In this document: piece after piece, positions 1-52,123 of the stretch
Position numbering within the stretch: position 1 is the stretch's first letter
Layout: the number at the start of each line of letters is the position of its first letter
IMG/VR virus record: IMGVR_UViG_3300042673_000631
Span: 1 to 52,123 of that record
DNA: 52,123 nucleotides
Strand: one strand, 5' to 3'
From: a virus
Notes under the pieces: generated by a model
What the model was told of the DNA's origin: nothing
The model's database searches: none
The model's input: the letters and a program-made list of their open reading frames with translations, nothing else
Translations under genes and position numbers: made by a program

Positions 1-2
1 TG

Positions 3-56
3 TGGCGACCGTCTGACATGCAAGAAATTGCTGACCGATTTCAAAGAAAGACTTGA
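3..56 (+). CDS. possible 3' end of a gene cut by the left edge
   Basis: An open frame enters from the left edge and stops at TGA 54-56, reading WRPSDMQEIADRFQRKT. The piece MQEIADRF resembles the first helices of a helix-turn-helix. The stop codon overlaps the -35 of the next promoter, the same arrangement seen at 845/850. With only 17 residues no family can be assigned. It could be chance, but an upstream gene ending here fits the genome's packing. Confidence 0.3.
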   Translation, partial: WRPSDMQEIADRFQRKT

Positions 57-81
57 CACGGGTTTAGTTTTCTGGAAGACT
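53..81 (+). promoter_or_regulatory. repeated phage promoter, copy 1
   Basis: TTGACA at 53-58, a 17-base spacer starting CGGGTTTAG, then AAGACT at 76-81. Five other copies share the -35 and the GGTTTAG spacer block, and all lie just upstream of Shine-Dalgarno-led small-gene operons. It probably drives the genes from 104 to 845. Confidence 0.75.
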
Positions 82-103
82 TCTTTTGTCGGAGGGAGAC
101 AAA

Positions 104-343
104 ATGACACACACAGCATTCACCGCAACCGCACCTGACGGATTCGTCTGGAAACGCAAAACAAAAGGGCATTTCAGCCACGCAGTTCTTGGCTTCAACC
201 CTTACCTCGGAGACTGGCACATCGTAGGTTTCCGTTCAACACTTGCATCAGCACAAAAAGAGGCAATGAAAGCAAGCGGTGGCATCGGATCGTGGAGTCC
301 TTACAGCGAAGTAATCATCGTTGAGACAGTGGAGGTGGAGTGA
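104..343 (+). CDS. small hypothetical protein
   Basis: This 79-residue protein starts at ATG 104 behind a strong GGAGGGA site. An upstream in-frame start at 86 would bypass that site. The sequence is rich in aromatic residues (FVWKRK, YLGDWHIVGF) and has no membrane segment. It is the first gene behind promoter copy 1, so it is probably expressed early. I do not recognise the family. It overlaps the next gene by one or four bases, depending on which start that gene uses. Confidence 0.7.
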   Translation: MTHTAFTATAPDGFVWKRKTKGHFSHAVLGFNPYLGDWHIVGFRSTLASAQKEAMKASGGIGSWSPYSEVIIVETVEVE

Positions 344-672
344 TGCTAAACACTGATCCAACAAAACTGGCTCGCCGACAAGATCCGCACACATCTCGTG
401 CAGGTGCCAAAGATGTAGCACCCAGATCTGGATCGCAGAAAGCGAAACTGCTGGAAGCGTATGCGAATCATCCTGACGGGCTGACCGATGAGGAAGCGGG
501 CATTTTTTCAGGTTTGGCTAACAATCACGGATGCGGGTACTGGAAACGGTGTTCGGATCTGGAGCGGGAAGGGCTGATCCAGCGGACATTATTTACCCGC
601 CCAGCGTCTACAGGAAATCAACAGATCGTGAGAGCGATCACCGAAACAGGAAGAAAGGTTGTGGGAAAATGA
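343..672 (+). CDS. winged-helix/HTH protein
   Basis: About 109 residues from ATG 343 (a GTG at 340 is also possible). The middle has the layout of a small phage winged-helix protein: a helix following QKAKLLEAYANH, then LTDEEAGIFSGL, then a tyrosine/tryptophan-containing recognition region and the SDLEREGLIQR wing, ending RAITETGRKV. Such proteins bind DNA, but the target here is unknown. It lies in the promoter copy 1 operon and overlaps the next gene by four bases. Confidence 0.65.
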   Translation: MLNTDPTKLARRQDPHTSRAGAKDVAPRSGSQKAKLLEAYANHPDGLTDEEAGIFSGLANNHGCGYWKRCSDLEREGLIQRTLFTRPASTGNQQIVRAITETGRKVVGK

Positions 673-845
673 ATCTACGATGGCTTTGTGGGTCAATTTT
701 GTTCAATTTGGTGACGATGCTTTTTGTGGCGTTTGCGGAACCGAGCGGGGTGGCTTTTATTACGGTTGTGATGCTTGGTTGTTCGTTGGTCTTGATGGTG
801 TTGGGGATGCGAAAGTTGGATCCCGACAATAAATACTTTGACTAA
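669..845 (+). CDS. small two-helix membrane protein
   Basis: From ATG 669 this 58-residue protein has two hydrophobic stretches (LCGSILFNLVTMLFVAF and VAFITVVMLGCSLVLMVLGM) and a short charged C-terminus. An upstream in-frame extension to 531 would lie inside the preceding gene and is rejected. It is likely an inner-membrane protein of unknown role, last in the promoter copy 1 operon. Confidence 0.65.
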   Translation: MNLRWLCGSILFNLVTMLFVAFAEPSGVAFITVVMLGCSLVLMVLGMRKLDPDNKYFD

Positions 846-849
846 TGAC

Positions 850-878
850 TTGACAGGGGTTTAGTTTTCTGTCAGACT
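850..878 (+). promoter_or_regulatory. repeated phage promoter, copy 2
   Basis: TTGACA 850-855, a 17-base spacer starting GGGGTTTAG, then CAGACT 873-878. It lies five bases after the stop of the preceding gene and 24 bases before the ATG at 902, which has an AAAGGAG ribosome site. Confidence 0.75.
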
Positions 879-901
879 TCTTATACAAGGAAAGGAGCCA
901 A

Positions 902-1309
902 ATGACCAGTTACACCCACCAAGAAGCCGAAAGTCTCAAAGCGGAACTTCGGGAACTTGCCTCGCAAGTTTTGGAGTACAAAGCAACCGCTTACATGGTT
1001 GCCAAGGAACAGACCGCTCACCAGCGTCGGACACACCAGCCTGCTGGCGAAAGCAAGAGGTGGTACGCAGGTTCCAAAATTGCTGGCTTAACTTGGACGG
1101 AATTTGCTAAAGAGTTTGGTTTGGAGTACGAGATCCACACAGATGTTGGCGATGACCAAGGCAGGTACTACACCAAAAAAGAAGCGGTTGAAATCCGAAT
1201 GGAATCCTGCGAAGAAGAGTTTGTCCGCTTCATGTTTCACCAGTCCTACGACGATCCTGAAACATTTAAAAAAGTAGTCGCTTTCTTAAAAAAGGAGGAA
1301 ATTAAATGA
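902..1309 (+). CDS. hypothetical protein
   Basis: A 135-residue, highly charged protein with ATG at 902 behind AAAGGAG. The N-terminal ~45 residues (QEAESLKAELRELASQVLEY) look like an amphipathic helix or short coiled coil. The middle is aromatic (WYAGSKIAGLTWTEF) and the C-terminus is acidic then lysine-rich. It is the first gene of the promoter copy 2 operon. I do not recognise a family. Confidence 0.7.
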   Translation: MTSYTHQEAESLKAELRELASQVLEYKATAYMVAKEQTAHQRRTHQPAGESKRWYAGSKIAGLTWTEFAKEFGLEYEIHTDVGDDQGRYYTKKEAVEIRMESCEEEFVRFMFHQSYDDPETFKKVVAFLKKEEIK

Positions 1310-1530
1310 CCATGACAGAAAAAAATAAAAACACAATCAAGAAAAATCGGCTTGAGATTGAACAGCAACTGCAAGACCTTGAATCTCAGATCGCTTCACT
1401 TCGCAGTAAGTTTGAACTTGATGAGTTTGAAACTTATATGGGTCATACAGCAAACAACATGATGGTGAGAGTTATGGAACTAGGTTTACTTATTGCCACT
1501 AATCGTGCGCTCATTGTGGGGGCTAAATGA
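1306..1530 (+). CDS. small coiled-coil hypothetical protein
   Basis: A 74-residue protein overlapping its neighbour by four bases, with an AAAAAGGAGGA site just upstream (a second ATG at 1312 is possible). The first ~45 residues, including IEQQLQDLESQIASLRSK, form a clear heptad-rich helix; the rest is uncharged. It is probably oligomeric. Function unknown. Confidence 0.65.
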   Translation: MTMTEKNKNTIKKNRLEIEQQLQDLESQIASLRSKFELDEFETYMGHTANNMMVRVMELGLLIATNRALIVGAK

Positions 1531-1712
1531 AAATAGTTGAGGGCACACGAGCGATCTACAAAAACAAGACAGGCACAGTGGTCGCTATCGGTCAACACGG
1601 GATGGGTTACTGGGATCCCGATACCAACCAAAAAGGCAATGACGGCATGCGACTGGTAGCAATCGCCGATCTCACCGTGATCGTTCCAACAACCTATGAG
1701 GAGGGTAAATGA
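1527..1712 (+). CDS. small hypothetical protein
   Basis: A 61-residue protein starting in an ATGA overlap with the preceding gene. The pattern GTRAIYKNKTGTVVAIG at the N-terminus suggests a small beta-barrel (KOW/SH3-like) fold, but this rests on pattern only. It is co-transcribed with the genes from 902 to 2328. Confidence 0.6.
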   Translation: MKIVEGTRAIYKNKTGTVVAIGQHGMGYWDPDTNQKGNDGMRLVAIADLTVIVPTTYEEGK

Positions 1713-1897
1713 GCAAGATACAGGAAGTCCCCAAGTTCAAAGATGGGGAATGGCATTGGCAGGAAATTATCGGGGGGACATGGGTTTGGGAAAAGTCCCA
1801 TACCCACCCGATCACGGGGGCGTACACGCCTGAGGAGCATGAGGAAATGCAAGAAATGTTTGATGCTGAATTTGACGAAATGGAGGAATTCGTATGA
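1709..1897 (+). CDS. small acidic hypothetical protein
   Basis: A 62-residue protein preceded by GAGGAGGG, with a four-base overlap to the preceding gene. It has an aromatic N-terminal half (EWHWQEIIGGTWVWEK) and a strongly acidic, methionine-rich C-terminal helix. It is not recognisable as any family. Confidence 0.6.
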   Translation: MSKIQEVPKFKDGEWHWQEIIGGTWVWEKSHTHPITGAYTPEEHEEMQEMFDAEFDEMEEFV

Positions 1898-2328
1898 CAA
1901 CAATTATTGAAAACTGGGAAAAGCGAGTCAAAGAAACATTTGGTGGGGATCTTCCTTCAGTTGTTGAGGTTGAACATTTTGAGAAGAATGCCGACTCAAG
2001 TGACTTGATGCGAATGATGGTCAAGACCGTTCATTATGGGGTTCGGGTTCTGTTTCCGATTTCTAAAATTGACCATGTGGTTGTTTCAGCATTTCAGCGT
2101 CAAACTGAGTTGGAGGGTTTGGTTATTCCAGCGGATCATGGTGGAATGTCGGATGTTCACTTTGGAGCCAACATGAAATTGATCTTGCCTAACCGAAGCA
2201 TTTTTGGTGTTACTGCCATCACTTTTGGATGCGACCATGAAATGGATCATCGGCAGAAAGGCAATTGCTACTACGAGTCGCAATGCTCTAAGTGCAGTTA
2301 TTCGTATGTGGTTGACTCTGGCGACTAA
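1894..2328 (+). CDS. hypothetical protein with C-terminal Cys/His residues
   Basis: A 144-residue protein starting in an ATGA overlap. The last ~35 residues carry a possible metal-binding cluster: C and H in FGCDHEMDH, then C residues in NCYYESQCSKCSYSY. The N-terminal part has no obvious motif. It ends the left small-gene operon, just before the terminator at 2352-2380. Confidence 0.65.
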   Translation: MTTIIENWEKRVKETFGGDLPSVVEVEHFEKNADSSDLMRMMVKTVHYGVRVLFPISKIDHVVVSAFQRQTELEGLVIPADHGGMSDVHFGANMKLILPNRSIFGVTAITFGCDHEMDHRQKGNCYYESQCSKCSYSYVVDSGD

Positions 2329-2351
2329 AGCAAACTGAAGTAAAAGTCAAG

Positions 2352-2380
2352 TGGGGTGATGCTTCGGCTCACCCCATTTT
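2352..2380 (+). terminator. rho-independent terminator with UUCG loop
   Basis: The arms TGGGGTGA (2352-2359) and TCACCCCA (2369-2376) pair perfectly. Inside, past a single bulged T, GC-TTCG-GC closes with a UUCG tetraloop, and TTTT follows directly. It separates the left small-gene operon from the portal operon. Confidence 0.85.
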
Positions 2381-2382
2381 GC

Positions 2383-2395
2383 TATCCTCGCCATG
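2383..2395 (+). promoter_or_regulatory. -10 element of a probably leaderless start
   Basis: TATCCT (2383-2388) is followed by six bases and then the in-frame GTG at 2395, with no ribosome site between. The same TATNNT-six bases-start layout occurs before the genes at 30479 and 45912, and TAGCAT-six bases-GTG before 34869. Such spacing fits leaderless transcripts, which are common in actinobacteria. No clear -35 is visible. Confidence 0.55.
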
Positions 2396-3834
2396 TGGCT
2401 GACATGCGTGAACTAGGAACATCAGGATTTCAACATTCTGGCGGTTCTGTAACAGACGAATTTTTAGCGAATCTTCAAGGTATTCGTGGTATTCGTACAT
2501 GGCGTGAAATGGCTGATAACGATCCCGTGGTCGGTGCGATGCTGTTTGCTGTTGAACGGCTGATCCTGAATCTGAAATGGAAAGTAGATCCCTTTGTTGA
2601 AGAGGGCAAGACCAAAGCATCCAAGAAAGATGAAAAGGTCGCCGAATTTGTTGAGCAATGCTTGTACGACATGGAAAACTCTTGGGATGGAACGGTCGCC
2701 GAGATCCTGTCGTTTCTGACTTACGGCTGGTCGTACTCCGAGATCGTCTACAAGAAGCGTGGCGGGATGGACACCAAAGACAAGTCCAAGCGATCCAAAT
2801 TTAATGACCAAAAAATTGGTTGGAGAAAGATTTCTAACCGAGCGCAAGAAACATTGTTCCAGTGGGACATTGATGAATCTGGCGATGTGAGAGCAATGCA
2901 ACAATTAGACCCGTCTGGCGGTCGTGGTCTGGTGTCAATTCCCATTGAGAAGGCTCTGCACTTCCGTACAACCTCCGCTAGAAACAATCCTGAAGGACGA
3001 AGCCTTTTACGCAATGCGTACCGCCCGTGGCGATTTAAACGCACCATTGAAGAAATTGAAGCGATCGGCATTGAACGAGATCTGGCTGGTCTGCCAGTCG
3101 CTTATGTCCCGCCGTCCATGCTTTCGTCCACCGCAACAACAGACGAAGTGTCTGCCCGCAATGCGATCCAAAACATGGTGCGTGGAATCAAACGAAACCA
3201 AAACGAAGGCATCCTTTTCCCGCTCGCTTTTGACGAGGGTGGGCGAGAGATGTACAAACTGACTCTTCTGTCCAGTGGTGGCAACCGCCAGTTCAACACT
3301 GATGCCATTGTTGCCCGCTATGACCAGCGAATCACAATGACAATTTTGGCTGACTTCATTTTGTTGGGTCACGAAAAAGTCGGTTCGTTCGCTTTGGGTT
3401 CGTCAAAGATTGACTTGTTTCTGACTGCGATCGCCCAGATGACCGCTCAGATTTCTGATGTGTTCAACAAGGATGCTGTTCCGAGATTGTTGAAGTTGAA
3501 CGGTATGGATCCCCAGCGCGCACCCGTGATGCGAGTGGAAGAGTTGCAGTCCACCGATCTAACTGTTCTTGGTGACTTCATCACCAAAATGGCTGGTGCT
3601 GGAGCGTTGCAAGTTGATTCTGGTCTGGATGAGTTTGTTCGTGATCTTGCTGGCTTGCCACCAAAGGTTGAAGAAGAGGGTGCTTTACAACAAGGTGCCC
3701 AGATGCAACCGAATGCGATGCCCCAACCTCCTGTAGCACCGCAGTCTGCTCCACCCGCTGAAGCGCAACCTGCTCAAGCCCCGCCCGCTCAAGCGTCTGG
3801 TAGTGGTTCGGTTGAAGACTACATCATTCAATAA
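2395..3834 (+). CDS. portal protein
   Basis: The portal is the dodecameric channel through which DNA enters and leaves the capsid. The ~479-residue sequence has the layout of the DUF935 (Mu gp29-like) portal group: an early WREMADNDPVVGAML segment, helix-rich middle and a stem region with RYDQRITMTILADFILLG. The C-terminus is a Pro/Gln/Ala-rich tail ending SGSVEDYIIQ. I chose GTG 2395 (or ATG 2404) because the in-frame ATG at 2356 lies inside the terminator hairpin. It is followed, with overlap, by the MuF-like gene, the usual head-gene order. Confidence 0.85.
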   Translation: MADMRELGTSGFQHSGGSVTDEFLANLQGIRGIRTWREMADNDPVVGAMLFAVERLILNLKWKVDPFVEEGKTKASKKDEKVAEFVEQCLYDMENSWDGTVAEILSFLTYGWSYSEIVYKKRGGMDTKDKSKRSKFNDQKIGWRKISNRAQETLFQWDIDESGDVRAMQQLDPSGGRGLVSIPIEKALHFRTTSARNNPEGRSLLRNAYRPWRFKRTIEEIEAIGIERDLAGLPVAYVPPSMLSSTATTDEVSARNAIQNMVRGIKRNQNEGILFPLAFDEGGREMYKLTLLSSGGNRQFNTDAIVARYDQRITMTILADFILLGHEKVGSFALGSSKIDLFLTAIAQMTAQISDVFNKDAVPRLLKLNGMDPQRAPVMRVEELQSTDLTVLGDFITKMAGAGALQVDSGLDEFVRDLAGLPPKVEEEGALQQGAQMQPNAMPQPPVAPQSAPPAEAQPAQAPPAQASGSGSVEDYIIQ

Positions 3835-4702
3835 AGCCTCACCTTTAACGCCAAACGAGATCGGGATGGCTGGTGCTGTCTCTCAAATTTCGTCAAGTTT
3901 GTCTCGGAGTTTGTTGGGTGTTATTGGTGGTTCGTCGGATGGTGTAACTGCTTTGGGTCGGTTGAGTTCGGTTGATATTTTGGATCAACTTCAGGACTTA
4001 ACACCAGCAATTATTGGTCCGTTGATAAACGAACTTAACTTGTCTGCCATTGATGCGATTGCTTCTATCCCGCCACAGTTAAGCATCGGAGTCAGTTTCA
4101 ATACCACTGACCCTCGCGCGCTCGCGTGGGCGACCCAGCGGGCTGGCGAGTTCGTTGTCCAAATCAGTGACGAGGTACGGTCACAGATCAGGGATCTGAT
4201 CTCTCGTGGATACCGTGACCAAATGACTGTAGATGCCATTGCAAGAGAACTACGGAACATTGTCGGGTTGCATTCTCGTTGGGCTACCGCAGTGGAAAAC
4301 ATGTATGTACGAACACTTGACGGGCTTATCAATTCTGGTGTTGCATTAGGTATGGCGACTACGCAGGCAACCAGTCTTGCGGGGGCGTACCGTGACAAGT
4401 TGATCGCTTCACGGGCTAACACGATCGCCAGAACCGAAGTCATTGGGGCTAATAACGCTGGACGCTATTTGGGGTGGCAACAGTTCATGCAACAGTCTGG
4501 TTATCCGCCGAACTTGATGCAGAAAGAATGGGTTGTTGGTCCTGACGGTTGGCAGGGGATTAATGTATGCGATCTGTGTCTTGAGTTAGATGGCACGATT
4601 GTTGGTGTGAATGATGAGTTTCCTAGTGGTCGGTTGATGCCTCCGTTGCATCCGAATTGTCGTTGTACTGCTTTGCTGATTTTTCCTGAGGATGGTTTGT
4701 GA
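3803..4702 (+). CDS. MuF-like phage head morphogenesis protein
   Basis: MuF-type (SPP1 gp7-like) minor head proteins associate with the portal and are ejected or help DNA exit. The evidence is the C-terminal region: TIARTEVIGANNAG followed by WVVGPDGWQGINVCDLC, and the terminal PPLHPNCRCTALLIF, with three cysteines and a histidine in the canonical MuF spacing. The start is uncertain: GTG 3803 overlaps the portal gene by 32 bases, while ATG 3866 would shorten it by 21 residues. It is not itself fused to a toxin; the effector-like domains are encoded separately just downstream. Confidence 0.85.
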   Translation: MVRLKTTSFNKASPLTPNEIGMAGAVSQISSSLSRSLLGVIGGSSDGVTALGRLSSVDILDQLQDLTPAIIGPLINELNLSAIDAIASIPPQLSIGVSFNTTDPRALAWATQRAGEFVVQISDEVRSQIRDLISRGYRDQMTVDAIARELRNIVGLHSRWATAVENMYVRTLDGLINSGVALGMATTQATSLAGAYRDKLIASRANTIARTEVIGANNAGRYLGWQQFMQQSGYPPNLMQKEWVVGPDGWQGINVCDLCLELDGTIVGVNDEFPSGRLMPPLHPNCRCTALLIFPEDGL

Positions 4703-6408
4703 TGCCGTACAAGATTGAGCAGAGGGCTGACAAGTTTGTTGTTGTTCGTGAAGACGGCGGGAGAGTTGTTGGTACGCATTCGTCTAGGGCTAAGGCGACG
4801 GCTCATGTGCGGGCTTTGTATGCAAATGTTAAGGATGCCATTGAGAAGGCAAAGTTTGCTTCTCGTAGCGAAGCAGGCAAGTACGCCGCTCACATTCGGT
4901 GGATGCGAGAGCGGGGTATGGAACCGTTAACGCCTGATGCTTGGCGTAGCCAGAACGCTCAACCAGTTCAACCGACAAGAAGTTCTTATGAAAGTTCGTT
5001 AGATGCGATCACAAGTTTTGCTAGTGATGAGTTTCAAAGCAGATTGCGTGATGCCGGTGCTTCTATAAGGGGTAGTAGGTATGACGGTGGCAGATTGGTT
5101 CCGTTAGGAGAATATTTAAATATTCAAAACGAAATGTCTGTGGTTAGAGTTCGTAACCCAAATAATCCTGTGAATACAATAATTATTGGTTCTCCTCCTC
5201 TGATGGCGGTTGAACGAGAAGTCAATGAACTGGGCGGGTTAGTGCATAATGCGATACTAGAAAAAATGAAACAAGACGGACATATTTTGCCAAACGGTGA
5301 ATTTAATACTGCCAAACACGAAGCGTTAATGCAAGTTCGTGACGAATCGCAGGCTGTTGTTGATGAGATTAGAGCCAAAGCCAAAGAATTAGGGCTACAA
5401 CAGTTCACTGGTTATGAAAACGGTGCCCAAACTGAAGAAATGAAAATTGGGTGGCGTGGAGATCCTAAAGATATAGATACTGCGGACCTCCCTCCTCGTC
5501 TCAAAAATTTGCACGAAAAATGGGACACACTGCACCAAGAATTTTACGAAATTCCGTGGAGTGAACGAGATGCGAATGTTTCAAAAAGAGAACAGTTAGA
5601 TGCCGCTAAAGACGAATACGAGAAAGCCGCGCTCGCCGATTTTGAAACTTGGTTTAACGCTAACCACAATCCGTCAGGATCTGGAAGTCACAAAGATCAG
5701 TTTTCAAAAATAAGTAATAATCACAACAACAATATGAGAGCGGTCTGGTCTTATCCAAATTATGTGGATCGGTATGCTGAAAGTTTTAGTAAAGTCATGG
5801 AAGATCTAAATATTTCTGCCAAGTCACAAATTGGTAAATCTGACCAAATTGATTTAAGTAGAAGTAGGTTGACCAAAGCAGAAAAAGAAAAGTTTGCTAG
5901 GGACATTCACACATTTTTTCCTGCTAAAGCAATCAAAATTTTTAGTGATAGATATGGCTTACTGAAAGTAACAAAATCCAAAGGTGGTGGGCATTGGAAT
6001 GTTAGTGATGTACAAATTTTGACATCTAATTCGGAAGGTACGAACATACATGAATTTATGCATGCTTTAACTTATGCGGATCGTCGGGCTAACTTTGTGG
6101 AACAAGCATTTCTTATGCGACGGCAAACAGTTGGTGGGCGTAATAATCAGCCTATTAAAGAACGCATTGTTAATGGTTGGGAAAAACCTAAACAAACTTA
6201 TGACGGAGGAAGAGGTAGACGGTTTGACTCTCTATATATTCGTGACGAGTTTGCGGATGAATATACGGGCAGGCATTATTCGTCTGGTCATACCGAAACT
6301 ATGACAACTGGTTTGGATCGCCTGTCTGAAGGTGGCACTCATATTGAAGATCAGGATCACATGAACTCTACTTTAGGTTTGCTTGTAGCGATTGGGTTGG
6401 GACAATGA
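4702..6408 (+). CDS. tagged effector-like protein with HExxH peptidase-like domain
   Basis: About 568 residues from ATG 4702 in a TGATG junction (GTG 4699 also possible). Residues ~1-45 look like a small alpha/beta domain (KFVVVREDGGRVVG). Residues ~48-73 carry the repeated tag (AKFASRSEAGKYAAHIRW, then RGM). A long charged helical region follows. Near residue 450 is HEFMHALTYADRR, a zinc-peptidase-type motif, and an acidic segment (DEFADEY) about 65 residues later could supply the third ligand. I infer a virion protein delivered with DNA. The catalytic domain family is not recognised. Confidence 0.7.
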   Translation: MPYKIEQRADKFVVVREDGGRVVGTHSSRAKATAHVRALYANVKDAIEKAKFASRSEAGKYAAHIRWMRERGMEPLTPDAWRSQNAQPVQPTRSSYESSLDAITSFASDEFQSRLRDAGASIRGSRYDGGRLVPLGEYLNIQNEMSVVRVRNPNNPVNTIIIGSPPLMAVEREVNELGGLVHNAILEKMKQDGHILPNGEFNTAKHEALMQVRDESQAVVDEIRAKAKELGLQQFTGYENGAQTEEMKIGWRGDPKDIDTADLPPRLKNLHEKWDTLHQEFYEIPWSERDANVSKREQLDAAKDEYEKAALADFETWFNANHNPSGSGSHKDQFSKISNNHNNNMRAVWSYPNYVDRYAESFSKVMEDLNISAKSQIGKSDQIDLSRSRLTKAEKEKFARDIHTFFPAKAIKIFSDRYGLLKVTKSKGGGHWNVSDVQILTSNSEGTNIHEFMHALTYADRRANFVEQAFLMRRQTVGGRNNQPIKERIVNGWEKPKQTYDGGRGRRFDSLYIRDEFADEYTGRHYSSGHTETMTTGLDRLSEGGTHIEDQDHMNSTLGLLVAIGLGQ

Positions 6409-9221
6409 TTAGGTTCGGGTATGTCCAGAATGGTGTTCAGCGGTTTGCTGAGTGGACTGAAGAGTCTGGGCTTGTATGCGAAGACGATTTGCTTGATGCC
6501 GTCAATCTTTTGATTGGGGCTAAGGCTCCTGTTAAGTGTTCTTGGGTCGGGTATTTGATGGAAGCGTCTGTTGATACTCCTGTGCAGGCGTGGGGGACTA
6601 TCAATAAGGCATTGAAGTGGTGTAATGGTGTTGAGTTGGTTCGTTGTACGCCACCGTTGATTGAGTATGACGAGTTTTCGGAACCTGAAGAGGATCTGCT
6701 TGAGAAAGCAACTTTTAGTTCACGATCTGAAGCAGGCAGATATGCCGCCCAACAGCGTTGGAAGAACCATGCGAAACAAGAAACGCTGTTAACTCCAACC
6801 GATGATGTTTCTTTGGCACAAAAAACTGGTCAACCAATTACATGGTTGCTTCCTGCTACACGGGATATGCGGTTAAAAGGTTTGTTAAGTAGTTTGGCTC
6901 CTCATTTTATTGCTACTGGTGTGTCAGTCCAAGATTTTGACTCTGTGTTGGGTGATCCAGCAATTAAACCGTTGATTAAATATTTGGAAGATAAAGGTAT
7001 TGTTGATATACCAGATTTTTATAGTTCTGAGGGTGCGACTAATGCTGAGTTGGTTGCTCACGGGTTAATTGTTTCGGCGATGCAAGACCTTGCTTTGAAG
7101 ATGAGGTCTAGCAGTTTGGATGTTGACCGAAGCAAATCGTTCAATCAGGCAATTCAGATCGCTACTGATGGTTTTCCAACAGTCAACATGGGTATTACCG
7201 CTTTTGAGATGATGATGGATGAGGGCGGTCGTTACAAGACACAGTTTGAGGCTGGTGATTCTGGTGGATATTTTAGTCCAGATTTGCGGGCGGCTTTTGA
7301 ATCTAGCGTGTTGGGTTTACATCCTGACATGGATGCGACTAAGCGTCCCGTGTATGGCACTATGCAGACCTCAACAAGTTTAAAAACAAGTGAAGATGCT
7401 CAAATGTACGGTGGCATTGTTTTGCAGTTAAAGAATAATGTTCGGGATCGGACAACTGTTGCTTACAACGATTCGTTGGGTATGGCGACAAGAACTGCTC
7501 CAGCAAACAGTGTTAAAGATGATTCTGGTGGCATGTTTCGTACTGGCATGATTACGGAACCGTTTTTTTATGTTGAGGCTCAGATTCATGGTGGTGTCAA
7601 CATGGATGATGTTGATGCTGTTTGGATTCACAATTTTACGGGTGTAGATGCTGAGGCTCCTCGTCGTGTAAGGGAAGCGTTGGATGCGAATGGGTACACG
7701 GATGTTCCTGTGTTGCGTGTGGGCGTGGACGAACCTGTGGAGAAAGCGAAGTTCAGTTCACGAAGTGAGGCAGGTAGGTATGCGGCTCACATTAGGTGGA
7801 TGAATGAGCGTGGTATGACTCCGATGACCGCCGACCAGTGGAATGCACAGAACTCTGGTGGTTCGGAGCGCATGCGAAAGATTAAAAGCATGCAAGCGGA
7901 TGTTTCTAAGCGACTTAAAAACTTGAATGATGTTTTGGTTAAGTCTGGTTTGGCATCTGAGGGAATGTGGAACCAAGGAAGATTAGATAGTAATGGTGAT
8001 TTAAAGTATGTTGTTGTTGATCCTAAAGATTGGGATAAGACCAGCGTTCCTGAGGTAAGTAAAAGTCCGATGGCGGCATGGCTTGTTGAAGTAGACATAA
8101 AAAACCCAGAGAGTCCTTTTGCAACATATCAAGTTCCTAATGCTGAGGTCATGGCTTTGATGGAGGATGTTAAAACTTTAGGTTCGTTAATTGAAGAAGA
8201 AGTTCAAGAGCGGATCAACGCACAAAATATTCGTTTGGCAACTGGAGCAGAAGCATCCCGTGACTTTACTTTAAAAATTGTTAACGCCCAGAGAGTGATA
8301 ACGCATTACGAAACAATCACTTCCAGATTTTTGAATGATTTCATCACTTTTAAAGCAGATCCGAATGACCCAACACCAAAATTTCAACAATATGTTAAGT
8401 CAGGTCAACCTAAAATGATTGGGAGCCTTGTTGATTATGCCCCAAGTTTGGGAGAATTTATTGAAAGTAATAACAGTGCTGACGAAAAAGTTTTGCTTTC
8501 TGCTTTAATAGAAAAAACGCGATCTTCTGTTCTTGAATTAAACCAATTAGGATTTGAGCAGAACACTTCGGCAAAATATCGGCGTGAAGTTTTGGCTGAA
8601 ATTCGTTCTTTCGGTGCTGACGAAGGTACTCCTTATGAAATTGTTACTGGTTTCAATTTCCCGAATGGGGCACCTGTAGAAGTCCGTATTGCTGATGCGA
8701 TGCAAAATTTACCAACGGCATGGATTGACAATTTAAAAACTTACACGCAAACAAAAACTACGCATAGAGTGTTAAGAGCAAAAACTGTTAACGAAATGCA
8801 ATCAGGGTACATTGAAGCGAATCATATAATTCAAACTTCGGCAAATGCTCAGACTGCTTTTGTTATCCACGAATTGGTTCATGCTGTTGAAGCGTCAAGC
8901 CCAGTCATGCGAGCAATGGTTCATTCTTTTGGTGTCAATAGAAGAGTCGGTAATTTTAGACCTTCAGAAGAAAAGTTTGGTAGCACTTTTGCTCAAAGGT
9001 TACAAACTGGGATTTGGGAAGAATCTGGGCGATCTGGTTTCGTTGAAGATAGTTATTTTGATAAGTATTCTGGGCGTGTGTACGGCGGGTTCGCGTATTC
9101 TGCTCACGAACAGTTGACTACGGGGACAGATTATTCGTTGTTTGTCAATACGATTCGTCCGCATGACCGTATTGACTCGGATCAGTTGACTTTTACATTA
9201 GGAATGTGGGCTTCAGCATGA
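6405..9221 (+). CDS. two-cargo tagged effector: ART/DUF3626-like plus HExxH domain
   Basis: A 938-residue protein that reads like two tagged proteins joined. Residues 1-97 form an N-terminal domain also seen in the 9218 protein. Tag 1 (~101-123) is followed by a domain with RPVYG (R314), a central strand region with DRTTVAYNDS, and YVEAQIHGG (E391, Q393). This resembles DUF3626/ADP-ribosyltransferase-type domains. Tag 2 (446-471, KFSSRSEAGRYAAHIRW then RGM) is followed by a helical region and HELVHAVEA (H822, E823, H826), a zinc-peptidase-type motif. No signal peptide or membrane segment is seen. The ART assignment is by motif only. Confidence 0.7.
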   Translation: MIRFGYVQNGVQRFAEWTEESGLVCEDDLLDAVNLLIGAKAPVKCSWVGYLMEASVDTPVQAWGTINKALKWCNGVELVRCTPPLIEYDEFSEPEEDLLEKATFSSRSEAGRYAAQQRWKNHAKQETLLTPTDDVSLAQKTGQPITWLLPATRDMRLKGLLSSLAPHFIATGVSVQDFDSVLGDPAIKPLIKYLEDKGIVDIPDFYSSEGATNAELVAHGLIVSAMQDLALKMRSSSLDVDRSKSFNQAIQIATDGFPTVNMGITAFEMMMDEGGRYKTQFEAGDSGGYFSPDLRAAFESSVLGLHPDMDATKRPVYGTMQTSTSLKTSEDAQMYGGIVLQLKNNVRDRTTVAYNDSLGMATRTAPANSVKDDSGGMFRTGMITEPFFYVEAQIHGGVNMDDVDAVWIHNFTGVDAEAPRRVREALDANGYTDVPVLRVGVDEPVEKAKFSSRSEAGRYAAHIRWMNERGMTPMTADQWNAQNSGGSERMRKIKSMQADVSKRLKNLNDVLVKSGLASEGMWNQGRLDSNGDLKYVVVDPKDWDKTSVPEVSKSPMAAWLVEVDIKNPESPFATYQVPNAEVMALMEDVKTLGSLIEEEVQERINAQNIRLATGAEASRDFTLKIVNAQRVITHYETITSRFLNDFITFKADPNDPTPKFQQYVKSGQPKMIGSLVDYAPSLGEFIESNNSADEKVLLSALIEKTRSSVLELNQLGFEQNTSAKYRREVLAEIRSFGADEGTPYEIVTGFNFPNGAPVEVRIADAMQNLPTAWIDNLKTYTQTKTTHRVLRAKTVNEMQSGYIEANHIIQTSANAQTAFVIHELVHAVEASSPVMRAMVHSFGVNRRVGNFRPSEEKFGSTFAQRLQTGIWEESGRSGFVEDSYFDKYSGRVYGGFAYSAHEQLTTGTDYSLFVNTIRPHDRIDSDQLTFTLGMWASA

Positions 9222-10192
9222 AATTAGATTGGTTGACCGTTGACGGTGACAGTATTTCGTGGGATAACGGGGTGGTTGATGCCCCGCAAGAGTTTTTGGA
9301 CAATGTGGACTTTCTGGTTGATGCGAAGGTTCGTGTTCGGTCGCCTCGGTTTTATTTTGCTGAGGAGGTTGCTGGTATGGACACGATGTTGGGGGCTTTG
9401 TTGACGATTGAGTTTTTGTTGGATGTTTTGGGTGTTGGTTTGGTTGAGGCTCCGATGCCGTTTGGGGTGTCGGATGTTTTTGTGACTGATAATCACGATG
9501 TGTTTGATGGTTCGGGTGAGTTTGAGAAGGCTATGTCTCGGAGTGAAGCGGGCAGGTATGCGGCGGAACAGCGTTGGAAGAACCATGCGAAGAAGGTTGA
9601 TCCTGTTCGGGTGCTTGATCCGCAGTATCAGAAAGTTGCTGATCGGATTAACGCTGGTACAAAATCAGTAACTGATGCTGGTTTCCAAATTGAAATAATC
9701 AATTCTCCTGAAGATCGGCAACGCATATTGGAGATGCATACAAAATTTAAAGATTTTGTTGTTGAACAAAGGAATTTGTGGCGAGATACAAAAGGAAAAG
9801 AAGGTAAATATTTTTCTGATAGAACAATTTCTGGTCTTCAGTTAATGACAACTTCTATAAAAAGGGGAGCAACACGAGGGACAACAATTGTTGTTCACGA
9901 TGGATCATTAGTTGCTGGTGCCGCTCTTGCTCATATTCAGACAAACAGTATGGCTGATGGTAAACCTATGTCAATTTGGCTTATGGGGTCGGCTCATATA
10001 GTTGAAGGTGCTGGTTCTGCTATGTATGGCGCGCTTTTGAAATGGGGTCAATCTCAAGGTGTTACATCTATTGAATTAGATCCGTTACCTGATGCTAAAA
10101 CTTTTTGGCAGACAAAAATGAGAATGATTTGGACTGGTGAAGAAATGGTTTATTCTGATAGCAAAATTGGAATGATTGGGGCGTTGAAATGA
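9218..10192 (+). CDS. tagged effector-like protein with GNAT-like domain
   Basis: About 324 residues from ATG 9218 in an ATGA overlap (an in-frame ATG at 9206 lies inside the previous gene). Residues 1-100 are related in pattern to the N-terminal domain of the 6405 protein. Residues 103-123 carry the second tag subtype (AMSRSEAGRYAAEQRWKNH). The C-terminal half looks like a GNAT acetyltransferase: TIVVHDGSLVAGAALAHI strands, then GAGSAMYGALLKWGQ as a candidate acetyl-CoA loop and helix, then SIELDPLPDAKTFW. Substrate unknown. Confidence 0.7.
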   Translation: MKLDWLTVDGDSISWDNGVVDAPQEFLDNVDFLVDAKVRVRSPRFYFAEEVAGMDTMLGALLTIEFLLDVLGVGLVEAPMPFGVSDVFVTDNHDVFDGSGEFEKAMSRSEAGRYAAEQRWKNHAKKVDPVRVLDPQYQKVADRINAGTKSVTDAGFQIEIINSPEDRQRILEMHTKFKDFVVEQRNLWRDTKGKEGKYFSDRTISGLQLMTTSIKRGATRGTTIVVHDGSLVAGAALAHIQTNSMADGKPMSIWLMGSAHIVEGAGSAMYGALLKWGQSQGVTSIELDPLPDAKTFWQTKMRMIWTGEEMVYSDSKIGMIGALK

Positions 10193-11268
10193 TCGGGTCG
10201 TTGGATGATATGGATGATGCGATGCCTGATCTATTGGATTGGCTTCGTTCTAATGTTGAGTTTGAGAAAGCAAAGTTCAGTTCTCGTAGTGAGGCTGGGA
10301 AGTATGCGGCTCATATTAGGTGGATGAACCAGAGGGGTATGACTCCGTTGTCTGCTGAGGCTTGGACGGCTAGTCAGAGTGCTGATGCGACACCTGTTGT
10401 TACGGCTCCGACTGTACCGTCACGGTTTACTGCTACTGGTATGTGGTGGGATGCACAACCGCCCGCTCTTGCTTCTATGAAAGATGCGATCACATGGTTG
10501 CAGGATAAATGGGGTGGCACAACAAAAGATCAACGGCGTAGATTCAGAGTAAAACTGAATGCTATGGGAAGTAACCCCAAAACGGATCATTTGGCTCAAG
10601 CGTATGCCATTGCAATGGATAACTTGTTTAAATTTGCACCTATCGTGGCGGAAACTATTGAAGAAGTAGTTTGGGATGAAAATCAAATACGGAATTCGTG
10701 GGGTCAGGCTAGTCGTGATGGTCACAGTCTAAATTTCATTGCAAGCACTTTTGTACAAACTTTGATACAGCCAGATGGAACAGTTATCCCTTCGGAGCAA
10801 TATGCGTTGTTTGCAAAAGAACAAGCATTTTCAACGGGGTTCAAATCTTCAAGGTCGCTGAGTAGCACTTTTTATCACGAGTTTGGGCACCACATTGGGT
10901 TTGCCGCTGGTAATAAAGCGTTGTACGGCGATGTTAAAGAAGTTAGACCATCCTTGTATGCGGATTCAGATGATCGTAAAAAGTACAATCGTGAACTTGC
11001 CAAATTGATTAGCCCGATTCTTAAAGAGCATTACGGAGATGAAAGTCGTGCAAGAATTGAACTTGATGATAAAGCGCAATATAAAATACGGGGAAAAATA
11101 GAAGAAGACATATCCAAATATGCTTTGACTAACTACGACGAATTGGTTGCGGAATCAGCGGCACAGTATTTTGCCGCCAAATTTGAACCTGACCAACCGC
11201 CAGCGTCACCGTTAGCAATCAAAATTGTTGAGACATTATTGAATTACATAGAAGGAGAGAACAAATGA
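10189..11268 (+). CDS. tagged effector-like zinc metallopeptidase
   Basis: A 359-residue protein with a very short N-terminal lead, the tag at residues 26-51 (KFSSRSEAGKYAAHIRW then RGM) and a C-terminal peptidase domain. HEFGHHIGF begins at H230. ELVAESAAQYF at 318-328 supplies a typical downstream glutamate (E318 or E322), the gluzincin-like arrangement seen in many phage-encoded peptidases. It starts in an ATGA overlap and is followed by two small genes. The peptidase fold is well supported; its target and virion location are inferred. Confidence 0.75.
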   Translation: MIGSLDDMDDAMPDLLDWLRSNVEFEKAKFSSRSEAGKYAAHIRWMNQRGMTPLSAEAWTASQSADATPVVTAPTVPSRFTATGMWWDAQPPALASMKDAITWLQDKWGGTTKDQRRRFRVKLNAMGSNPKTDHLAQAYAIAMDNLFKFAPIVAETIEEVVWDENQIRNSWGQASRDGHSLNFIASTFVQTLIQPDGTVIPSEQYALFAKEQAFSTGFKSSRSLSSTFYHEFGHHIGFAAGNKALYGDVKEVRPSLYADSDDRKKYNRELAKLISPILKEHYGDESRARIELDDKAQYKIRGKIEEDISKYALTNYDELVAESAAQYFAAKFEPDQPPASPLAIKIVETLLNYIEGENK

Positions 11269-11501
11269 CTGAGGGTTTAACGATCTGTTGGGCTTGTAAG
11301 CACTTGCGAGCAGATTCAGCCGTTGTTGACGGTTGGATGGTTTCCACATGCGACGCTTTCCCTGACGGTATTCCGATCAAGATCTTTATTGATGGGTTTG
11401 ACCATCGGAAAGAATTTGGTGGCGATAACGGGGTACGCTTTGAACCGATAACGGTTGATATGGGCGTTGAGGCTCTAAAAATAGTTGAGGAGTTGTCGTG
11501 A
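11265..11501 (+). CDS. small hypothetical protein
   Basis: A 78-residue protein starting in an ATGA overlap behind GAAGGAGAG. Two early cysteines (CWACKHLR) and a third (STCDAFPDGIP) suggest a small metal site; the rest is acidic. Its position just after the tagged peptidase gene allows a role as an immunity or accessory factor, but similar small proteins occur widely in phages, so this is only a possibility. Confidence 0.6.
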   Translation: MTEGLTICWACKHLRADSAVVDGWMVSTCDAFPDGIPIKIFIDGFDHRKEFGGDNGVRFEPITVDMGVEALKIVEELS

Positions 11502-11680
11502 TTTTGATTGCAATGGTTGATAATGCGAAGGTGTTTGACATTGAAGACGATGATCCGATGTTCGGCAAGCGTGTTGTTCTGGAGCGTGGCGGTGTTCAGA
11601 GTGCCCCGATCTTGTTGGAGAATGTGGTTACGAAAATGTCTATGAGCAAGTGGGAATGGATCAACCCCCCTACTAAATAA
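11498..11680 (+). CDS. small hypothetical protein
   Basis: A 60-residue protein starting at GTG in a GTGA overlap with the preceding gene. It is acidic in the middle (FDIEDDDPMFG) and has no recognisable motif. It closes the run of overlapping genes that began at 2395; 30 bases separate it from the next gene. Confidence 0.55.
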   Translation: MILIAMVDNAKVFDIEDDDPMFGKRVVLERGGVQSAPILLENVVTKMSMSKWEWINPPTK

Positions 11681-11710
11681 TGCTTATCGGGTTTACTGTA
11701 AGGTGACCGC

Positions 11711-13720
11711 ATGCATACACACGAAATAGACCAGTGGATTAACGGCGATCTGGCGTGGGAAGATTTGTCTGTTGAAGCGCAACGAAGTGTTGATGCTGAT
11801 GCGATGAAGGCTGAACCTGTCGCCGAAATGGAACTGGTTCACAAGTCGGTTGCTGAGAAGCGATTCACTTTGGGTCCGTGGTATATCCCTAATCGGTTGG
11901 ATGCTCATAATGAGTGGACGGACGCTGACGAGTTGCAGGCTGGTTTGTGGGATTATGTTCGTAAGGGTGATCGTGGTATCCGTTTACAGCACAATCGTGA
12001 CATTGTGGCTGGTGAATGGGTTGAGGCTATGCAACTGCCTGTACCGATGCGAATGCAGAAAGCGGCTGACGGCGGGGATGTTGAATATCCTGAGGGGACA
12101 GTGTTTTTGGGTGTTGTTTGGAAGCAGTGGGCGTGGGATCTGGTGAAGAACGGCAAAATTAAAGGTTTTTCTATTGGTGGTTCGTCGGCTCGTCTGCCAA
12201 TTGAGCCTGTTTCTAAGGCTGTCGGGTTCAAACCGATGTTTATTCCTGCGTTGATTCGGGTTTCAGGTAAGTCTTTTGCTGTCCGTCCAGATGGTGGAGG
12301 GGTTCGGGTTTCGTCGGGTTCTGATGCTGTTGTGTTTGATCCGTATCGGGCTGATGTGGTTGCTAAGTCTGTTTCTGGAGCGCAGTTTGCTGATGCGAAG
12401 ACGATGGTGGCGATTTCTAAAGCGATCTTGACTGGCAATGTTGATGCTGGAATGTGGGCTGATACTGGGGTTTCGTGGGTTTTTGTTAAGGCTAAGTTCA
12501 GTTCTCGTTCTGAGGCGGCTCGTTACGCCGCTCATATTCGTTGGGCTACTGAACGAGGTGAAACCCCGATGGGTGCGGGCGAGTTTTCGGAACAAATTAA
12601 GTCGTCTGCGGATTATGCGATGATGAATTTGAAGAAAAATCGTGATGCTTTGGCTTCCAAGATGGAGTTTCCGCATAACGATCTTCCTGTTGGTCCGTTG
12701 GGTTTGCCAACTTCTCCTGCTGGTAAGTCTTTGTTTAACACTTCTCCGTCGCTTGGCGGGCATGTTGATTTTGACGCTATGGGCAAGTACATGATGGATC
12801 GTTTAGATCAACCGAACATGGGTTTTGGTAAGGCGGGGTTGCCTACAGAAGCACCGTATGATGTTCTTCGTCGTTTTATGACTCCTGAACGGCGGGCTTT
12901 GCACGATGCGATCGTTGACGCTCATTTGGCTGGCAAAACGGCTAGAGATGATACCCCCGAATACACTTGGCTTGGTGGTGGTGGTGCTTCTGGTAAAACC
13001 AGCATTTTGGAATCTGGTGCCGCTAGTGTTCCGACCCGTGTTTTGAAGAATGGTTCGGCTGTACCAAGTGGTGATATGCACTCTGTTGAGATCAATGCTG
13101 ACGAAATCAAAGATTTGTTACCAGAGTTTTTGGCGTTGACAAAGGGTGGGGAAAAAAGGGTTTATGTCACTGCTGACGGTAGAGAAAAGCCTTATGAATT
13201 GGGTCGTTCAACTGAGCGGGCACGATTTGTTGCGGCTGGTTTTACTCACGAAGAGTCGTCTATCCTTGCGAAGCGTATTAACTCCGAGGCTATGTACAGA
13301 GGTTTGGACATTGTGATGGATGGTACTGCTGACGGCAAACCGGGGGCACAAGCGAAGAAGGTTGCTGTGGCTCAAGCAAACGGCTATAAAACTCGTTTGA
13401 TTATGGTGACTATCCCTACCGAAGTGGCTATTGTTCGTTCTAATGAGCGAGGTATTACTTCGGGGCGTAAGGTTCCTGAGTTCGCTTTGCGTGACGCTCA
13501 TGTTGGGGCTTCGGCAAGATTTTTGGAAACGGCACCGCTGTATGACTCTTTTGAGGCTTATGATAACTCAGGGCGACCGCCACAAAAATTTGTAAGTAAG
13601 AGTACCAAGGGTGGTCGGGTTACTATTCAAAATAAAGCCCTGTATGATGCTTTCTTAGCGAAGGCTGGCGAAAGTTTGGGCGAGTCAACAGCAAGGGATG
13701 AACCGTGGACATTAGCGTAA
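11711..13720 (+). CDS. XkdF-like head protease fused to tag and zeta-type kinase
   Basis: A 669-residue fusion. Residues ~40-170 resemble the XkdF-like putative prohead protease (FTLGPWYIPNRLDAHNEW, LQHNRDIVAGEWVEAM, KGFSIGGSS). The tag is at 260-283 (KAKFSSRSEAARYAAHIRW). The C-terminal part carries a Walker A motif LGGGGASGKTS (K429) and resembles zeta toxins, which phosphorylate UDP-N-acetyl-amino sugars: DGTADGKPGAQAKKV, then a YKTRLIMVTIPTEVAIVRSNERG segment. The ribosome site AAGGTGA precedes ATG 11711. Fusing the maturation protease to a kinase through the tag is unusual. Catalytic residues of the protease cannot be assigned by eye. Confidence 0.7.
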   Translation: MHTHEIDQWINGDLAWEDLSVEAQRSVDADAMKAEPVAEMELVHKSVAEKRFTLGPWYIPNRLDAHNEWTDADELQAGLWDYVRKGDRGIRLQHNRDIVAGEWVEAMQLPVPMRMQKAADGGDVEYPEGTVFLGVVWKQWAWDLVKNGKIKGFSIGGSSARLPIEPVSKAVGFKPMFIPALIRVSGKSFAVRPDGGGVRVSSGSDAVVFDPYRADVVAKSVSGAQFADAKTMVAISKAILTGNVDAGMWADTGVSWVFVKAKFSSRSEAARYAAHIRWATERGETPMGAGEFSEQIKSSADYAMMNLKKNRDALASKMEFPHNDLPVGPLGLPTSPAGKSLFNTSPSLGGHVDFDAMGKYMMDRLDQPNMGFGKAGLPTEAPYDVLRRFMTPERRALHDAIVDAHLAGKTARDDTPEYTWLGGGGASGKTSILESGAASVPTRVLKNGSAVPSGDMHSVEINADEIKDLLPEFLALTKGGEKRVYVTADGREKPYELGRSTERARFVAAGFTHEESSILAKRINSEAMYRGLDIVMDGTADGKPGAQAKKVAVAQANGYKTRLIMVTIPTEVAIVRSNERGITSGRKVPEFALRDAHVGASARFLETAPLYDSFEAYDNSGRPPQKFVSKSTKGGRVTIQNKALYDAFLAKAGESLGESTARDEPWTLA

Positions 13721-13986
13721 ACCGTATTAGCCGTTTGATGCAGGCTATTGTTTTGGGCGAGGACGCTGAGGCGTTATGCGAATCGCCTGAGGAGTTGCAG
13801 ATTCTTCCGCAGTTGCGTGAGGAGTGCCAGTTTGAAGATGGAATGATTTTGGATTTCCAGAATGATTCTGTGGATGCGAATGCTTGGGATTGTGCTGGGT
13901 TTGATCGTGATGCTTGGGAAGCGGCGGGGATGCCTGACGATGCTTGGGCGTTTGTGAAGCCGTATGTATCAGAGGCTTGGGCTTGA
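13705..13986 (+). CDS. small acidic hypothetical protein
   Basis: Up to 93 residues from GTG 13705, overlapping the previous gene by 16 bases; ATG 13738 is an alternative. It is strongly acidic and contains repeated DAW/EAW-type turns (VDANAWDCAGFDRDAWEAAGMPDDAWAF). Not recognised. It follows the protease-kinase gene and could be a partner, for example an inhibitor, but nothing in the sequence proves this. Confidence 0.5.
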   Translation: MDISVNRISRLMQAIVLGEDAEALCESPEELQILPQLREECQFEDGMILDFQNDSVDANAWDCAGFDRDAWEAAGMPDDAWAFVKPYVSEAWA

Positions 13987-14011
13987 CACGGGTTTAGTGT
14001 TTTGGTACCCT
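13983..14011 (+). promoter_or_regulatory. repeated phage promoter, copy 3
   Basis: TTGACA 13983-13988, a 17-base spacer starting CGGGTTTAG, then TACCCT 14006-14011. It overlaps the end of the preceding gene and precedes the GGCT gene, giving that gene separate expression in the middle of the head genes. Confidence 0.75.
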
Positions 14012-14029
14012 TTGAATGAAGGAGGGTAA

Positions 14030-14413
14030 ATGAAACCAATTGCTGTATACGGAACCCTGATAAAAGGATTCCACAACTCACGGCTGTGGGATGGGCTTGC
14101 TACCTACGAGGAGTGCATCATCCACGATTTCCGTCTTGTCACTCACGGGTGGTACCCGTATGCGATACCAGACGAGGGATCAATAACAGTCGGTCAAATT
14201 ATTACGCCGACAAGTGAAGTTAACGCTTCAACGATCTTGTCTCGGCTTGATTATTTAGAAGGTGTTCCCGATCATTACAGTCGTGAATCTGCAACTGTTG
14301 AACTTGAGAATGGTGCGATTGTTACTGCATGGATTTATGTTCCTGTGAGTGATGAATCAAGTTTGGATCCTGTGCCAGAAAACGACTGGCGACTTTACGC
14401 AAGTCTTGTTTAG
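14030..14413 (+). CDS. gamma-glutamylcyclotransferase-like (GGCT/AIG2) protein
   Basis: A 127-residue protein with ATG behind GAAGGAGGG. The N-terminus AVYGTLIKGFHNSRLW has the family's YGTL substrate loop, and RLDYLEGVPDHYSRE supplies the expected glutamate; ITAWIYVP-type strands follow (TAWIYVP). GGCT enzymes cyclise gamma-glutamyl groups, releasing 5-oxoproline. In actinophages they are known beside amidoligase and class II amidotransferase genes. Here those genes are at 43461 and 44381 behind the same promoter type, so the three probably act together on a peptide or wall modification. Confidence 0.8.
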   Translation: MKPIAVYGTLIKGFHNSRLWDGLATYEECIIHDFRLVTHGWYPYAIPDEGSITVGQIITPTSEVNASTILSRLDYLEGVPDHYSRESATVELENGAIVTAWIYVPVSDESSLDPVPENDWRLYASLV

Positions 14414-14442
14414 TTGATGTAGTTCAGGGTTATCAGTACCGT
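14414..14442 (+). promoter_or_regulatory. candidate promoter for the capsid operon
   Basis: TTGATG 14414-14419, a 17-base spacer, then TACCGT 14437-14442, followed by eight bases and an ATG at 14451 with no ribosome site. This fits a leaderless or very short leader for the scaffold-capsid genes. It differs from the GGTTTAG promoter family. Confidence 0.45.
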
Positions 14443-14450
14443 TCTCTGCG

Positions 14451-15149
14451 ATGGCTTCGCGGAAAATGGTAAACATGAACATTGAAGAGACTTCTGGTGT
14501 TGACCATCCCGCGCACATGGACGAAGGATGGATCCTTATGAAGAACTCTGGTTTAAACACCGAAGATTTTGAAACGATTGAAAAAATGGTCGCTTTGGAA
14601 TCAGAACTTGCTGACGCTCAGGCTCGCCTTGCCTCTTTAGAAACTGAAGAGACAACCGAAGAGACAACCGAAGACATGGACTACATGGACGACGATGCGA
14701 TGATGAAGTCGGCTCCGCCTGCTGTTCGTGAAGCATTGTTGAAGGCTCGTAACGAGGCTTTTGTTGCTCAGGAAGAACTACGCAAAGAGCGTGAAGTCCG
14801 TCTTGACGCTCACGCAATTGCTAAGAGCATGGACGATTATGGCAATCTTGCTATTGACCACGAAGAATTTGGTCCTGCCCTTCGCCGTTTGGAAGAACTT
14901 GACGCAACAGTCGTTGAGATCATCGCTAAGGCTTTGCAGTCCGCTAACGCTCAGGCTGAATCAGCCAACATTTTTGCCGAAATCGGCTCTTCATACATGC
15001 CAAATACTGCTGGCAGTTTCCAGAAGATTGAATCGCTCGCTAAGTCCGCTGTGACCAAGGGCGAATATAAGACCGTTGAGCAAGCAATCGCTGGCTTGAT
15101 TGAAACCAACCCATCGTTGTACGCAGAGTACATCGCTGAAACCCGCTGA
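14451..15149 (+). CDS. putative head scaffold protein
   Basis: Up to 232 residues from ATG 14451 (ATG 14466 or 14475 are alternatives). The N-terminal segment EETSGVDHPAHMDEGWILMK is typical of proteins lying between protease and capsid genes. Residues ~45-80 are acidic and low-complexity (EETTEETTEDMDYMDDD), and the rest is almost entirely helical and charged with a coiled-coil pattern. That composition and the position just before decoration and capsid genes support a scaffold. A short repeat GAGACAACCGAA encodes the ETTE doublet. Confidence 0.65.
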   Translation: MASRKMVNMNIEETSGVDHPAHMDEGWILMKNSGLNTEDFETIEKMVALESELADAQARLASLETEETTEETTEDMDYMDDDAMMKSAPPAVREALLKARNEAFVAQEELRKEREVRLDAHAIAKSMDDYGNLAIDHEEFGPALRRLEELDATVVEIIAKALQSANAQAESANIFAEIGSSYMPNTAGSFQKIESLAKSAVTKGEYKTVEQAIAGLIETNPSLYAEYIAETR

Positions 15150-15167
15150 CCAGAAGAGGACACACTC

Positions 15168-15563
15168 ATGGCATACGAAATTTCCAATTACAGCGTCAAA
15201 ATCACCCTTGTCGCCGCCGCTGACCTTAGTGCGAAGCAGTATTACTTCGTCAAGATCAACACTTCGGGTCAAGCCGCGCTTTGTGCGGCGGCTACTGACA
15301 AGCCGATTGGCGTTCTTCAGAACAGCCCAACCGCTGGTCAAGAAGCCCAAGTTCTAGTTATTGGTGGAACTAAGGTCGTTTGTTCCGCAAGCCTAGACGA
15401 AGGTGTTGCTATCGGCACGACTTCGGCTGGTAAGGCTGGAGCAAAGGTTGTCGGAACTGACACCACTAACTACATCGTCGGTCAAATCATCCTTGCGGGT
15501 GGAGCCGACTTGGATATTGCAACCGCTGTTATTAACTGTGCATCGCCTGCCCGCGCCGCCTGA
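15168..15563 (+). CDS. head decoration-like protein (DUF2190-like)
   Basis: A 131-residue, Ala/Gly/Val-rich beta protein with repeats of the type GVAIGTTSAGKAGAKVVG and DKPIGVLQNSPTAGQ. This pattern is typical of DUF2190-like proteins encoded directly before a major capsid gene. It probably binds the outside of the mature head. GAAGAGGA precedes the ATG at 15168. Identification is by pattern and position. Confidence 0.65.
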   Translation: MAYEISNYSVKITLVAAADLSAKQYYFVKINTSGQAALCAAATDKPIGVLQNSPTAGQEAQVLVIGGTKVVCSASLDEGVAIGTTSAGKAGAKVVGTDTTNYIVGQIILAGGADLDIATAVINCASPARAA

Positions 15564-15580
15564 GTCAAAAGGAATAAATC

Positions 15581-16531
15581 ATGCCCCAGCCCACACAAAA
15601 TCAGGTACATGTTGATGCGATTCTGACGAACATCAGTGTCGCTTACATGCAAAAAGCCGAAAACTTCATTGCAAACAAGATCTTCCCGATCGTTCCTGTT
15701 GAGAAGCAGTCGGACAAGTTCTTCAAGTACACCAAGAACGACTGGTTCCGTGACGAAGCACAGCGACGCGCTGATGCGACGGAATCTGCTGGTGGCGGTT
15801 ACAACTTGTCAACCGATTCGTACAACGCTGAAGTGTGGGCTTTCCACAAGGATGTTGGCGATCAGACTCGTGCAAATGCTGATGCTCCTATCAATGTGGA
15901 TCGTGAAGCGGTTGAGTTCATTACGAGCCGTTTGTTGCTCAAGATGGAAACTGAATTCGTTTCAAGTTATTTCACGAGTGGCATTTGGGCTACTGACAAC
16001 ACTCCGTCAAACTTGTGGTCGGATTACACCAACAGTGACCCGTTGAACGATGTTGAAGATGCGAAGCGAGCAATCCTTTCCACTACTGGTTTTGAACCGA
16101 ACACGCTTGTGCTTGGTTACGATGTTTTCAAGGAATTGAAGAATCACCCAGATCTCGTTGACCGTATCAAGTACACCTCGTCTTCGGTTATCACGACTGA
16201 CATGATCGCTCGTATGTTTGATGTTGATCGTGTTGTGGTTTCAAAGGCTGTCAAGGCAACCAACAATGAAGGTGCCACTGGTGCTTATGACTTCACTGCT
16301 GGTAAGAATGCGCTCTTGTGCTATTCGGCTCCGTCACCGGGTCTTCTCCAGCCGTCTGCTGGTTACATCATGTCTTGGACTGGTGTTTCTGGTGGTCTTG
16401 GTCAGACGATCGGTTCAAGCCGTTTCCGTATGGAATCAGTGAAGGCTGACCGTATTGAAGCAGAAATGGCTTTTGACATGAAGGTCGTTGCCGCTGACCT
16501 CGGTTACTTCTTCGCCAGCGTGGTTTCGTGA
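15581..16531 (+). CDS. major capsid protein
   Basis: A 316-residue protein that forms the shell. It has the features expected of an HK97-fold capsid: an N-terminal helix (ISVAYMQKAENFIANKIFP), a spine-like long helix (REAVEFITSRLLLKMETEF), and a C-terminal strand region ending with FDMKVVAADLGYF. Its gene is rich in C-ending codons compared with the flanking connector genes, as expected for the most expressed gene. Position after scaffold and decoration genes agrees. Confidence 0.85.
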   Translation: MPQPTQNQVHVDAILTNISVAYMQKAENFIANKIFPIVPVEKQSDKFFKYTKNDWFRDEAQRRADATESAGGGYNLSTDSYNAEVWAFHKDVGDQTRANADAPINVDREAVEFITSRLLLKMETEFVSSYFTSGIWATDNTPSNLWSDYTNSDPLNDVEDAKRAILSTTGFEPNTLVLGYDVFKELKNHPDLVDRIKYTSSSVITTDMIARMFDVDRVVVSKAVKATNNEGATGAYDFTAGKNALLCYSAPSPGLLQPSAGYIMSWTGVSGGLGQTIGSSRFRMESVKADRIEAEMAFDMKVVAADLGYFFASVVS

Positions 16532-16764
16532 GCGAATGGCTCGTGCTTAAGCCGATCAAGGTCGGTGGAGGCAATTTCATTCAAACTGGTGAACGAGTTC
16601 TTGCTGACAATTGGCGGAATCGTCGCTCTCTTGAATCTGGACGCTATATCCAGAGGATTGAGGTTACGGTTCCGCCTGTTGACAGTGATGCGATCGTTGA
16701 AGATGTAGTTAAGCCCGTTAAGAAAGTTGGGCGACCGCCAAAGGTTGCTGTAGAGGAAGGTTGA
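16528..16764 (+). CDS. small protein following the capsid gene
   Basis: A 78-residue protein starting at GTG in a GTGA overlap with the capsid gene. A compact N-terminal half is followed by a basic tail with VGRPPK, an AT-hook-like tripeptide setting that may bind DNA. It is probably a minor head or connector-associated protein. Not recognised further. Confidence 0.6.
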   Translation: MSEWLVLKPIKVGGGNFIQTGERVLADNWRNRRSLESGRYIQRIEVTVPPVDSDAIVEDVVKPVKKVGRPPKVAVEEG

Positions 16765-16768
16765 TTCA

Positions 16769-17194
16769 ATGACTTGGAGTTATGGCGGTGATCCTGCTAA
16801 CTCCGTTATTGATCGGGTCAGGTTCCTTTCGGGAGATACTGACACTACGAACCAGCAGGTAAGTAACGAAGAGATTTCGTTCTTGTTGTCGGAGAATAAC
16901 TCTGATGCTTATTTGTCGGCGGCTGGTGTGTGTGAGGCGGCGGCTTCTAAGGCTTCTGGTAAGGCTGATTATTCTCGTAGTGTGGGCGATTTGTCTATTT
17001 CTACTCAGTATTCGGCGCATGCGAACTCTTTGTTGAAGTTGGCTGAGGTTTTGCGTATGAAGGCTTCTCGTCGTAATCCGCCGTCTGTGAATTTCTATAC
17101 GGATGACAGTGGGAATGTTTTTGGGGCTATGAAGTTTGCTGTTGATATGGATCATAATTATGGTTCGTATGACACTCGGACTGCTGTGGATTGA
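16769..17194 (+). CDS. head-tail connector (adaptor-like) protein
   Basis: A 141-residue, mostly helical protein with the pattern VIDRVRFLSGDTDTTN followed by EEISFLLSE and helices rich in Ala. This is the typical start of gp6/gp15-like adaptor proteins, which bind the portal after packaging. It is the first of the four usual connector genes. Confidence 0.7.
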   Translation: MTWSYGGDPANSVIDRVRFLSGDTDTTNQQVSNEEISFLLSENNSDAYLSAAGVCEAAASKASGKADYSRSVGDLSISTQYSAHANSLLKLAEVLRMKASRRNPPSVNFYTDDSGNVFGAMKFAVDMDHNYGSYDTRTAVD

Positions 17195-17197
17195 TGT

Positions 17198-17527
17198 ATG
17201 GCGTTGGAGACTGCTTTTTTGGAGTTGATGCCTCAGACGGTGACTGTTTATTCTCAGTCGGCTAAGACGGAGTATGGGGTTCAGTCGTGGTCGGCTTCGG
17301 GGACTTCTGTTAATTGTCGTGTGATGGAAACTGGGACTTTGGCGCATGATGCGAATGGTCGTCAGGTGTATGAGACTGGCAAAATCATTTTTTATGGGAC
17401 TCCTACGGTGAATTTGAGTTCTCGGATTGCTTTGCCTGATGGTTCTTTCCCTGTGTTGTTGACGGTGAATGTTCATAGTGATGAAAATGGGCTTAGTCAT
17501 ACCAGTGTCAGTTTTGGTCGTGCCTGA
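17198..17527 (+). CDS. head-tail stopper-like protein
   Basis: A 109-residue beta-rich protein. The pattern QTVTVYSQSAKTEYGVQSWSA at the start, KIIFYGTPTVNLSSRI in the middle and a C-terminal strand fits small head-completion or stopper proteins. Its position between the adaptor and the gp10-like gene supports that role. It overlaps the next gene by one base (TGATG). Confidence 0.65.
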   Translation: MALETAFLELMPQTVTVYSQSAKTEYGVQSWSASGTSVNCRVMETGTLAHDANGRQVYETGKIIFYGTPTVNLSSRIALPDGSFPVLLTVNVHSDENGLSHTSVSFGRA

Positions 17528-17937
17528 TGGCTCGTGTGGGGAATGCGACGATTCTTTTGGTGGGGGAGAATCGGATGATTGAGGCTTTGAAGTATTTGGG
17601 TAAGTCTGGGACTGTGCCGAAGGTGGGGACTGCGTTGTATATGGTCGCTAATAAGGTGTTTAATGAGTCTCAGAGGCAGGTTCCGTTTCGGACTGGTGCT
17701 TTGCAGTCGTCTGGGTTTGTGTCGCCGTATTCGTATGACGGTCAGACGGTTCATGTTCGTGTTTCGTATGGTAATACGGCTGTTGCTTATGCTGAGAAGC
17801 AACACGACATTAACTTTCCGCATGCACCGGGTCGTAAGTGGCATTATTTGAGTGATCCGCTTAATGACAATCGGGAGAATTTTGAAGCCCAGATGAATAC
17901 GGTGTTGATGCGATTGTTGAAGAAGGTGATGTACTGA
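17527..17937 (+). CDS. HK97 gp10-like tail-completion protein
   Basis: A 136-residue protein with VFNESQRQVPFRTGALQSS, the hallmark of the HK97 gp10-like family (a run such as VPvdTGaL), and a later VSYGNTAVAYAEKQHDINFPH. Such proteins act in joining heads and tails. It is third in the connector block. TGATG junctions link it to its neighbours. Confidence 0.8.
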   Translation: MARVGNATILLVGENRMIEALKYLGKSGTVPKVGTALYMVANKVFNESQRQVPFRTGALQSSGFVSPYSYDGQTVHVRVSYGNTAVAYAEKQHDINFPHAPGRKWHYLSDPLNDNRENFEAQMNTVLMRLLKKVMY

Positions 17938-18332
17938 TGGCTGTTTTGGATGCTTTGGGTGCCCGTTTGGTTTCGTCTGGGGTTGGGACTTTGGGTACGG
18001 ATTTGTGGTTGGCTCAGATGCAAAGCAGTCCTGATGCTTCGGTTGTTTTGATGGAGCAACAGGGTGGGGTAGATCATGTCTTTGGTGCTTCGGTAGCGGG
18101 CACTTATAGGCATACTGTGCTGGTTGTGGCTCGTGCTGGGCGTAATGATTACCCGTCAGCCAGAACTAAGATGCAGGCTGTTCAGGCGAGTCTGGGTGCT
18201 ATTAGAAACCAAACGATTTCGGGGGTTGCTTTCATGTCTGTTTTGGATACTACGGGTCTTTATCCTGCTGGGATGGATGGTGATGAGCGTCCTATGGTTG
18301 CTTGTGAGTTCACTTGTTGGGTGACACCGTGA
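17937..18332 (+). CDS. tail terminator-like protein
   Basis: A 131-residue alpha/beta protein. Strands such as RHTVLVVARAGR and the acidic PMVACEFTCWVTP end fit the gpU/tail-terminator type, which caps the tail tube. Position as fourth connector gene, before the tube genes, agrees. The family cannot be confirmed by eye. Confidence 0.6.
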   Translation: MAVLDALGARLVSSGVGTLGTDLWLAQMQSSPDASVVLMEQQGGVDHVFGASVAGTYRHTVLVVARAGRNDYPSARTKMQAVQASLGAIRNQTISGVAFMSVLDTTGLYPAGMDGDERPMVACEFTCWVTP

Positions 18333-18541
18333 ACGAGGGCTTGGTTGCGGTTCATAAGGCTCTGTTGGCGGCTCAGGCTTGTTTGGATGCCGCTCAGTCT
18401 GCTTTGGTGGCGGCTTTGGCGATCCAACCTGACTTTGACGATGCGACGGGTTGCCCACATCCAGTAGAGGCTCGGATAAATGTGGCGACTATGGGCGTGG
18501 AAAGTGAAGAGTTCTGCAATGCCTGCGGAAAAAATATCTGA
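18329..18541 (+). CDS. small protein with C-terminal zinc-finger pattern
   Basis: A 70-residue protein from GTG 18329 in a GTGA overlap. The first ~35 residues form an Ala-rich amphipathic helix (QACLDAAQSALVAALA). The end carries TGCPHP and FCNACGK, a C-x-H...C-x2-C arrangement that may bind zinc. It overlaps the Com-like gene by 23 bases. Function unknown. Confidence 0.6.
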   Translation: MNEGLVAVHKALLAAQACLDAAQSALVAALAIQPDFDDATGCPHPVEARINVATMGVESEEFCNACGKNI

Positions 18542-18686
18542 TCCAGATCCTTACGGTCGCCAGATCCGTCCAGCGGACGAAAACCCCCGCTGTTGGCGGT
18601 GTGCCCGCCTTTTGGCTATCCGTTTGACCCGTCCGTGGCAGGTTATGTGCCCCCGTTGTAAAGCACAGAATAGTCAGGAAGTTTGA
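18519..18686 (+). CDS. Com-like zinc-finger protein
   Basis: A 55-residue protein from ATG 18519. It has two CxxC pairs, RCWRCARLLAIR and VMCPRCKAQNSQ, in the arrangement of the Mu Com family. In phage Mu, Com binds RNA and allows translation of the DNA-modification gene mom. No Mom-like gene follows here; the next gene is a transglycosylase. An RNA-binding regulatory role is therefore family knowledge plus inference. Confidence 0.65.
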   Translation: MPAEKISDPDPYGRQIRPADENPRCWRCARLLAIRLTRPWQVMCPRCKAQNSQEV

Positions 18687-18698
18687 CCTGAACGGAAT

Positions 18699-19265
18699 AT
18701 GACGGTAGGGTTACGACTCATGTTGAGACGGATTCTTGTTTTGTCGGTTTTGTTGGTTGGTTGTGGCAGTTTGAAGGGGGCTGATTCCCCGCCGACAACT
18801 TCGGTGACGATGCGAACAGATCCCCCTGTGATTGTTCCAGAAACAACTGTGGTGATCCCGACCACCACTACTGTTCCCGTGACTACCACGACTGAGGTTG
18901 ATTGGATTGGTGTTGCTGAGACTTGGGCTTTGCAAACTGATGTGGCTCGTTTTGTTCACGGGCGTTGCGGTGAGTGGCACGATCTGGCGATGACGGTCGG
19001 TTGGCATGAAGAGGAATGGGAAACATTAAGCACCGTTCTGTGGACTGAATCACGATGCGATCCTTCTGCATGGAACGGACATGATGCGGGTTTGAGCCAG
19101 ATAAATCAGATTCATACTGAATGGCTAAACCAAATGGGTTTTTCGCACCCTGATGACATGTTTGATCCTGCGTTGAATCTGGCGTTTGCTTACAAGTTGT
19201 ATTCGTCAAGGGAAGAGAAGGGTCAATGCGGTTGGAAGCCGTGGACTGAACCCTGCAACGACTAA
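18699..19265 (+). CDS. lipoprotein transglycosylase (SLT-like)
   Basis: Up to 188 residues (start 18699, or 18720 which gives a tighter signal). A lipoprotein signal LRRILVLSVLLVGC is followed by a Thr/Pro-rich linker and a lysozyme-like domain: TVLWTESRCDPSAWNGHDAGLSQIN, with the catalytic glutamate at E117 (E110 from 18720). Such enzymes cut the glycan strand of peptidoglycan. A lipid-anchored transglycosylase among connector and tail genes is odd. It may act at the host surface, for example in exclusion or lysis, rather than inside the tail. Confidence 0.75.
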   Translation: MTVGLRLMLRRILVLSVLLVGCGSLKGADSPPTTSVTMRTDPPVIVPETTVVIPTTTTVPVTTTTEVDWIGVAETWALQTDVARFVHGRCGEWHDLAMTVGWHEEEWETLSTVLWTESRCDPSAWNGHDAGLSQINQIHTEWLNQMGFSHPDDMFDPALNLAFAYKLYSSREEKGQCGWKPWTEPCND

Positions 19266-19358
19266 ATAAGAGTTCAGACGATGCGATGATGGTTGTGGCG
19301 TACACTCAAGTTGTCGTGACCATAGTGTCCCCAGCCCATCCGTGACCTTTGTGTCTAG

Positions 19359-19379
19359 GGCGCGCTGGGAACGCGCGTC
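19359..19379 (+). promoter_or_regulatory. hairpin just upstream of a ribosome site
   Basis: GGCGCGC (19359-19365) pairs with GCGCGTC (19373-19379), with one G-T pair and a 7-base loop. No T run follows, so it is not a classical terminator. It ends five bases before the AAGGA site of the next gene and could tune translation of the tail-tube operon. Confidence 0.5.
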
Positions 19380-19393
19380 TAAAAGGATTCTTT

Positions 19394-19618
19394 GTGGCGA
19401 AGTACAAGGTGTTAATTGGAATTGATACTCCGAGCGGTCGGTATGAGGCTGACGCTCTAGTTGACCACACCTCCATTCCGTCCAAGTCCATTAAATGGTT
19501 GACCGACCAAAAGATCATTGAACTTGTTTCTGGCAAAGCACCTGAAGTGGTTGAAGAAACCGTTGAAGAGGTCGTTGAAGAGGTCGTTGAAGAAGAAGTT
19601 GAAGAAGGCGGTTTCTGA
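19394..19618 (+). CDS. small protein with acidic valine-glutamate tail
   Basis: A 74-residue protein from GTG 19394 behind AAAAGGA. The first 50 residues (KYKVLIGIDTPSGRYEADALVDH) form a small beta domain. The last ~20 are a VEEVVEEVVEEEVEE repeat, made by a 12-15 base DNA repeat (GTTGAAGAGGTC). An in-frame start at 19349 inside the hairpin region is rejected. It precedes the tail-tube genes by a TGATG junction. Possible head-tail or chaperone role; not recognised. Confidence 0.6.
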   Translation: MAKYKVLIGIDTPSGRYEADALVDHTSIPSKSIKWLTDQKIIELVSGKAPEVVEETVEEVVEEVVEEEVEEGGF

Positions 19619-20340
19619 TGGCATTCGTTCACGGTAAATCAACAGTCGTTTTGTTTAATGCGACCAATCTCTCGCCGTATTTGAAGGAAGTTTCAGCCAA
19701 TCAGGGTATTGACATGTCGGATGTGACCGCTTTCGGTACTTCTGGTGCTAAGTCTTACATTCCGGGTTTGAAAGACGGAAAGATTTCGGCTTCTGGAATG
19801 TTTGACGGTGGCTCTGGTGCTAGTGACTCAGTGTTCCAAACGGCTTTGGGTGCCACTGTTGGCGACCTATCAGTTTTCCCTGACACTGATGCGATCGGTA
19901 AGCGTGGCTTCATTGCTGAATGCCACGAAACTTCATACAACTTGTCTAGCCCTGTTGCTGATGTAGTTCAGGCTTCAGCCGAATTTCAGGCAACTGGCGG
20001 AGTTGATTACGCAGTGAGCCTTCAGGCTCTTAGTGCCCAAACCGCTACAGGTAACGGAACTTCTGTGGATAACTCTGCTTCGTCTGCTAACGGTGGTGCA
20101 GGCATGTTGCATGTAACTGCCAACACGCAAGACAGTACGAGCATTGTCAAGATTCAGCATTCGTCTGACAACAGCACTTGGGCTGATCTTGTCACTTTTA
20201 CTACTGTTCCGACCGTCACAACGACTTCGGAAAAGATCGTGGTTGCTTCGGGAACCACTGTTAACCGTTACCTGCGAACCACTCGGACTATCGCTGGAAC
20301 GGGTTCAATCACCTACCAAACCTCATTCGCAAGAAAGTAA
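19618..20340 (+). CDS. major tail tube protein, long form
   Basis: A 240-residue protein. The first ~135 residues (FVHGKSTVVLFNATNLSPYL, DVTAFGTSGAKSYIPGL, VVQASAEFQATGGVDY) are a tail-tube domain. The remaining ~100 residues form a separate beta domain with SIVKIQHSSDNSTWADLV, probably displayed on the tube surface. It is closely similar to the next gene product, which lacks the extra domain. Confidence 0.75.
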   Translation: MAFVHGKSTVVLFNATNLSPYLKEVSANQGIDMSDVTAFGTSGAKSYIPGLKDGKISASGMFDGGSGASDSVFQTALGATVGDLSVFPDTDAIGKRGFIAECHETSYNLSSPVADVVQASAEFQATGGVDYAVSLQALSAQTATGNGTSVDNSASSANGGAGMLHVTANTQDSTSIVKIQHSSDNSTWADLVTFTTVPTVTTTSEKIVVASGTTVNRYLRTTRTIAGTGSITYQTSFARK

Positions 20341-20349
20341 GGAACCGAC

Positions 20350-20766
20350 ATGGCATTCGTACACGGAAAATCAGCAGTATTCAAACTGGACAACTCCAGC
20401 GGAACTTTGACCGACATCAGTTCATACCTCATGGAAGTTTCGTTTCCTGAGAGCATTGACACTGCCGATGTGACGGCGTTTGGTACCACTGGTGCCAAGT
20501 CGTACATCGTCGGTTTGAAAGATGCGAAGATCTCGTTGACTGGCAAGTGGGATGCAACTTTTGATGCACTCGTCGCCGCTGTACTTGGTCAGACCGCTTC
20601 GCTTTCATTTGAGTACGGTCCTGCTGGTTCAACCTCTACTTTTGTTAAGTATTCTGGCGAGGCTTTCGTGACCGCCTACAACATCGGATCGCCAGTTGGC
20701 GATGTCGTTTCCGCTTCGGTGGAATTGCAAGTAACAGGTGCCGTAACCCGCGGTGCTTGGGCATAA
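20350..20766 (+). CDS. major tail tube protein, short paralogue
   Basis: A 138-residue protein starting FVHGKSAVFKLDNSSG and containing DTADVTAFGTTGAKSYIVG and VSASVELQVTGAV. It matches the tube domain of the preceding protein almost motif for motif. The pair probably arose by duplication. Both may be built into the tube, or the short form may be the main subunit. Confidence 0.75.
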   Translation: MAFVHGKSAVFKLDNSSGTLTDISSYLMEVSFPESIDTADVTAFGTTGAKSYIVGLKDAKISLTGKWDATFDALVAAVLGQTASLSFEYGPAGSTSTFVKYSGEAFVTAYNIGSPVGDVVSASVELQVTGAVTRGAWA

Positions 20767-20789
20767 TTAACAACCTATAAGGAGCAAAA

Positions 20790-21140
20790 GTGTCCCTTCG
20801 TGACCGAATTTTAGCCGCCAATGACATTGAGTCAAAGGTGTTCCATGTAGCCCAATGGGGTATTGACATTGAATTGCGAACGCTCAGTGCTTCTGATCGT
20901 GCCCAGTTGGTCAGTTCCTGTATGAGTGCTGACGGGACGGTTGATATTCAAAAGATGTATCCGTCGCTCATCATTGCGTGTGTTTACGATCCCGAAACTG
21001 GTGGTCGTGTTTTCTCTGTTGAAGACATGGATGCCATTTCAGATAAGTCTGCGTCTGCTGTGGAGTTTGTGGCACAGAAGGCAATGGAAATGTCGGGTAT
21101 GAAGCCTGATGCGATTGATGAAGAGGGAAAAGGCAATTAG
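20790..21140 (+). CDS. tail assembly chaperone, unshifted product
   Basis: A 116-residue protein from GTG 20790 behind AAGGAG. The sequence (VFHVAQWGIDIELRTLSASDRAQLV, then IIACVYDPETGGRVFS) is typical of the first tail-assembly chaperone, encoded between tube and tape-measure genes. It stops at TAG 21138-21140, shortly after a GGGAAAA slip site. It wraps the tape measure during tail assembly and is not in the virion. Confidence 0.8.
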   Translation: MSLRDRILAANDIESKVFHVAQWGIDIELRTLSASDRAQLVSSCMSADGTVDIQKMYPSLIIACVYDPETGGRVFSVEDMDAISDKSASAVEFVAQKAMEMSGMKPDAIDEEGKGN

Positions 21141-21322
21141 CCGATCCCGAATATAGGTATTACTTCGTCCTTTCAGAGCGTTTGGGGCGGACAGTTGAAG
21201 AGTTGTTGTGGGGATCACCAAATCATCGTCCGCTGAGTTCAGACGAACTGATTGGGTGGGCGGCACATGACAAATTAACTGCGTGGGAGCGTGAACAAGC
21301 GATGGCGAAGGCGAGAAGATAG
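20790..21322 (+). CDS. tail assembly chaperone, frameshifted fusion
   Basis: Reading in the zero frame to AAA 21129-21131 and then in the -1 frame from AGG 21131 gives about 177 residues. The added part contains ADPEYRYYFVLSERLGRTVEE and ends EREQAMAKARR, typical of the second chaperone domain. The two products are normally made at a fixed ratio. The exact slip site and gene position match the conserved scheme of siphophages. Confidence 0.8.
21125..21131 (+). promoter_or_regulatory. -1 frameshift slippery site
   Basis: G-GGA-AAA in the chaperone frame, a canonical XXXYYYZ heptamer, lies three codons before the zero-frame stop. Slipping back one base opens a frame of 63 codons that ends at 21322, four bases before the tape-measure ATG. 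Confidence 0.85.
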
Positions 21323-21325
21323 CAA

Positions 21326-24300
21326 ATGGCTATAACCGTTGACGCTGTACTTGGTGCTGATGTATCTGGCTTTGTCTCAGGGATGGGGCAGGCTCAACAG
21401 GCGTTCTCAAATACTGCTAAGACAATCACTGGTGGCACCAATGCGATGGGGTCTAGCCTTCAGTCCACTACTAACGCCAGTAATGCTTTCCATGACGCGG
21501 CGGTCAAGATGGGTGTGGCTGTTGGTGTTGCTGGGCTGGCGTTAGTTAAGTTCAGTCATAGCGCATTTGGTGTTGCGGCGGATGTTGCCGAAATGAATGT
21601 GGCGATGGAGGCTGTGGGTAAGTCGTCGGGTGTTGGTGGTAAAGCGTTGACGGATGCCGCCGTAGCGGTCCGTAAACAGGGTATTGAAATGAAGGCATCT
21701 CAGGAGATTGCTTTGCTTTTCGTGAAGTCAAACCTTGATTTGGCGGATGCGAGCAAGTTGGCTCGTGTTGCTCAAGACTTTGCTGTGTTGTCGCAAAGAA
21801 ACTCAACCGATGTTGCTAAAACGCTTGCTTACGCTATTCAGACGGGCAACAGTATGTTGCTTAAGGGTGTGGGTATCACTAAGTACGCTGGTGAAGCGTA
21901 TGCGGAGTATGCAACTAAGTTAGGTAAGTCGTCTAACAACTTAACTAACTCGGAACGCCAGCAAGCAATTTTGAACATGGTTATGGATGAGGGTGCGAAG
22001 GTTGCTGGTACTTATGAAGCGGCGATGACTGAATCTGGGAAGGTTCTTCGTTCGTTCCCTCGTATTATCAACGACATTAAGTTGGAGTTTGGAACCCTAT
22101 TTTTGGATGGTTTTGGTCCTGTCATTTTGGCGGCGTATTCAACTTTCAAACAGTTCTCATTGATGATTCGTGAGGGTGGAGCGTTGCACCCGATCATTAC
22201 GGCTTTGACACAATCGTTTACTACTTTGATTTCGCCGTTACAAGGCGTTTTCAAAAATATGAAGCATGCGATGGAGATGTTTCAGTTAGGCAGTTTTGAT
22301 ATTGACGCTGTTTCTGCTCGGATCACTGAGTTGTTACCGCTGATTACTGCGTTGTCTGTCGGTTTGGCGGCGTTCGCTGGTAAAGACATTGTTGGTCAAA
22401 TCCCAGTTTTGGGTCAATGGTTACAGAAATTAACAGCAGGCATTAGTCCGCTGGGGCTTGGTATAGCGACCCTCATTTTGATGTCGCCAGAACTTCGTGC
22501 CGTATTTATGGATTTAGTAAAGAGTTTGGAACCGTTGTTGCCTGTGGTTATGGATCTTGGGGAAACAATCATGGATTCCATGAACCAAGTGTTAAAGGCT
22601 GTTGCCAATGTTGCTCAAGGAATGCAAGGTTCAATAGTTTCTATTCTGACTGGAATGGTCAATGCGATATCGGCGATCAGTGTTGTTGTTTTGCCTGTGA
22701 TTAACGGTTTAGCGTCGCTGTTGACTGTTCTGACTGCCAACAAAGCAGTTATGGCGGCGTTGTTGCCAATCATCATGGCTTTTGTTGTTCAAAAGAAGTT
22801 GATGGGTCTTAACGCTGATGGTTCTGCAAAGGCGTTAACAAAGTTGGTAACAGGCTTTAAAACTTTTGGTGCCAGCATGCGAGATACGATTACATACCAA
22901 AAAACTTTAGCGGCTAATAATTTTAATTTTATTTCTTCGTTTGGGGCTTTACGAGCGGCAGGTGTTGCCTCTTTTAAATCAATTGCTGTGGCGGCTAAAG
23001 GTTTAATGGCTTCTCTCGGACCAATGATTTTGGCAATGGTTGCTATTCAACTTGTGGTTGCGGCGATCGGTGCGTTTGGTGCAAAGCAGAAAGAAAATGC
23101 CGCTCGTACTAAAGAGATGAGTGAGGCTTTGCGTGACAATACGAAAGCGTTGCTAGAAAACAAAGAGGCTCTTCTTGAGGGTGCTGACGGTTCCGACCTT
23201 TTGTCTGACGCTATTTTTAAGACGGGCGAAGACAGTGCCAAACTTGTTGCGGCTTTTGGCAAACTTAATCAGGTTGCTAGTTTGGAAAGTTTCGCTTCTG
23301 CCCACGATAATTTTAGGCAATTTGCTGAAGAAATTTTGGTTGCTGAAGGTGCTACGAGATCAGCCGCTAAATCAATGGCAAAGTTGATTGACGATACTGA
23401 CGGCAACGATTTTGACGCTTATGACGGTGATGCTTTCCAGCCTATGTTGATGGCGTTGGAGGAAATCCAAGACCAGATTGAAAAAACTGACTTTTCAAAA
23501 ATCATTCAAGATCAAGTTGACATGTTGATGGGTAGCGGTCAGTTAACGACTGGGATAATTGCTGAGGCTCAGGCTTTGGCTAATGCTGACGCGGCAAAGT
23601 TCGGTTACGGTGAAGCCGCTACAGACGCGGCGTTTGCAAATTATTTGATGGCTGGAGCAACAGATTACGCTCGGCGAATGCTTGAAGGTGAAAATGAGGC
23701 TGTTGCAGTTGGGATTATGCTTCACGGCGATTTAATGATGAATAAGCGTGAACTAAACAAAATGAACCAAGTAGAGCATGTCGCTGTTAAGTCGTTGACT
23801 GAAACCTATTTGGAACTTCAAATTGCCAACGGCGGTAATGCTGTCGCGTTAGATGACTATGCGAAGAGTGTTCAGGGTGCGTATCGTGACACGATCTCGT
23901 TGTTTAGGGCAAACAGGACTTTGAGTGCAACACTTAAAACTGCCGCCCAAGACATTATTTACGGTGAACAAACTTTTGACGACTTTAAGAACACTGCTTA
24001 CGACATTGGCGATGCGATCTTAACTTTCAACAAGAATTTGATTGACCAGAAGTTGCCGTTGGAAGAGGTTGAAAGCAAAACTGCGGCGTATGTTCAGCAA
24101 TTGATTGGTGCGGGTATTCAGGCTGGGTACAGTAAGGAAGCGATCAAAGAAGTTGTTGACGCTATGAATTTGGTTAACGGCACTACGGCTACTTTGTATT
24201 TTGATTTGTCTTCGGCTCAAGCGGCTTTGGATGCTATAGCGGCTGTTTATAAGGCTGTTTATTTGATTAGCAATGATACGGCGGGCTTGAAGAAGATGAC

Positions 24301-25729
24301 TGATGCTATGCGTGAGGCTCAAATCGCTGTTGACAGTTTTAATACTAAAAAGGCTGGCAAGAGTGGTGGCGGCGGTGGTGGTGGTTCTAAGCCTAAGCAA
24401 GAGGATCCGTTCGCTTGGGTTAAGGGTTGGGTTGACGATCTTGTGTCGTATGCGAACGATCAGATTTCTAGTTCTACGCTCGGTGATCTTCTCGGTTTGA
24501 CGGGTGAAGAGACTACGGGTGACAAGGTTCGTGGTGTGTTTAAGGATTTGAATGCTCAGGCTGAGAAGTTGGGTTTGAAGAACATTCCTGCTGTTGCTTC
24601 TGCTTTGAACAGTTTGAAAACAAAGTATGAGCAGTTGGCGAAGATGGCTGAGTCTCGTGATCTTTTGGGTGGTCGCATTGAAGATGCAAAGATCAAGATC
24701 GGCGAGTTGGAGTCGTTGATTTCTGGTTTGGCTGAAACTTTGAAGAATCTTCAGGAAGAGGCTGGTGGTATCGCTCAGGGTTACGGTCTGAATATTGTTG
24801 GTGCTATTTTGCCGACTGATTCGGCGTTGGATAAGGCTCGTGCGGCGTTAACTGAGTATCAGCGGTTGGTTGACGAGCGTAATGCGATCATCCAGAACGC
24901 TCAGGCGTATGCCGTACAGGTAGCGACAAGCATGATGCCTCCGTTAAGTGAGTCAAATACGGTTGCTCGTGCTTCACGGGTTCTTCGTTTGGCTCAGGAG
25001 TTCCGTGACGGTATTTCGGAGATGCGAGATCGTGGTTTCCCGAAGGACATGATCGCTGAGGTTATTGGTGCGGGTGTGGTTTCGGGTGGCAAGTTGGCTC
25101 GTGGTTTGTTGGCGATGTCCGCTGGTGATCTGTCTGATTTGGTAGATATTCGTTCGCAGATTGCCAGTGTCGCTAATGAAACAGCAATTAGTGCTACGAC
25201 AATCATGTTTGATCCTTCTCAGGTCAGGGATTTGAATGACCAGATTGCGGCTCAAGGCAGGATTGTTGAGGATCTTTGGGGTGGGGTTATTGCTGGGGCA
25301 CAGGCGGCGTTAACGACCGCTCAAACTGAGTTGGCTAATCAAAACATTTTGTTGGCTGATTTGAATACGCAGTTGGCGGATGCGAACACTGCTATCGCCC
25401 AGTTGGTGAGTGCTATTCAGGTTGAGTTCCATGATGCCATGTTTGAATTTTTGGCTGGGTTTAACGGTGCGATTGATCGTTTGGTGACTCCGACCACGGC
25501 TGGCGTAACCCCGTTCGCTAATGGCGGCATCGTGACTATGCCAACAATTGGTCTGGTGGGCGAGGCTGGCGCAGAAGCAATCATTCCTTTGTCCCAGATG
25601 GGTTCTTTGGGGACTACGAATGTGTATGTGACGGTTCAGGGTACGGTTTCTTCGGAGCGGGATCTTGTTGAGGCTGTTCGTGTTGGTTTGGTGAAGGCTC
25701 AGAAATCTGGGCGGGGTCTGTTGATATGA
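21326..25729 (+). CDS. tape-measure protein
   Basis: A 1467-residue protein that sets tail length and is ejected ahead of DNA. It is Ala-rich and largely helical, with hydrophobic stretches around residues 60-80, 370-400, 470-495 and 560-590 that suit membrane passage. Around residues 1010-1030 a SGGGGGGGSK linker separates it from a second helical region. The C-terminus has the common FANGGIVTMPTIGLVGEAG and EAIIPLSQMG motifs. ATGA overlap with the next gene. No peptidase domain was recognised. Confidence 0.9.
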   Translation: MAITVDAVLGADVSGFVSGMGQAQQAFSNTAKTITGGTNAMGSSLQSTTNASNAFHDAAVKMGVAVGVAGLALVKFSHSAFGVAADVAEMNVAMEAVGKSSGVGGKALTDAAVAVRKQGIEMKASQEIALLFVKSNLDLADASKLARVAQDFAVLSQRNSTDVAKTLAYAIQTGNSMLLKGVGITKYAGEAYAEYATKLGKSSNNLTNSERQQAILNMVMDEGAKVAGTYEAAMTESGKVLRSFPRIINDIKLEFGTLFLDGFGPVILAAYSTFKQFSLMIREGGALHPIITALTQSFTTLISPLQGVFKNMKHAMEMFQLGSFDIDAVSARITELLPLITALSVGLAAFAGKDIVGQIPVLGQWLQKLTAGISPLGLGIATLILMSPELRAVFMDLVKSLEPLLPVVMDLGETIMDSMNQVLKAVANVAQGMQGSIVSILTGMVNAISAISVVVLPVINGLASLLTVLTANKAVMAALLPIIMAFVVQKKLMGLNADGSAKALTKLVTGFKTFGASMRDTITYQKTLAANNFNFISSFGALRAAGVASFKSIAVAAKGLMASLGPMILAMVAIQLVVAAIGAFGAKQKENAARTKEMSEALRDNTKALLENKEALLEGADGSDLLSDAIFKTGEDSAKLVAAFGKLNQVASLESFASAHDNFRQFAEEILVAEGATRSAAKSMAKLIDDTDGNDFDAYDGDAFQPMLMALEEIQDQIEKTDFSKIIQDQVDMLMGSGQLTTGIIAEAQALANADAAKFGYGEAATDAAFANYLMAGATDYARRMLEGENEAVAVGIMLHGDLMMNKRELNKMNQVEHVAVKSLTETYLELQIANGGNAVALDDYAKSVQGAYRDTISLFRANRTLSATLKTAAQDIIYGEQTFDDFKNTAYDIGDAILTFNKNLIDQKLPLEEVESKTAAYVQQLIGAGIQAGYSKEAIKEVVDAMNLVNGTTATLYFDLSSAQAALDAIAAVYKAVYLISNDTAGLKKMTDAMREAQIAVDSFNTKKAGKSGGGGGGGSKPKQEDPFAWVKGWVDDLVSYANDQISSSTLGDLLGLTGEETTGDKVRGVFKDLNAQAEKLGLKNIPAVASALNSLKTKYEQLAKMAESRDLLGGRIEDAKIKIGELESLISGLAETLKNLQEEAGGIAQGYGLNIVGAILPTDSALDKARAALTEYQRLVDERNAIIQNAQAYAVQVATSMMPPLSESNTVARASRVLRLAQEFRDGISEMRDRGFPKDMIAEVIGAGVVSGGKLARGLLAMSAGDLSDLVDIRSQIASVANETAISATTIMFDPSQVRDLNDQIAAQGRIVEDLWGGVIAGAQAALTTAQTELANQNILLADLNTQLADANTAIAQLVSAIQVEFHDAMFEFLAGFNGAIDRLVTPTTAGVTPFANGGIVTMPTIGLVGEAGAEAIIPLSQMGSLGTTNVYVTVQGTVSSERDLVEAVRVGLVKAQKSGRGLLI

Positions 25730-26973
25730 GTTTGCCGAATATTCGTGTGTACATTAAGCCTGACGCGGCGTTTAAGGCTTCGGGTAACGGTATTTTGGGT
25801 ACGAGTTTGTTGGGTGCGGGTTTTCTTTTGGGTCCGCCGTCTGCGGCGTTTGTTGAGTTGACACCGATTACTGCGGTGAGTATTCGTCGTGGTCGGACGC
25901 GTGCGACTGACAGTTTTGATGCTGGTGCGGCGACAGCAACTTTTGTGGACACTACAGGTACTTTTAATCCTGATAACACGAGTTCTATTTTGTATGTTGG
26001 TGGGGTTTCGTATATCAAGCCGTTACGCCAGTTCAAAATTACGACTGTTATTGGTGGTGCAGAGTATTCGCTTTTTAACGGGTATGTGAACGATTACAAG
26101 TACGAATATTCGCAGGGTGTTAACGCTGTTCAGGTCACAATTTCTGCTGTTGACCCGTTTCGTGTGTTGAGTTTAGGAAATGTGGAAACTATTGCTGGTG
26201 CTACATATAACGAGTTGAGTTCTGCTCGGATATCAAAAATTCTTAACCAAGCATCTATCCCTACTGGTGTTCAAAACATTTTGACTGGTGACAGTTATGT
26301 GACAGACGATCCTGCCAATCTTCGGTCAGGTTTAGAAGCGGTTCAGCAGGTTGAACATACGGAGATGGGTGCTTTTTTTGTTGATCGTAACGGAAAATTT
26401 ACTTTTTATGGTCGTAAATATTTGCAACAGTTAGCGGCAGGGTATGCGAAGACTCCGCTTGTTTTTAATGAGACTTCAGGTTTGGCGTTTGAGGCTATAA
26501 CACAAACTTTTGATGACGAAAACATTACGAATGACATAACGATTAACGGTCCTGACATTTTGGAAGTGCAGAAGACTGATGCAACCAGTATTTTGGATTA
26601 TTCGTCTAGGAGTACGGTGCTTTCAGGTTTGTTGTTGGTGACTGATGCTGAGGCAGAAAATTTGGCTAACTATTTGTTGAGTTCTCGTAAGGATCCTCAG
26701 TTGGTTATTAGTGGTATTGAGGTGTCGCCGATGTCTTTGTCGGATGCGAACTTGTTGTCGGTTGTTGTTTGTGATTTGTTGGATCCGATTACTTTGACGA
26801 AAAAGTATTCGGGTTCCGCTATTGATTTGACTCGTACTTTGACGATTCAAGGTATTGACCATGATATTCGTCCGGGTTCGTGGAGTTTGAAGTTTGGTTT
26901 GGCTGAACCTGTTGGTGGGGATGCTCTTGTTTTGGATTATGGCAAACTTGATGTGAATACTTTGGGTTACTGA
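25726..26973 (+). CDS. distal tail/baseplate hub-like protein
   Basis: A 415-residue beta-rich protein directly after the tape measure. Its middle (VQVTISAVDPFRVLSLGN, RSGLEAVQQVEHTEMGAFFVDRNGKFTFYGR) resembles the tail-hub proteins of siphophages of Gram-positive hosts, which form the ring between tube and fibres. The C-terminus GSWSLKFGLAEPVGG is also typical. Assignment is by pattern and position. Confidence 0.7.
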   Translation: MSLPNIRVYIKPDAAFKASGNGILGTSLLGAGFLLGPPSAAFVELTPITAVSIRRGRTRATDSFDAGAATATFVDTTGTFNPDNTSSILYVGGVSYIKPLRQFKITTVIGGAEYSLFNGYVNDYKYEYSQGVNAVQVTISAVDPFRVLSLGNVETIAGATYNELSSARISKILNQASIPTGVQNILTGDSYVTDDPANLRSGLEAVQQVEHTEMGAFFVDRNGKFTFYGRKYLQQLAAGYAKTPLVFNETSGLAFEAITQTFDDENITNDITINGPDILEVQKTDATSILDYSSRSTVLSGLLLVTDAEAENLANYLLSSRKDPQLVISGIEVSPMSLSDANLLSVVVCDLLDPITLTKKYSGSAIDLTRTLTIQGIDHDIRPGSWSLKFGLAEPVGGDALVLDYGKLDVNTLGY

Positions 26974-26983
26974 AAGGTTAGAT

Positions 26984-27469
26984 ATGACTATTACTCCGCT
27001 TTCTACTTCTTATTTGGACGGGTCTGTTTTTTCGGCTTCTGACATTAATGCTACGAACACGGCGGTGAATGCGAACACTGCTATTCGTTCGTTGATTGCC
27101 GCTAAGGGTGACCTTTTGTCGGGTAGTGCTGATGACACGCTTGTTAAAACGACTGTTGGTGCTAATAACACGGTGCTTTATGCTGATAGTGGTCAGTCTG
27201 GTGGTGTTTTTTGGGGGACTATTACTTCGGCGATGATTACGGATGGCACGATTACTGGTACAGACATTGCTTCTGGGACAATAACTTCAGCGAACATTGT
27301 TGACGGCACAATTACAACCACTGACATCAGTGCTTCGGCGGCTATTTCGTACACAAAATTGGCTGGTGTTTACAATAACGCTGGTTCAACAAACCCTAAA
27401 ATAACTATTTCAACTTCTAGTGGTTCTGGTCAGGCTGGAGCATTAGGTGATGTTTGGTTCCAATACTGA
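26984..27469 (+). CDS. minor tail/fibre protein with DGTIT repeats
   Basis: A 161-residue protein. Between residues ~82 and 120 it carries repeats of the form DGTITGTDI, SGTITSANI, DGTITTTDI, as found in fibre shafts. The N-terminal part (TALSTSYLDGSVFSASD-like) probably attaches to the tail. It has a TGATG junction with the next gene. Confidence 0.65.
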   Translation: MTITPLSTSYLDGSVFSASDINATNTAVNANTAIRSLIAAKGDLLSGSADDTLVKTTVGANNTVLYADSGQSGGVFWGTITSAMITDGTITGTDIASGTITSANIVDGTITTTDISASAAISYTKLAGVYNNAGSTNPKITISTSSGSGQAGALGDVWFQY

Positions 27470-28527
27470 TGGCTGGAATATGGGTTCATAACGGTTCTGG
27501 TTTTCAGCCGGTTTCTTCGGCTCAAGCACCGTATGTTCATAATGGCACTGAAATGAAACGCACTAAAACTGTTTGGGTTCATAACGGTACGCAGTTCGTT
27601 CAGGCGTATCAGTACGACACTACTAATCCTGTTATTAACGCCAATAGAACTACGACAGGTTTGTCTAATGCGAACATGAGGTTTGCTTGGTCGGGTGGGG
27701 CGTTAGTTACTGATGCTGATTCTGGTGTTGCTTCAGTAAAGATTCAGGTTCAGTACACTCCGTATGGAGGTTCGGGTGAGGGTTGGTCTGACTTCCAGAC
27801 TTTGACTCAGGCACAGTGGGAGGCGACTTCGGGTTCGTTTGATTTTACTCCTTCAACTGCCAAGCGTCGCCAATGGGTTTTCTTTACGGAAACGGTTAGT
27901 CGTTATTATGTCGGGTTCCGTGTTGTTGCTACCGACAATGTGGGGTTGGTTACAAACTCTAGTGAGGTAGCGGCATTTACTAAGCCTTATGGTGGATTGT
28001 TAATTGCTCCAGCCTCTGGTTCTACTGGTTCGGACTCGTATGGTGTTAGCCCTGCCCAATGGTTTGGTTTGACTCAAGGTGGCGTTCGTTTTGGTAACGG
28101 TACAAGTGCTGGTTTAGGTAACTGGACGAACGGTGCGTACTTCTATGGCACAGAACTTGCAGATGCCTGTCTCGGTTATGCACCTGACTCTGGCTCATTC
28201 ATAGTTCAACGCAAATCGTCACAAGGTACTTCAGGCACTGCGTACTTCAAGTACCACGGCAACACATTTTCCACAGGAGCAACTAACGCAACTTTTGGTG
28301 GCGACTTTGTTTCATTTAACCTCACAGGAACTGATGTTTCGGGAACTCTTTCTATGCCTGCTAACTGGCTGTCTGATATTCCGTCTGGAACGGCTAGAGG
28401 TTTTGGTATGTTAAACGGTGGAAGCAGTACGGTTATCAAAGTTCTTTATACTTGGAATGAACAAATTGTCGGCAGTTCACCTCCCACATATTCAAGTTCT
28501 GGCGTAATTTCACTCAATTTTAGTTAG
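27469..28527 (+). CDS. minor tail protein with three VHNG repeats
   Basis: A 352-residue protein from ATG 27469. The N-terminus has three short repeats: GIWVHNGSGF, APYVHNGTEM and TVWVHNGTQF, at ~20-residue spacing. A fibronectin-like segment follows (ADSGVASVKIQVQYTPYGGSGEGW). The C-terminal ~170 residues form a jelly-roll-like beta region rich in Gly/Ser/Thr. It is probably a surface-exposed receptor or glycan-binding tail protein. Confidence 0.65.
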   Translation: MAGIWVHNGSGFQPVSSAQAPYVHNGTEMKRTKTVWVHNGTQFVQAYQYDTTNPVINANRTTTGLSNANMRFAWSGGALVTDADSGVASVKIQVQYTPYGGSGEGWSDFQTLTQAQWEATSGSFDFTPSTAKRRQWVFFTETVSRYYVGFRVVATDNVGLVTNSSEVAAFTKPYGGLLIAPASGSTGSDSYGVSPAQWFGLTQGGVRFGNGTSAGLGNWTNGAYFYGTELADACLGYAPDSGSFIVQRKSSQGTSGTAYFKYHGNTFSTGATNATFGGDFVSFNLTGTDVSGTLSMPANWLSDIPSGTARGFGMLNGGSSTVIKVLYTWNEQIVGSSPPTYSSSGVISLNFS

Positions 28528-28572
28528 GTCTTGTAATAGAAAACACAATCAACATTCAACAAAGGACTTATT

Positions 28573-29028
28573 ATGGCGATTTCACCTAACACAACATTCG
28601 GTACCGGGGCTGTTCTTACTTCGGATCAGGCAAATCGTTTCCCTCGTGGAGTGATGGCTTTTACTACTGCAACTGCTTCAGACACAACAATTACAAGCGA
28701 AGAAGTACAGTTGGGATTATCGTTTACTGCTGTCGCTAATCGTTACTACAAGATCACCTACTTTGAGCCTGCTCTTTTCCATAGTTCTCAGGCTACTGCT
28801 ACTGCTCGTATCAGATTAGGCACAACTATTGCTGGTACATTGCAACAATCATCTTTGTCTTTTGCCTATTCCACTTCTGAAGAAACAACTTGCGTTGCGA
28901 TAACAACTCTTACTGCTGGTGCAACAAACTTTGTTGCAACATTGCAAAGCAGTTCTGGCACTATCCAAGCGACTCGTAGTGCCACGCTGTATGCGTTTCT
29001 TTTAGTTGAGGATATCGGTCCTGCCTGA
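28573..29028 (+). CDS. minor tail protein
   Basis: A 151-residue beta-rich protein starting ISPNTTFGTGAVLTSDQAN and ending ATLYAFLLVEDIG. This layout (a short tail-binding start followed by a small beta-sandwich) is common among actinophage fibre-adjacent proteins. CAAAGGA precedes the ATG. Its start (TTFGTG) is shared with the next protein (TTFGTGTAIT), suggesting a common attachment segment. Confidence 0.65.
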   Translation: MAISPNTTFGTGAVLTSDQANRFPRGVMAFTTATASDTTITSEEVQLGLSFTAVANRYYKITYFEPALFHSSQATATARIRLGTTIAGTLQQSSLSFAYSTSEETTCVAITTLTAGATNFVATLQSSSGTIQATRSATLYAFLLVEDIGPA

Positions 29029-30323
29029 TGACAACTTTTGGTACGGGTACTGCGATTACTGCTCAGTCGTTAAACACGGCTTTCGCTAATCTTGAAGCAC
29101 AAATAGTTAGTGGTGCGGCGGCGGCTGGTTCTTTAACTGGCACTACTCTTGCTTCTAATGTGGTGAACTCGTCACTCACCTCGGTTGGCACTCTTGCATC
29201 GGGGTCTATACCAACAACCTTGTTGACAGGAATTGTGCCGACTGCACGCGTCAGCGGAAGTTATACAGGCATCACAGGTGTTGGCACTTTGACTGTTGGT
29301 GCTATTCCAGCATCGTTGCTCACTGGCACAACTTTGCCAGCAACGATTGTTGCTTCATCTCTTACTAGCGTTGGCACTTTGAGTGGTCTTACTTCTTCTT
29401 CACGCATTTGGGCGCAAACAGACCTCAGAGTAGGGAACGCTAACTCAGCAGTTTTATCATCAGACCCATATGCATTGATTGTGACACCACAGGGTTATAC
29501 AGGATTACCTGTTCGTATTGGTGAACATTACAATCTCGCTAGTGTTGGAACGCAAAATAGTCAGTTTACTGTTTGGGCTGGTCCTGCTAGTGGTGGTGAG
29601 GTAATCTTCAAACGAGCCGCAAACATAACAATAGCATCGCTCCAAGAAAACGGTCTATATCTATCCGAAGGCTGGTTAAGAACATACGGTCAGCGCGGTT
29701 GGTATAGCGAAACTTATGCTGGCGGAATCTACATGACTGATACCACTTGGGTTAGGACTTACAATGGTAAAAGGTTTTATTCAGACGGTGGGTATTCGGG
29801 GAATGTTAACTACGGTAATTATGGCTCAATGTCTGTGTACGGAGCATCAGGTGCTTGGGAAGGTATTACATTTCCCGATGTGGCGACAACATGGATGTCT
29901 ACTGCTAACGGGCAATACTTTGGGGTATATCGTAACAACACCACATGGAACTTCTATGTTGTTAACGGAACATTTACTCCATCTGACGAAAGATATAAAC
30001 GAGACATTGAACCCTTGCAATACGGTATGAACTTGATACGGGGAATTGTTCCTATCACCTTTGACCCGTTAACAGAAGATCCTGCCGATGATCCTGAACA
30101 GACAGTTGGCAGAACCCATTATGGGTTTACTACACAAAACATTTTGCAAGCACTCGCTAATGTTGGCGAGACAAGAGATGTTGCCATAGTGGATATTGGT
30201 GGACCAGCGAACGAGTCAAATGAGAGTGACCGCCAATACTTGAACCATTCGGGGCTTATCGCCCCTATGGTTAAGGCAATACAAGAGTTAGATTTACGAC
30301 TACAACAATTGGAGACAGTATGA
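29028..30323 (+). CDS. tail fibre/spike with S74 auto-processing chaperone
   Basis: A 431-residue protein. It starts TTFGTGTAITAQSLN, followed by a shaft of SLTSVGTLASG-type repeats up to about residue 125, then a receptor-type region. Residues 319-431 are an intramolecular chaperone of the peptidase S74 type: SDERYKRDIEPL at 319-330 holds the self-cleavage serine, and the end forms a coiled coil (IQELDLRLQQLE). The chaperone directs trimer folding and then cuts itself off. Confidence 0.85.
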   Translation: MTTFGTGTAITAQSLNTAFANLEAQIVSGAAAAGSLTGTTLASNVVNSSLTSVGTLASGSIPTTLLTGIVPTARVSGSYTGITGVGTLTVGAIPASLLTGTTLPATIVASSLTSVGTLSGLTSSSRIWAQTDLRVGNANSAVLSSDPYALIVTPQGYTGLPVRIGEHYNLASVGTQNSQFTVWAGPASGGEVIFKRAANITIASLQENGLYLSEGWLRTYGQRGWYSETYAGGIYMTDTTWVRTYNGKRFYSDGGYSGNVNYGNYGSMSVYGASGAWEGITFPDVATTWMSTANGQYFGVYRNNTTWNFYVVNGTFTPSDERYKRDIEPLQYGMNLIRGIVPITFDPLTEDPADDPEQTVGRTHYGFTTQNILQALANVGETRDVAIVDIGGPANESNESDRQYLNHSGLIAPMVKAIQELDLRLQQLETV

Positions 30324-30460
30324 ACGAAACGCGGGTAGATGCAAACGAAGTTATTGAAGAGTTGCTTGAGCAATTAAAACAAGCGAACCTACAGATGGCT
30401 ATTTTGCGTGTGATGCTAAAAAAAGCAAACTCAACCCCCGTGGAAGAACCACAAATTTAG
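30320..30460 (+). CDS. small coiled-coil protein
   Basis: A 46-residue protein starting in an ATGA overlap with the fibre gene. The sequence DANEVIEELLEQLKQANLQM is a heptad-type helix. It may support or chaperone the fibre, but it is too short for a firm role. Confidence 0.6.
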   Translation: MNETRVDANEVIEELLEQLKQANLQMAILRVMLKKANSTPVEEPQI

Positions 30461-30466
30461 GGTTGA

Positions 30467-30479
30467 TATAGTTGGGTCG
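30467..30479 (+). promoter_or_regulatory. -10 element of a probably leaderless start
   Basis: TATAGT (30467-30472), six bases (TGGGTC) and then GTG 30479, without a ribosome site. This is the best match to a -10 consensus among the four sites of this layout. It would start the lysis-region transcript. Confidence 0.55.
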
Positions 30480-30664
30480 TGCGACGACCGTTCCAGATAG
30501 CCGATCAAATTGGTAAGGGTTTGGTGCTTGGTCTTGTCGCGTCTTGGCTGAGGGATTTTCCTGAGTTGATGATGTGTGTAGTTCCTCTTTTGGCGGGTCT
30601 ATTTGCGTGGTTGTCAACTCTTGTAGGGGATCGTTCCGTCGCTTCGTTTCTGTCTGACGACTGA
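30479..30664 (+). CDS. small membrane protein
   Basis: A 61-residue protein from GTG 30479, with a hydrophobic stretch LMMCVVPLLAGLFAWLSTLVG and an amphipathic helix before it (IGKGLVLGLVASWL). It could be a holin component given its place before the lysis genes. A TGATG junction leads to the secreted protein gene. Confidence 0.6.
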   Translation: MRRPFQIADQIGKGLVLGLVASWLRDFPELMMCVVPLLAGLFAWLSTLVGDRSVASFLSDD

Positions 30665-31860
30665 TGCGTAAGTTGGTTCGGTCTTTACGGCTGATTATTC
30701 CGATGTGTCCTTTGGTGGCAATGTTTTTTATGTCCCCTGTTCGTGCTGAGGGTCGGATTGTTGTTGACGAGCCAACGGATTTTTGGTTGGAGTTTGGTGA
30801 TGCGACACAGTTTCTGGCTGAGACTTTTCAGTCGGGTGATTTGCCTTCGGATCCGCAGTTGTGGCTCTATGACCAGAACGATGTGTTGATTGTTACTAAT
30901 GATGACTTTTTGGGGTTGCAGTCCAAGATTGATGTGGCGATCCCTGCTGGTTCGTATCGTTTGCGGGCAAGCACTTGTTGCCATGAGCCTGATGTCTGGC
31001 GGGACGGTGTTGTGTGGAACATCCGTTATGAGTTGTCATTCAATGGGTCACAAAGTAATCCCGTAACGACTACAGAGCCAGATGCGACGACTACCACGGA
31101 GGTCACCAATGAAACAACTACAACGGTTGAAGAAACCACTACTACTACTGACAGTCCTACCACTAGCAGTAGCACTAGCACTACCTCTTCTACTGTTCCT
31201 AGCAGTACAACATCCAGCAGTGTTGCCGTACCGACCACTGTTGAAGTAACGACTTCTACTTCTGAACCTGATGCGACTACTACTACGGAGCCTGAAACCA
31301 CTACATCTAGTGTTTTGGTGCCAATTACCGAGGTTGCTACCACTACATCTAGTACCAGTGTTGTCCCGATTGTCCAGACGACTACAACGGAGTTGATATC
31401 GGATTTGGTAACAACTACGGTTCAGCCAGATGCGACAGATGTGGACAACCCTGTGGACAGTTCGCCTCCTGATGAGGTCACGGAGCCTGATAGTCCGCTG
31501 ATTACCGACGATTTCACTGATGTTTCTGTTGAGGAGATCGTGGCTGAGTTGGCTGTGGATAAGTTGGAGGCTTTGACTGATGAAGAGGTCGTGGCGTTGA
31601 TTGACGGTATTGCCGAGGCTGACTTGACGGACGAGCAGGCGGATGCGATTGCTGTGGCGTTGTCGGATGCTCCTGATGATGTTAAGGAAGAGTTTGAGTC
31701 TCAGGTGGATGTGTTTTCAGGTCAGTTTGATTCGTATGTGGCTTTGGATTCTTTGATTTCTGTGGGGAAACGGCGTGTCGTGATTGCGGCGACTGCGACG
31801 GCGTTGGTTTTGCCTGCTTCTGCATCCAGCAGTGGCGGATCTAGGAAAGGAAAGAAATGA
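30664..31860 (+). CDS. secreted Thr/Ser-rich surface protein
   Basis: A 398-residue protein with a signal peptide (LVRSLRLIIPMCPLVAMFFM, cut near VRA). Residues ~33-125 look like a bacterial PPC-type beta domain (DPQLWLYDQNDVLIVTNDD, IPAGSYRLRAS). Residues ~130-260 are mucin-like Thr/Ser/Pro-rich sequence. A helical acidic region follows (EEIVAELAVDKLEALTDEE), then a C-terminal hydrophobic stretch and basic tail (GSRKGKK). This is a host-like cell-surface architecture inside the phage lysis region. It may be exported to the host surface. Role unknown. Confidence 0.65.
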   Translation: MRKLVRSLRLIIPMCPLVAMFFMSPVRAEGRIVVDEPTDFWLEFGDATQFLAETFQSGDLPSDPQLWLYDQNDVLIVTNDDFLGLQSKIDVAIPAGSYRLRASTCCHEPDVWRDGVVWNIRYELSFNGSQSNPVTTTEPDATTTTEVTNETTTTVEETTTTTDSPTTSSSTSTTSSTVPSSTTSSSVAVPTTVEVTTSTSEPDATTTTEPETTTSSVLVPITEVATTTSSTSVVPIVQTTTTELISDLVTTTVQPDATDVDNPVDSSPPDEVTEPDSPLITDDFTDVSVEEIVAELAVDKLEALTDEEVVALIDGIAEADLTDEQADAIAVALSDAPDDVKEEFESQVDVFSGQFDSYVALDSLISVGKRRVVIAATATALVLPASASSSGGSRKGKK

Positions 31861-32021
31861 AGCGATTTATGAAAGAGATTGTTGCTCTTGGTTGGAGTGT
31901 TGTCGGTGCTGGTTTTGTGTTGATGACGGTTTCTGGTCAGGTGTTTCGGACTGGCATGATCCTGACCTTTATCGGGGTTGGTGTGCAGTTGCTAGGGTTG
32001 TTGATGGAGTCTGACGAATGA
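31857..32021 (+). CDS. small two-helix membrane protein (holin candidate)
   Basis: A 54-residue protein in an ATGA overlap behind GGAAAG. It has two hydrophobic segments (VALGWSVVGAGFVLMTV and MILTFIGVGVQLLGLLM) separated by a short turn, a holin-like layout. It sits next to another holin-like gene and the endolysin. Confidence 0.6.
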   Translation: MKRFMKEIVALGWSVVGAGFVLMTVSGQVFRTGMILTFIGVGVQLLGLLMESDE

Positions 32022-32275
32022 ACAAATTTATTAGCATCGCAAACCGTATAGTTGCAACTTTTTTAACCTCGGCGTTAAGTATTGTCGGAGGTTCTTCAGT
32101 GTTGAACGCGTTCACTGAAAACGACATTTCTCTTATTCAGTCGGCTTGTTTGGCTGGTGTTGCGGCTTGTGCCCAAGTGATTGAGCGTTTGGCTAAAGCG
32201 TCTTTGGACGGCAACCTGACTTACACCGAAATTAACGAGGCTTTTTTGCCAACCAAAAAGGATGATGCGAAATGA
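32018..32275 (+). CDS. holin-like protein
   Basis: An 85-residue protein with two hydrophobic segments (IVATFLTSALSIVGGSSVL and LIQSACLAGVAACAQVI) and a charged C-terminus. The layout resembles r1t-type holins, which open the membrane to let the endolysin out. ATGA overlaps link it to the previous gene and to the endolysin. Confidence 0.65.
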   Translation: MNKFISIANRIVATFLTSALSIVGGSSVLNAFTENDISLIQSACLAGVAACAQVIERLAKASLDGNLTYTEINEAFLPTKKDDAK

Positions 32276-32847
32276 CCGTCTACACAGTTCTGCCAATAAT
32301 TATGCCTTCGGATCTTGCTGGTCAAAAGAACGGCGAACTTAATCCTGCGTTGCTTCGGGATATTAAGGCTCCTAACGGAAAGTTGCATCATCTTGCCGCT
32401 ACGGCTTGGAATTGCATGCAGTTGGCGGCGTATTTTGATGGGATTGAGTTGAAGCATGTTGGTGCTTACCGTCCGTTGGCGGAGCAAGTCAAATTGTTTA
32501 ATAGTCGTTATGAGTCGGCTCCGACTGGTCGTGTCCCTCAAGTGACCCGTACTTATCAGGGCAAGACTTGGTATTTGAAGAAGGGCGTTGCACCGGCTGG
32601 AAGCCCCTCCACCAGTAATCACGGGTGGGGACTCGCGATAGATGTTGCCTCAGCATCTGGTAAGCGTTTGGAGTGGTTGCTTGGAGATGGTTTTTCAACC
32701 AGTAACGCTTTAAAGTTCGGTTTCAGTTGGGAAGTTCGTGACGGAGCCAATGCAGAAGCGTGGCACATCCGCTATGTCTGCGGGGACAAACTGCCCCAAG
32801 CAGTGCTAGATGCATTGGTTGCATTCCCGAACCTGAATGCGAACTGA
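32272..32847 (+). CDS. endolysin, peptidase M15 (D-Ala-D-Ala carboxypeptidase type)
   Basis: A 191-residue enzyme with the M15/VanY layout: AYRPLAEQVKLF, then SNHGWGLAIDVA (H117, D124) and EAWHIRY (H165), the zinc ligands and catalytic region. It cleaves peptidoglycan cross-links or stem peptides at lysis. There is no signal peptide, so release depends on a holin. No separate wall-binding domain is visible. Confidence 0.85.
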   Translation: MTVYTVLPIIMPSDLAGQKNGELNPALLRDIKAPNGKLHHLAATAWNCMQLAAYFDGIELKHVGAYRPLAEQVKLFNSRYESAPTGRVPQVTRTYQGKTWYLKKGVAPAGSPSTSNHGWGLAIDVASASGKRLEWLLGDGFSTSNALKFGFSWEVRDGANAEAWHIRYVCGDKLPQAVLDALVAFPNLNAN

Positions 32848-32850
32848 GTT

Positions 32851-33048
32851 GTGGAAATTATCTGGGTGCCTGTCGCTGTCGCTTTAATTGGCGGTCCCGT
32901 TATGTGGTTTTTGCAAAGGTTTGATAAGCGAAACACGGAACAACATGGGTCAAACATGAAGGTTTTGGAGCGCATTGAGTCCAAGGTGGATCAGGTTGAC
33001 GAGCGGGTTTCGGGTCATATTGATTGGCATGCTCACAAGGGTAAGTAG
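32851..33048 (+). CDS. membrane-anchored coiled-coil protein (DUF2746-like)
   Basis: A 65-residue protein from GTG 32851. An N-terminal membrane segment (IIWVPVAVALIGGPVMWFL) is followed by a coiled coil (MKVLERIESKVDQVDERV) and a His-rich end. Short proteins of this shape lie after actinophage endolysins and are sometimes called holin- or DUF2746-like. Confidence 0.65.
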   Translation: MEIIWVPVAVALIGGPVMWFLQRFDKRNTEQHGSNMKVLERIESKVDQVDERVSGHIDWHAHKGK

Positions 33049-33110
33049 GGTTTTGTTACTGTGGTGATGCGAATACCACTATTGGGGTAGCGTTCACTGC
33101 GGAGGTAACG

Positions 33111-33374
33111 ATGAGCGAACTTTTGAAGAAGTTGAATCAGACTGGGACTACAAAAATTTCTCGGTGTGGCGTTGCTTTGTTAAAGGCAAATCTTGATTCT
33201 GCTGAGTGGGATCAGGTTGCCGTCATTATTGGCGAGATGCGAAACGATCGTCTAAGGGCTACGGCTCAAGGGCATACGGCTGTTTGGTTGTCCGATGTTC
33301 TCAAAGAGCATGGGCATTCAGTGTCTTGCCATACAATCCAACGACATATACGGAAGGCGTGTTCTTGTGAGTGA
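33111..33374 (+). CDS. HTH protein
   Basis: An 87-residue protein behind GGAGG. The C-terminal half (TAVWLSDVLKEHGHSVSCHT followed by IQRHIRK) fits a helix-turn-helix. The N-terminal half is helical. It precedes the phosphoesterase gene with an eight-base overlap. It could regulate this region or bind DNA during maturation; no family is certain. Confidence 0.6.
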   Translation: MSELLKKLNQTGTTKISRCGVALLKANLDSAEWDQVAVIIGEMRNDRLRATAQGHTAVWLSDVLKEHGHSVSCHTIQRHIRKACSCE

Positions 33375-34533
33375 TCTCTCTGAAGCGTTAAACAATCCAC
33401 CAAAGCCGATGCGAGAGCGTCTCGGTGCTTTGGCTGAGTTGCTGGAGCGGTCTGGTATTGATATTGATGAGATTGGCAATGTTCAACGGGTCAATGTGTA
33501 TCAGGGGTTCTATAAGGATGAGAACGGTGAAGCGCATACGGTTGACATGCATGGCATCGTGTTGTCGCCTAAGTGGGGTGACGCTCCTGAATATCCTGTG
33601 GTTCAGCCTGCCGCTCCTACGGTGGTTCGCCCTGTCAAGATTCAGTCCAGTAAGCGGACGAGTAAGTTGACGGTCATTTTGCCTGATCCTCAGATTGGTT
33701 ACCGCCGTCTGGATTCTGGTGAGATGTTGACGATGCATGATGAGGATGCGATAGATGTGGCGTTGCAGATCTGTCGTTCTGTCCGTCCTGATGCCATTGT
33801 GAACTTGGGTGACTTTTTGGATCTTCCTGAGTGGTCGTCTAAGTTTTTGGTTTTGCCAGAGTTTGTGTTGACGACTCAGCCTTCGGTTGATCGTGCCCAC
33901 CTATTTTTGGCTCAACAGAGGGCTATTGCCCCTGATGCGACGATCAGTTTGTTGGCTGGTAACCATGATGATCGGTTGGGTAAGCATGTGGCTAAGAACG
34001 CTATGGCGGCTTTGCGGTTGCGTAGGGCTGGTTTGCCGAATGAGTTGCCTGTGTTGTCGCTTCAGTATTTGTTGCGGTTGGAAGAGTTGGGTGTGTCGTA
34101 TGTGTCTGGGTATCCCGCTGGTCGGATCCAGATCGCTAAAGGCGGATATGGTCAAACCCCCCTATATGCCATTCATGGTGAGAAACTAGACATCTCTAAA
34201 GTTGCCCGTGAGGAACGCCAATCGTTCGTTCAAGGGCACATTCACCGTCAAGCAATGCATGCGATGACCTATGAGGTTCGTGGCGAGCCGGAGACAGTTT
34301 TGGCTTTCTCGCCGGGTTGTCTGTGTCGGATTGATGGTGGTGTTCCCAGTACCAAGTCGGCGGTTGACGAGCGGGGTGTACCTGTGGTCAGATGGGAAGC
34401 ATGGCAACAAGGAATAGCGGTCGTGGAGGAATGCGACGATGGGTTTTATCATGTGGAAATTGTTCCTATCTTTCATGGGCGGGCTGTCTACAGAGGAAAG
34501 CAGTATGAGGCTCGTAAAGATTCTGTGGGATGA
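33367..34533 (+). CDS. calcineurin-type metallophosphoesterase
   Basis: About 388 residues from GTG 33367; the upstream extension to 33295 overlaps the HTH gene and is rejected. The metal-binding motifs appear in order: PDPQIG, NLGDFLD, LAGNHDD, YAIHGEK and QGHIHRQ. The family hydrolyses phosphodiesters; the substrate could be nucleic acid or a nucleotide. The N-terminal ~100 residues are a separate helical part. Related phosphoesterases are common in actinophages. Confidence 0.85.
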   Translation: MSDLSEALNNPPKPMRERLGALAELLERSGIDIDEIGNVQRVNVYQGFYKDENGEAHTVDMHGIVLSPKWGDAPEYPVVQPAAPTVVRPVKIQSSKRTSKLTVILPDPQIGYRRLDSGEMLTMHDEDAIDVALQICRSVRPDAIVNLGDFLDLPEWSSKFLVLPEFVLTTQPSVDRAHLFLAQQRAIAPDATISLLAGNHDDRLGKHVAKNAMAALRLRRAGLPNELPVLSLQYLLRLEELGVSYVSGYPAGRIQIAKGGYGQTPLYAIHGEKLDISKVAREERQSFVQGHIHRQAMHAMTYEVRGEPETVLAFSPGCLCRIDGGVPSTKSAVDERGVPVVRWEAWQQGIAVVEECDDGFYHVEIVPIFHGRAVYRGKQYEARKDSVG

Positions 34534-34738
34534 CGCTTATTCGTTGCCAGATGATTGGCACGATTTGCCGTTGGCTCCGCCTGAAACTCGTCCTATGACG
34601 ACGATCGGGTTTATTGTTTCGGAGTCTAAGTGGGGTATGGCTGTTGCTCATACGCATGATCCTGATGGTGAGACTTGTGCTGGTGTGATTGTGATTCCTA
34701 AAGGGATGATCCGTAAGATCACTGATTTAGTTGCGTGA
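34505..34738 (+). CDS. small hypothetical protein
   Basis: A 77-residue protein from ATG 34505, overlapping the phosphoesterase gene by 29 bases; an AGAGGAAAG site lies upstream. The middle (IGFIVSESKWGMAVAHTHD) looks like a small beta domain. Not recognised. Confidence 0.6.
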   Translation: MRLVKILWDDAYSLPDDWHDLPLAPPETRPMTTIGFIVSESKWGMAVAHTHDPDGETCAGVIVIPKGMIRKITDLVA

Positions 34739-34833
34739 CTATTACTGTTGGGAATGCGATCTTGATTGGCGGGGCGGTAAGCATTGTCCTGTGTGTGGCG
34801 GTTTGGGTGAGGAACAGGATGATTTTCCACTAA
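34735..34833 (+). CDS. very small membrane protein
   Basis: A 32-residue protein in a GTGA overlap, almost wholly a single membrane helix (ILIGGAVSIVLCVAVWV) ending RNRMIFH. Supported only by overlap and hydrophobic pattern. Confidence 0.45.
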   Translation: MTITVGNAILIGGAVSIVLCVAVWVRNRMIFH

Positions 34834-34856
34834 ATACCGCTCAACATGATGTTGAC

Positions 34857-34869
34857 TAGCATACGGTTG
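34857..34869 (+). promoter_or_regulatory. -10 element of a probably leaderless start
   Basis: TAGCAT (34857-34862), six bases (ACGGTT), then GTG 34869, with no ribosome site and 35 bases after the previous stop. It matches the layout at 2383, 30467 and 45900, and would drive the second effector cluster. Confidence 0.5.
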
Positions 34870-36488
34870 TGGATTTTGACCTGACTGAGTTAGAGAAAAA
34901 GATGTCTCCTTCGGAGGCTGGTCGTTACGCCGCTGAGATGCGATGGCGTACTCATTCTGGTGCGCCTCGGATGGCTGGGGATAACACGATTTCGTTGCCT
35001 GATCGGTTGAATCGGGCTACTGACAACATGTTGGCTAAGGGTGGCAGTGTTTCTCATTTGGGTGTTGATGAGAGTGACGCTGTTTTGCGTGGTGCGATGA
35101 TGATGGTGGAGCGCACTTTTAGTGAGGCTCGTATGAATCAGCGGGATTACGAGTTGAATGTGCATGCTCAGAAGTCGTGGAATGAGGCTCGTAAGGATCC
35201 TTCGGCGATGCTTCATGTGGTGCGTGTTGGTCGGAATATTGCGGCGGTTGCGGTTACGGTTCGTCCGAATGATGCGACGGTGGAGATTCGGCATTTGAGT
35301 TCTACTGGGGTGTTGAAGGGTGCTGGTTCGGCTTTGTTGGGGTCAATCATTAAGAAGGGTGTGAAGGGTGGGCGTACTACTTTTCGGGTTACGCCGTCTG
35401 AGGAATCTAAGTCTTTTTGGGATGAGTACGGTTTTAGTGGTGCTGTTTATGACCAGTTGGGTAATCCTGATGGGTCGCAGGATTTGGTTGTGAAGCCTGA
35501 GTGGTTGCGTGTTCTTAAGGCTATGTCAAGGTCTGAGGCGGGGAAGGTAGCGGCTCAGGCACGATGGAAGAACCATGTAAAAACAACTGATGCGACACCT
35601 GTTGCTCCGCCTGTTCAGCCGTCTACCCCTAAAAAAATTGCTACTAAGCAGGGCATCGGTCGTGCGTTGAATGATGCGGGGATTAAGAAAACTGGGTATA
35701 TTTATTCGTCCAGAATTCGTGGTTACGCTACACCGACTTCGGGTTGGGAATCTGTGGAAACTGAGAACGGTTTTAAAGTTACTTTCAAGATGGTTAGTGG
35801 TGGAGTGCGAGCGCATTATTCCCAATCTCAAGAAGTGAAAGATCGTATATCGGCTGTTAATCAAGAATATATTGATGGTCAACTGAAAAGAATGCATGAT
35901 GCTCTTAAGGCAAAAGGGTATGACACTTCGTTTGATGGTGAAACAATTTTCGTTAATAACACGAGTCCAGTTTTGGGAGTTTCTTCAAGATCTTCTAGTC
36001 CCGCCAAAATGAGGCAAATAGAGTCAGTGACAACACGGTTTACCGAAATGTCCAACAGTGTAGCCAAGGCTTTTTCTGAAGAATATATGAAAAAGGCGGG
36101 TCTAAAATTAACCGAACAAGGTTACGGTCAAAAAGAGGCTACAGAGGCTGAGTTAAAACTTGGAAAAGAAAAGAAAGACTTCCTCATAAAAATTTTGGAT
36201 GAGCAAGGCAAGAAGGCTCAAGGTGCGATAGAAAATCTTGCTCAAGGATTTATGCCTTTATCGCAAAAAGATATCTTGCAAGGTGTCCGCTCATTTTTAA
36301 AAAGCAAAGAAAAAGAAACTGTTCGGGAAATGCAAAGCAAAGGTTTAGGGTCTTCTAAAAAAGAAGATACTACCGTTGGTTCTATGGTTTATTCAACTAC
36401 GCGAGCGGTTTTAGAAAATGCACGACTGTTTATTGATTTAGCAATAGAACGAGCCACGCCTCTAGTAGAAAAACAACCGAAAGGGTAG
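34869..36488 (+). CDS. two-cargo tagged effector: GNAT-like plus unknown domain
   Basis: A 539-residue protein with two tags. Tag 1 is at residues 9-29 (EKKMSPSEAGRYAAEMRW). A GNAT-like domain follows, with a candidate acetyl-CoA loop LKGAGSALLGSIIKKG and TTFRVTPSEESKSFWDEYGF. Tag 2 is at 217-236 (KAMSRSEAGKVAAQARW). The C-terminal ~290 residues are charged and helical with no family I recognise (KIATKQGIGRALNDAGI, then long helices). The double layout parallels the 6405 protein. Start GTG 34869 is favoured by the leaderless -10. Confidence 0.65.
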   Translation: MDFDLTELEKKMSPSEAGRYAAEMRWRTHSGAPRMAGDNTISLPDRLNRATDNMLAKGGSVSHLGVDESDAVLRGAMMMVERTFSEARMNQRDYELNVHAQKSWNEARKDPSAMLHVVRVGRNIAAVAVTVRPNDATVEIRHLSSTGVLKGAGSALLGSIIKKGVKGGRTTFRVTPSEESKSFWDEYGFSGAVYDQLGNPDGSQDLVVKPEWLRVLKAMSRSEAGKVAAQARWKNHVKTTDATPVAPPVQPSTPKKIATKQGIGRALNDAGIKKTGYIYSSRIRGYATPTSGWESVETENGFKVTFKMVSGGVRAHYSQSQEVKDRISAVNQEYIDGQLKRMHDALKAKGYDTSFDGETIFVNNTSPVLGVSSRSSSPAKMRQIESVTTRFTEMSNSVAKAFSEEYMKKAGLKLTEQGYGQKEATEAELKLGKEKKDFLIKILDEQGKKAQGAIENLAQGFMPLSQKDILQGVRSFLKSKEKETVREMQSKGLGSSKKEDTTVGSMVYSTTRAVLENARLFIDLAIERATPLVEKQPKG

Positions 36489-36490
36489 TT

Positions 36491-37555
36491 ATGAATAAGT
36501 CATTGGAAACTGTGTTGAAGGCTTTGGAGCAGGACGCTTTGGCGTTTTGTTCGGAGTCGGATTGGGCGATCGTTGTTGCTGAATGCGAGAGGGCTGGGAA
36601 TGTTCGTCGTATTTCTAAGTCGGCTCAGGTGATTTTGCAGAAGGCTATGTCTCGTTCGGAGGCTGGTCGGTTTGCGGCTGAACAACGGTGGAAGAATCAT
36701 CAGAAGCGGACTGCAACATATTCTGGTGTTGAACGAAACACTACTGATGAAAGTCGTAAGTGGAAATTTAGTACCGATAAACCGAGCCATTTGGATGAGG
36801 CTTCAAATAATGCTCGTTTGGAATCGTGGACTTCCGACAGTGAAGTTCCAGATCCTTCTGGTGATGGTTATTGGACTAAAGGTGATTGGAATTCAGATGA
36901 TCCTGATTACGGTCGTCGTTATTCTGATTACGACGAACTTAGTGGTCCTGAATCAAATGATGCTGGGATTGATTATCAACTAAGCGCACAGGCTAGAGAT
37001 GCTGGTATCAGTTTCGGTCCTAGGCGGAACCCTTTTCAAGATATGGAGCCTTTTTCTGATGAAGTTTTTAATGACATTAAAAGTGGTAAAACAACACCAA
37101 TCGCCACAGGTTTTGATGAAGTAAGAAAAGGTATTGACGAGGCTTTTGCAAAAATTCTTGAAGCAGAATCTGATCCGATTAAAGTAAAGAGTGCCATGAA
37201 AGTTAAAAGGAGACTTTTAACAAATATGGCTCAGCAAGGCAAGTTGGCTCAAGAGGCTCTTGAAGAATTGGTTTCAGCAAGTGATCCTAGACAGGCAATG
37301 AAAGAATTGAAAGCCGCAGGAGCGCACCTAAGTATTGAGGCTCGTCAAGCAAGGCTAAAGCAATTTGAGCGATATGAAAAGCCAGAAGCAAGCGTTACCA
37401 TTCGGGCGGCACTTAACCTTGAAAACGCAATAGTGGAAAAACTTTATGGCATTATTAGCGAACAGGCTTATGGTGTTGGCAAAAGGCTTGGAACTTTTAG
37501 GGGCGGTAATGGTCATTTTGATGTGGGCGGTGTCATAAATCCTGACGGGTACTGA
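36491..37555 (+). CDS. tagged effector-like protein, unknown domain
   Basis: A 354-residue protein. Residues 1-50 are a helical lead; the tag is at 51-70 (KAMSRSEAGRFAAEQRWKNH). Residues ~75-190 are acidic and low in hydrophobics (DGYWTKGDWNSDDPDYG). The rest is helical with ALEELVSASDPRQAMKELKA and a glycine-rich end (GNGHFDVGGV). I recognise no enzyme motif. The start at ATG 36491 is two bases after the stop of the previous tagged gene, suggesting co-transcription. Confidence 0.6.
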   Translation: MNKSLETVLKALEQDALAFCSESDWAIVVAECERAGNVRRISKSAQVILQKAMSRSEAGRFAAEQRWKNHQKRTATYSGVERNTTDESRKWKFSTDKPSHLDEASNNARLESWTSDSEVPDPSGDGYWTKGDWNSDDPDYGRRYSDYDELSGPESNDAGIDYQLSAQARDAGISFGPRRNPFQDMEPFSDEVFNDIKSGKTTPIATGFDEVRKGIDEAFAKILEAESDPIKVKSAMKVKRRLLTNMAQQGKLAQEALEELVSASDPRQAMKELKAAGAHLSIEARQARLKQFERYEKPEASVTIRAALNLENAIVEKLYGIISEQAYGVGKRLGTFRGGNGHFDVGGVINPDGY

Positions 37556-37580
37556 CGGCTTGGCAGATATTCAATAAATT

Positions 37581-37595
37581 TTGGCAAGTTGCCAA
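37581..37595 (+). promoter_or_regulatory. perfect 15-bp palindrome before the replication operon
   Basis: TTGGCAA-G-TTGCCAA is a perfect inverted repeat. It overlaps a -35-like TTGCCA, with TAGTAT (37615-37620) about 20 bases further. It could be an operator for a regulator of the recombination/replication genes, or part of a weak terminator. Confidence 0.5.
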
Positions 37596-37646
37596 CTTTC
37601 ACACAACCATCATGTAGTATCTCGTCAAGCCTAACGAGGAGGAAAC

Positions 37647-38306
37647 ATGGCAGACATGATGAAAGACTATGTGGAGGTTGCGGAGCGCATCCGTATTTTC
37701 CGTGAGAAGTACCCTGAGGGTTCATTGCAACCAATGAATCTGGAGAAGCCTTACGAGATCGTGACGGTCGGGGAGAAGACTTTCATTGTCTATTTCGCCG
37801 CCGCGTATCGTACTCCCGACGATCAGCGACCCGGCATTGGCAGTGCTTGGGAGCCAGTTCCCGGTGCGACCAGTTTCACCAGACTGTCCGAATTAATGGT
37901 GTGTGAAACTTCGGCTTGGGGACGCGCAATCGTTGCTGTTTTGGCGGCGGATGCGAAGAAGGTCGCCACGATTGACGAGGTTCGGAATCGTTCTGAGGCT
38001 CCTGCTCGTGCAGTTGCACCAAAGCCGACCGCCAAGGTTGTTGCTCCTAAGCCGTCTGGTGATGAACCTCAGACTTGGGTTCCACCTAAGCAGGTGATTG
38101 TTGAACCATCGGAAAAGAATGAGGCAAGCATCCATGCGATTGCTGAGTTGGCAAAACAGGCAGGTATTGCTTCCAAAGAGGAAATGCGGGACTACTGTTC
38201 AATGGTGATTGACCGTGAAATTGCTTCGTCGTTGGATTTGACGGCTGAAGATCGGGTAAAGGTCATTATGGCTCTTCGTGAACTGGCGATGGATCCCAAA
38301 GAGTGA
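37647..38306 (+). CDS. single-strand annealing-like protein
   Basis: A 219-residue protein behind a strong GAGGAGG. The N-terminal ~125 residues carry a pattern seen in many phage proteins from recombination regions (YRTPDDQRPGIGSAWE, then MVCETSAWGRAIVAVL), reminiscent of Erf/Rad52-type annealing proteins. A Pro/Ala-rich linker and a helical C-terminal domain follow. It is directly upstream of the initiator, with a GTGA-type overlap. Function is inferred from pattern and context. Confidence 0.55.
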   Translation: MADMMKDYVEVAERIRIFREKYPEGSLQPMNLEKPYEIVTVGEKTFIVYFAAAYRTPDDQRPGIGSAWEPVPGATSFTRLSELMVCETSAWGRAIVAVLAADAKKVATIDEVRNRSEAPARAVAPKPTAKVVAPKPSGDEPQTWVPPKQVIVEPSEKNEASIHAIAELAKQAGIASKEEMRDYCSMVIDREIASSLDLTAEDRVKVIMALRELAMDPKE

Positions 38307-39046
38307 GTATCAGGGTCATGTCGTCCATTTGGGAACTTGACCTGCCACCATCCGAGAAGTTAGTTCTCTTGGTCATTGCGGATCATGCCGATGATGATGG
38401 TGGTAACGCGTACCCCAGTGTGGCTCGTATTGCTCGTCGGGCTTCTATTTCGGAGCGTCAAACTCAACGGGTGATCCGTCAGTTATGCGAAGACGGGTTT
38501 CTGATTGTGGAGGATCGTTTGGGTGGTGGTGTGGATTGGCGGAGTGATCGTCGCCCGAATCGGTACCAGATTATCGGGGTGACATCAGCGTCATCTCGTG
38601 GTGGTCACGGGGTGACACCTGCGCTCAACGAGGTGACACTGAGGGACTCACGAGGTGACATACAGGGCACTCACGAGGTGACACCCATGTCACCCTATAC
38701 ATCCATAGAAACATCCATAGAACCATCCATAGAAATATCTTGTGCGGAATCGCTTTGTGAACTGTTGGCGGACTCGTGGGCTTCGTTAAGTTCTGGTGTA
38801 AAAAGACCGAAGGTGACAAAGGCTTGGATTGATGAGATGGATCGGATGATGCGACTTGATGGTCGTGATGCTGGTTTGGTTGAGGAGGTTTTGAGGTGGT
38901 TGCCATCTGACAGTTTTTGGTCGGTGAATGTTGGGTCGCCTGTGAAGTTGAGGAAGCATTTTGATCGGTTGATTTTGCAGATGCGAAAGACGGATCGTAG
39001 TAGTCGGTTTTCTGGTATTGAAGAATTTCTTAAGGAGGAATTGTGA
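38303..39046 (+). CDS. replication initiator-like HTH protein
   Basis: A 247-residue protein from GTG 38303. Residues ~10-75 form a winged helix of the HTH_36/replication-initiator type (KLVLLVIADHADDDGGNAYP, RQTQRVIRQLCEDGFLIV). The middle linker (TSIETSIEPSIEIS) is encoded by tandem DNA repeats, and the C-terminal ~100 residues form a second helical domain. Internal iterons inside the gene, as in lambda O, suggest that the protein binds its own gene to open the origin. Confidence 0.75.
   Translation: MSIRVMSSIWELDLPPSEKLVLLVIADHADDDGGNAYPSVARIARRASISERQTQRVIRQLCEDGFLIVEDRLGGGVDWRSDRRPNRYQIIGVTSASSRGGHGVTPALNEVTLRDSRGDIQGTHEVTPMSPYTSIETSIEPSIEISCAESLCELLADSWASLSSGVKRPKVTKAWIDEMDRMMRLDGRDAGLVEEVLRWLPSDSFWSVNVGSPVKLRKHFDRLILQMRKTDRSSRFSGIEEFLKEEL
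38576..38734 (+). repeat. iteron cluster, candidate replication origin
   Basis: Five direct copies of G(A/G)GGTGACA start at 38576, 38609, 38630, 38652 and 38675; the last four are 21-23 bases apart, about two helical turns. An inverted TGTCACC lies at 38688-38694. Right after it, ATCCATAGAA occurs three times at 12-base intervals (38701, 38713, 38725) in A/T-rich sequence. Confidence 0.7.
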
Positions 39047-39507
39047 TTAGGACTGAGACAGCGAGCATTGTGGGTGTGTTGGTGGCTGGTTTTCCGAGTG
39101 TGAAGATGAGTCGGGAGACGGTTGAGGTTTGGCATCGTGCGTTGCATGATTTGCCGTTTGAGGATGTGAAGGTTGCTGTTGAGAAGTTGTTGATGACTTC
39201 GGAGTGGTTTCCGACGATTGCTTTGATTCGGAAAGCGACTTTGGATGCTATGGGGATGTTGCCTATGTCGGCGGATGAGGCGTGGGTTGAGATTCTGTGT
39301 GCTATCAAGGATCATGGTTTGGCTGGTTACCCTGAATTTTCGCCTCTCGTGCGTCAGGCTGTAGTGCAGGTGGGTTGGCGTGATATTTGCATGTCAACTC
39401 AACCTGAGGCGATTAGGAGGTCTTTCGTGAAGGCTTATGATGCGATCGCTTTGAAGCAGACCCATTTGGTTATGACCGCACCACTGGAGTTGACAATGGG
39501 GGGCTAG
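39043..39507 (+). CDS. helicase loader (gp39P-like)
   Basis: A 154-residue protein from GTG 39043 behind AAGGAGG. The N-terminal ~75 residues (ETVEVWHRALHDLPFEDVKV, then EWFPTIALIRKAT) match the layout of SPP1 gp39P-type loaders, which bring the replicative helicase to the origin. Context after the initiator supports it. No phage helicase gene is visible, so the partner may be the host helicase. Confidence 0.65.
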   Translation: MIRTETASIVGVLVAGFPSVKMSRETVEVWHRALHDLPFEDVKVAVEKLLMTSEWFPTIALIRKATLDAMGMLPMSADEAWVEILCAIKDHGLAGYPEFSPLVRQAVVQVGWRDICMSTQPEAIRRSFVKAYDAIALKQTHLVMTAPLELTMGG

Positions 39508-39582
39508 AAAATGTTTATCGGTGTTGAGGTGGTGTGCTGATTTTTTTGTGGCAGGATCTTGATCCGCCCAAATGGAGAGATC

Positions 39583-39714
39583 ATGTCACAAGAGCAGGTT
39601 GAAATTTTGTTGAAGTATTTGTCAAGGTTGACTCCACGGGGTCGTGAAGAGGAGAAGGAATTATTGTGGGTAATGCGCTCATTGAGGGTTACGAAAGTGT
39701 CAGCGACACGCTAA
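39583..39714 (+). CDS. very small basic protein
   Basis: A 43-residue protein from ATG 39583 with a weak GGAGAG site. It reads MSQEQVEILLKYLSRLTP, then a charged helix ending SLRVTKVSATR. It overlaps the next gene by 49 bases. Possibly a leader-type peptide or a small DNA-binding protein; support is modest. Confidence 0.4.
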   Translation: MSQEQVEILLKYLSRLTPRGREEEKELLWVMRSLRVTKVSATR

Positions 39715-39998
39715 AGTCTGCTCAACGAGAGGAGACTTTAGTGGAATTCGGAACTGTGAACATTGGTGTGAAAGCCGAAAATGAAGATGACTTGTTGAGG
39801 CAGTGCGGTTTATTGACTGACCAGATGCGAGATCATCAGTTGGCGATCAGCATGTTGAACGATCAGCGTCGGCGGATTGTTCGGCAATTGCGGTCGTTTC
39901 GTGTGCCGTATCGGAAAATTGCTAATTCGGCTGGAGTGTCGGATCAAGCGTTGTATGCAGATTTGCGTAAGCATCCAGTAGAGGAGACTGCCAAGTGA
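39666..39998 (+). CDS. HTH protein
   Basis: Up to 110 residues from GTG 39666, preceded by GAGAAGGA (GTG 39741 is an alternative). A helical middle is followed by a C-terminal helix-turn-helix resembling sigma-type region 4: RQLRSFRVPYRKIANSAGVS, then DQALYADLRKH. It likely binds DNA; regulator of replication genes or a late-gene activator are both possible. ATGA-type overlap with ssb. Confidence 0.6.
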   Translation: MGNALIEGYESVSDTLKSAQREETLVEFGTVNIGVKAENEDDLLRQCGLLTDQMRDHQLAISMLNDQRRRIVRQLRSFRVPYRKIANSAGVSDQALYADLRKHPVEETAK

Positions 39999-40372
39999 AT
40001 AATTTGACCATTGTAGGGAACATGGTTGCCCAACCTGAAGTGCGATTCACTCCGAGCGGGGTTGCTCAAGCAACTTTTCGTGTGGGTGTCAATCGTCGTT
40101 TCCAGTCCGCTGGTGAGTGGAAATCTGAAGGGACATTCTTTACCTGTGTGGCTTGGGCTGAACTGGCTGAAGCGGTCGCAAATGTGAACAAGGGTGACCG
40201 TGTAATCGTTGTCGGTCGGATGGCTTGCCGTGAGTTTGAGTCCAACGGTGAGAAGCGCAAAGTTTGGGAAATCGCCGTTGAGGATCTTGGGCATAGTTTG
40301 AAGCCTTTGAAGTCGGCTAAGGCTCCAGAACAGGCTCGTGCTGTTGAATCTGAGGCTGAACAGCCGTTCTAA
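39995..40372 (+). CDS. ssb: single-stranded DNA-binding protein
   Basis: A 125-residue OB-fold protein: NNLTIVGNMVAQPEVRFTPSG, FTCVAWAELAEAVANVNKGD and RVIVVGRM are the conserved strands. The acidic tail ends EAEQPF, similar to the bacterial SSB tip that recruits partners. It protects single strands in replication and annealing. Placed after the initiator and loader genes, it completes the replication block. Confidence 0.9.
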   Translation: MNNLTIVGNMVAQPEVRFTPSGVAQATFRVGVNRRFQSAGEWKSEGTFFTCVAWAELAEAVANVNKGDRVIVVGRMACREFESNGEKRKVWEIAVEDLGHSLKPLKSAKAPEQARAVESEAEQPF

Positions 40373-41121
40373 TGTGGTCGGATCTATCAACGAAAAAGTT
40401 GTTGACCCAAAACAGTGAACTTCGTCGTGTCGGTGTTTGGAATTGGACGCTCCCCGCGCATGTTGTGAAACTGAGCAATGGGGAGCGGTTCAATGTTTGC
40501 CCTAATGCTGGGGCGTGTGGGCGTGTGTGCTATGCGAAGATGGGGACTTACCTTTTTGGCAATGTTCGGGCACGACACATTTTAAATTTGGAGTATGTGT
40601 TGTACGGCGGTGACGCTTGGCAAGAGCATATGGCTGGCGAGATCGCTCATAAGCGAATGCGACCAACGGGGAAGGCTCACGATTTGCCTTTTGATTCTGG
40701 CGATCTTTGGTTATCCGATTGGATACATGGCGGTGGTCGGGCAGTTCGGATCCACGATGCTGGCGATTTCTTTTCGGTTGAATATTTGGGGCGGTGGATT
40801 TCGCTTGCTTGCATGTTTTCCGATGTGTTGTTTTACGCCTACACCAAAGAGGTCACGATGTTAAAAGGCGTGGTTTTGCCTGCCAATTTCCGTGTGGTGT
40901 TTTCGTTTGGCGGGCAAGAAGATGATGCGATTGATCGGTTGGTTGATCGTCACGCTGATGTGTTTCCGTCGCTGGCGGAGTTGGTCGGGGCGGGCTATTT
41001 TGACCAGAGTGACAACGATCTTTTGGCGGTGGTTGCCCCGTCGCACAAGATCGGGATTGTGGCAAATAACCTGCCTGTGGCTATCCGTAGGTTCGGCGGG
41101 AAAAAAATGTCAGAAATATAG
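40372..41121 (+). CDS. GP88-family protein
   Basis: A 249-residue protein of the phage GP88 type. The mark is the cysteine-rich N-terminal part with FNVCPNAGACGRVCYAKMG, then VRIHDAGDFFSVEYLGRW, FYAYTKEV and a late NLPVAIRRFGG. The family is widespread in actinophages and of unknown function; the cysteines may hold a metal cluster. It shares a base with ssb, which ends at 40372, and is followed by promoter copy 4. Confidence 0.8.
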   Translation: MWSDLSTKKLLTQNSELRRVGVWNWTLPAHVVKLSNGERFNVCPNAGACGRVCYAKMGTYLFGNVRARHILNLEYVLYGGDAWQEHMAGEIAHKRMRPTGKAHDLPFDSGDLWLSDWIHGGGRAVRIHDAGDFFSVEYLGRWISLACMFSDVLFYAYTKEVTMLKGVVLPANFRVVFSFGGQEDDAIDRLVDRHADVFPSLAELVGAGYFDQSDNDLLAVVAPSHKIGIVANNLPVAIRRFGGKKMSEI

Positions 41122-41130
41122 CCCAATGAC

Positions 41131-41160
41131 TTGACTTGGGTTTAGTCACAGGGTTAGTCT
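41131..41160 (+). promoter_or_regulatory. repeated phage promoter, copy 4
   Basis: TTGACT 41131-41136, spacer starting TGGGTTTAG, and TTAGTC or TAGTCT at 41154-41160 (17- or 18-base spacer). It is the most divergent copy at the -10. It leads the operon from 41201. Confidence 0.65.
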
Positions 41161-41200
41161 TCTATTGACGGATGAGGGATCCGCAAGACAGGAGGGCAAA

Positions 41201-41713
41201 ATGACCGAAGCCACCAAAACCAACCAGCATGGGTTTCCAATTCAAACCTGTACACGATGCCACGGTTCGGGGCATCACTCATACAACCAAATTCACGGCA
41301 CGATGTGCTACGGGTGTGGCGGTGGAGGAGTTCAGATTGTCAAAAAAGCAAAGCCTGCATGGATTGCTTTTGTAGCAAACGCTAAGTCACTCAAAGAAAT
41401 TGTTGCACGAGACTTAAAAGTCGGTCAGGTTGCCTGCAAAAGTGGGGCGAAGATTAAAAAAGAGATTGTAGGCATTGAGGTGCTTCCAACCTATTCCAAG
41501 CCGTGGTCTGAAAGGCATACCGCTCAAGCAATTGCAGATGGCTATAAGCCTGAGCAGTGCTTTCAAATCTTCGCACCGATGATCGTCACCTTTGCTGATG
41601 GCACAACAGAAGAAACAGATGCGACATCAGTTTGGAAACCTGTTGTTACGCTCGCCGATCTAAATGCCGACTTCTACTTGGCTCAGATCCCACAACGAAA
41701 GGTAAAAAAATGA
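41201..41713 (+). CDS. zinc-finger protein (DnaJ-type motif)
   Basis: A 170-residue protein from ATG 41201 behind CAGGAGGG; an in-frame start at 41165 bypasses that site. Residues ~15-45 hold CTRCHGSGHHSYNQIHGTMC and then CGGGG, half of a DnaJ-type zinc finger. The rest (KIKKEIVGIEVLPTYS, FADGTTEETDATSVW) is an alpha/beta region I cannot place. First gene of the promoter copy 4 operon. Confidence 0.65.
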   Translation: MTEATKTNQHGFPIQTCTRCHGSGHHSYNQIHGTMCYGCGGGGVQIVKKAKPAWIAFVANAKSLKEIVARDLKVGQVACKSGAKIKKEIVGIEVLPTYSKPWSERHTAQAIADGYKPEQCFQIFAPMIVTFADGTTEETDATSVWKPVVTLADLNADFYLAQIPQRKVKK

Positions 41714-42159
41714 CCGCTCACCACCTAAAGTTCCGAAACATTCACCAAGATATTCAGCGAGCGTCTAAGCAGATGCGACAGGGTTGGGGATCGTTGACTG
41801 AACTGGAGCAGAAGTATCGGATCATTGAATGGGTTTCTGAAGCATGTCGGATTTATCAAATACCGCAACCCGATGTGATCTTTCAAGCCAACACGGATTT
41901 TTATAGGCATCGCAACTACGGATTGCTGGTTGGCGAGATCCATTTGTCTAAGCCGAGTGCTATCACTGCATGGCACGAGTTCCGCCATCACTGGCAGGCT
42001 TGCAAGCCTGATGCATGGTCTGGGGATGAGGAAATTGATGCTCGTAACTGGTCGCTGAGTTTGTTTCATTCGGTTGCACCACGAACGCTTCGGCGGTTGG
42101 CAACTGATGGGCGGGTCATTCACTTGGATGCGAACATGCAAAACAGGGCTGTTCGGTGA
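41710..42159 (+). CDS. small HExxH peptidase-like protein
   Basis: A 149-residue protein from ATG 41710; the in-frame extension to 41632 overlaps the previous gene. ITAWHEFRHHWQACKPDAW places H89, E90 and H93 in a zinc-peptidase-type motif, and EEIDARNWSLSLF follows with possible acidic ligands. Unlike the head-region peptidases it lacks the tag and sits among early genes. Target unknown. Confidence 0.6.
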   Translation: MTAHHLKFRNIHQDIQRASKQMRQGWGSLTELEQKYRIIEWVSEACRIYQIPQPDVIFQANTDFYRHRNYGLLVGEIHLSKPSAITAWHEFRHHWQACKPDAWSGDEEIDARNWSLSLFHSVAPRTLRRLATDGRVIHLDANMQNRAVR

Positions 42160-42206
42160 CCGCACATTTTGGGTCGCAACAATCGTTTAAGAATCAGGAG
42201 GGAAAA

Positions 42207-42446
42207 ATGAGACTAAAAGGGTTGCAAGAATGGGAAGCGTTTCTCGCAGAGTTGAATCGCTTGAAAAAGTGTGAGGCTGAAGATCGTGATGGTGAGGTGT
42301 GGGATTTGGTTTGCAGTTATGCGAGCCTGCAAAACATTGAGCCGTATTTAGAACTTGAACAACAAATCAGCGGTGCCCGAAATGGCGTAGCGACTTGTCG
42401 TGCAAGAAAATGGGAAGACAAAAACTGGAGAGGATTGTACATATGA
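42207..42446 (+). CDS. small hypothetical protein
   Basis: A 79-residue, helical, charged protein from ATG 42207 behind CAGGAGGG; the frame open from 42156 is cut at this start. It contains WEAFLAELNRLKKCEAEDRD and LQNIEPYLELEQQ. Not recognised. Overlaps the next gene by ATGA. Confidence 0.6.
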   Translation: MRLKGLQEWEAFLAELNRLKKCEAEDRDGEVWDLVCSYASLQNIEPYLELEQQISGARNGVATCRARKWEDKNWRGLYI

Positions 42447-42793
42447 CAAAGACAAAGAAAGATTTGGTTCGGGAGCATCCCCGATATTTTTCAAAAGCCA
42501 ACAATAAATTCTTTGGCTCCAAAATTGAGTATGTCGGTGTTGCTGATGTAAATGGTGACGACTGGTTTGTCACGAGCGAGTACGACAAGTACGGGGCAAC
42601 GGGATACAAGCGTTTGTTTTCAGTTCGCCGAGCCAACGCCAACAAGCCCAGTGAGGTAGAAACGGTTGGAAAGTTTTGTGGCTACGACAATTTGCACGAT
42701 GCGATCACAGCATTGACAAAAGGTGTGGTTGAAGTCGCTTTATCATTTTTAGACAGAGTTTCAGTTGAAGAAAATTGGAGGGAGCAAGAATGA
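42443..42793 (+). CDS. hypothetical protein
   Basis: A 116-residue protein from ATG 42443 behind GGAGAGG. An alpha/beta protein with KIEYVGVADVNGDDWFVTSE and KYGATGYKRLFSV segments and a helical end. Not recognised. Overlaps the next gene by four bases. Confidence 0.6.
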   Translation: MTKTKKDLVREHPRYFSKANNKFFGSKIEYVGVADVNGDDWFVTSEYDKYGATGYKRLFSVRRANANKPSEVETVGKFCGYDNLHDAITALTKGVVEVALSFLDRVSVEENWREQE

Positions 42794-43092
42794 GTGCAAT
42801 GAGAAATTTTGTGAAAGGGATGGGGCACTGCATTGCCCGTGTAAATCATCCCAATGGCGAGAGCCGTGTGTATGGTCCTTTCATTTCTGGCGAGTGGTGC
42901 ATTCGGTGGATGGATCACCAATATGAAACTGGTTTCAGTGGTGGATTCATTGTTGAGCCGTTGCGAACTCCTGATCGGGAGCGTGATGTTTCTGCGTGGT
43001 GGGATCCTGAATCAATTATGACGGACGAACATTTTGAGGCTGAGTTTGTGAACTGGGGGAAAGAATCTTTGGAAGTGTTCCCTCTGACTTGA
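42790..43092 (+). CDS. hypothetical protein
   Basis: A 100-residue protein from ATG 42790 behind GGAGGGAG. A beta-rich N-terminal half (MGHCIARVNHPNGESRVYGP) and a tryptophan-rich middle (GEWCIRWMDHQYETG) are visible. Not recognised. Its stop codon overlaps promoter copy 5. Confidence 0.6.
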   Translation: MSAMRNFVKGMGHCIARVNHPNGESRVYGPFISGEWCIRWMDHQYETGFSGGFIVEPLRTPDRERDVSAWWDPESIMTDEHFEAEFVNWGKESLEVFPLT

Positions 43093-43117
43093 CTGGGGTT
43101 TAGGATTGTGCAAGACT
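43089..43117 (+). promoter_or_regulatory. repeated phage promoter, copy 5
   Basis: TTGACT 43089-43094, a 17-base spacer starting GGGGTTTAG, then AAGACT 43112-43117. It overlaps the stop of the preceding gene and drives the 43157 gene, possibly reading on into the amidoligase operon. Confidence 0.75.
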
Positions 43118-43156
43118 TCTTGTACAGGGGAGAGGCTCCTGAGATTGGAGGTCAGA

Positions 43157-43360
43157 ATGGCTGTTCACAGCGGTTACAAGGCTCTGGAGGGGGTGTCGCT
43201 CGCCAAGTTGCTGGAATCTCACCAGACAGTTCAGGCTCTGCTCGCCAGTGCCATCGCCGAGGGTTCAAGTCTTCAAGCCAAGCGATTGCTTGAAAGTCTG
43301 GACGCGATCCTCGCCGAAGGTGCCGAGCGCAAAGTCTCCTTCTACAGCGAGTACCTGTGA
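43157..43360 (+). CDS. small helical protein
   Basis: A 67-residue protein from ATG 43157 behind GGAGGT. It is almost fully helical (LAKLLESHQTVQALLASAIA, LQAKRLLESLDAILAEGAE). A frame open from 43106 would start inside the promoter region. Alone behind promoter copy 5, it is probably an early, strongly expressed host-takeover or structural helper, but this is inference. Confidence 0.6.
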   Translation: MAVHSGYKALEGVSLAKLLESHQTVQALLASAIAEGSSLQAKRLLESLDAILAEGAERKVSFYSEYL

Positions 43361-43390
43361 CAAGAGCCACACTCAAAGTCTTCATAAGAC

Positions 43391-43419
43391 TTGATCGGGG
43401 TTTAGTTTTGTGGAAGAAT
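43391..43419 (+). promoter_or_regulatory. repeated phage promoter, copy 6
   Basis: TTGATC 43391-43396, a 17-base spacer starting GGGGTTTAG, then AAGAAT 43414-43419. It leads the amidoligase and amidotransferase genes. Confidence 0.75.
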
Positions 43420-43460
43420 ACTTATGGAGGGAGAGAGGCTCCCACCAGAGAGGGGAAAAG

Positions 43461-44363
43461 ATGACACGGACATTCACCGCTGACTTATCCAAGTCGGCTC
43501 GTCGGGCACACCGTTCCCGCCAACAAGCCAAACTGGATGCCAACCGAACGCTCAGTAAGCGGACATTCGGCATTGAGATTGAGTATGTGGGGACTCCGCT
43601 CAAGCGTCAAGTAGCCGAAGCCCTGAGCCTCGCTCTGGGCGAACATGTCCATGTCACGGGCTACCACTCCACCACCTGCTTCACCTGCGGTCGCCACGAT
43701 GTGGGTTACGGTCAGTGGAAAGTCTGCCATGACGGTTCGCTTGGCGGTCGGGGTTCGGGTGCCGATTCCACCACTGGTGAGATTGTCTCCCCTGTCCTGA
43801 TCGGCGAAGAGGGCATTGACAAAGTGAAGATCGTGCTGGCAACACTCCGAGCGGTTGGTGCGAAAGCCTCCGCCAAGTGCGGGATTCACATCCACGCTGG
43901 TGCCAAAGACCTGACAGCCAACGGTCTACAGCGACTGGTCAAGAACTACGGTCAAGTGCAAGACGAGATTTACTCTTGGTTGCCGAGTCGCCGAGCCACT
44001 GGCACCTACTCGCCGAAACTGCGGACTCGGAGCCTTGACAGCCTCTACGCTGGTGTCAAGCACTACAAAGAGCAGGGCTACGATGGCGGTCTTGGCTCCA
44101 AGTACGCTGGCTTGAACATCAGCCCGCTCGCCCGAATCGGAACCGTGGAATTCCGAATGCACCAAGGTTCGGTGGACACCAACATCCTCGCTCCTTGGAT
44201 CCGATTCGTCATCGGCTTCGTGGATAGCCAAGTGGATGATGAGAACTTGGTAGGCACCACGATCCCCACCAACGAATCGGTCTTGACCTACTTGGTGGAT
44301 GGCAAGTACCTCCCCGCCAAGAGTGCCGAAAAAATCGCCCAGCGTGTCGGTCGCTGGAACTAA
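43461..44363 (+). CDS. amidoligase (COOH-NH2 ligase, glutamine-synthetase-like fold)
   Basis: A 300-residue protein from ATG 43461 behind GAGGGG. The family marks are FGIEIEYVGT (36-45), WKVCHDGSLGG, TGEIVSPVL, CGIHIHAGAK and GTVEFRMHQGS, the ATP/metal-binding residues of the amidoligase_2 family. These enzymes form amide bonds between carboxyl and amino groups. In phages they occur with class II amidotransferases and GGCT proteins, both present here, and a wall-peptide or small-molecule modification is suggested. The gene is unusually rich in C-ending codons. Confidence 0.85.
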   Translation: MTRTFTADLSKSARRAHRSRQQAKLDANRTLSKRTFGIEIEYVGTPLKRQVAEALSLALGEHVHVTGYHSTTCFTCGRHDVGYGQWKVCHDGSLGGRGSGADSTTGEIVSPVLIGEEGIDKVKIVLATLRAVGAKASAKCGIHIHAGAKDLTANGLQRLVKNYGQVQDEIYSWLPSRRATGTYSPKLRTRSLDSLYAGVKHYKEQGYDGGLGSKYAGLNISPLARIGTVEFRMHQGSVDTNILAPWIRFVIGFVDSQVDDENLVGTTIPTNESVLTYLVDGKYLPAKSAEKIAQRVGRWN

Positions 44364-44380
44364 CAGGAAGGACACAGAAC

Positions 44381-45142
44381 ATGTGCGGAATCTCAGGATT
44401 CAGTCTCACCAAGTGCGACGCTAAGAAAATTGACAGCAGGATCCTTGCCAGTTGCCTCTTAAAAAACATTGAGCATCGTGGGCGACATGCCACGGGTGCA
44501 TCATGGACAGAGACAATGGATGAGGGTCTGATGTGGTGGTACACCAAGGCTCCGATCCCAGCATCGGAATTTGACGGTCACCTAGAACAGATGCCGAAGC
44601 ACACTCGCCGAGCATTGCTCCATGTACGGTACGCCACCACTGGCGATCCCGAAGATGAGAACAACAACCATCCGATCATCGTGCCCTCGTCATCGGGCGG
44701 ATCGGTCATCGGTGTTCACAACGGCATCATCAACAACTACCAGCAGATCATGGATGACATTGGTGCCGAATGGATTGGTGAGGTTGACTCTCAAGCCCTA
44801 TTCCACCTTGCTGGTACCGAAGACTTCACCAAAGAAATGTTCCGCCAAGTTCAAGGTTCAGCATCGGTTGCCTATGTTGACACTGCCGAACCGACCACGA
44901 TCAAACTGGTTCGCATGTCAATGCGACCCTTATGGATCGCCCAGACCGAAGACGGCTCAACACTTTGGTCATCAGAGAAAGATGCACTGCTGGATGCCAT
45001 GAGTGTGGTAGGACTTACAGCAGATTTTGTTATGGAGGTTCCCGAATGGACAATGGTTACTATCAACGATGCTCGTCTAGATTCCGTAGAGCAGATTGTT
45101 CGCCCTACAGCATTGAGTGGTCAGATGGTCATGTTTCGGTAG
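44381..45142 (+). CDS. class II glutamine amidotransferase
   Basis: A 253-residue protein beginning MCGISGF, so Cys2 becomes the N-terminal nucleophile of an Ntn hydrolase. HRGRHATGASW, RYATTGDPEDENNNHPI and VHNGIINNYQQIMDDIGAEW are the conserved glutamine-binding segments. It frees ammonia from glutamine, likely feeding the amidoligase encoded just upstream. There is no sugar-isomerase domain, so it is not a full GlmS. CAGGAAGG precedes the ATG. Confidence 0.9.
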   Translation: MCGISGFSLTKCDAKKIDSRILASCLLKNIEHRGRHATGASWTETMDEGLMWWYTKAPIPASEFDGHLEQMPKHTRRALLHVRYATTGDPEDENNNHPIIVPSSSGGSVIGVHNGIINNYQQIMDDIGAEWIGEVDSQALFHLAGTEDFTKEMFRQVQGSASVAYVDTAEPTTIKLVRMSMRPLWIAQTEDGSTLWSSEKDALLDAMSVVGLTADFVMEVPEWTMVTINDARLDSVEQIVRPTALSGQMVMFR

Positions 45143-45336
45143 GGCACACTCCCCGACGATTGCTTAAAGGGCTTGGGGACATTCAGTTCCCGCCCATGTC
45201 GGTCAAAGAGATCAAGATTGAATTGGCAAGACGATGTGAAGCCTTGCTGAGTATTGACTGCCCAATATCGGAAGATGATCTTGAGTTTCTTGAATACTTG
45301 GCGAAGGTTGGGTTCATAGATTTCTATGTTGGATGA
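45046..45336 (+). CDS. overlapping hypothetical protein
   Basis: Up to 96 residues from ATG 45046, overlapping the amidotransferase gene by 97 bases in another frame; ATG 45193-45195 region gives a 46-residue alternative. The segment SIEWSDGHVSVGHTPRRLL looks like a real domain start, faintly like DUF971-type W-S-D-G-H patterns. The end (EIKIELARRCEALLSIDCP) is helical. The start is unresolved. It is followed, with a short overlap, by the WhiB gene. Confidence 0.5.
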   Translation: MDNGYYQRCSSRFRRADCSPYSIEWSDGHVSVGHTPRRLLKGLGDIQFPPMSVKEIKIELARRCEALLSIDCPISEDDLEFLEYLAKVGFIDFYVG

Positions 45337-45787
45337 CTTTTGGGACTTAGCCGTTTGCAAAACGGAACAAGTCCCAACAGGAATCTTTTTTGGATCTGAA
45401 GACGAAAGCCCACAAGAGCGGACGATCAGAATCGCAATGGCTAAATCTATTTGCCAACGATGCGATGTGGCTGATGAGTGTTTGCAGATGGCGATCGCAA
45501 ATGATGAGCGTGGAATCTGGGGAGGAAAGACGGAAAACGAGCGGTATCGGGGTTCTACCGTCCTAATTTCGGATCCGCTGGTACCTGTAGTGCCCTCAGA
45601 GCCTGTCGCCAGATCAATTTGGGTGACCATAGCCGACTCTAATGGGGTAGTGCTACAGATGACTAGGAGGTTCACTCCAATGACATGGCAAATCGTCGTA
45701 GACGGCATTGTTCGCTACGAAAAGTATGTAGAAGGCGAAGCGTGGATCGTTTGGAACAGGGCAGTTGAAAGCAGGATGCGATACTGA
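45326..45787 (+). CDS. WhiB-family regulator with C-terminal extension
   Basis: A 153-residue protein. Residues 1-70 are a WhiB domain with C11, C43, C46 and C52 placed to hold a [4Fe-4S] cluster, and GIWGG at 63-67, the DNA-interaction turn. Residues ~75-153 are an added domain (RSIWVTIADSNGVVLQMTRR) not typical of WhiB proteins. Phage WhiB proteins can alter host WhiB control. WhiB proteins are confined to actinobacteria and their phages, giving the host clue. Confidence 0.85.
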   Translation: MLDDFWDLAVCKTEQVPTGIFFGSEDESPQERTIRIAMAKSICQRCDVADECLQMAIANDERGIWGGKTENERYRGSTVLISDPLVPVVPSEPVARSIWVTIADSNGVVLQMTRRFTPMTWQIVVDGIVRYEKYVEGEAWIVWNRAVESRMRY

Positions 45788-45866
45788 TTAGAATCAGACG
45801 AGGTTATTGCCGATCCCCCTCACGGCGATGACTTAGGAACTGTGAGTGCCTCCTACTCAAGTTTCC

Positions 45867-45897
45867 AAACGGGCAGTGTCTTTGGCACTGCCCGTTT
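45867..45897 (+). terminator. strong 12-bp hairpin terminator
   Basis: AAACGGGCAGTG (45867-45878) and CACTGCCCGTTT (45886-45897) pair perfectly around a 7-base loop. It lies 79 bases after the WhiB gene. It separates the early-type operons from the ParB operon. Confidence 0.85.
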
Positions 45898-45899
45898 GC

Positions 45900-45912
45900 T
45901 ATTGTGCCACCA
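45900..45912 (+). promoter_or_regulatory. -10 element of a probably leaderless start
   Basis: TATTGT (45900-45905), six bases (GCCACC), then ATG 45912. As at 2383, it comes directly after a terminator, in the shared string TTTGCTAT, and there is no ribosome site. Confidence 0.55.
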
Positions 45913-46568
45913 TGCAAATAGATGAGGTGGCTATCAATGCGATTACCCGACACCCTAAAAACGCCCGTCAGGGTGAAGTGTCTCGGATCGTGGAATCAAT
46001 TAAAGCGAACGGGTTCTTTGCCCCGTTGGTAGTTCAACGGTCAACAGGGTTCATTCTGGTGGGCAACCATCGGTATCAAGCCGCATGCGATACTGGGATG
46101 ACCACGATTCCCGTTCACTATGTGGACTGTGACGATGCTCAGGCTCGGCGGATCATGCTGGCGGACAACAAAACCAGTGATCGTGCCAGATATGAAAAAG
46201 ACATTCTTGCTGAACTGCTCCAAGAAGCCCTCGGTGACGGCGGACTATTCGGTACAGCGTTTGATCCGTCTGAAGTAGACAAACTGCTACAGGAAGCGTC
46301 CGCTGGTGACGCTCCCACGGTTGAACAGTTTGATCTCATCCCGTATGAGCGCACCTTTTTCTTGGTCGCCGCACCATTAAGCCTGCATGCGACCATTGCC
46401 GATGCATTGGATCGTCTACAAATTGAACACGAGGAAATTGATTATGAGCATGCCCAAGATTCGTCGGAAGACTCGCCCGTTCTTCAGAGCGAGGAAGGAC
46501 AAGAACGAGAACTCGCATCTGGACGAGAAGGCTTGGTTGAGAGCGGAGACAATTCGCTTGATTGGTAA
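45912..46568 (+). CDS. ParB-like nuclease-domain protein
   Basis: A 218-residue protein from ATG 45912 (an in-frame start at 45846 lies upstream of the terminator). Residues ~1-90 are a ParB/Srx-type fold: AITRHPKNARQGEVSRIVES, then LVVQRSTGFILVGNHRYQAA with the GNHR motif. The C-terminal ~40 residues are out-of-frame with the next gene and look low-complexity (SEDSPVLQSEEGQERELASG). Such domains occur with DNA methylases, present downstream. Confidence 0.8.
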   Translation: MQIDEVAINAITRHPKNARQGEVSRIVESIKANGFFAPLVVQRSTGFILVGNHRYQAACDTGMTTIPVHYVDCDDAQARRIMLADNKTSDRARYEKDILAELLQEALGDGGLFGTAFDPSEVDKLLQEASAGDAPTVEQFDLIPYERTFFLVAAPLSLHATIADALDRLQIEHEEIDYEHAQDSSEDSPVLQSEEGQERELASGREGLVESGDNSLDW

Positions 46569-47091
46569 ACCTCAGGTGAGCGTCTTGGATGCTTACGCTG
46601 GGGAGGGTCATGTGTGGATGCGAACTCAAGAGTTGATCCCTGATGTGGAGATCTTGAGGATGGCGATTGAGAAACGCAAGAGTGCGGCGGAGCAGAACGC
46701 CATTGTTGGTGACAACATGAAGGTGCTACCAACTTTGGATCTTCAACAGTTTGATTTGATTGATCTGGACGCTTTCGGTTTTCCGACTGAGCAGATTCGG
46801 ATCTGTGCTGAGAAGGCTCCGAATGTTCCCGTGGTGATGACGGCGATCGCTAACCATTACGCACCCACCCCGTACATTGTCACTGATGCAGTTGGGATTC
46901 CTGAGCATTGGCGAAAGGTTGACGGTCCGTATCCGCACATGTTGTTCGCTAAGAAGCGTTGGACATATTGGGAACATTATTTGTGGTCGTTGGGTTATCG
47001 GCATGCGACCAGAATCCACATGCCAGATTTTGGTTACACAAAACGCTATGAAGTGTTGTGGAGTGCTGAAGCATGGGCTAAAGTGCAGTAA
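46444..47091 (+). CDS. SAM-dependent methyltransferase-like protein
   Basis: About 215 residues from ATG 46444 (or 46450), overlapping the ParB-like gene by 125 bases. SVLDAYAGEGHVW is a class I SAM-binding loop, and QQFDLIDLDAFGFP a later acidic motif. The protein lacks a D/N-P-P-Y/F motif, so DNA amino-methylation is unlikely; RNA or protein is possible. The N-terminus (MPKIRRKTRPFFRARKDKNE) is strongly basic. Confidence 0.65.
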   Translation: MSMPKIRRKTRPFFRARKDKNENSHLDEKAWLRAETIRLIGKPQVSVLDAYAGEGHVWMRTQELIPDVEILRMAIEKRKSAAEQNAIVGDNMKVLPTLDLQQFDLIDLDAFGFPTEQIRICAEKAPNVPVVMTAIANHYAPTPYIVTDAVGIPEHWRKVDGPYPHMLFAKKRWTYWEHYLWSLGYRHATRIHMPDFGYTKRYEVLWSAEAWAKVQ

Positions 47092-47114
47092 CAATTTTGT
47101 TGAGAGGGGTTTAA

Positions 47115-47297
47115 ATGGAAACGGTAAAGACAGCAGTTGCCGAATTGAATGACCGACAAATTTTGGTCATTCTTTTTGAAGATGGGACTTTGCATATTGC
47201 GGAGCGAGAGAATTCGTGGGACACATGGGGTCGCCCCGTGTACACACAATTTGCAACAATGGGTGAAAGCGCAAGCGGTTCAATTGAACTGGCGTGA
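47115..47297 (+). CDS. small hypothetical protein
   Basis: A 60-residue protein behind GAGAGGGG. It has a beta pattern (RQILVILFEDGTLHIAE) and a W/G-rich turn. Not recognised. The bases 47100-47113 look like a worn copy of the repeated promoter. Confidence 0.55.
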   Translation: METVKTAVAELNDRQILVILFEDGTLHIAERENSWDTWGRPVYTQFATMGESASGSIELA

Positions 47298-47355
47298 GGT
47301 CAGATATAAAACAGGTGAGTTAGCAGGGTTAAACATTTACATTGAGGAGGAAATT

Positions 47356-47583
47356 ATGGATTTTGATGATACGGGCGAATGCCCATTGTGCCATGTTGGA
47401 TGTTTGGACGAGTGTGAGTCAGAATGTTTGTCTCGCGATCTTGTGTTTCGCCGCTTTGTCAGAGTGGGCAACGAACTGAAATTAGCGTTGGAGTTGATGA
47501 TGCGAACCTTGCCGTCTCGTGACGATCGGATTCGTATTGAGGAAACCATTGACGAATGGAAATTTATGGCTGGTTCACTGTGA
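47356..47583 (+). CDS. small Cys-rich protein
   Basis: A 75-residue protein from ATG 47356 behind GAGGAGG; the frame open from 47149 is cut at this start. ECPLCHVGCLDECESECLS holds five cysteines and one histidine for metal binding, followed by a helix. Function unknown. Confidence 0.6.
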   Translation: MDFDDTGECPLCHVGCLDECESECLSRDLVFRRFVRVGNELKLALELMMRTLPSRDDRIRIEETIDEWKFMAGSL

Positions 47584-47666
47584 GCGCATTGATTGGAATT
47601 GCGCTCGCAGTGTTTTTTCTCGTCGTGACAGAAGTTTTTATTCGGAAAATTGACAAAGATGACTGA
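47580..47666 (+). CDS. very small membrane protein
   Basis: A 28-residue protein from GTG 47580 in a GTGA overlap: VSALIGIALAVFFLVVTEVF followed by IRKIDKDD, a single membrane helix with a charged tail. Its TGA overlaps the next ATG, which supports translation. Confidence 0.45.
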   Translation: MSALIGIALAVFFLVVTEVFIRKIDKDD

Positions 47667-47806
47667 TGGATAGCCACAAGAATTACAAACCAATTCTGTG
47701 CGCCCGATGCGATCAACCGATTAGTTGGGCTTGGGGTTTTACGGACACGGGACAAAAGTTTGGGTATTTGAAATGTCAAGGATGTGAAGGGGATCAGGAT
47801 GAGTGA
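47666..47806 (+). CDS. small zinc-ribbon protein
   Basis: A 46-residue protein from ATG 47666 (TGATG). Two C-x2-C knuckles, LCARCDQ and LKCQGCEG, fit a zinc ribbon. The stop overlaps the methyltransferase gene's start by a few bases. Confidence 0.55.
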
Positions 47807-48935
47807 AGGAAAAATTTTTGTGGGCGATGTTCGTGAACGGTTGTCTCTTGTTGCTGATAAGTCGGTGCAGTGTTGCGTGACCTCACCACCTTATTGGGGG
47901 TTGCGTGATTATGGGAACGGTGACCAGATCGGGTTGGAACAGACACCTGAAGCGTATGTCGCAGAGTTGGTTGCCGTGTTTCGTGAAGTGTGGCGGGTAA
48001 TGCGAGACGATGGTGTGTTGTGGTTAAACATCGGCGACTCGTATGCAGGATCTGGTAAAGGTCCAGCAGGTAATCTTGGGGCGACTCATAACGAACGCCA
48101 TTTGGAGCATGTGCATTCAAAGATTGTGCCGTCTGGTTTGAAACCGAAAGATCTTGTGGGGATTCCGTGGCGTGTTGCTTTTGCTTTGCAGGCTGACGGA
48201 TGGTATTTGAGGCAAGATATTATTTGGGCGAAACCTAACCCGATGCCTGAGTCAGTTGCTGATCGTTGCACAAAGTCGCACGAGTATTTGTTTTTGCTCA
48301 CTAAATCTGCCCGATATTTTTTTGACAATATTGCTATTAAGGAACCTTCTAAGCAGGATTGGGGCACTCGGAATCGTGATGACGGCAAGTATCACAATGA
48401 GGGCACTGGCTTGACCCCGCATACTGGCTTAACGAAGTCGTATGACATGGCTAACAAGCGGTCGGTGTGGAGTATCCCTACGAAACCGTACAAGGGTGCC
48501 CACTTTGCTGTCATGCCTGAAGCGTTAGTGGAGCCGTGTGTGCTTTCTTCTACAAGTGAACATGGTGCATGTACCGAATGCGATACCCCGTGGAAAAGAA
48601 AACTGGAACGAGGCGAAACTGCTGAACGAAAAACTCGTGACGGTTATATCGGTGTGATACCGGGGCGTGATTCTGCTACTCGGATGCAAAGCGTTGATAT
48701 GGAGGCAGTGCCGTACACGACTGTGGGTTGGGAGCCGTCTTGTGAGTGTGGTGTGGATACGGTCAAGCCATGTTTGGTGTTGGATCCGTTTACTGGGTCG
48801 GGAACTGTCGGTGTTGTATCAATGCGAATGGGTCGTGACTTTGTGGGTACCGAATTGAATCCTGATTATGCTGATCTGGCGGTCAGACGAATTGAGGATG
48901 ACCAGCCGATGTTTAACCATGTGCAGGTGGTGTGA
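47799..48935 (+). CDS. DNA methyltransferase (beta-class, N4/N6 amino type)
   Basis: A 378-residue protein from ATG 47799. SPPYWG at 29-34 is the catalytic motif IV and [11 protein letters not shown] near residue 330 is the SAM-binding motif I, the order of beta-class amino methyltransferases. A cysteine-containing insert ([17 protein letters not shown]) may bind zinc. It adds a methyl group to A or C in DNA and probably protects phage DNA. No matching endonuclease gene is seen nearby. Confidence 0.9.
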
Positions 48936-49120
48936 TGGAGCAGAAAACTTTTTCGCACCGTCTGATCGTTGCTGATATGGCTGATGCTATTCGTCGGGTG
49001 TGTGATGTGTGTGGTTCGGCTCCGAATGTTCAGCAGGTTCGGTTGAGTTGGTTTTCTCCTACTCGGAAGGGTGTGGAGATCAGTTGCCCGAATGGACCGC
49101 ACGAGTTAGTGGATCTGTGA
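48935..49120 (+). CDS. small Cys-rich protein
   Basis: A 61-residue protein from ATG 48935 (GTG 48932 possible). RVCDVCGSAPNVQQVRLSWF and ISCPNGPHEL hold three cysteines and one histidine, a probable zinc site. Same type occurs repeatedly in this region. Confidence 0.6.
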   Translation: MEQKTFSHRLIVADMADAIRRVCDVCGSAPNVQQVRLSWFSPTRKGVEISCPNGPHELVDL

Positions 49121-49145
49121 TGTTGAAACAAACGAAAGAGAAGCA

Positions 49146-49799
49146 ATGCCTGAATTAAATGCCAACATCCCGCCCATTGAATGTTTTGTACGAGGAAATT
49201 ATTTGCGTGACCAGCAAGATAGTCACGATCTCAAATTTCCTTGCATGATTTTCGGGGTGACTTCAATGCAGGGCAGGAGTCCGCTTTTTCATTTCTTGAT
49301 GGAAGACGGCGGTGTGTGGTGGCGTATGCCGATCTCCGCTTTTTGTTCCCGTGAAGATTCCCCTGAAATTGATATCCACGATCTGGTTTTGTGGAATTCT
49401 TTCTCAGCGCATGTGTCGGTCACAGAATTTCAGGCGATGCGAAACATGAGGATGACTTATGTGGCTCGTTCTGGCGAGTTTGTGAACGGCAAATATTTGT
49501 TTACGCTTGACTGGCATTCGCCTGATGACAATGTTTTGAACGGCGGGTTTTCTACGAATCCGGGTCAGCATAAGTGTGGGCATGTGATTGAACGGGATGA
49601 CGGCAATTACGCTATCCAACCTAATAATCGGGTTCGGTTGTTTGATCCGTCATTCACTACTAAAACTGGGACTTTGATTGAGCGGTTCATCAACACACGG
49701 TTGTGGGATGTTGAAGATGCTCACAAGTGGGTGACTTCTGATGATGATCGTTACGAGTACGGCGTTGAAATGAGGCATCAGGGTGATGATGGTGGATGA
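49146..49799 (+). CDS. hypothetical protein
   Basis: A 217-residue beta-rich protein behind AAAGAGAAG. GVTSMQGRSPLFHFLMEDGG, VLWNSFSAHVSVTEF and YLFTLDWHSPDDNVLNGGFS are notable stretches; HKCGHVIERDDGNYAIQPNN follows. I do not recognise a family, although the composition looks like a conserved phage protein. It overlaps the next gene. Confidence 0.65.
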   Translation: MPELNANIPPIECFVRGNYLRDQQDSHDLKFPCMIFGVTSMQGRSPLFHFLMEDGGVWWRMPISAFCSREDSPEIDIHDLVLWNSFSAHVSVTEFQAMRNMRMTYVARSGEFVNGKYLFTLDWHSPDDNVLNGGFSTNPGQHKCGHVIERDDGNYAIQPNNRVRLFDPSFTTKTGTLIERFINTRLWDVEDAHKWVTSDDDRYEYGVEMRHQGDDGG

Positions 49800-49965
49800 A
49801 GAATGGTTTTGTTGTGATGCGATTAGACCTGACGGGTTTACTTATCACCAGTTTGTGACGGTGTGTGATGTGTGTTTTACGCAGTTCCCGTATTACGACT
49901 GCTTTTGTGAGTTGAAACATGAATGTGTACCAAATAAATGGAGGGATAGAAGAAATGACATTTGA
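49789..49965 (+). CDS. small Cys-rich protein
   Basis: A 58-residue protein; several starts between 49783 and 49792 are possible. FCCDAIRP, VCDVCFTQF and YYDCFCELKHECV give eight cysteines, likely a zinc-binding pair. It overlaps both neighbours. Function unknown. Confidence 0.55.
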   Translation: MVDEEWFCCDAIRPDGFTYHQFVTVCDVCFTQFPYYDCFCELKHECVPNKWRDRRNDI

Positions 49966-50194
49966 TGAATGGTGTGAGTTTGGGATCGTTCAGGGTTGGG
50001 TGTCACCGTTTGTGTGTGAGATCCACGATGGGGTTCCGATGTCTTTAAGTGAAGAGATTGCTATGCAAGACGGTAACGAATCGTGTATTTGGGTGATGCG
50101 AATGTATGCAGACGGCGACGAAAAGGCGGCGGTTGAGGATTTCAGTCCGCATGCTTTGTGGCGTAAGCCGTTTACTTTGAGGGCGGTTGACTGA
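49955..50194 (+). CDS. small hypothetical protein
   Basis: A 79-residue protein from ATG 49955, chosen over 49919 for the GGAGGG site eight bases upstream. Acidic and aromatic (FDEWCEFGIVQGWVSPFVCE). Not recognised. Confidence 0.55.
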   Translation: MTFDEWCEFGIVQGWVSPFVCEIHDGVPMSLSEEIAMQDGNESCIWVMRMYADGDEKAAVEDFSPHALWRKPFTLRAVD

Positions 50195-50400
50195 TGCATT
50201 TTTATGATGTGGACGATGTGAATGGTGATCTGGTTGATCTGATCCCGTTTTGTTCTGATTGGTGTCACCGCAGTTGGTGTATTTCTGGCGGTGGTGTTTA
50301 TGGTGGGTGGAATGGTGCCCACGAGGTTGATTATTCAACGGTGTGTGCGTGGTGTCAAGAAAAAATTGTTGGTTTCGGAGATCTTGAGGAGGATCAGTGA
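50194..50400 (+). CDS. small Cys-rich protein
   Basis: A 68-residue protein starting at ATG in a TGATG junction. FCSDWCHRSWC and VCAWCQEKIVGF carry five cysteines and a histidine, similar to small zinc-ribbon proteins in this region. GTGA overlap with the WhiB-like gene. Confidence 0.55.
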   Translation: MHFYDVDDVNGDLVDLIPFCSDWCHRSWCISGGGVYGGWNGAHEVDYSTVCAWCQEKIVGFGDLEEDQ

Positions 50401-50876
50401 GCGATAGTGATGTTGAGATCGTTGAGGAGTTAATTGGGTTGGTTAATGTTGATCGGTCGTGGATGGAGCATGCGGCGTGTCGGGGTATCCACCCAAATTT
50501 GTTTCATTCAGAGTTTGGTGATTATCAAACGCAGAAGCAGGCTCTTGTTGTTTGTAACGGTGTGACAGCGACCCGAAAAACTTGTGGTGTGAATCCTTGC
50601 CCAGTTCGGGAGCAATGTTTGGAGTATGCGATGTCTTTACCTCCCCGTACTGATACTCATGGGGTGTATGGAGGCAAGACGCATAAACAGCGTGTTAGTT
50701 TGCGGAGTGTTCGTGGGGTAACGAAGGGTAAGCCTCGTTCACCTTGTGGTACTCAGGCGGGTTATCGGTCGCATTTGCGGTTTAACGAAAAAACTTGTGA
50801 TGAATGTCGGAAAGCCAATGCTCTTCACAAAATGTTGTTATTAGAATCCAAGAATGCCCGAATTCTTTCAACCTAA
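50397..50876 (+). CDS. second WhiB-like protein, atypical, with C-terminal zinc motif
   Basis: A 159-residue protein from GTG 50397. DRSWMEHAACRG (C28), KTCGVNPCPVREQC (C63, C68, C74) and GVYGGKT fit a WhiB domain, but the middle pair is C-x4-C instead of the usual C-x2-C, and C53 is extra. Residues ~115-140 add CGTQAGYRSHLRFNEKTCDEC, a separate metal-binding motif also seen in actinobacterial phage proteins. It may be a modified regulator. Confidence 0.7.
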   Translation: MSDSDVEIVEELIGLVNVDRSWMEHAACRGIHPNLFHSEFGDYQTQKQALVVCNGVTATRKTCGVNPCPVREQCLEYAMSLPPRTDTHGVYGGKTHKQRVSLRSVRGVTKGKPRSPCGTQAGYRSHLRFNEKTCDECRKANALHKMLLLESKNARILST

Positions 50877-51096
50877 AAAAGTCCGTTATCCGTCTTCCGT
50901 TCAAGAGATGTTTTGGTTATGTGAACAGATGAAGGAGGCAGAAGCGTCTGGGGAGGAAGCCCCGTTTGATGTCTTAATGTCTTCGGCGTTTGTGCATGAT
51001 GTGGCGTTTCGTATTTTGAGGTTGGAGAATGCCATACTCAACCTTGTTGGTGATGCGAATGATGACACCGACGATGTAGGGTTTCCGTTTAGTTGA
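50854..51096 (+). CDS. small helical protein
   Basis: An 80-residue protein from ATG 50854, overlapping the WhiB-like gene by 23 bases. It has SSVQEMFWLCEQMKEAEASG and RILRLENAILNLVGDAND helices. Not recognised. It is the last gene before the noncoding gap. Confidence 0.55.
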   Translation: MPEFFQPKKVRYPSSVQEMFWLCEQMKEAEASGEEAPFDVLMSSAFVHDVAFRILRLENAILNLVGDANDDTDDVGFPFS

Positions 51097-51199
51097 AGAA
51101 ACCCGTTTTGGGTCACGCCGACAGTGTGCATGTCGTTCAGGGTTTGTATCCGTTGGAGGGTATGAGTCGCAAAACACGGTTGCGTGGGTAGATCCCCTT

Positions 51200-51330
51200 A
51201 TGCGAACCGATTCTAGGTGAAGTGTGTAATTGGGGAGCCACGAATCCGTGAGGACGAATTAGAAGGTTAGGACATGAGCCGTGTCGTTAAAGATTAGGTC
51301 GGGGCTTCCGTAGGGCAACGGAAGGGGTGG
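51200..51330 (+). ncRNA. candidate structured noncoding RNA
   Basis: The gap 51097-51599 holds no convincing gene. This part has several possible stems: TTCTAG (51211-51216) with TTAGAA (51259-51264, one G-T pair), TCC-GTGA-GGA at 51245-51254, and CTTCCGT/ACGGAAG (51305-51311/51318-51324). The stretch TCCGTGAGGACGAA matches the stem II side of hammerhead ribozymes, but the CUGANGA core is not present. It could be a phage RNA or a packaging-linked structure. Confidence 0.35.
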
Positions 51331-51370
51331 TGACAAATGCAAGTCTGAGAAAACACCCGTTTCAGGATGA

Positions 51371-51431
51371 CCCTATATAGCACCCCCTGCTACAGCGGGC
51401 ACCACACGGGCACACAGAGGGCTATATGGGG
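51371..51431 (+). repeat. long inverted repeat near the small terminase gene
   Basis: CCCTATATAGC (51371-51381) pairs with GCTATATGGGG (51421-51431) at ten of eleven positions plus one wobble pair. A smaller hairpin, CCCTGC-TACA-GCGGG, lies between the arms. It could be a packaging or replication structure. Confidence 0.6.
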
Positions 51432-51479
51432 CACCACAGCGTACCCAGATAGGTCACTCTTTCCCCCTGTGGCACATCC

Positions 51480-51600
51480 TCGTATTTAGAAACAACACAC
51501 CCGCACACCTAGAAACACCCCTACATACACCCCCCACATACACCCCCCTATACAGCACGCTGACACACACACCACACCACACACAACTACCATACCCACA
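51480..51600 (+). repeat. A/C-rich segment with short tandem repeats
   Basis: Nearly all bases are A or C on this strand. CATACACCCCCC occurs twice in tandem (51524-51535 and 51537-51548), and TAGAAACA recurs. It ends at the small terminase start; no ribosome site is visible. A terminase-binding (pac/cos-type) role is a reasonable guess. Confidence 0.55.
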
Positions 51601-52079
51601 TGGGCAGAAACAGCAAACTCACACCAGAAACACACACCAAAATCATCGGAGCCATCAAAGCAGGCAACTACCTAGAAACAGCCGCCGCATACGCAGGCAT
51701 AGACCAAGGCACCCTACACAGATGGCTAAACCGTGGTCAAGACGAAACAGAAACAGACCCACGATACAGCGAGTTCCGCGAGGCAGTACAAAACGCAAGA
51801 GCCGAAGCCGAAGCACGAAATGTCGCCCTCATCCAAAGAGCCGCCAACGAAGGCACATGGCAAGCCGCCGCATGGTACCTAGAACGAACAGCCTCAAACA
51901 GATGGGGACGCAGAGCCGCCCTAGAGGTCACTGGCGAGGGTGGGGGAGCCGTACAGATCGCAGTTGACACCGATGCACTGGAGGCGAAGGTTCGGGCGAT
52001 CCTCGGAGGGAGCGTCAAAGAGGTCGGCGCAAGTGTCAAGGAATTAGCCCAACCTGTGGATAAACCCCTGCATAGTTGA
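51600..52079 (+). CDS. terS: small terminase subunit
   Basis: A 159-residue protein. Residues ~5-50 form a helix-turn-helix (KIIGAIKAGNYLETAAAYAG, IDQGTLHRWLNRG) typical of small terminases, followed by a helix-rich oligomerisation part (AVQNARAEAEARNVALIQRA, WYLERTASNRWG). It recognises the packaging site and loads the large subunit. The gene is A/C-rich (AGA, CTA and ACA codons), unlike the T/G-rich head genes. The large subunit should follow beyond the right edge. Confidence 0.75.
   Translation: MGRNSKLTPETHTKIIGAIKAGNYLETAAAYAGIDQGTLHRWLNRGQDETETDPRYSEFREAVQNARAEAEARNVALIQRAANEGTWQAAAWYLERTASNRWGRRAALEVTGEGGGAVQIAVDTDALEAKVRAILGGSVKEVGASVKELAQPVDKPLHS
52055..52063 (-). promoter_or_regulatory. 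DnaA box-like site 1
   Basis: TGTGGATAA on the + strand is TTATCCACA on the - strand, a perfect match to the bacterial DnaA box. It lies in the last codons of the small terminase gene, 45 bases from a second copy. Confidence 0.55.
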
Positions 52080-52099
52080 TGCATAAACATGCAAAAGCC

Positions 52100-52108
52100 T
52101 GTGGATAA
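52100..52108 (-). promoter_or_regulatory. DnaA box-like site 2
   Basis: A second TGTGGATAA, in the larger repeat CCTGTGGATAAA (52053-52064 and 52098-52109). Between the two sites, TGCAT-AAAC-ATGCA (52080-52093) forms a small hairpin. Confidence 0.55.
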
Positions 52109-52123
52109 ATAGGGCTGACCAGC

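What the first reader, a model, noticed from the sequence alone, without database searches (positions are those of the whole stretch)
4702..37555. Nine copies of a shared SRSEAGRYAA-xx-RW tag on seven effector-like proteins
The module occurs at about 4843-4920, 6702-6773, 7740-7817, 9524-9586, 10264-10341, 12488-12562, 34893-34955, 35517-35576 and 36641-36700. Two subtypes are clear: KAKFSSRSEAGRYAAHIRW followed by RGM, and KAMSRSEAGRYAAEQRWKNH. It always sits just before an enzyme-like domain or between two of them (HExxH peptidases, ART/DUF3626-like, GNAT-like, zeta-type kinase), while the neighbouring domains are unrelated. Such a mobile module in a portal/MuF/protease region suggests a capsid-packaging or ejection signal for host-directed cargo. 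MuF-linked polymorphic toxins are known, but a short tag shared by many separate genes would be a different, modular scheme. The motif loosely recalls KGG-type and RAxxARW-type short motifs, so a nucleic-acid-binding role is the main alternative.
Basis: partly seen in the sequence, partly recalled or inferred. Interest (0 to 1): 0.95.

Follow-up and report, generated by a model that had tools for sequence, protein, structure and literature searches.

The report
Shared cargo tag on phage effectors
A group of uncultured bacteria-infecting viruses puts the same short tag in front of dozens of unrelated proteins, many of them enzymes coded beside the genes for the virus head, which probably marks them for loading into the head and injection into the host; if so, a phage's list of injected weapons can be read straight from its genome.

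Summary
In detail: nine copies on seven proteins at the stated places; chance predicts about 1e-5. It is not local. A profile of the tag gives 571 hits (overlapping loci counted repeatedly) in 115 uncultured-phage loci, the window included; 288 distinct tags, and 209 non-redundant tagged ORFs with one to six tags each. What follows the tag falls into 78 clusters unrelated by BLAST: ART, GNAT, zincin-like, Zeta kinase, topoisomerase IB and many unknowns. In eight records with head genes, 44 of 57 tagged ORFs lie in the head-gene block. The window's copies are synonymously saturated, so the peptide, not the DNA, is conserved. Tags within one phage resemble each other even on unrelated cargo. No tag was found in seven public phage genomes, five with homologous portal and MuF; 396 Actinomycetota genomes gave two marginal hits. 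Where the head protease lacks extra domains, the tag has decayed or is missing. Best reading: a docking helix that loads effectors into the prohead, working like T4 and P1 capsid-targeting signals but unrelated in sequence, internal and repeated. Packaging and injection are inferred; nothing here shows these proteins in virions.

The parts
4834..4920 (+). tag 1 (KAKFASRSEAGKYAAHIRW)
   Evidence: profile E 4.6e-16
6699..6782 (+). tag 2 (KATFSSRSEAGRYAAQQRWKNH)
   Evidence: profile E 2.3e-19
7734..7817 (+). tag 3 (KAKFSSRSEAGRYAAHIRW)
   Evidence: profile E 5.8e-18
9518..9595 (+). tag 4 (EKAMSRSEAGRYAAEQRWKNH)
   Evidence: profile E 1.4e-16
10258..10341 (+). tag 5 (KAKFSSRSEAGKYAAHIRW)
   Evidence: profile E 2.7e-17
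12482..12565 (+). tag 6, inside the head protease fusion (KAKFSSRSEAARYAAHIRW)
   Evidence: profile E 8.8e-15
34887..34964 (+). tag 7 (MSPSEAGRYAAEMRWRTH)
   Evidence: profile E 1.4e-13
35514..35588 (+). tag 8 (KAMSRSEAGKVAAQARWKNH)
   Evidence: profile E 7.9e-14
36638..36712 (+). tag 9 (KAMSRSEAGRFAAEQRWKNH)
   Evidence: profile E 9.4e-16
4699..6408 (+). tagged ORF T1: leader, tag, HExxH zincin-like region; overlaps the MuF stop codon
   Evidence: leader matches phrog_3684, E 2e-5
6405..9221 (+). tagged ORF T2: leader, tag, ART (DUF3626), tag, HExxH zincin-like
   Evidence: DUF3626 E 2.8e-9; model matches ADP-ribosyltransferase structures such as SopF, E 3.3e-5
9206..10192 (+). tagged ORF T3: leader, tag, GNAT-like (tentative)
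   Evidence: similar to other tagged ORFs aligned with the GNAT module of T5; no Pfam match
10189..11268 (+). tagged ORF T4: tag, HExxH zincin-like; alone here, the back half of a longer tagged ORF in L011 and L013
11711..13720 (+). S78/XkdF head maturation protease, tag, Zeta kinase fusion
   Evidence: Peptidase_S78_2 E 4.6e-9, Zeta_toxin E 4.2e-16
34869..36488 (+). tagged ORF T5: tag, GNAT fold, tag, unknown
   Evidence: Foldseek to GCN5-type acetyltransferases, E 4.2e-6, model pLDDT 56
36491..37555 (+). tagged ORF T6: leader shared with other tagged ORFs, tag, unknown
2356..3834 (+). portal protein (context)
   Evidence: Portal_Mu E 1e-30, phrog_113 E 1.1e-85
3803..4702 (+). MuF minor head protein, 299 residues (context)
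   Evidence: Phage_Mu_F E 8.7e-13
14451..15149 (+). probable scaffold by position (context)
   Evidence: phrog_13547, function unknown; scaffold role inferred
15168..15563 (+). head protein: phrog 'head scaffolding', annotated 'head fiber protein' in relatives (context)
   Evidence: phrog_673 E 5.9e-15; Kovu and Kharcho annotation
15581..16531 (+). major capsid protein (context)
   Evidence: phrog_1005 E 4.6e-99

Best explanation
The tag is a docking peptide for head cargo. SHOWN: it is a short segment (KAxF + D/S/N/T + RS[EA]A[GA]RYAAxxRW + basic linker) at the boundary between an interchangeable leader and an interchangeable cargo domain; it is conserved as peptide, not DNA; it is confined, as far as searched, to uncultured-phage contigs that share a head-gene block; it lies mostly in genes of that block; and it is built into the head maturation protease when that protein carries extra domains. 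INFERRED: the segment folds as a short capped helix with a face of small residues (A14, G15, A18, A19) between R11, R22 and W23, and this face binds one shared component of the prohead (scaffold, MuF, portal or the inner capsid wall). Any domain joined to the tag is thereby loaded during head assembly and ejected with the DNA. The cargo (ADP-ribosyltransferases, acetyltransferases, zincin-like peptidases, Zeta-type kinases, topoisomerase IB, unknowns) would then act on the host or its defences at the start of infection.
For: Spread and cargo: of 601 listed profile hits, 571 exceed 12 bits and only 6 lie between 8 and 20; 209 non-redundant ORFs, spacing between tags 121-500 residues; a domain always follows: 198 of 209 ORFs have 110 or more residues after the last tag, 9 of the other 11 run off the locus end, and the only complete ORF with under 100 is the protease with the decayed tag. 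78 cargo and 76 leader clusters in free combination. Place: 44 of 57 tagged ORFs in eight records lie in the head-gene block; in the window MuF, T1, T2, T3 and T4 overlap stop to start. Link to the prohead: 14 of 14 S78 protease orthologues with more than 400 residues after the protease domain carry an intact tag; of two complete ones with about 125, one has lost the near-invariant A19 and W23 and one has no tag. Same cargo by another route: the only INPHARED relative of the Zeta module is PSS2 gp030, a MuF-Zeta fusion. Peptide-level selection: 57.3% of 375 same-residue codon pairs differ synonymously, 58.2% expected for independent codons. One partner per phage: tags on unrelated cargo are 63.8% identical within a contig (1118 pairs) and 52.5% between contigs (69700), best of 500 shuffles 54.0%; the residue after RW is predicted from the other tags of the contig in 224 of 322 cases, shuffled maximum 151. 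Helix: position 10 is D, S, N or T in 98% of 262 tags, A14, A18, A19 and R22 about 100%; helices predicted at all four modelled tags.
Against: No virion data exist. The partner is not identified: portal, MuF, protease and capsid homologues also occur in tagless relatives, and genes unique to tagged phages were not sought. 13 of 57 tagged ORFs lie outside the head block, some beside the replication gene. Many loci overlap or are near-identical, so counts and the pairs in the dialect tests are not independent. Dialects are clear in some contigs and mixed in others, the window among them (after RW: K 4, M 3, R 1, A 1). Likeness within a phage may partly be common descent of modules. Both models are poor (mean pLDDT 61 and 56), the tag stretches about 42-69. 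The tag is basic (+3.7 per 25 residues), which also fits nucleic-acid binding. Three of 86 tagged ORFs match phrog_7625 'head morphogenesis'; which part matches was not resolved, though Pfam's MuF model matches none of the 86.
Confidence: 0.7

Rival explanations
1. The tag is a cleavage site of the S78 head maturation protease: multi-domain precursors are cut at each tag into free effectors, and leaders are discarded.
For: Tags separate domains, up to six per polypeptide; the protease is itself joined to cargo through tags; T4 leaders are both targeting signal and propeptide (PMC9026906, passages).
Against: No tag in the capsid, head, portal or MuF proteins, the usual substrates: in the window only the seven cargo ORFs match, and no ORF matched as portal, MuF, capsid or scaffold in the mapped records has one. 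Conservation spans 13-14 residues, more than a cleavage site needs. Most ORFs (158 of 209) have a single tag, hence only a leader to release.
Confidence: 0.12
2. The tag binds nucleic acid; tagged proteins ride into the head on packaged DNA, or act on DNA in the cell.
For: Net charge +3.7 per 25 residues against about -0.4 in the flanks; near-invariant R11 and R22; topoisomerase IB among the cargo.
Against: Four invariant or near-invariant small residues suit close packing on a protein. No DNA-binding family matches the tag in Pfam and only one 10-residue chance-like match in the PDB. It is not in the replication or methylation genes of the window. Only 2 of 396 Actinomycetota genomes ring, at E 5.8e-4 and 8.5e-4 per genome. 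Phage-specific dialects are not expected for binding general DNA.
Confidence: 0.1
3. The tag is a seam for recombination: a DNA repeat or neutral linker that lets phages swap modules, with no function in the protein.
For: Leaders and cargo are combined freely at the tag; only 470 of 1334 cross-contig pairs with homologous cargo also share the leader; T4 of the window is the back half of a longer ORF in L011 and L013.
Against: Synonymous sites are saturated while residues are invariant. The tag has decayed or is missing where no domain follows in the protease. A neutral linker would not keep A14, A18, A19, R22 and W23 at 99-100%.
Confidence: 0.03
4. The proteins are toxins against other cells: MuF-type polymorphic toxins between bacteria, or 'Trojan horse' toxins against protist grazers, and the tag only anchors them.
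For: ART genes of freshwater phages have been read as VIP2-like toxins against eukaryotic predators (PMC6802176, passages); MuF toxins are known (PMC5576092, passages).
Against: 101 of 183 tagged ORFs run directly into another tagged open frame, whereas 89.4% of 191 MuF toxin genes were followed by a small ORF (PMC5576092). The tag was not found in GTDB contigs, so there is no sign of prophages. Acetyltransferases and topoisomerase IB are not typical toxins (general knowledge).
Confidence: 0.05

Closest known systems
T4 capsid targeting sequence (CTS) of internal proteins IPI-III
   Same: A short shared signal on otherwise unrelated proteins that are packaged in the head and injected; varied repertoire between related phages (PMC9026906, PMC12373910; passages).
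   Different: T4's is an N-terminal leader (the first 10 residues were enough for IPIII) removed by gp21. Here the segment is internal, repeated up to six times, of unrelated sequence, in phages with MuF and an XkdF-type protease, on large enzymes and on the protease itself.
P1 DarB N-terminal packaging signal
   Same: A short segment (30 residues) directs a large injected protein, and a reporter, to the capsid (PMC9024508; passages).
   Different: Described there on one protein and N-terminal; tblastn of tag forms against 50,697 phage records gave no match to P1 and only weak matches elsewhere.
Polyvalent proteins of phages (Iyer et al. 2017)
   Same: Several unrelated effector domains (ART, GNAT, zincin) in one polypeptide, in portal-terminase phages, predicted to be packaged (PMC5512222; abstract, outline, passages).
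   Different: A shared short tag before each module; the terms 'linker' and 'short motif' do not occur in that paper's main text.
MuF fusions and MuF polymorphic toxins
   Same: Effectors of the same kind in the same gene region; PSS2 gp030 is MuF-Zeta.
   Different: In the window MuF is short and separate; cargo are separate genes carrying the tag.
DSL-LC01 group with the RRDRxGKFAxMG motif
   Same: Homologous ART beside the portal; a motif shared by the ART, a giant protein and the protease.
   Different: Unrelated motif, in most loci seen on one ORF only.

Membership tests
T4-type capsid targeting sequence | shared short signal on several otherwise non-homologous proteins | tested here: met
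   288 distinct tags, 209 non-redundant ORFs, 78 cargo clusters
T4-type capsid targeting sequence | N-terminal position | tested here: not met
   median 60 residues from the start of the open frame to the first tag; up to six tags per protein
T4-type capsid targeting sequence | sequence kinship with T4 or P1 signals | tested here: not met
   tblastn of four tag queries against 50,697 phage records: six weak mycobacteriophage matches at E 5-10, none, 17 records at E 1-8 for a 54-residue query; none is T4 or P1. Short-query tblastn is not very sensitive
T4-type capsid targeting sequence | sufficient to bring a foreign protein into the head | not testable with these tools
   needs a bench test
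T4-type capsid targeting sequence | removed by the prohead protease | not testable with these tools
   no virion proteome
Polyvalent proteins | several domains of disparate activity in one polypeptide | tested here: met
   L047:12699-16316 holds S78 protease, three tags, DUF6321, DUF5872, Zeta; L092:2678-7909 holds DUF3626 and an acetyltransferase domain; window T2 DUF3626 and HExxH. Most tagged ORFs (158 of 209) have one tag
Polyvalent proteins | phage late-gene context with portal system | tested here: met
MuF polymorphic toxins | N-terminal MuF domain fused to toxin | tested here: not met
   MuF is a separate 299-residue protein in the window; Phage_Mu_F is not among the 22 Pfam families of 86 tagged ORFs, although three match phrog_7625 'head morphogenesis'
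MuF polymorphic toxins | small immunity ORF downstream | tested here: inconclusive
   101 of 183 tagged ORFs run directly into another tagged open frame; the other 82 were not examined
MuF polymorphic toxins | carried by temperate phages and prophages | tested here: inconclusive
   no confirmed tag in GTDB contigs; 2 marginal hits in 396 Actinomycetota genomes, where only up to 20 candidates per genome were scored
KGG-type stress motif | match to the Pfam family | tested here: not met
   83 tags against Pfam-A at E up to 1: four unrelated families, one member each

The most novel reading that the evidence does not exclude
A portable docking helix acts as a universal address label for head cargo: one prohead receptor reads it, phage lineages have their own dialects, and any domain placed behind the label is injected. 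The tagged genes are then a readable inventory of the phage's injected arsenal, including dozens of protein families of unknown function. Related phages with a homologous head use other schemes (MuF fusion, or the RRDRxGKFAxMG motif), so address systems are exchangeable parts of phage heads.
Probability: 0.5. Interest if true: 0.9.

Novelty: new variant of a known kind. Interest (0 to 1): 0.8.

Why it matters
Which proteins a phage injects is usually learned one phage at a time by proteomics. A tag that can be searched for would predict injected proteins across uncultured phages and supply many unstudied domains that probably act on hosts or their defences. It would add a second, independent family of multi-cargo head-targeting signals beside T4's, found internally and in repeats, and would offer a small portable module for loading proteins into phage heads. 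It would also give a different reading of ADP-ribosyltransferase genes in freshwater phages, described in one paper as toxins against grazers (PMC6802176).

Tried and rejected
Chance repeat: rejected. DNA repeat, recent duplication or gene conversion: rejected. A named family for the tag: none. General bacterial motif: not supported. The GTDB scan matched 161 stretches by pattern and confirmed none by tblastn. The profile search of 396 Actinomycetota genomes gave two marginal hits: one is a 73-residue frame that does read SPSAAGRSAASARW (L236, 22 bits), the other lacks the RW half (L237); at the listed E-values well under one such hit is expected by chance per search of this size, so L236 may be a stray relative. 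In larger genomes only 20 first-look candidates were scored. Tag in public relatives: 0 of 7 whole genomes at E up to 1; positive control, the window, 9 of 9. Short-peptide tblastn against named phages and plasmids led nowhere and is of limited sensitivity. Host: not settled; capsid relatives in GTDB are eight MAG contigs of mixed phyla; none has a tag (best 6.2 bits), but two of them are short. A named relative of the T4 zincin module: none at E 1e-3. Fold search named only the ART and GNAT modules, from poor models. Search for the receptor: considered, not done; complexes cannot be predicted with the tool at hand.

Rows dropped before counts: hits of 12 bits or less. For alignment A3, 83 of 109 distinct tags were used: near-duplicates were thinned, the decayed protease tag (L011:17551-17640) and a borderline copy (L026:1003-1092) were left out, and three tags with S at position 15 and those cut at an ORF end were missed by my pattern. 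Tags cut by contig ends were left out. In one search the list of matches was cut by the tool. In one search some ORFs are split at 20-kb piece edges (G002 38939-41320 counted once); of G022 only the first 20 kb was read, without its capsid gene; G008 has no portal or MuF on the contig and G004 only part of MuF. Seven of the 22 records searched whole, plus the window, make up the 57 ORFs; an eighth mapped record, G010 (two tagged ORFs), gave no head-gene match and was left out. Only 86 of the tagged ORFs were scanned with Pfam and PHROGs as a set.

Full report
THE OBSERVATION. The window is a 52,123-base record of an uncultured virus. A profile from 83 tags of many phages returns the same nine and nothing else in the window at E up to 1. 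Residue composition predicts about 1e-5 occurrences of the eight-residue invariant pattern, against nine seen.

SURROUNDINGS. The block begins with a Mu-type portal (2356-3834) and a MuF protein (3803-4702). T1 (4699), T2 (6405), T3 (9206) and T4 (10189) follow, each start overlapping the previous stop. Then come two small ORFs, an S78/XkdF protease joined through a tag to a Zeta kinase (11711-13720), a gamma-glutamyl cyclotransferase-like gene, a probable scaffold, a head protein and the capsid protein. The second group, T5 and T6 (34869-37555), lies between a metallophosphoesterase and a replication gene. The cargo is enzyme-like where it can be named: ART/DUF3626 in T2 (structure match to ADP-ribosyltransferases), HExxH sites in T1, T2 and T4, Zeta in the protease fusion, a GNAT fold in T5. 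Two modules remain unknown.

HOW WIDE IT IS. The nine-copy alignment found 35 loci in IMG/VR, and two further subtypes, GGDRSAAGRYAA and RW-G, brought 67 and 28 (some shared; the list was capped at the best 80 matches). In 115 loci, window included, 601 profile hits are listed: 571 above 12 bits, 6 between 8 and 20. Because loci overlap, the fairer numbers are 288 distinct tags and 209 ORFs at 90% identity: 158 with one tag, 34 with two, 14 with three, one each with four, five and six. Of 86 representative ORFs from the first 35 loci and the window, Pfam finds Peptidase_S78_2 in 7, DUF3626 in 6, ADPrib_exo_Tox in 6, Acetyltransf_10 in 6, DUF6321 in 5, Zeta in 5, DUF5872 in 4, topoisomerase IB in 2, an ATLF-type metallopeptidase domain in 1. 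The 150 residues after the tag fall into 78 clusters without BLAST similarity, the 47 before it into 76, and they are combined freely: 25 leader clusters go with two or more cargo clusters. Tags are followed by a domain: 198 of 209 ORFs have 110 or more residues after the last tag, nine of the other eleven run off the locus end, and of the two complete ones the shorter (18 residues) is the protease with a decayed tag.

WHERE IT SITS. Seven other records with head genes were mapped with the window's proteins. With the window, 44 of 57 tagged ORFs lie in the head block, from portal/MuF towards the capsid gene; the rest lie beside the replication gene or upstream of the portal. The capsid proteins of five of these records are 75-100% identical to the window's, yet their cargo differs; the window and G001 have the same capsid protein, but G001 shows no match to the Zeta module and carries T4-like and ART modules in one ORF.

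NATURAL CONTROLS. (a) Five public relatives with homologous portal and MuF, four of them with the protease and four with the capsid protein (Arthrobacter phages Laroye, Kovu and Kharcho, Microbacterium phage ValentiniPuff, and the unnamed MT835491), have no tag; nor do DSL-LC01 and PSS2. The four annotated ones also lack the tagged gene block. In Laroye, Kovu and Kharcho MuF is long (530-552 residues as annotated); in the window it is 299, in ValentiniPuff 312. This suggests, but does not show, that tag and MuF fusion are alternative routes. (b) In the S78 protease, all 14 orthologues with more than 400 further residues carry an intact tag; that of G001, with 127, has a tag that lost A19 and W23, and that of L016 (122) has none; one further tagged orthologue and two untagged ones are cut by contig or piece ends. 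The tag thus goes with the cargo, not with the protease. (c) The window's Zeta module has one INPHARED relative, cyanophage PSS2 gp030, where it is joined to MuF. (d) The window's ART module has one, in DSL-LC01, a metagenome-assembled phage genome with host given as Actinomycetia bacterium (record; paper PMC10611076 seen as search listing only). Its ART gene follows the portal. Against the tagged ORFs of G001, L011 and L013 the homology begins a few residues behind their tag; with the window's own T2 only a shorter part aligns. In place of the tag stands another motif, RRDRxGKFAxMG, which recurs in that phage's giant protein and protease. That motif was found in 86 ORFs of 81 loci, but only three loci have it in two or more ORFs, so it is a suggestive parallel and no more.

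PEPTIDE, NOT DNA. Among the nine window copies, 375 codon pairs encode the same residue; 57.3% differ synonymously, against 58.2% for independent draws from the phage's codon use. The copies are therefore old or independent as DNA and held together by selection on the peptide.

DIALECTS. Tags within one contig on non-homologous cargo are 63.8% identical (1118 pairs), between contigs 52.5% (69,700 pairs); the best of 500 label shuffles reaches 54.0%. The residue after RW is G in 12 of 12 tags of one contig, 10 of 10 in another, K in 8 of 8 and Q in 7 of 7 in others; it is mixed elsewhere, the window included (K 4, M 3, R 1, A 1). Leave-one-out prediction from the same contig is right in 224 of 322 cases, 136 of 322 from the overall majority, at most 151 after shuffling. 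One shared partner per phage would produce this; common descent of modules inside a lineage contributes too and is not excluded, and some contigs are near-identical, so the cases are not independent.

SHAPE. Position 10 is D, S, N or T in 98% of 262 distinct tags, followed by R11 (98%), S12 (93%), A14, A18, A19 and R22 (about 100%) and W23 (99%): the pattern of an N-capped helix with small residues at i, i+1, i+4 and i+5. AlphaFold2 puts helices at 107-122 and 453-468 of T2 and at 14-30 and 210-239 of T5, covering all four tags, with flexible flanks; confidence there is low.

MECHANISM. Best supported: a docking helix for the prohead interior, hence packaging and injection (0.7). Steps shown: existence, spread, peptide-level selection, association with cargo, head-gene context, fusion to the head protease. 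Steps inferred: binding partner, packaging, ejection, action in the host.

COMPARISON AND NOVELTY. T4's internal proteins, which share only an N-terminal leader, and P1 DarB are the working precedents (PMC9026906, PMC12373910, PMC9024508; passages read). Polyvalent proteins (PMC5512222; abstract, outline and passages) are the architectural precedent. This is a new variant: unrelated sequence, internal, repeated, one label for tens of domain families. A full-text search for six forms of the motif found one unrelated paper, and topic searches showed no description of such a tag in their listings; the library lacks most subscription journals, so this is not proof of absence.

Noticed in passing
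L146:13695-13769, 16867-16941, 28344-28418; L160; L158: A second, unrelated motif (RRDRxGKFAxMG) is shared by the ART, a giant protein and the capsid protease of DSL-LC01; 86 ORFs in 81 loci, mostly one per locus.
   Followed up: partly
window 43410-45142: Amidoligase and glutamine amidotransferase gene pair, also in G001, G002, G003 and Arthrobacter phage Kharcho.
   Followed up: no
window 14030-14413: Gamma-glutamyl cyclotransferase-like gene between the head protease and the probable scaffold, also in G001, G003 and G005.
   Followed up: no
window 36491-36640; window 4699-4833; many loci: Leaders before the tag are themselves recurrent; the three commonest clusters hold 60, 27 and 26 tags and go with 14, 11 and 15 cargo clusters.
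   Followed up: partly
L142:14345-15499, L141:13978-15153, L144:17323-18621: In Laroye, Kovu and Kharcho the S78 protease domain sits at the C-terminus of a gene annotated RNA ligase, so the head protease may be joined to an enzyme there too.
   Followed up: no
L047:12699-16316: One ORF joins S78 protease, three tags, DUF6321, DUF5872 and Zeta kinase.
   Followed up: partly
L236 (unnamed Actinomycetota genome, 73-residue frame): A lone tag-like stretch, SPSAAGRSAASARW, in a cellular genome; chance or stray relative.
   Followed up: partly
window 11265-11680: Two small overlapping ORFs (78 and 60 residues) between T4 and the protease, of unknown role.
   Followed up: no

What the first reader, a model, noticed from the sequence alone, without database searches (positions are those of the whole stretch)
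38576..38734. Iterons inside the initiator gene: candidate origin
Five G(A/G)GGTGACA repeats, the last four at 21-23 base spacing, an inverted copy, and three ATCCATAGAA tandem repeats in A/T-rich DNA occur in the linker-coding part of the initiator-like gene. The arrangement recalls lambda ori inside gene O. The linker repeat TSIETSIEPSIEIS is imposed by the DNA repeats.
Basis: partly seen in the sequence, partly recalled or inferred. Interest (0 to 1): 0.75.

Follow-up and report, generated by a model that had tools for sequence, protein, structure and literature searches.

The report
Phage replication origin inside initiator gene
A bacterial virus appears to keep its DNA-copying start site inside the very gene whose protein starts the copying, and many distant phages share the same two-part layout, including a directional repeated DNA word that I found no description of.

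Summary
Confirmed and extended. Gene 38303-39046 encodes an O-like initiator: winged-helix HTH_36, disordered linker, DnaD-like C-terminus; a G39P-like helicase loader follows. The linker DNA carries five GRGGTGACA iterons, an inverted copy, and three 12-bp repeats; none arises by codon choice (0 of 20,000 synonymous recodings). A viral-contig scan for three spaced GGGTGACA, blind to protein, landed in homologous initiators at 91 of 120 loci. The iteron uses both of its open reading frames equally (180:180), so selection acts on DNA. The 12-bp repeats belong to a wider element, GAACCRTCA repeated every 10-12 bp, directly after the last, inverted iteron. It persists where iteron sequences differ, occurs in all three frames, and points almost always with the gene (tandem arrays in 46 of 84 genes chosen only by protein homology, against 5 in synonymous shuffles; none reversed). 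Best explanation: a self-contained origin. The initiator binds the iterons, the array is the unwinding element, and the loader delivers the helicase. This works like lambda ori or SPP1 oriL, but lambda O lacks the GAACC element. Iterons in an initiator gene are a known kind; I found no description of the shared directional element. Binding and strand opening are inferred, not tested.

The parts
38303..39046 (+). O-like replication initiator gene (GTG start): winged-helix HTH_36 domain (aa about 1-92), disordered linker (about 95-147), DnaD-like helical C-terminus
   Evidence: Pfam HTH_36 E 3.4e-16, DnaD_N 3.9e-06; phrog_391 replication initiation O-like 6.4e-31 and phrog_2514 DnaD-like helicase loader on aa 143-234; AlphaFold2 winged helix with block pLDDT 81-91, residues 95-147 below 50
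38576..38584 (+). iteron 1, GGGGTGACA; one-base variant (GGGGTGTCA) in the 96% relative L007
38609..38617 (+). iteron 2, GGGGTGACA
38630..38638 (+). iteron 3, GAGGTGACA; encodes EVT here but the corresponding site encodes RGD in L006 (frame shifted)
38652..38660 (+). iteron 4, GAGGTGACA, in the other reading frame (RGD)
38675..38683 (+). iteron 5, GAGGTGACA, left half of the terminal dyad
38688..38696 (-). inverted iteron (AGGGTGACA on the minus strand), right half of the terminal dyad
   Evidence: the TGTCACCC core is identical in six of seven relatives aligned
38698..38740 (+). directional 12-bp array (three ATCCATAGAA, i.e. GAAMCATCCATA) of the GAACCRTCA family; AT 0.67 with 3 G in 43 bases on the coding strand; proposed DNA unwinding element
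38810..38818 (+). isolated near-iteron AAGGTGACA in the C-terminal coding part; role unclear
39043..39507 (+). G39P-like helicase loader, start overlapping the initiator stop
   Evidence: Pfam Inhibitor_G39P E 1.5e-05; phrog_2289 helicase loader 8.7e-09
39995..40372 (+). single-strand binding protein in the same gene cluster
   Evidence: Pfam SSB 1.5e-24

Best explanation
The stretch 38576-38740 is the phage's replication origin, embedded in the linker-coding part of its own initiator gene. SHOWN by sequence and comparison: an initiator-family gene; a clustered iteron array ending in an inverted dyad; an adjacent directional tandem array of the GAACCRTCA family; conservation of both at DNA level, independent of reading frame; a helicase-loader-like gene next door. 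INFERRED: (1) the winged-helix HTH_36 domain binds GRGGTGACA; (2) copies spaced about two helical turns (21-23 bp) are bound on one DNA face, bend the DNA and open the neighbouring GAACCRTCA-type array; (3) one strand of that array is held, perhaps in a sequence-specific way, as plasmid Rep proteins hold DUE 13-mers, so that its fixed orientation sets where the helicase goes on; (4) the C-terminal DnaD-like domain and the G39P-like neighbour deliver the replicative helicase. Because site and protein are one gene, they are inherited together.
For: Protein: HTH_36 and O-like initiator hits, DnaD-like C-terminus, G39P-like loader next. Iterons: exactly five in 52 kb; 0/20,000 under synonymous recoding. 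Blind DNA pattern search for three GGGTGACA: 91 of 120 loci in homologous HTH ORFs, several others truncated initiators. Iteron frames 180:180 in the two frames that lack a stop, spacing peak 21/22/23. Second element: top enriched 8-mer AACCATCA in 38 of 88 genes against 8.2 in synonymous shuffles; GAACCRTC in 45 against 12.4, reversed 2; tandem arrays 46/84 against 5.1, reversed 0. Blind pattern search for triple GAACC: 88 of 118 new loci in HTH ORFs, all same strand, frames 60/14/14; after removing 15 simple-repeat loci, 12 of the remaining 15 look like truncated or unrecognised initiators. Named phages TC7, Eesa and PHB09 carry the array; PMBT6 carries GGTGACA iterons and one AACCATCA. In five of seven prophage-bearing genomes of 3-6 Mb the doubled motif was found, only at the initiator gene. 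An inverted repeat sits just upstream of the array (mean arm 6.8 against 4.7 shuffled). The repeats lie in the disordered linker. Precedents: lambda and SPP1 (PMC5043065, PMC6316719, PMC7466680) and strand-specific Rep-ssDNA binding at DUE repeats (PMC4081077).
Against: No binding, melting, read-depth or replication data. The GC skew of the window is positive throughout and shows no switch at this gene. No DnaA box lies in the gene. About half of the homologs lack a recognisable GAACCRTCA array, and half lack significant 8-mer iterons, so neither is universal. Frame 0 (EPS) holds 65% of GAACCRTC copies, so some protein-level selection or frame inertia is likely. No DnaB-type helicase was identified among the proteins tested, which did not cover the whole window.
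Confidence: 0.82

Rival explanations
1. The repeats are an operator: the initiator binds inside its own gene to block or pace transcription, and replication starts elsewhere.
For: HTH_36 domains resemble MarR-type repressors in fold; binding inside the gene could also do this in addition to origin function.
Against: It does not explain the directional GAACCRTCA array with 10-12 bp phasing next to the last dyad, which persists while iteron sequences change. No promoter signal above chance near it.
Confidence: 0.07
2. The repeats are a peptide-level feature: a low-complexity linker that grew by tandem duplication, with EPS-rich motifs that contact the helicase or loader.
For: EPS..EPS peptides dominate (frame 0 is 65% of GAACCRTC copies); linker disorder.
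Against: Iterons use both open frames equally; GAACC repeats occur in all three frames, for example frames 1, 0, 2, 0 in phage Eesa and 2, 1, 0 in L183; codon choice beyond 20,000 recodings; A-ending codons such as ATA and TCA kept in a 72% GC gene (L038).
Confidence: 0.05
3. The block is a recombination or exchange site that lets phages swap HTH and C-terminal modules, not an origin.
For: HTH domains, C-terminal domains and downstream genes vary between homologs.
Against: Iteron sequence changes between relatives although a shared exchange site should stay constant; fixed spacing and the inverted terminal dyad are typical of initiator binding.
Confidence: 0.04

Closest known systems
Lambda ori inside gene O
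   Same: Iterons about 20-24 bp apart in the middle of the initiator gene, followed on the downstream side by an A/T-rich unwinding region; helicase loader gene next (iteron annotation; PMC5043065, PMC7466680).
   Different: Iterons share no sequence; lambda O lacks GGTGACA and an AACCRTCA array in this region; the loader here is G39P-like, not P.
SPP1 oriL in gene 38 with G38P/G39P/G40P
   Same: Direct repeats plus AT-rich DUE inside the origin-binding-protein gene, with a G39P-type loader (PMC6316719; Pfam Inhibitor_G39P here).
   Different: The SPP1 record was not held, so no sequence comparison; SPP1 has a second origin, oriR, whereas no second iteron cluster exists in this window.
RepA_N staphylococcal plasmid initiators
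   Same: Top structural matches of the N-terminal model are winged helices 4pql and 4pt7 ('initiator'), with the Rep-DNA complex 5kbj also listed. That these are RepA_N-type and that their origins lie inside the rep gene is from own knowledge.
   Different: Weak match (best E 2.9e-03) and no Pfam RepA_N hit.
Iteron plasmid DUE repeats (RK2 13-mers bound by TrfA)
   Same: Tandem 13-mers beside iterons; strand-specific Rep-ssDNA binding needs the repeat sequence (PMC4081077).
   Different: Plasmid origin outside the initiator's linker; different initiator; whether this phage initiator binds ssDNA is untested.

Membership tests
Phage O-like / HTH_36 replication initiator | N-terminal HTH_36 winged helix | tested here: met
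   PF13730 59.2 bits against cut-off 25; AF2 winged helix
Phage O-like / HTH_36 replication initiator | C-terminal DnaD-like or O-like helicase-recruiting domain | tested here: met
   phrog_2514 DnaD-like helicase loader on aa 143-234, E 2.9e-16; modelled with low confidence
Origin inside initiator gene (lambda ori / SPP1 oriL type) | Clustered iterons within the initiator coding region | tested here: met
Origin inside initiator gene (lambda ori / SPP1 oriL type) | A/T-rich unwinding element beside the iterons | tested here: met
   AT 0.67 over 43 bp directly after the dyad; melting itself not tested
Origin inside initiator gene (lambda ori / SPP1 oriL type) | Adjacent helicase-loader gene | tested here: met
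   G39P-like gene 39043-39507
Origin inside initiator gene (lambda ori / SPP1 oriL type) | Initiator binds the iterons and replication starts there | not testable with these tools
   needs EMSA or footprinting and origin mapping
Lambdoid ori by sequence | Lambda-type iterons | tested here: not met
   no shared iteron or array sequence with lambda O or SEN34 O
DnaA-dependent origin | DnaA boxes at the site | tested here: not met
   four TTATCCACA in the window, none in or near the gene
GAACCRTCA-array initiators (group defined here) | Tandem GAACCRTCA-like repeats, 10-12 bp period, gene-strand orientation, directly after the terminal iteron dyad | tested here: met
   window has a GAAMCATCCATA variant x3, 12-bp period, gene strand, after the dyad; relatives L007, L151 and L152 bridge it to GAACCATCC
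RepA_N plasmid initiators | Pfam RepA_N domain | tested here: not met
   no Pfam hit at E 0.01, only structural resemblance

The most novel reading that the evidence does not exclude
Phages of Proteobacteria and Actinobacteria with otherwise different iterons share one directional origin element, GAACCRTCA repeated every 10-12 bp, written into the initiator coding sequence in any frame. It is recognised, probably as single-stranded DNA, by a conserved part of the initiation machinery, so it sets helicase-loading polarity for a large group of phages.
Probability: 0.45. Interest if true: 0.82.

Novelty: new variant of a known kind. Interest (0 to 1): 0.66.

Why it matters
Iterons inside an initiator gene are known from a few model phages. 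Here the layout is shown to be common, with selection acting on DNA across reading frames, and a second directional element is shared by initiators whose iterons differ. That separates replicon-specific recognition (iterons) from a general opening or loading step (GAACCRTCA array), which can be tested in one plasmid assay. In practice it would allow origins, and perhaps replication direction, to be predicted in many uncultured phages by a short DNA pattern.

Tried and rejected
GC-skew switch as an origin marker: none, skew is positive throughout. DnaA boxes at the gene: none. Promoter or terminator signals: about chance level. Hairpin of the single strand: z -2.96, carried by the inverted iterons and not by the array, so not taken as a separate feature. 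SPP1 record for direct comparison: not held. Literature searches for the motif strings with origin and phage terms: no paper found, though in one library only. Collagen-like GDTGDT proteins among the GGGTGACA hits and (ACCGGA)n-type simple repeats among the GAACC hits were identified and set aside. A two-copy GAACCRTCA scan of 595 genomes in two phyla gave 10 genomes with hits, 5 of them HTH initiators, so two exact copies alone are a weaker predictor than three. Recognition-helix to iteron covariation was looked at only by eye: many iterons share GGTG, but kinship was not controlled, so no claim is made.

Full report
OBSERVATION. The repeats are exactly where reported. GRGGTGACA occurs five times in 52,123 bases, all between 38576 and 38683, with an inverted copy at 38688-38696. 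ATCCATAGAA occurs three times, at 38701, 38713 and 38725. In whole-window repeat searches this is the one place where two dense short-repeat arrays sit side by side. The protein does not force them: with amino acids fixed and codons drawn from this phage's own usage, none of 20,000 recodings reaches either count.

WHERE IT SITS. Gene 38303-39046 encodes a 247-residue protein with an HTH_36 winged helix, best phage family 'replication initiation O-like', and a C-terminal segment matching DnaD-like helicase loaders. The next gene, overlapping its stop, is a G39P-like helicase loader, and an SSB gene follows. AlphaFold2 gives a confident winged helix for about residues 1-70, a stretch of very low confidence (read as disorder) at 95-147, and a poorly modelled helical C-terminus. 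Residues 95-147 are encoded by 38585-38743, which is the repeat block. The nearest solved folds are initiator and MarR-type winged helices, at weak E-values. The record is a virus contig.

IS THE SELECTION ON DNA? In L006 (60% protein identity) the iterons sit at nearly the same places while the encoded residues differ; the third iteron reads EVT in the window and RGD in L006. I then searched 2.9 million viral contigs with a DNA pattern only, three spaced GGGTGACA. In 88 deduplicated genes the plus-strand iteron is in frame 0 (Gly-Asp) 180 times and in frame 2 (Val-Thr) 180 times. It is never in frame 1, which would put a TGA stop in frame. Spacings peak at 21, 22 and 23.

THE SECOND ELEMENT. 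A scan for the exact 12-bp tandem gave 14 loci, 11 in HTH ORFs and two more that are truncated initiators. Their iterons differ, but the block after them reads GAACCATCAATAGAACC or a close variant. In 88 initiator genes gathered by protein homology alone, the 8-mer shared by most genes beyond synonymous shuffles is AACCATCA: 38 genes against 8.2 expected. GAACCRTC is in 45 genes against 12.4 (maximum 20), and in reverse in 2. Tandem arrays are in 46 of 84 genes against 5.1 (maximum 10 in 200 shuffles), with none on the other strand. Over all 270 deduplicated genes the copy spacing peaks at 11, 12 and 10 bp, and the frames are 252, 75 and 59; those 270 include pattern-selected loci, so only the 84-88 gene figures are free of selection on the motif.

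Of 118 newly fetched loci, 88 are in HTH ORFs, all on the gene's strand, frames 60/14/14. Of the other 30, 15 are a simple repeat, 12 look like truncated or unrecognised initiators judged from their linker sequence, and 3 are unrelated. In seven prophage-bearing genomes the doubled motif was found in five, only at the initiator gene. In a wider sample of 595 genomes two copies were found in 10, five of them in HTH initiators, so two exact copies are a weaker signal than three. Cultured phages TC7 (Pseudomonas), Eesa (Arthrobacter) and PHB09 (Bordetella) carry the array. Lambda and SEN34 O genes do not; Acinetobacter AB1 and Vibrio K67 lack it but have other short tandem repeats in the same place.

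LAYOUT. In the closest relatives the order is the same: iterons, then GGGGTGACACCCATGTCACCC or a near copy, then CCATCCATAGAACCATCCATA or a near copy. More widely, an inverted repeat lies within 60 bp upstream of the array (mean arm 6.8 against 4.7 shuffled). In the window the array is 67% A+T with 3 G in 43 bases on the coding strand, and the iteron block is 40% A+T.

MECHANISM. Most likely this is the phage origin. By analogy with lambda (PMC5043065) and SPP1 (PMC6316719), initiator bound to the iteron array distorts the DNA and opens the adjacent region, and the loader brings the helicase. Plasmid Rep proteins hold one strand of DUE repeats in a sequence-specific way (PMC4081077). The fixed direction and sequence of the GAACCRTCA array fit that model better than a merely A/T-rich tract. 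Lambda O also binds ssDNA, and its AT-rich tract is not needed for O-some formation but is crucial for unwinding (PMC7466680). All these steps are inference for this phage.

LIMITS. No functional data; about half of the homologs lack a clear array; frame 0 is over-represented; the viral scans stop at 120 rows; some counts share ancestry, and only exact or near-exact duplicates were removed. The literature library is partial, so 'not described' means not found. The review of phage replication modules by Weigel and Seitz (2006), cited in PMC7466680, was not read.

Noticed in passing
window 51100-51600: About 500 bp without an obvious gene just before the terminase small subunit gene, with short repeats (GCTACAGCGGGCACCACA x2; CACCCCTACATA x3.5) and A/C-rich DNA; perhaps a packaging site.
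   Followed up: partly
window 52055-52063 and 52100-52108: Two perfect DnaA boxes (TTATCCACA, minus strand) 45 bp apart at the end of and after the terminase small subunit gene; four in the window against 0.53 expected.
   Followed up: partly
L375 about 1870-1910 and L376 about 1820-1860: Initiators of Acinetobacter phage AB1 and Vibrio phage K67 lack GAACCRTCA but have other tandem repeats at the same place (CAAAGAAACAAC; CCTAACAACTAT), as if other array types exist.
   Followed up: no
L144, L157, L164, L174, L236, L242 and others: Iterons in homologous initiators differ widely (CGGGGGCT, CCCCTCCC, GGGTGCA, CCCGGAAC and more), many sharing a GGTG core; they may track the HTH domain.
   Followed up: partly
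window 43410-45142: Adjacent amidoligase and glutamine amidotransferase genes downstream of the replication genes.
   Followed up: no
window 45326-46568 and 50397-50876: Two WhiB-like regulators and a ParB-like protein, suggesting an actinobacterial host.
   Followed up: no
L005 and L007: Contigs with 96% protein identity to the window initiator; the first iteron differs by one base (GGGGTGTCA in L007; Val-Ser in both), so iteron 1 may be dispensable.
   Followed up: partly
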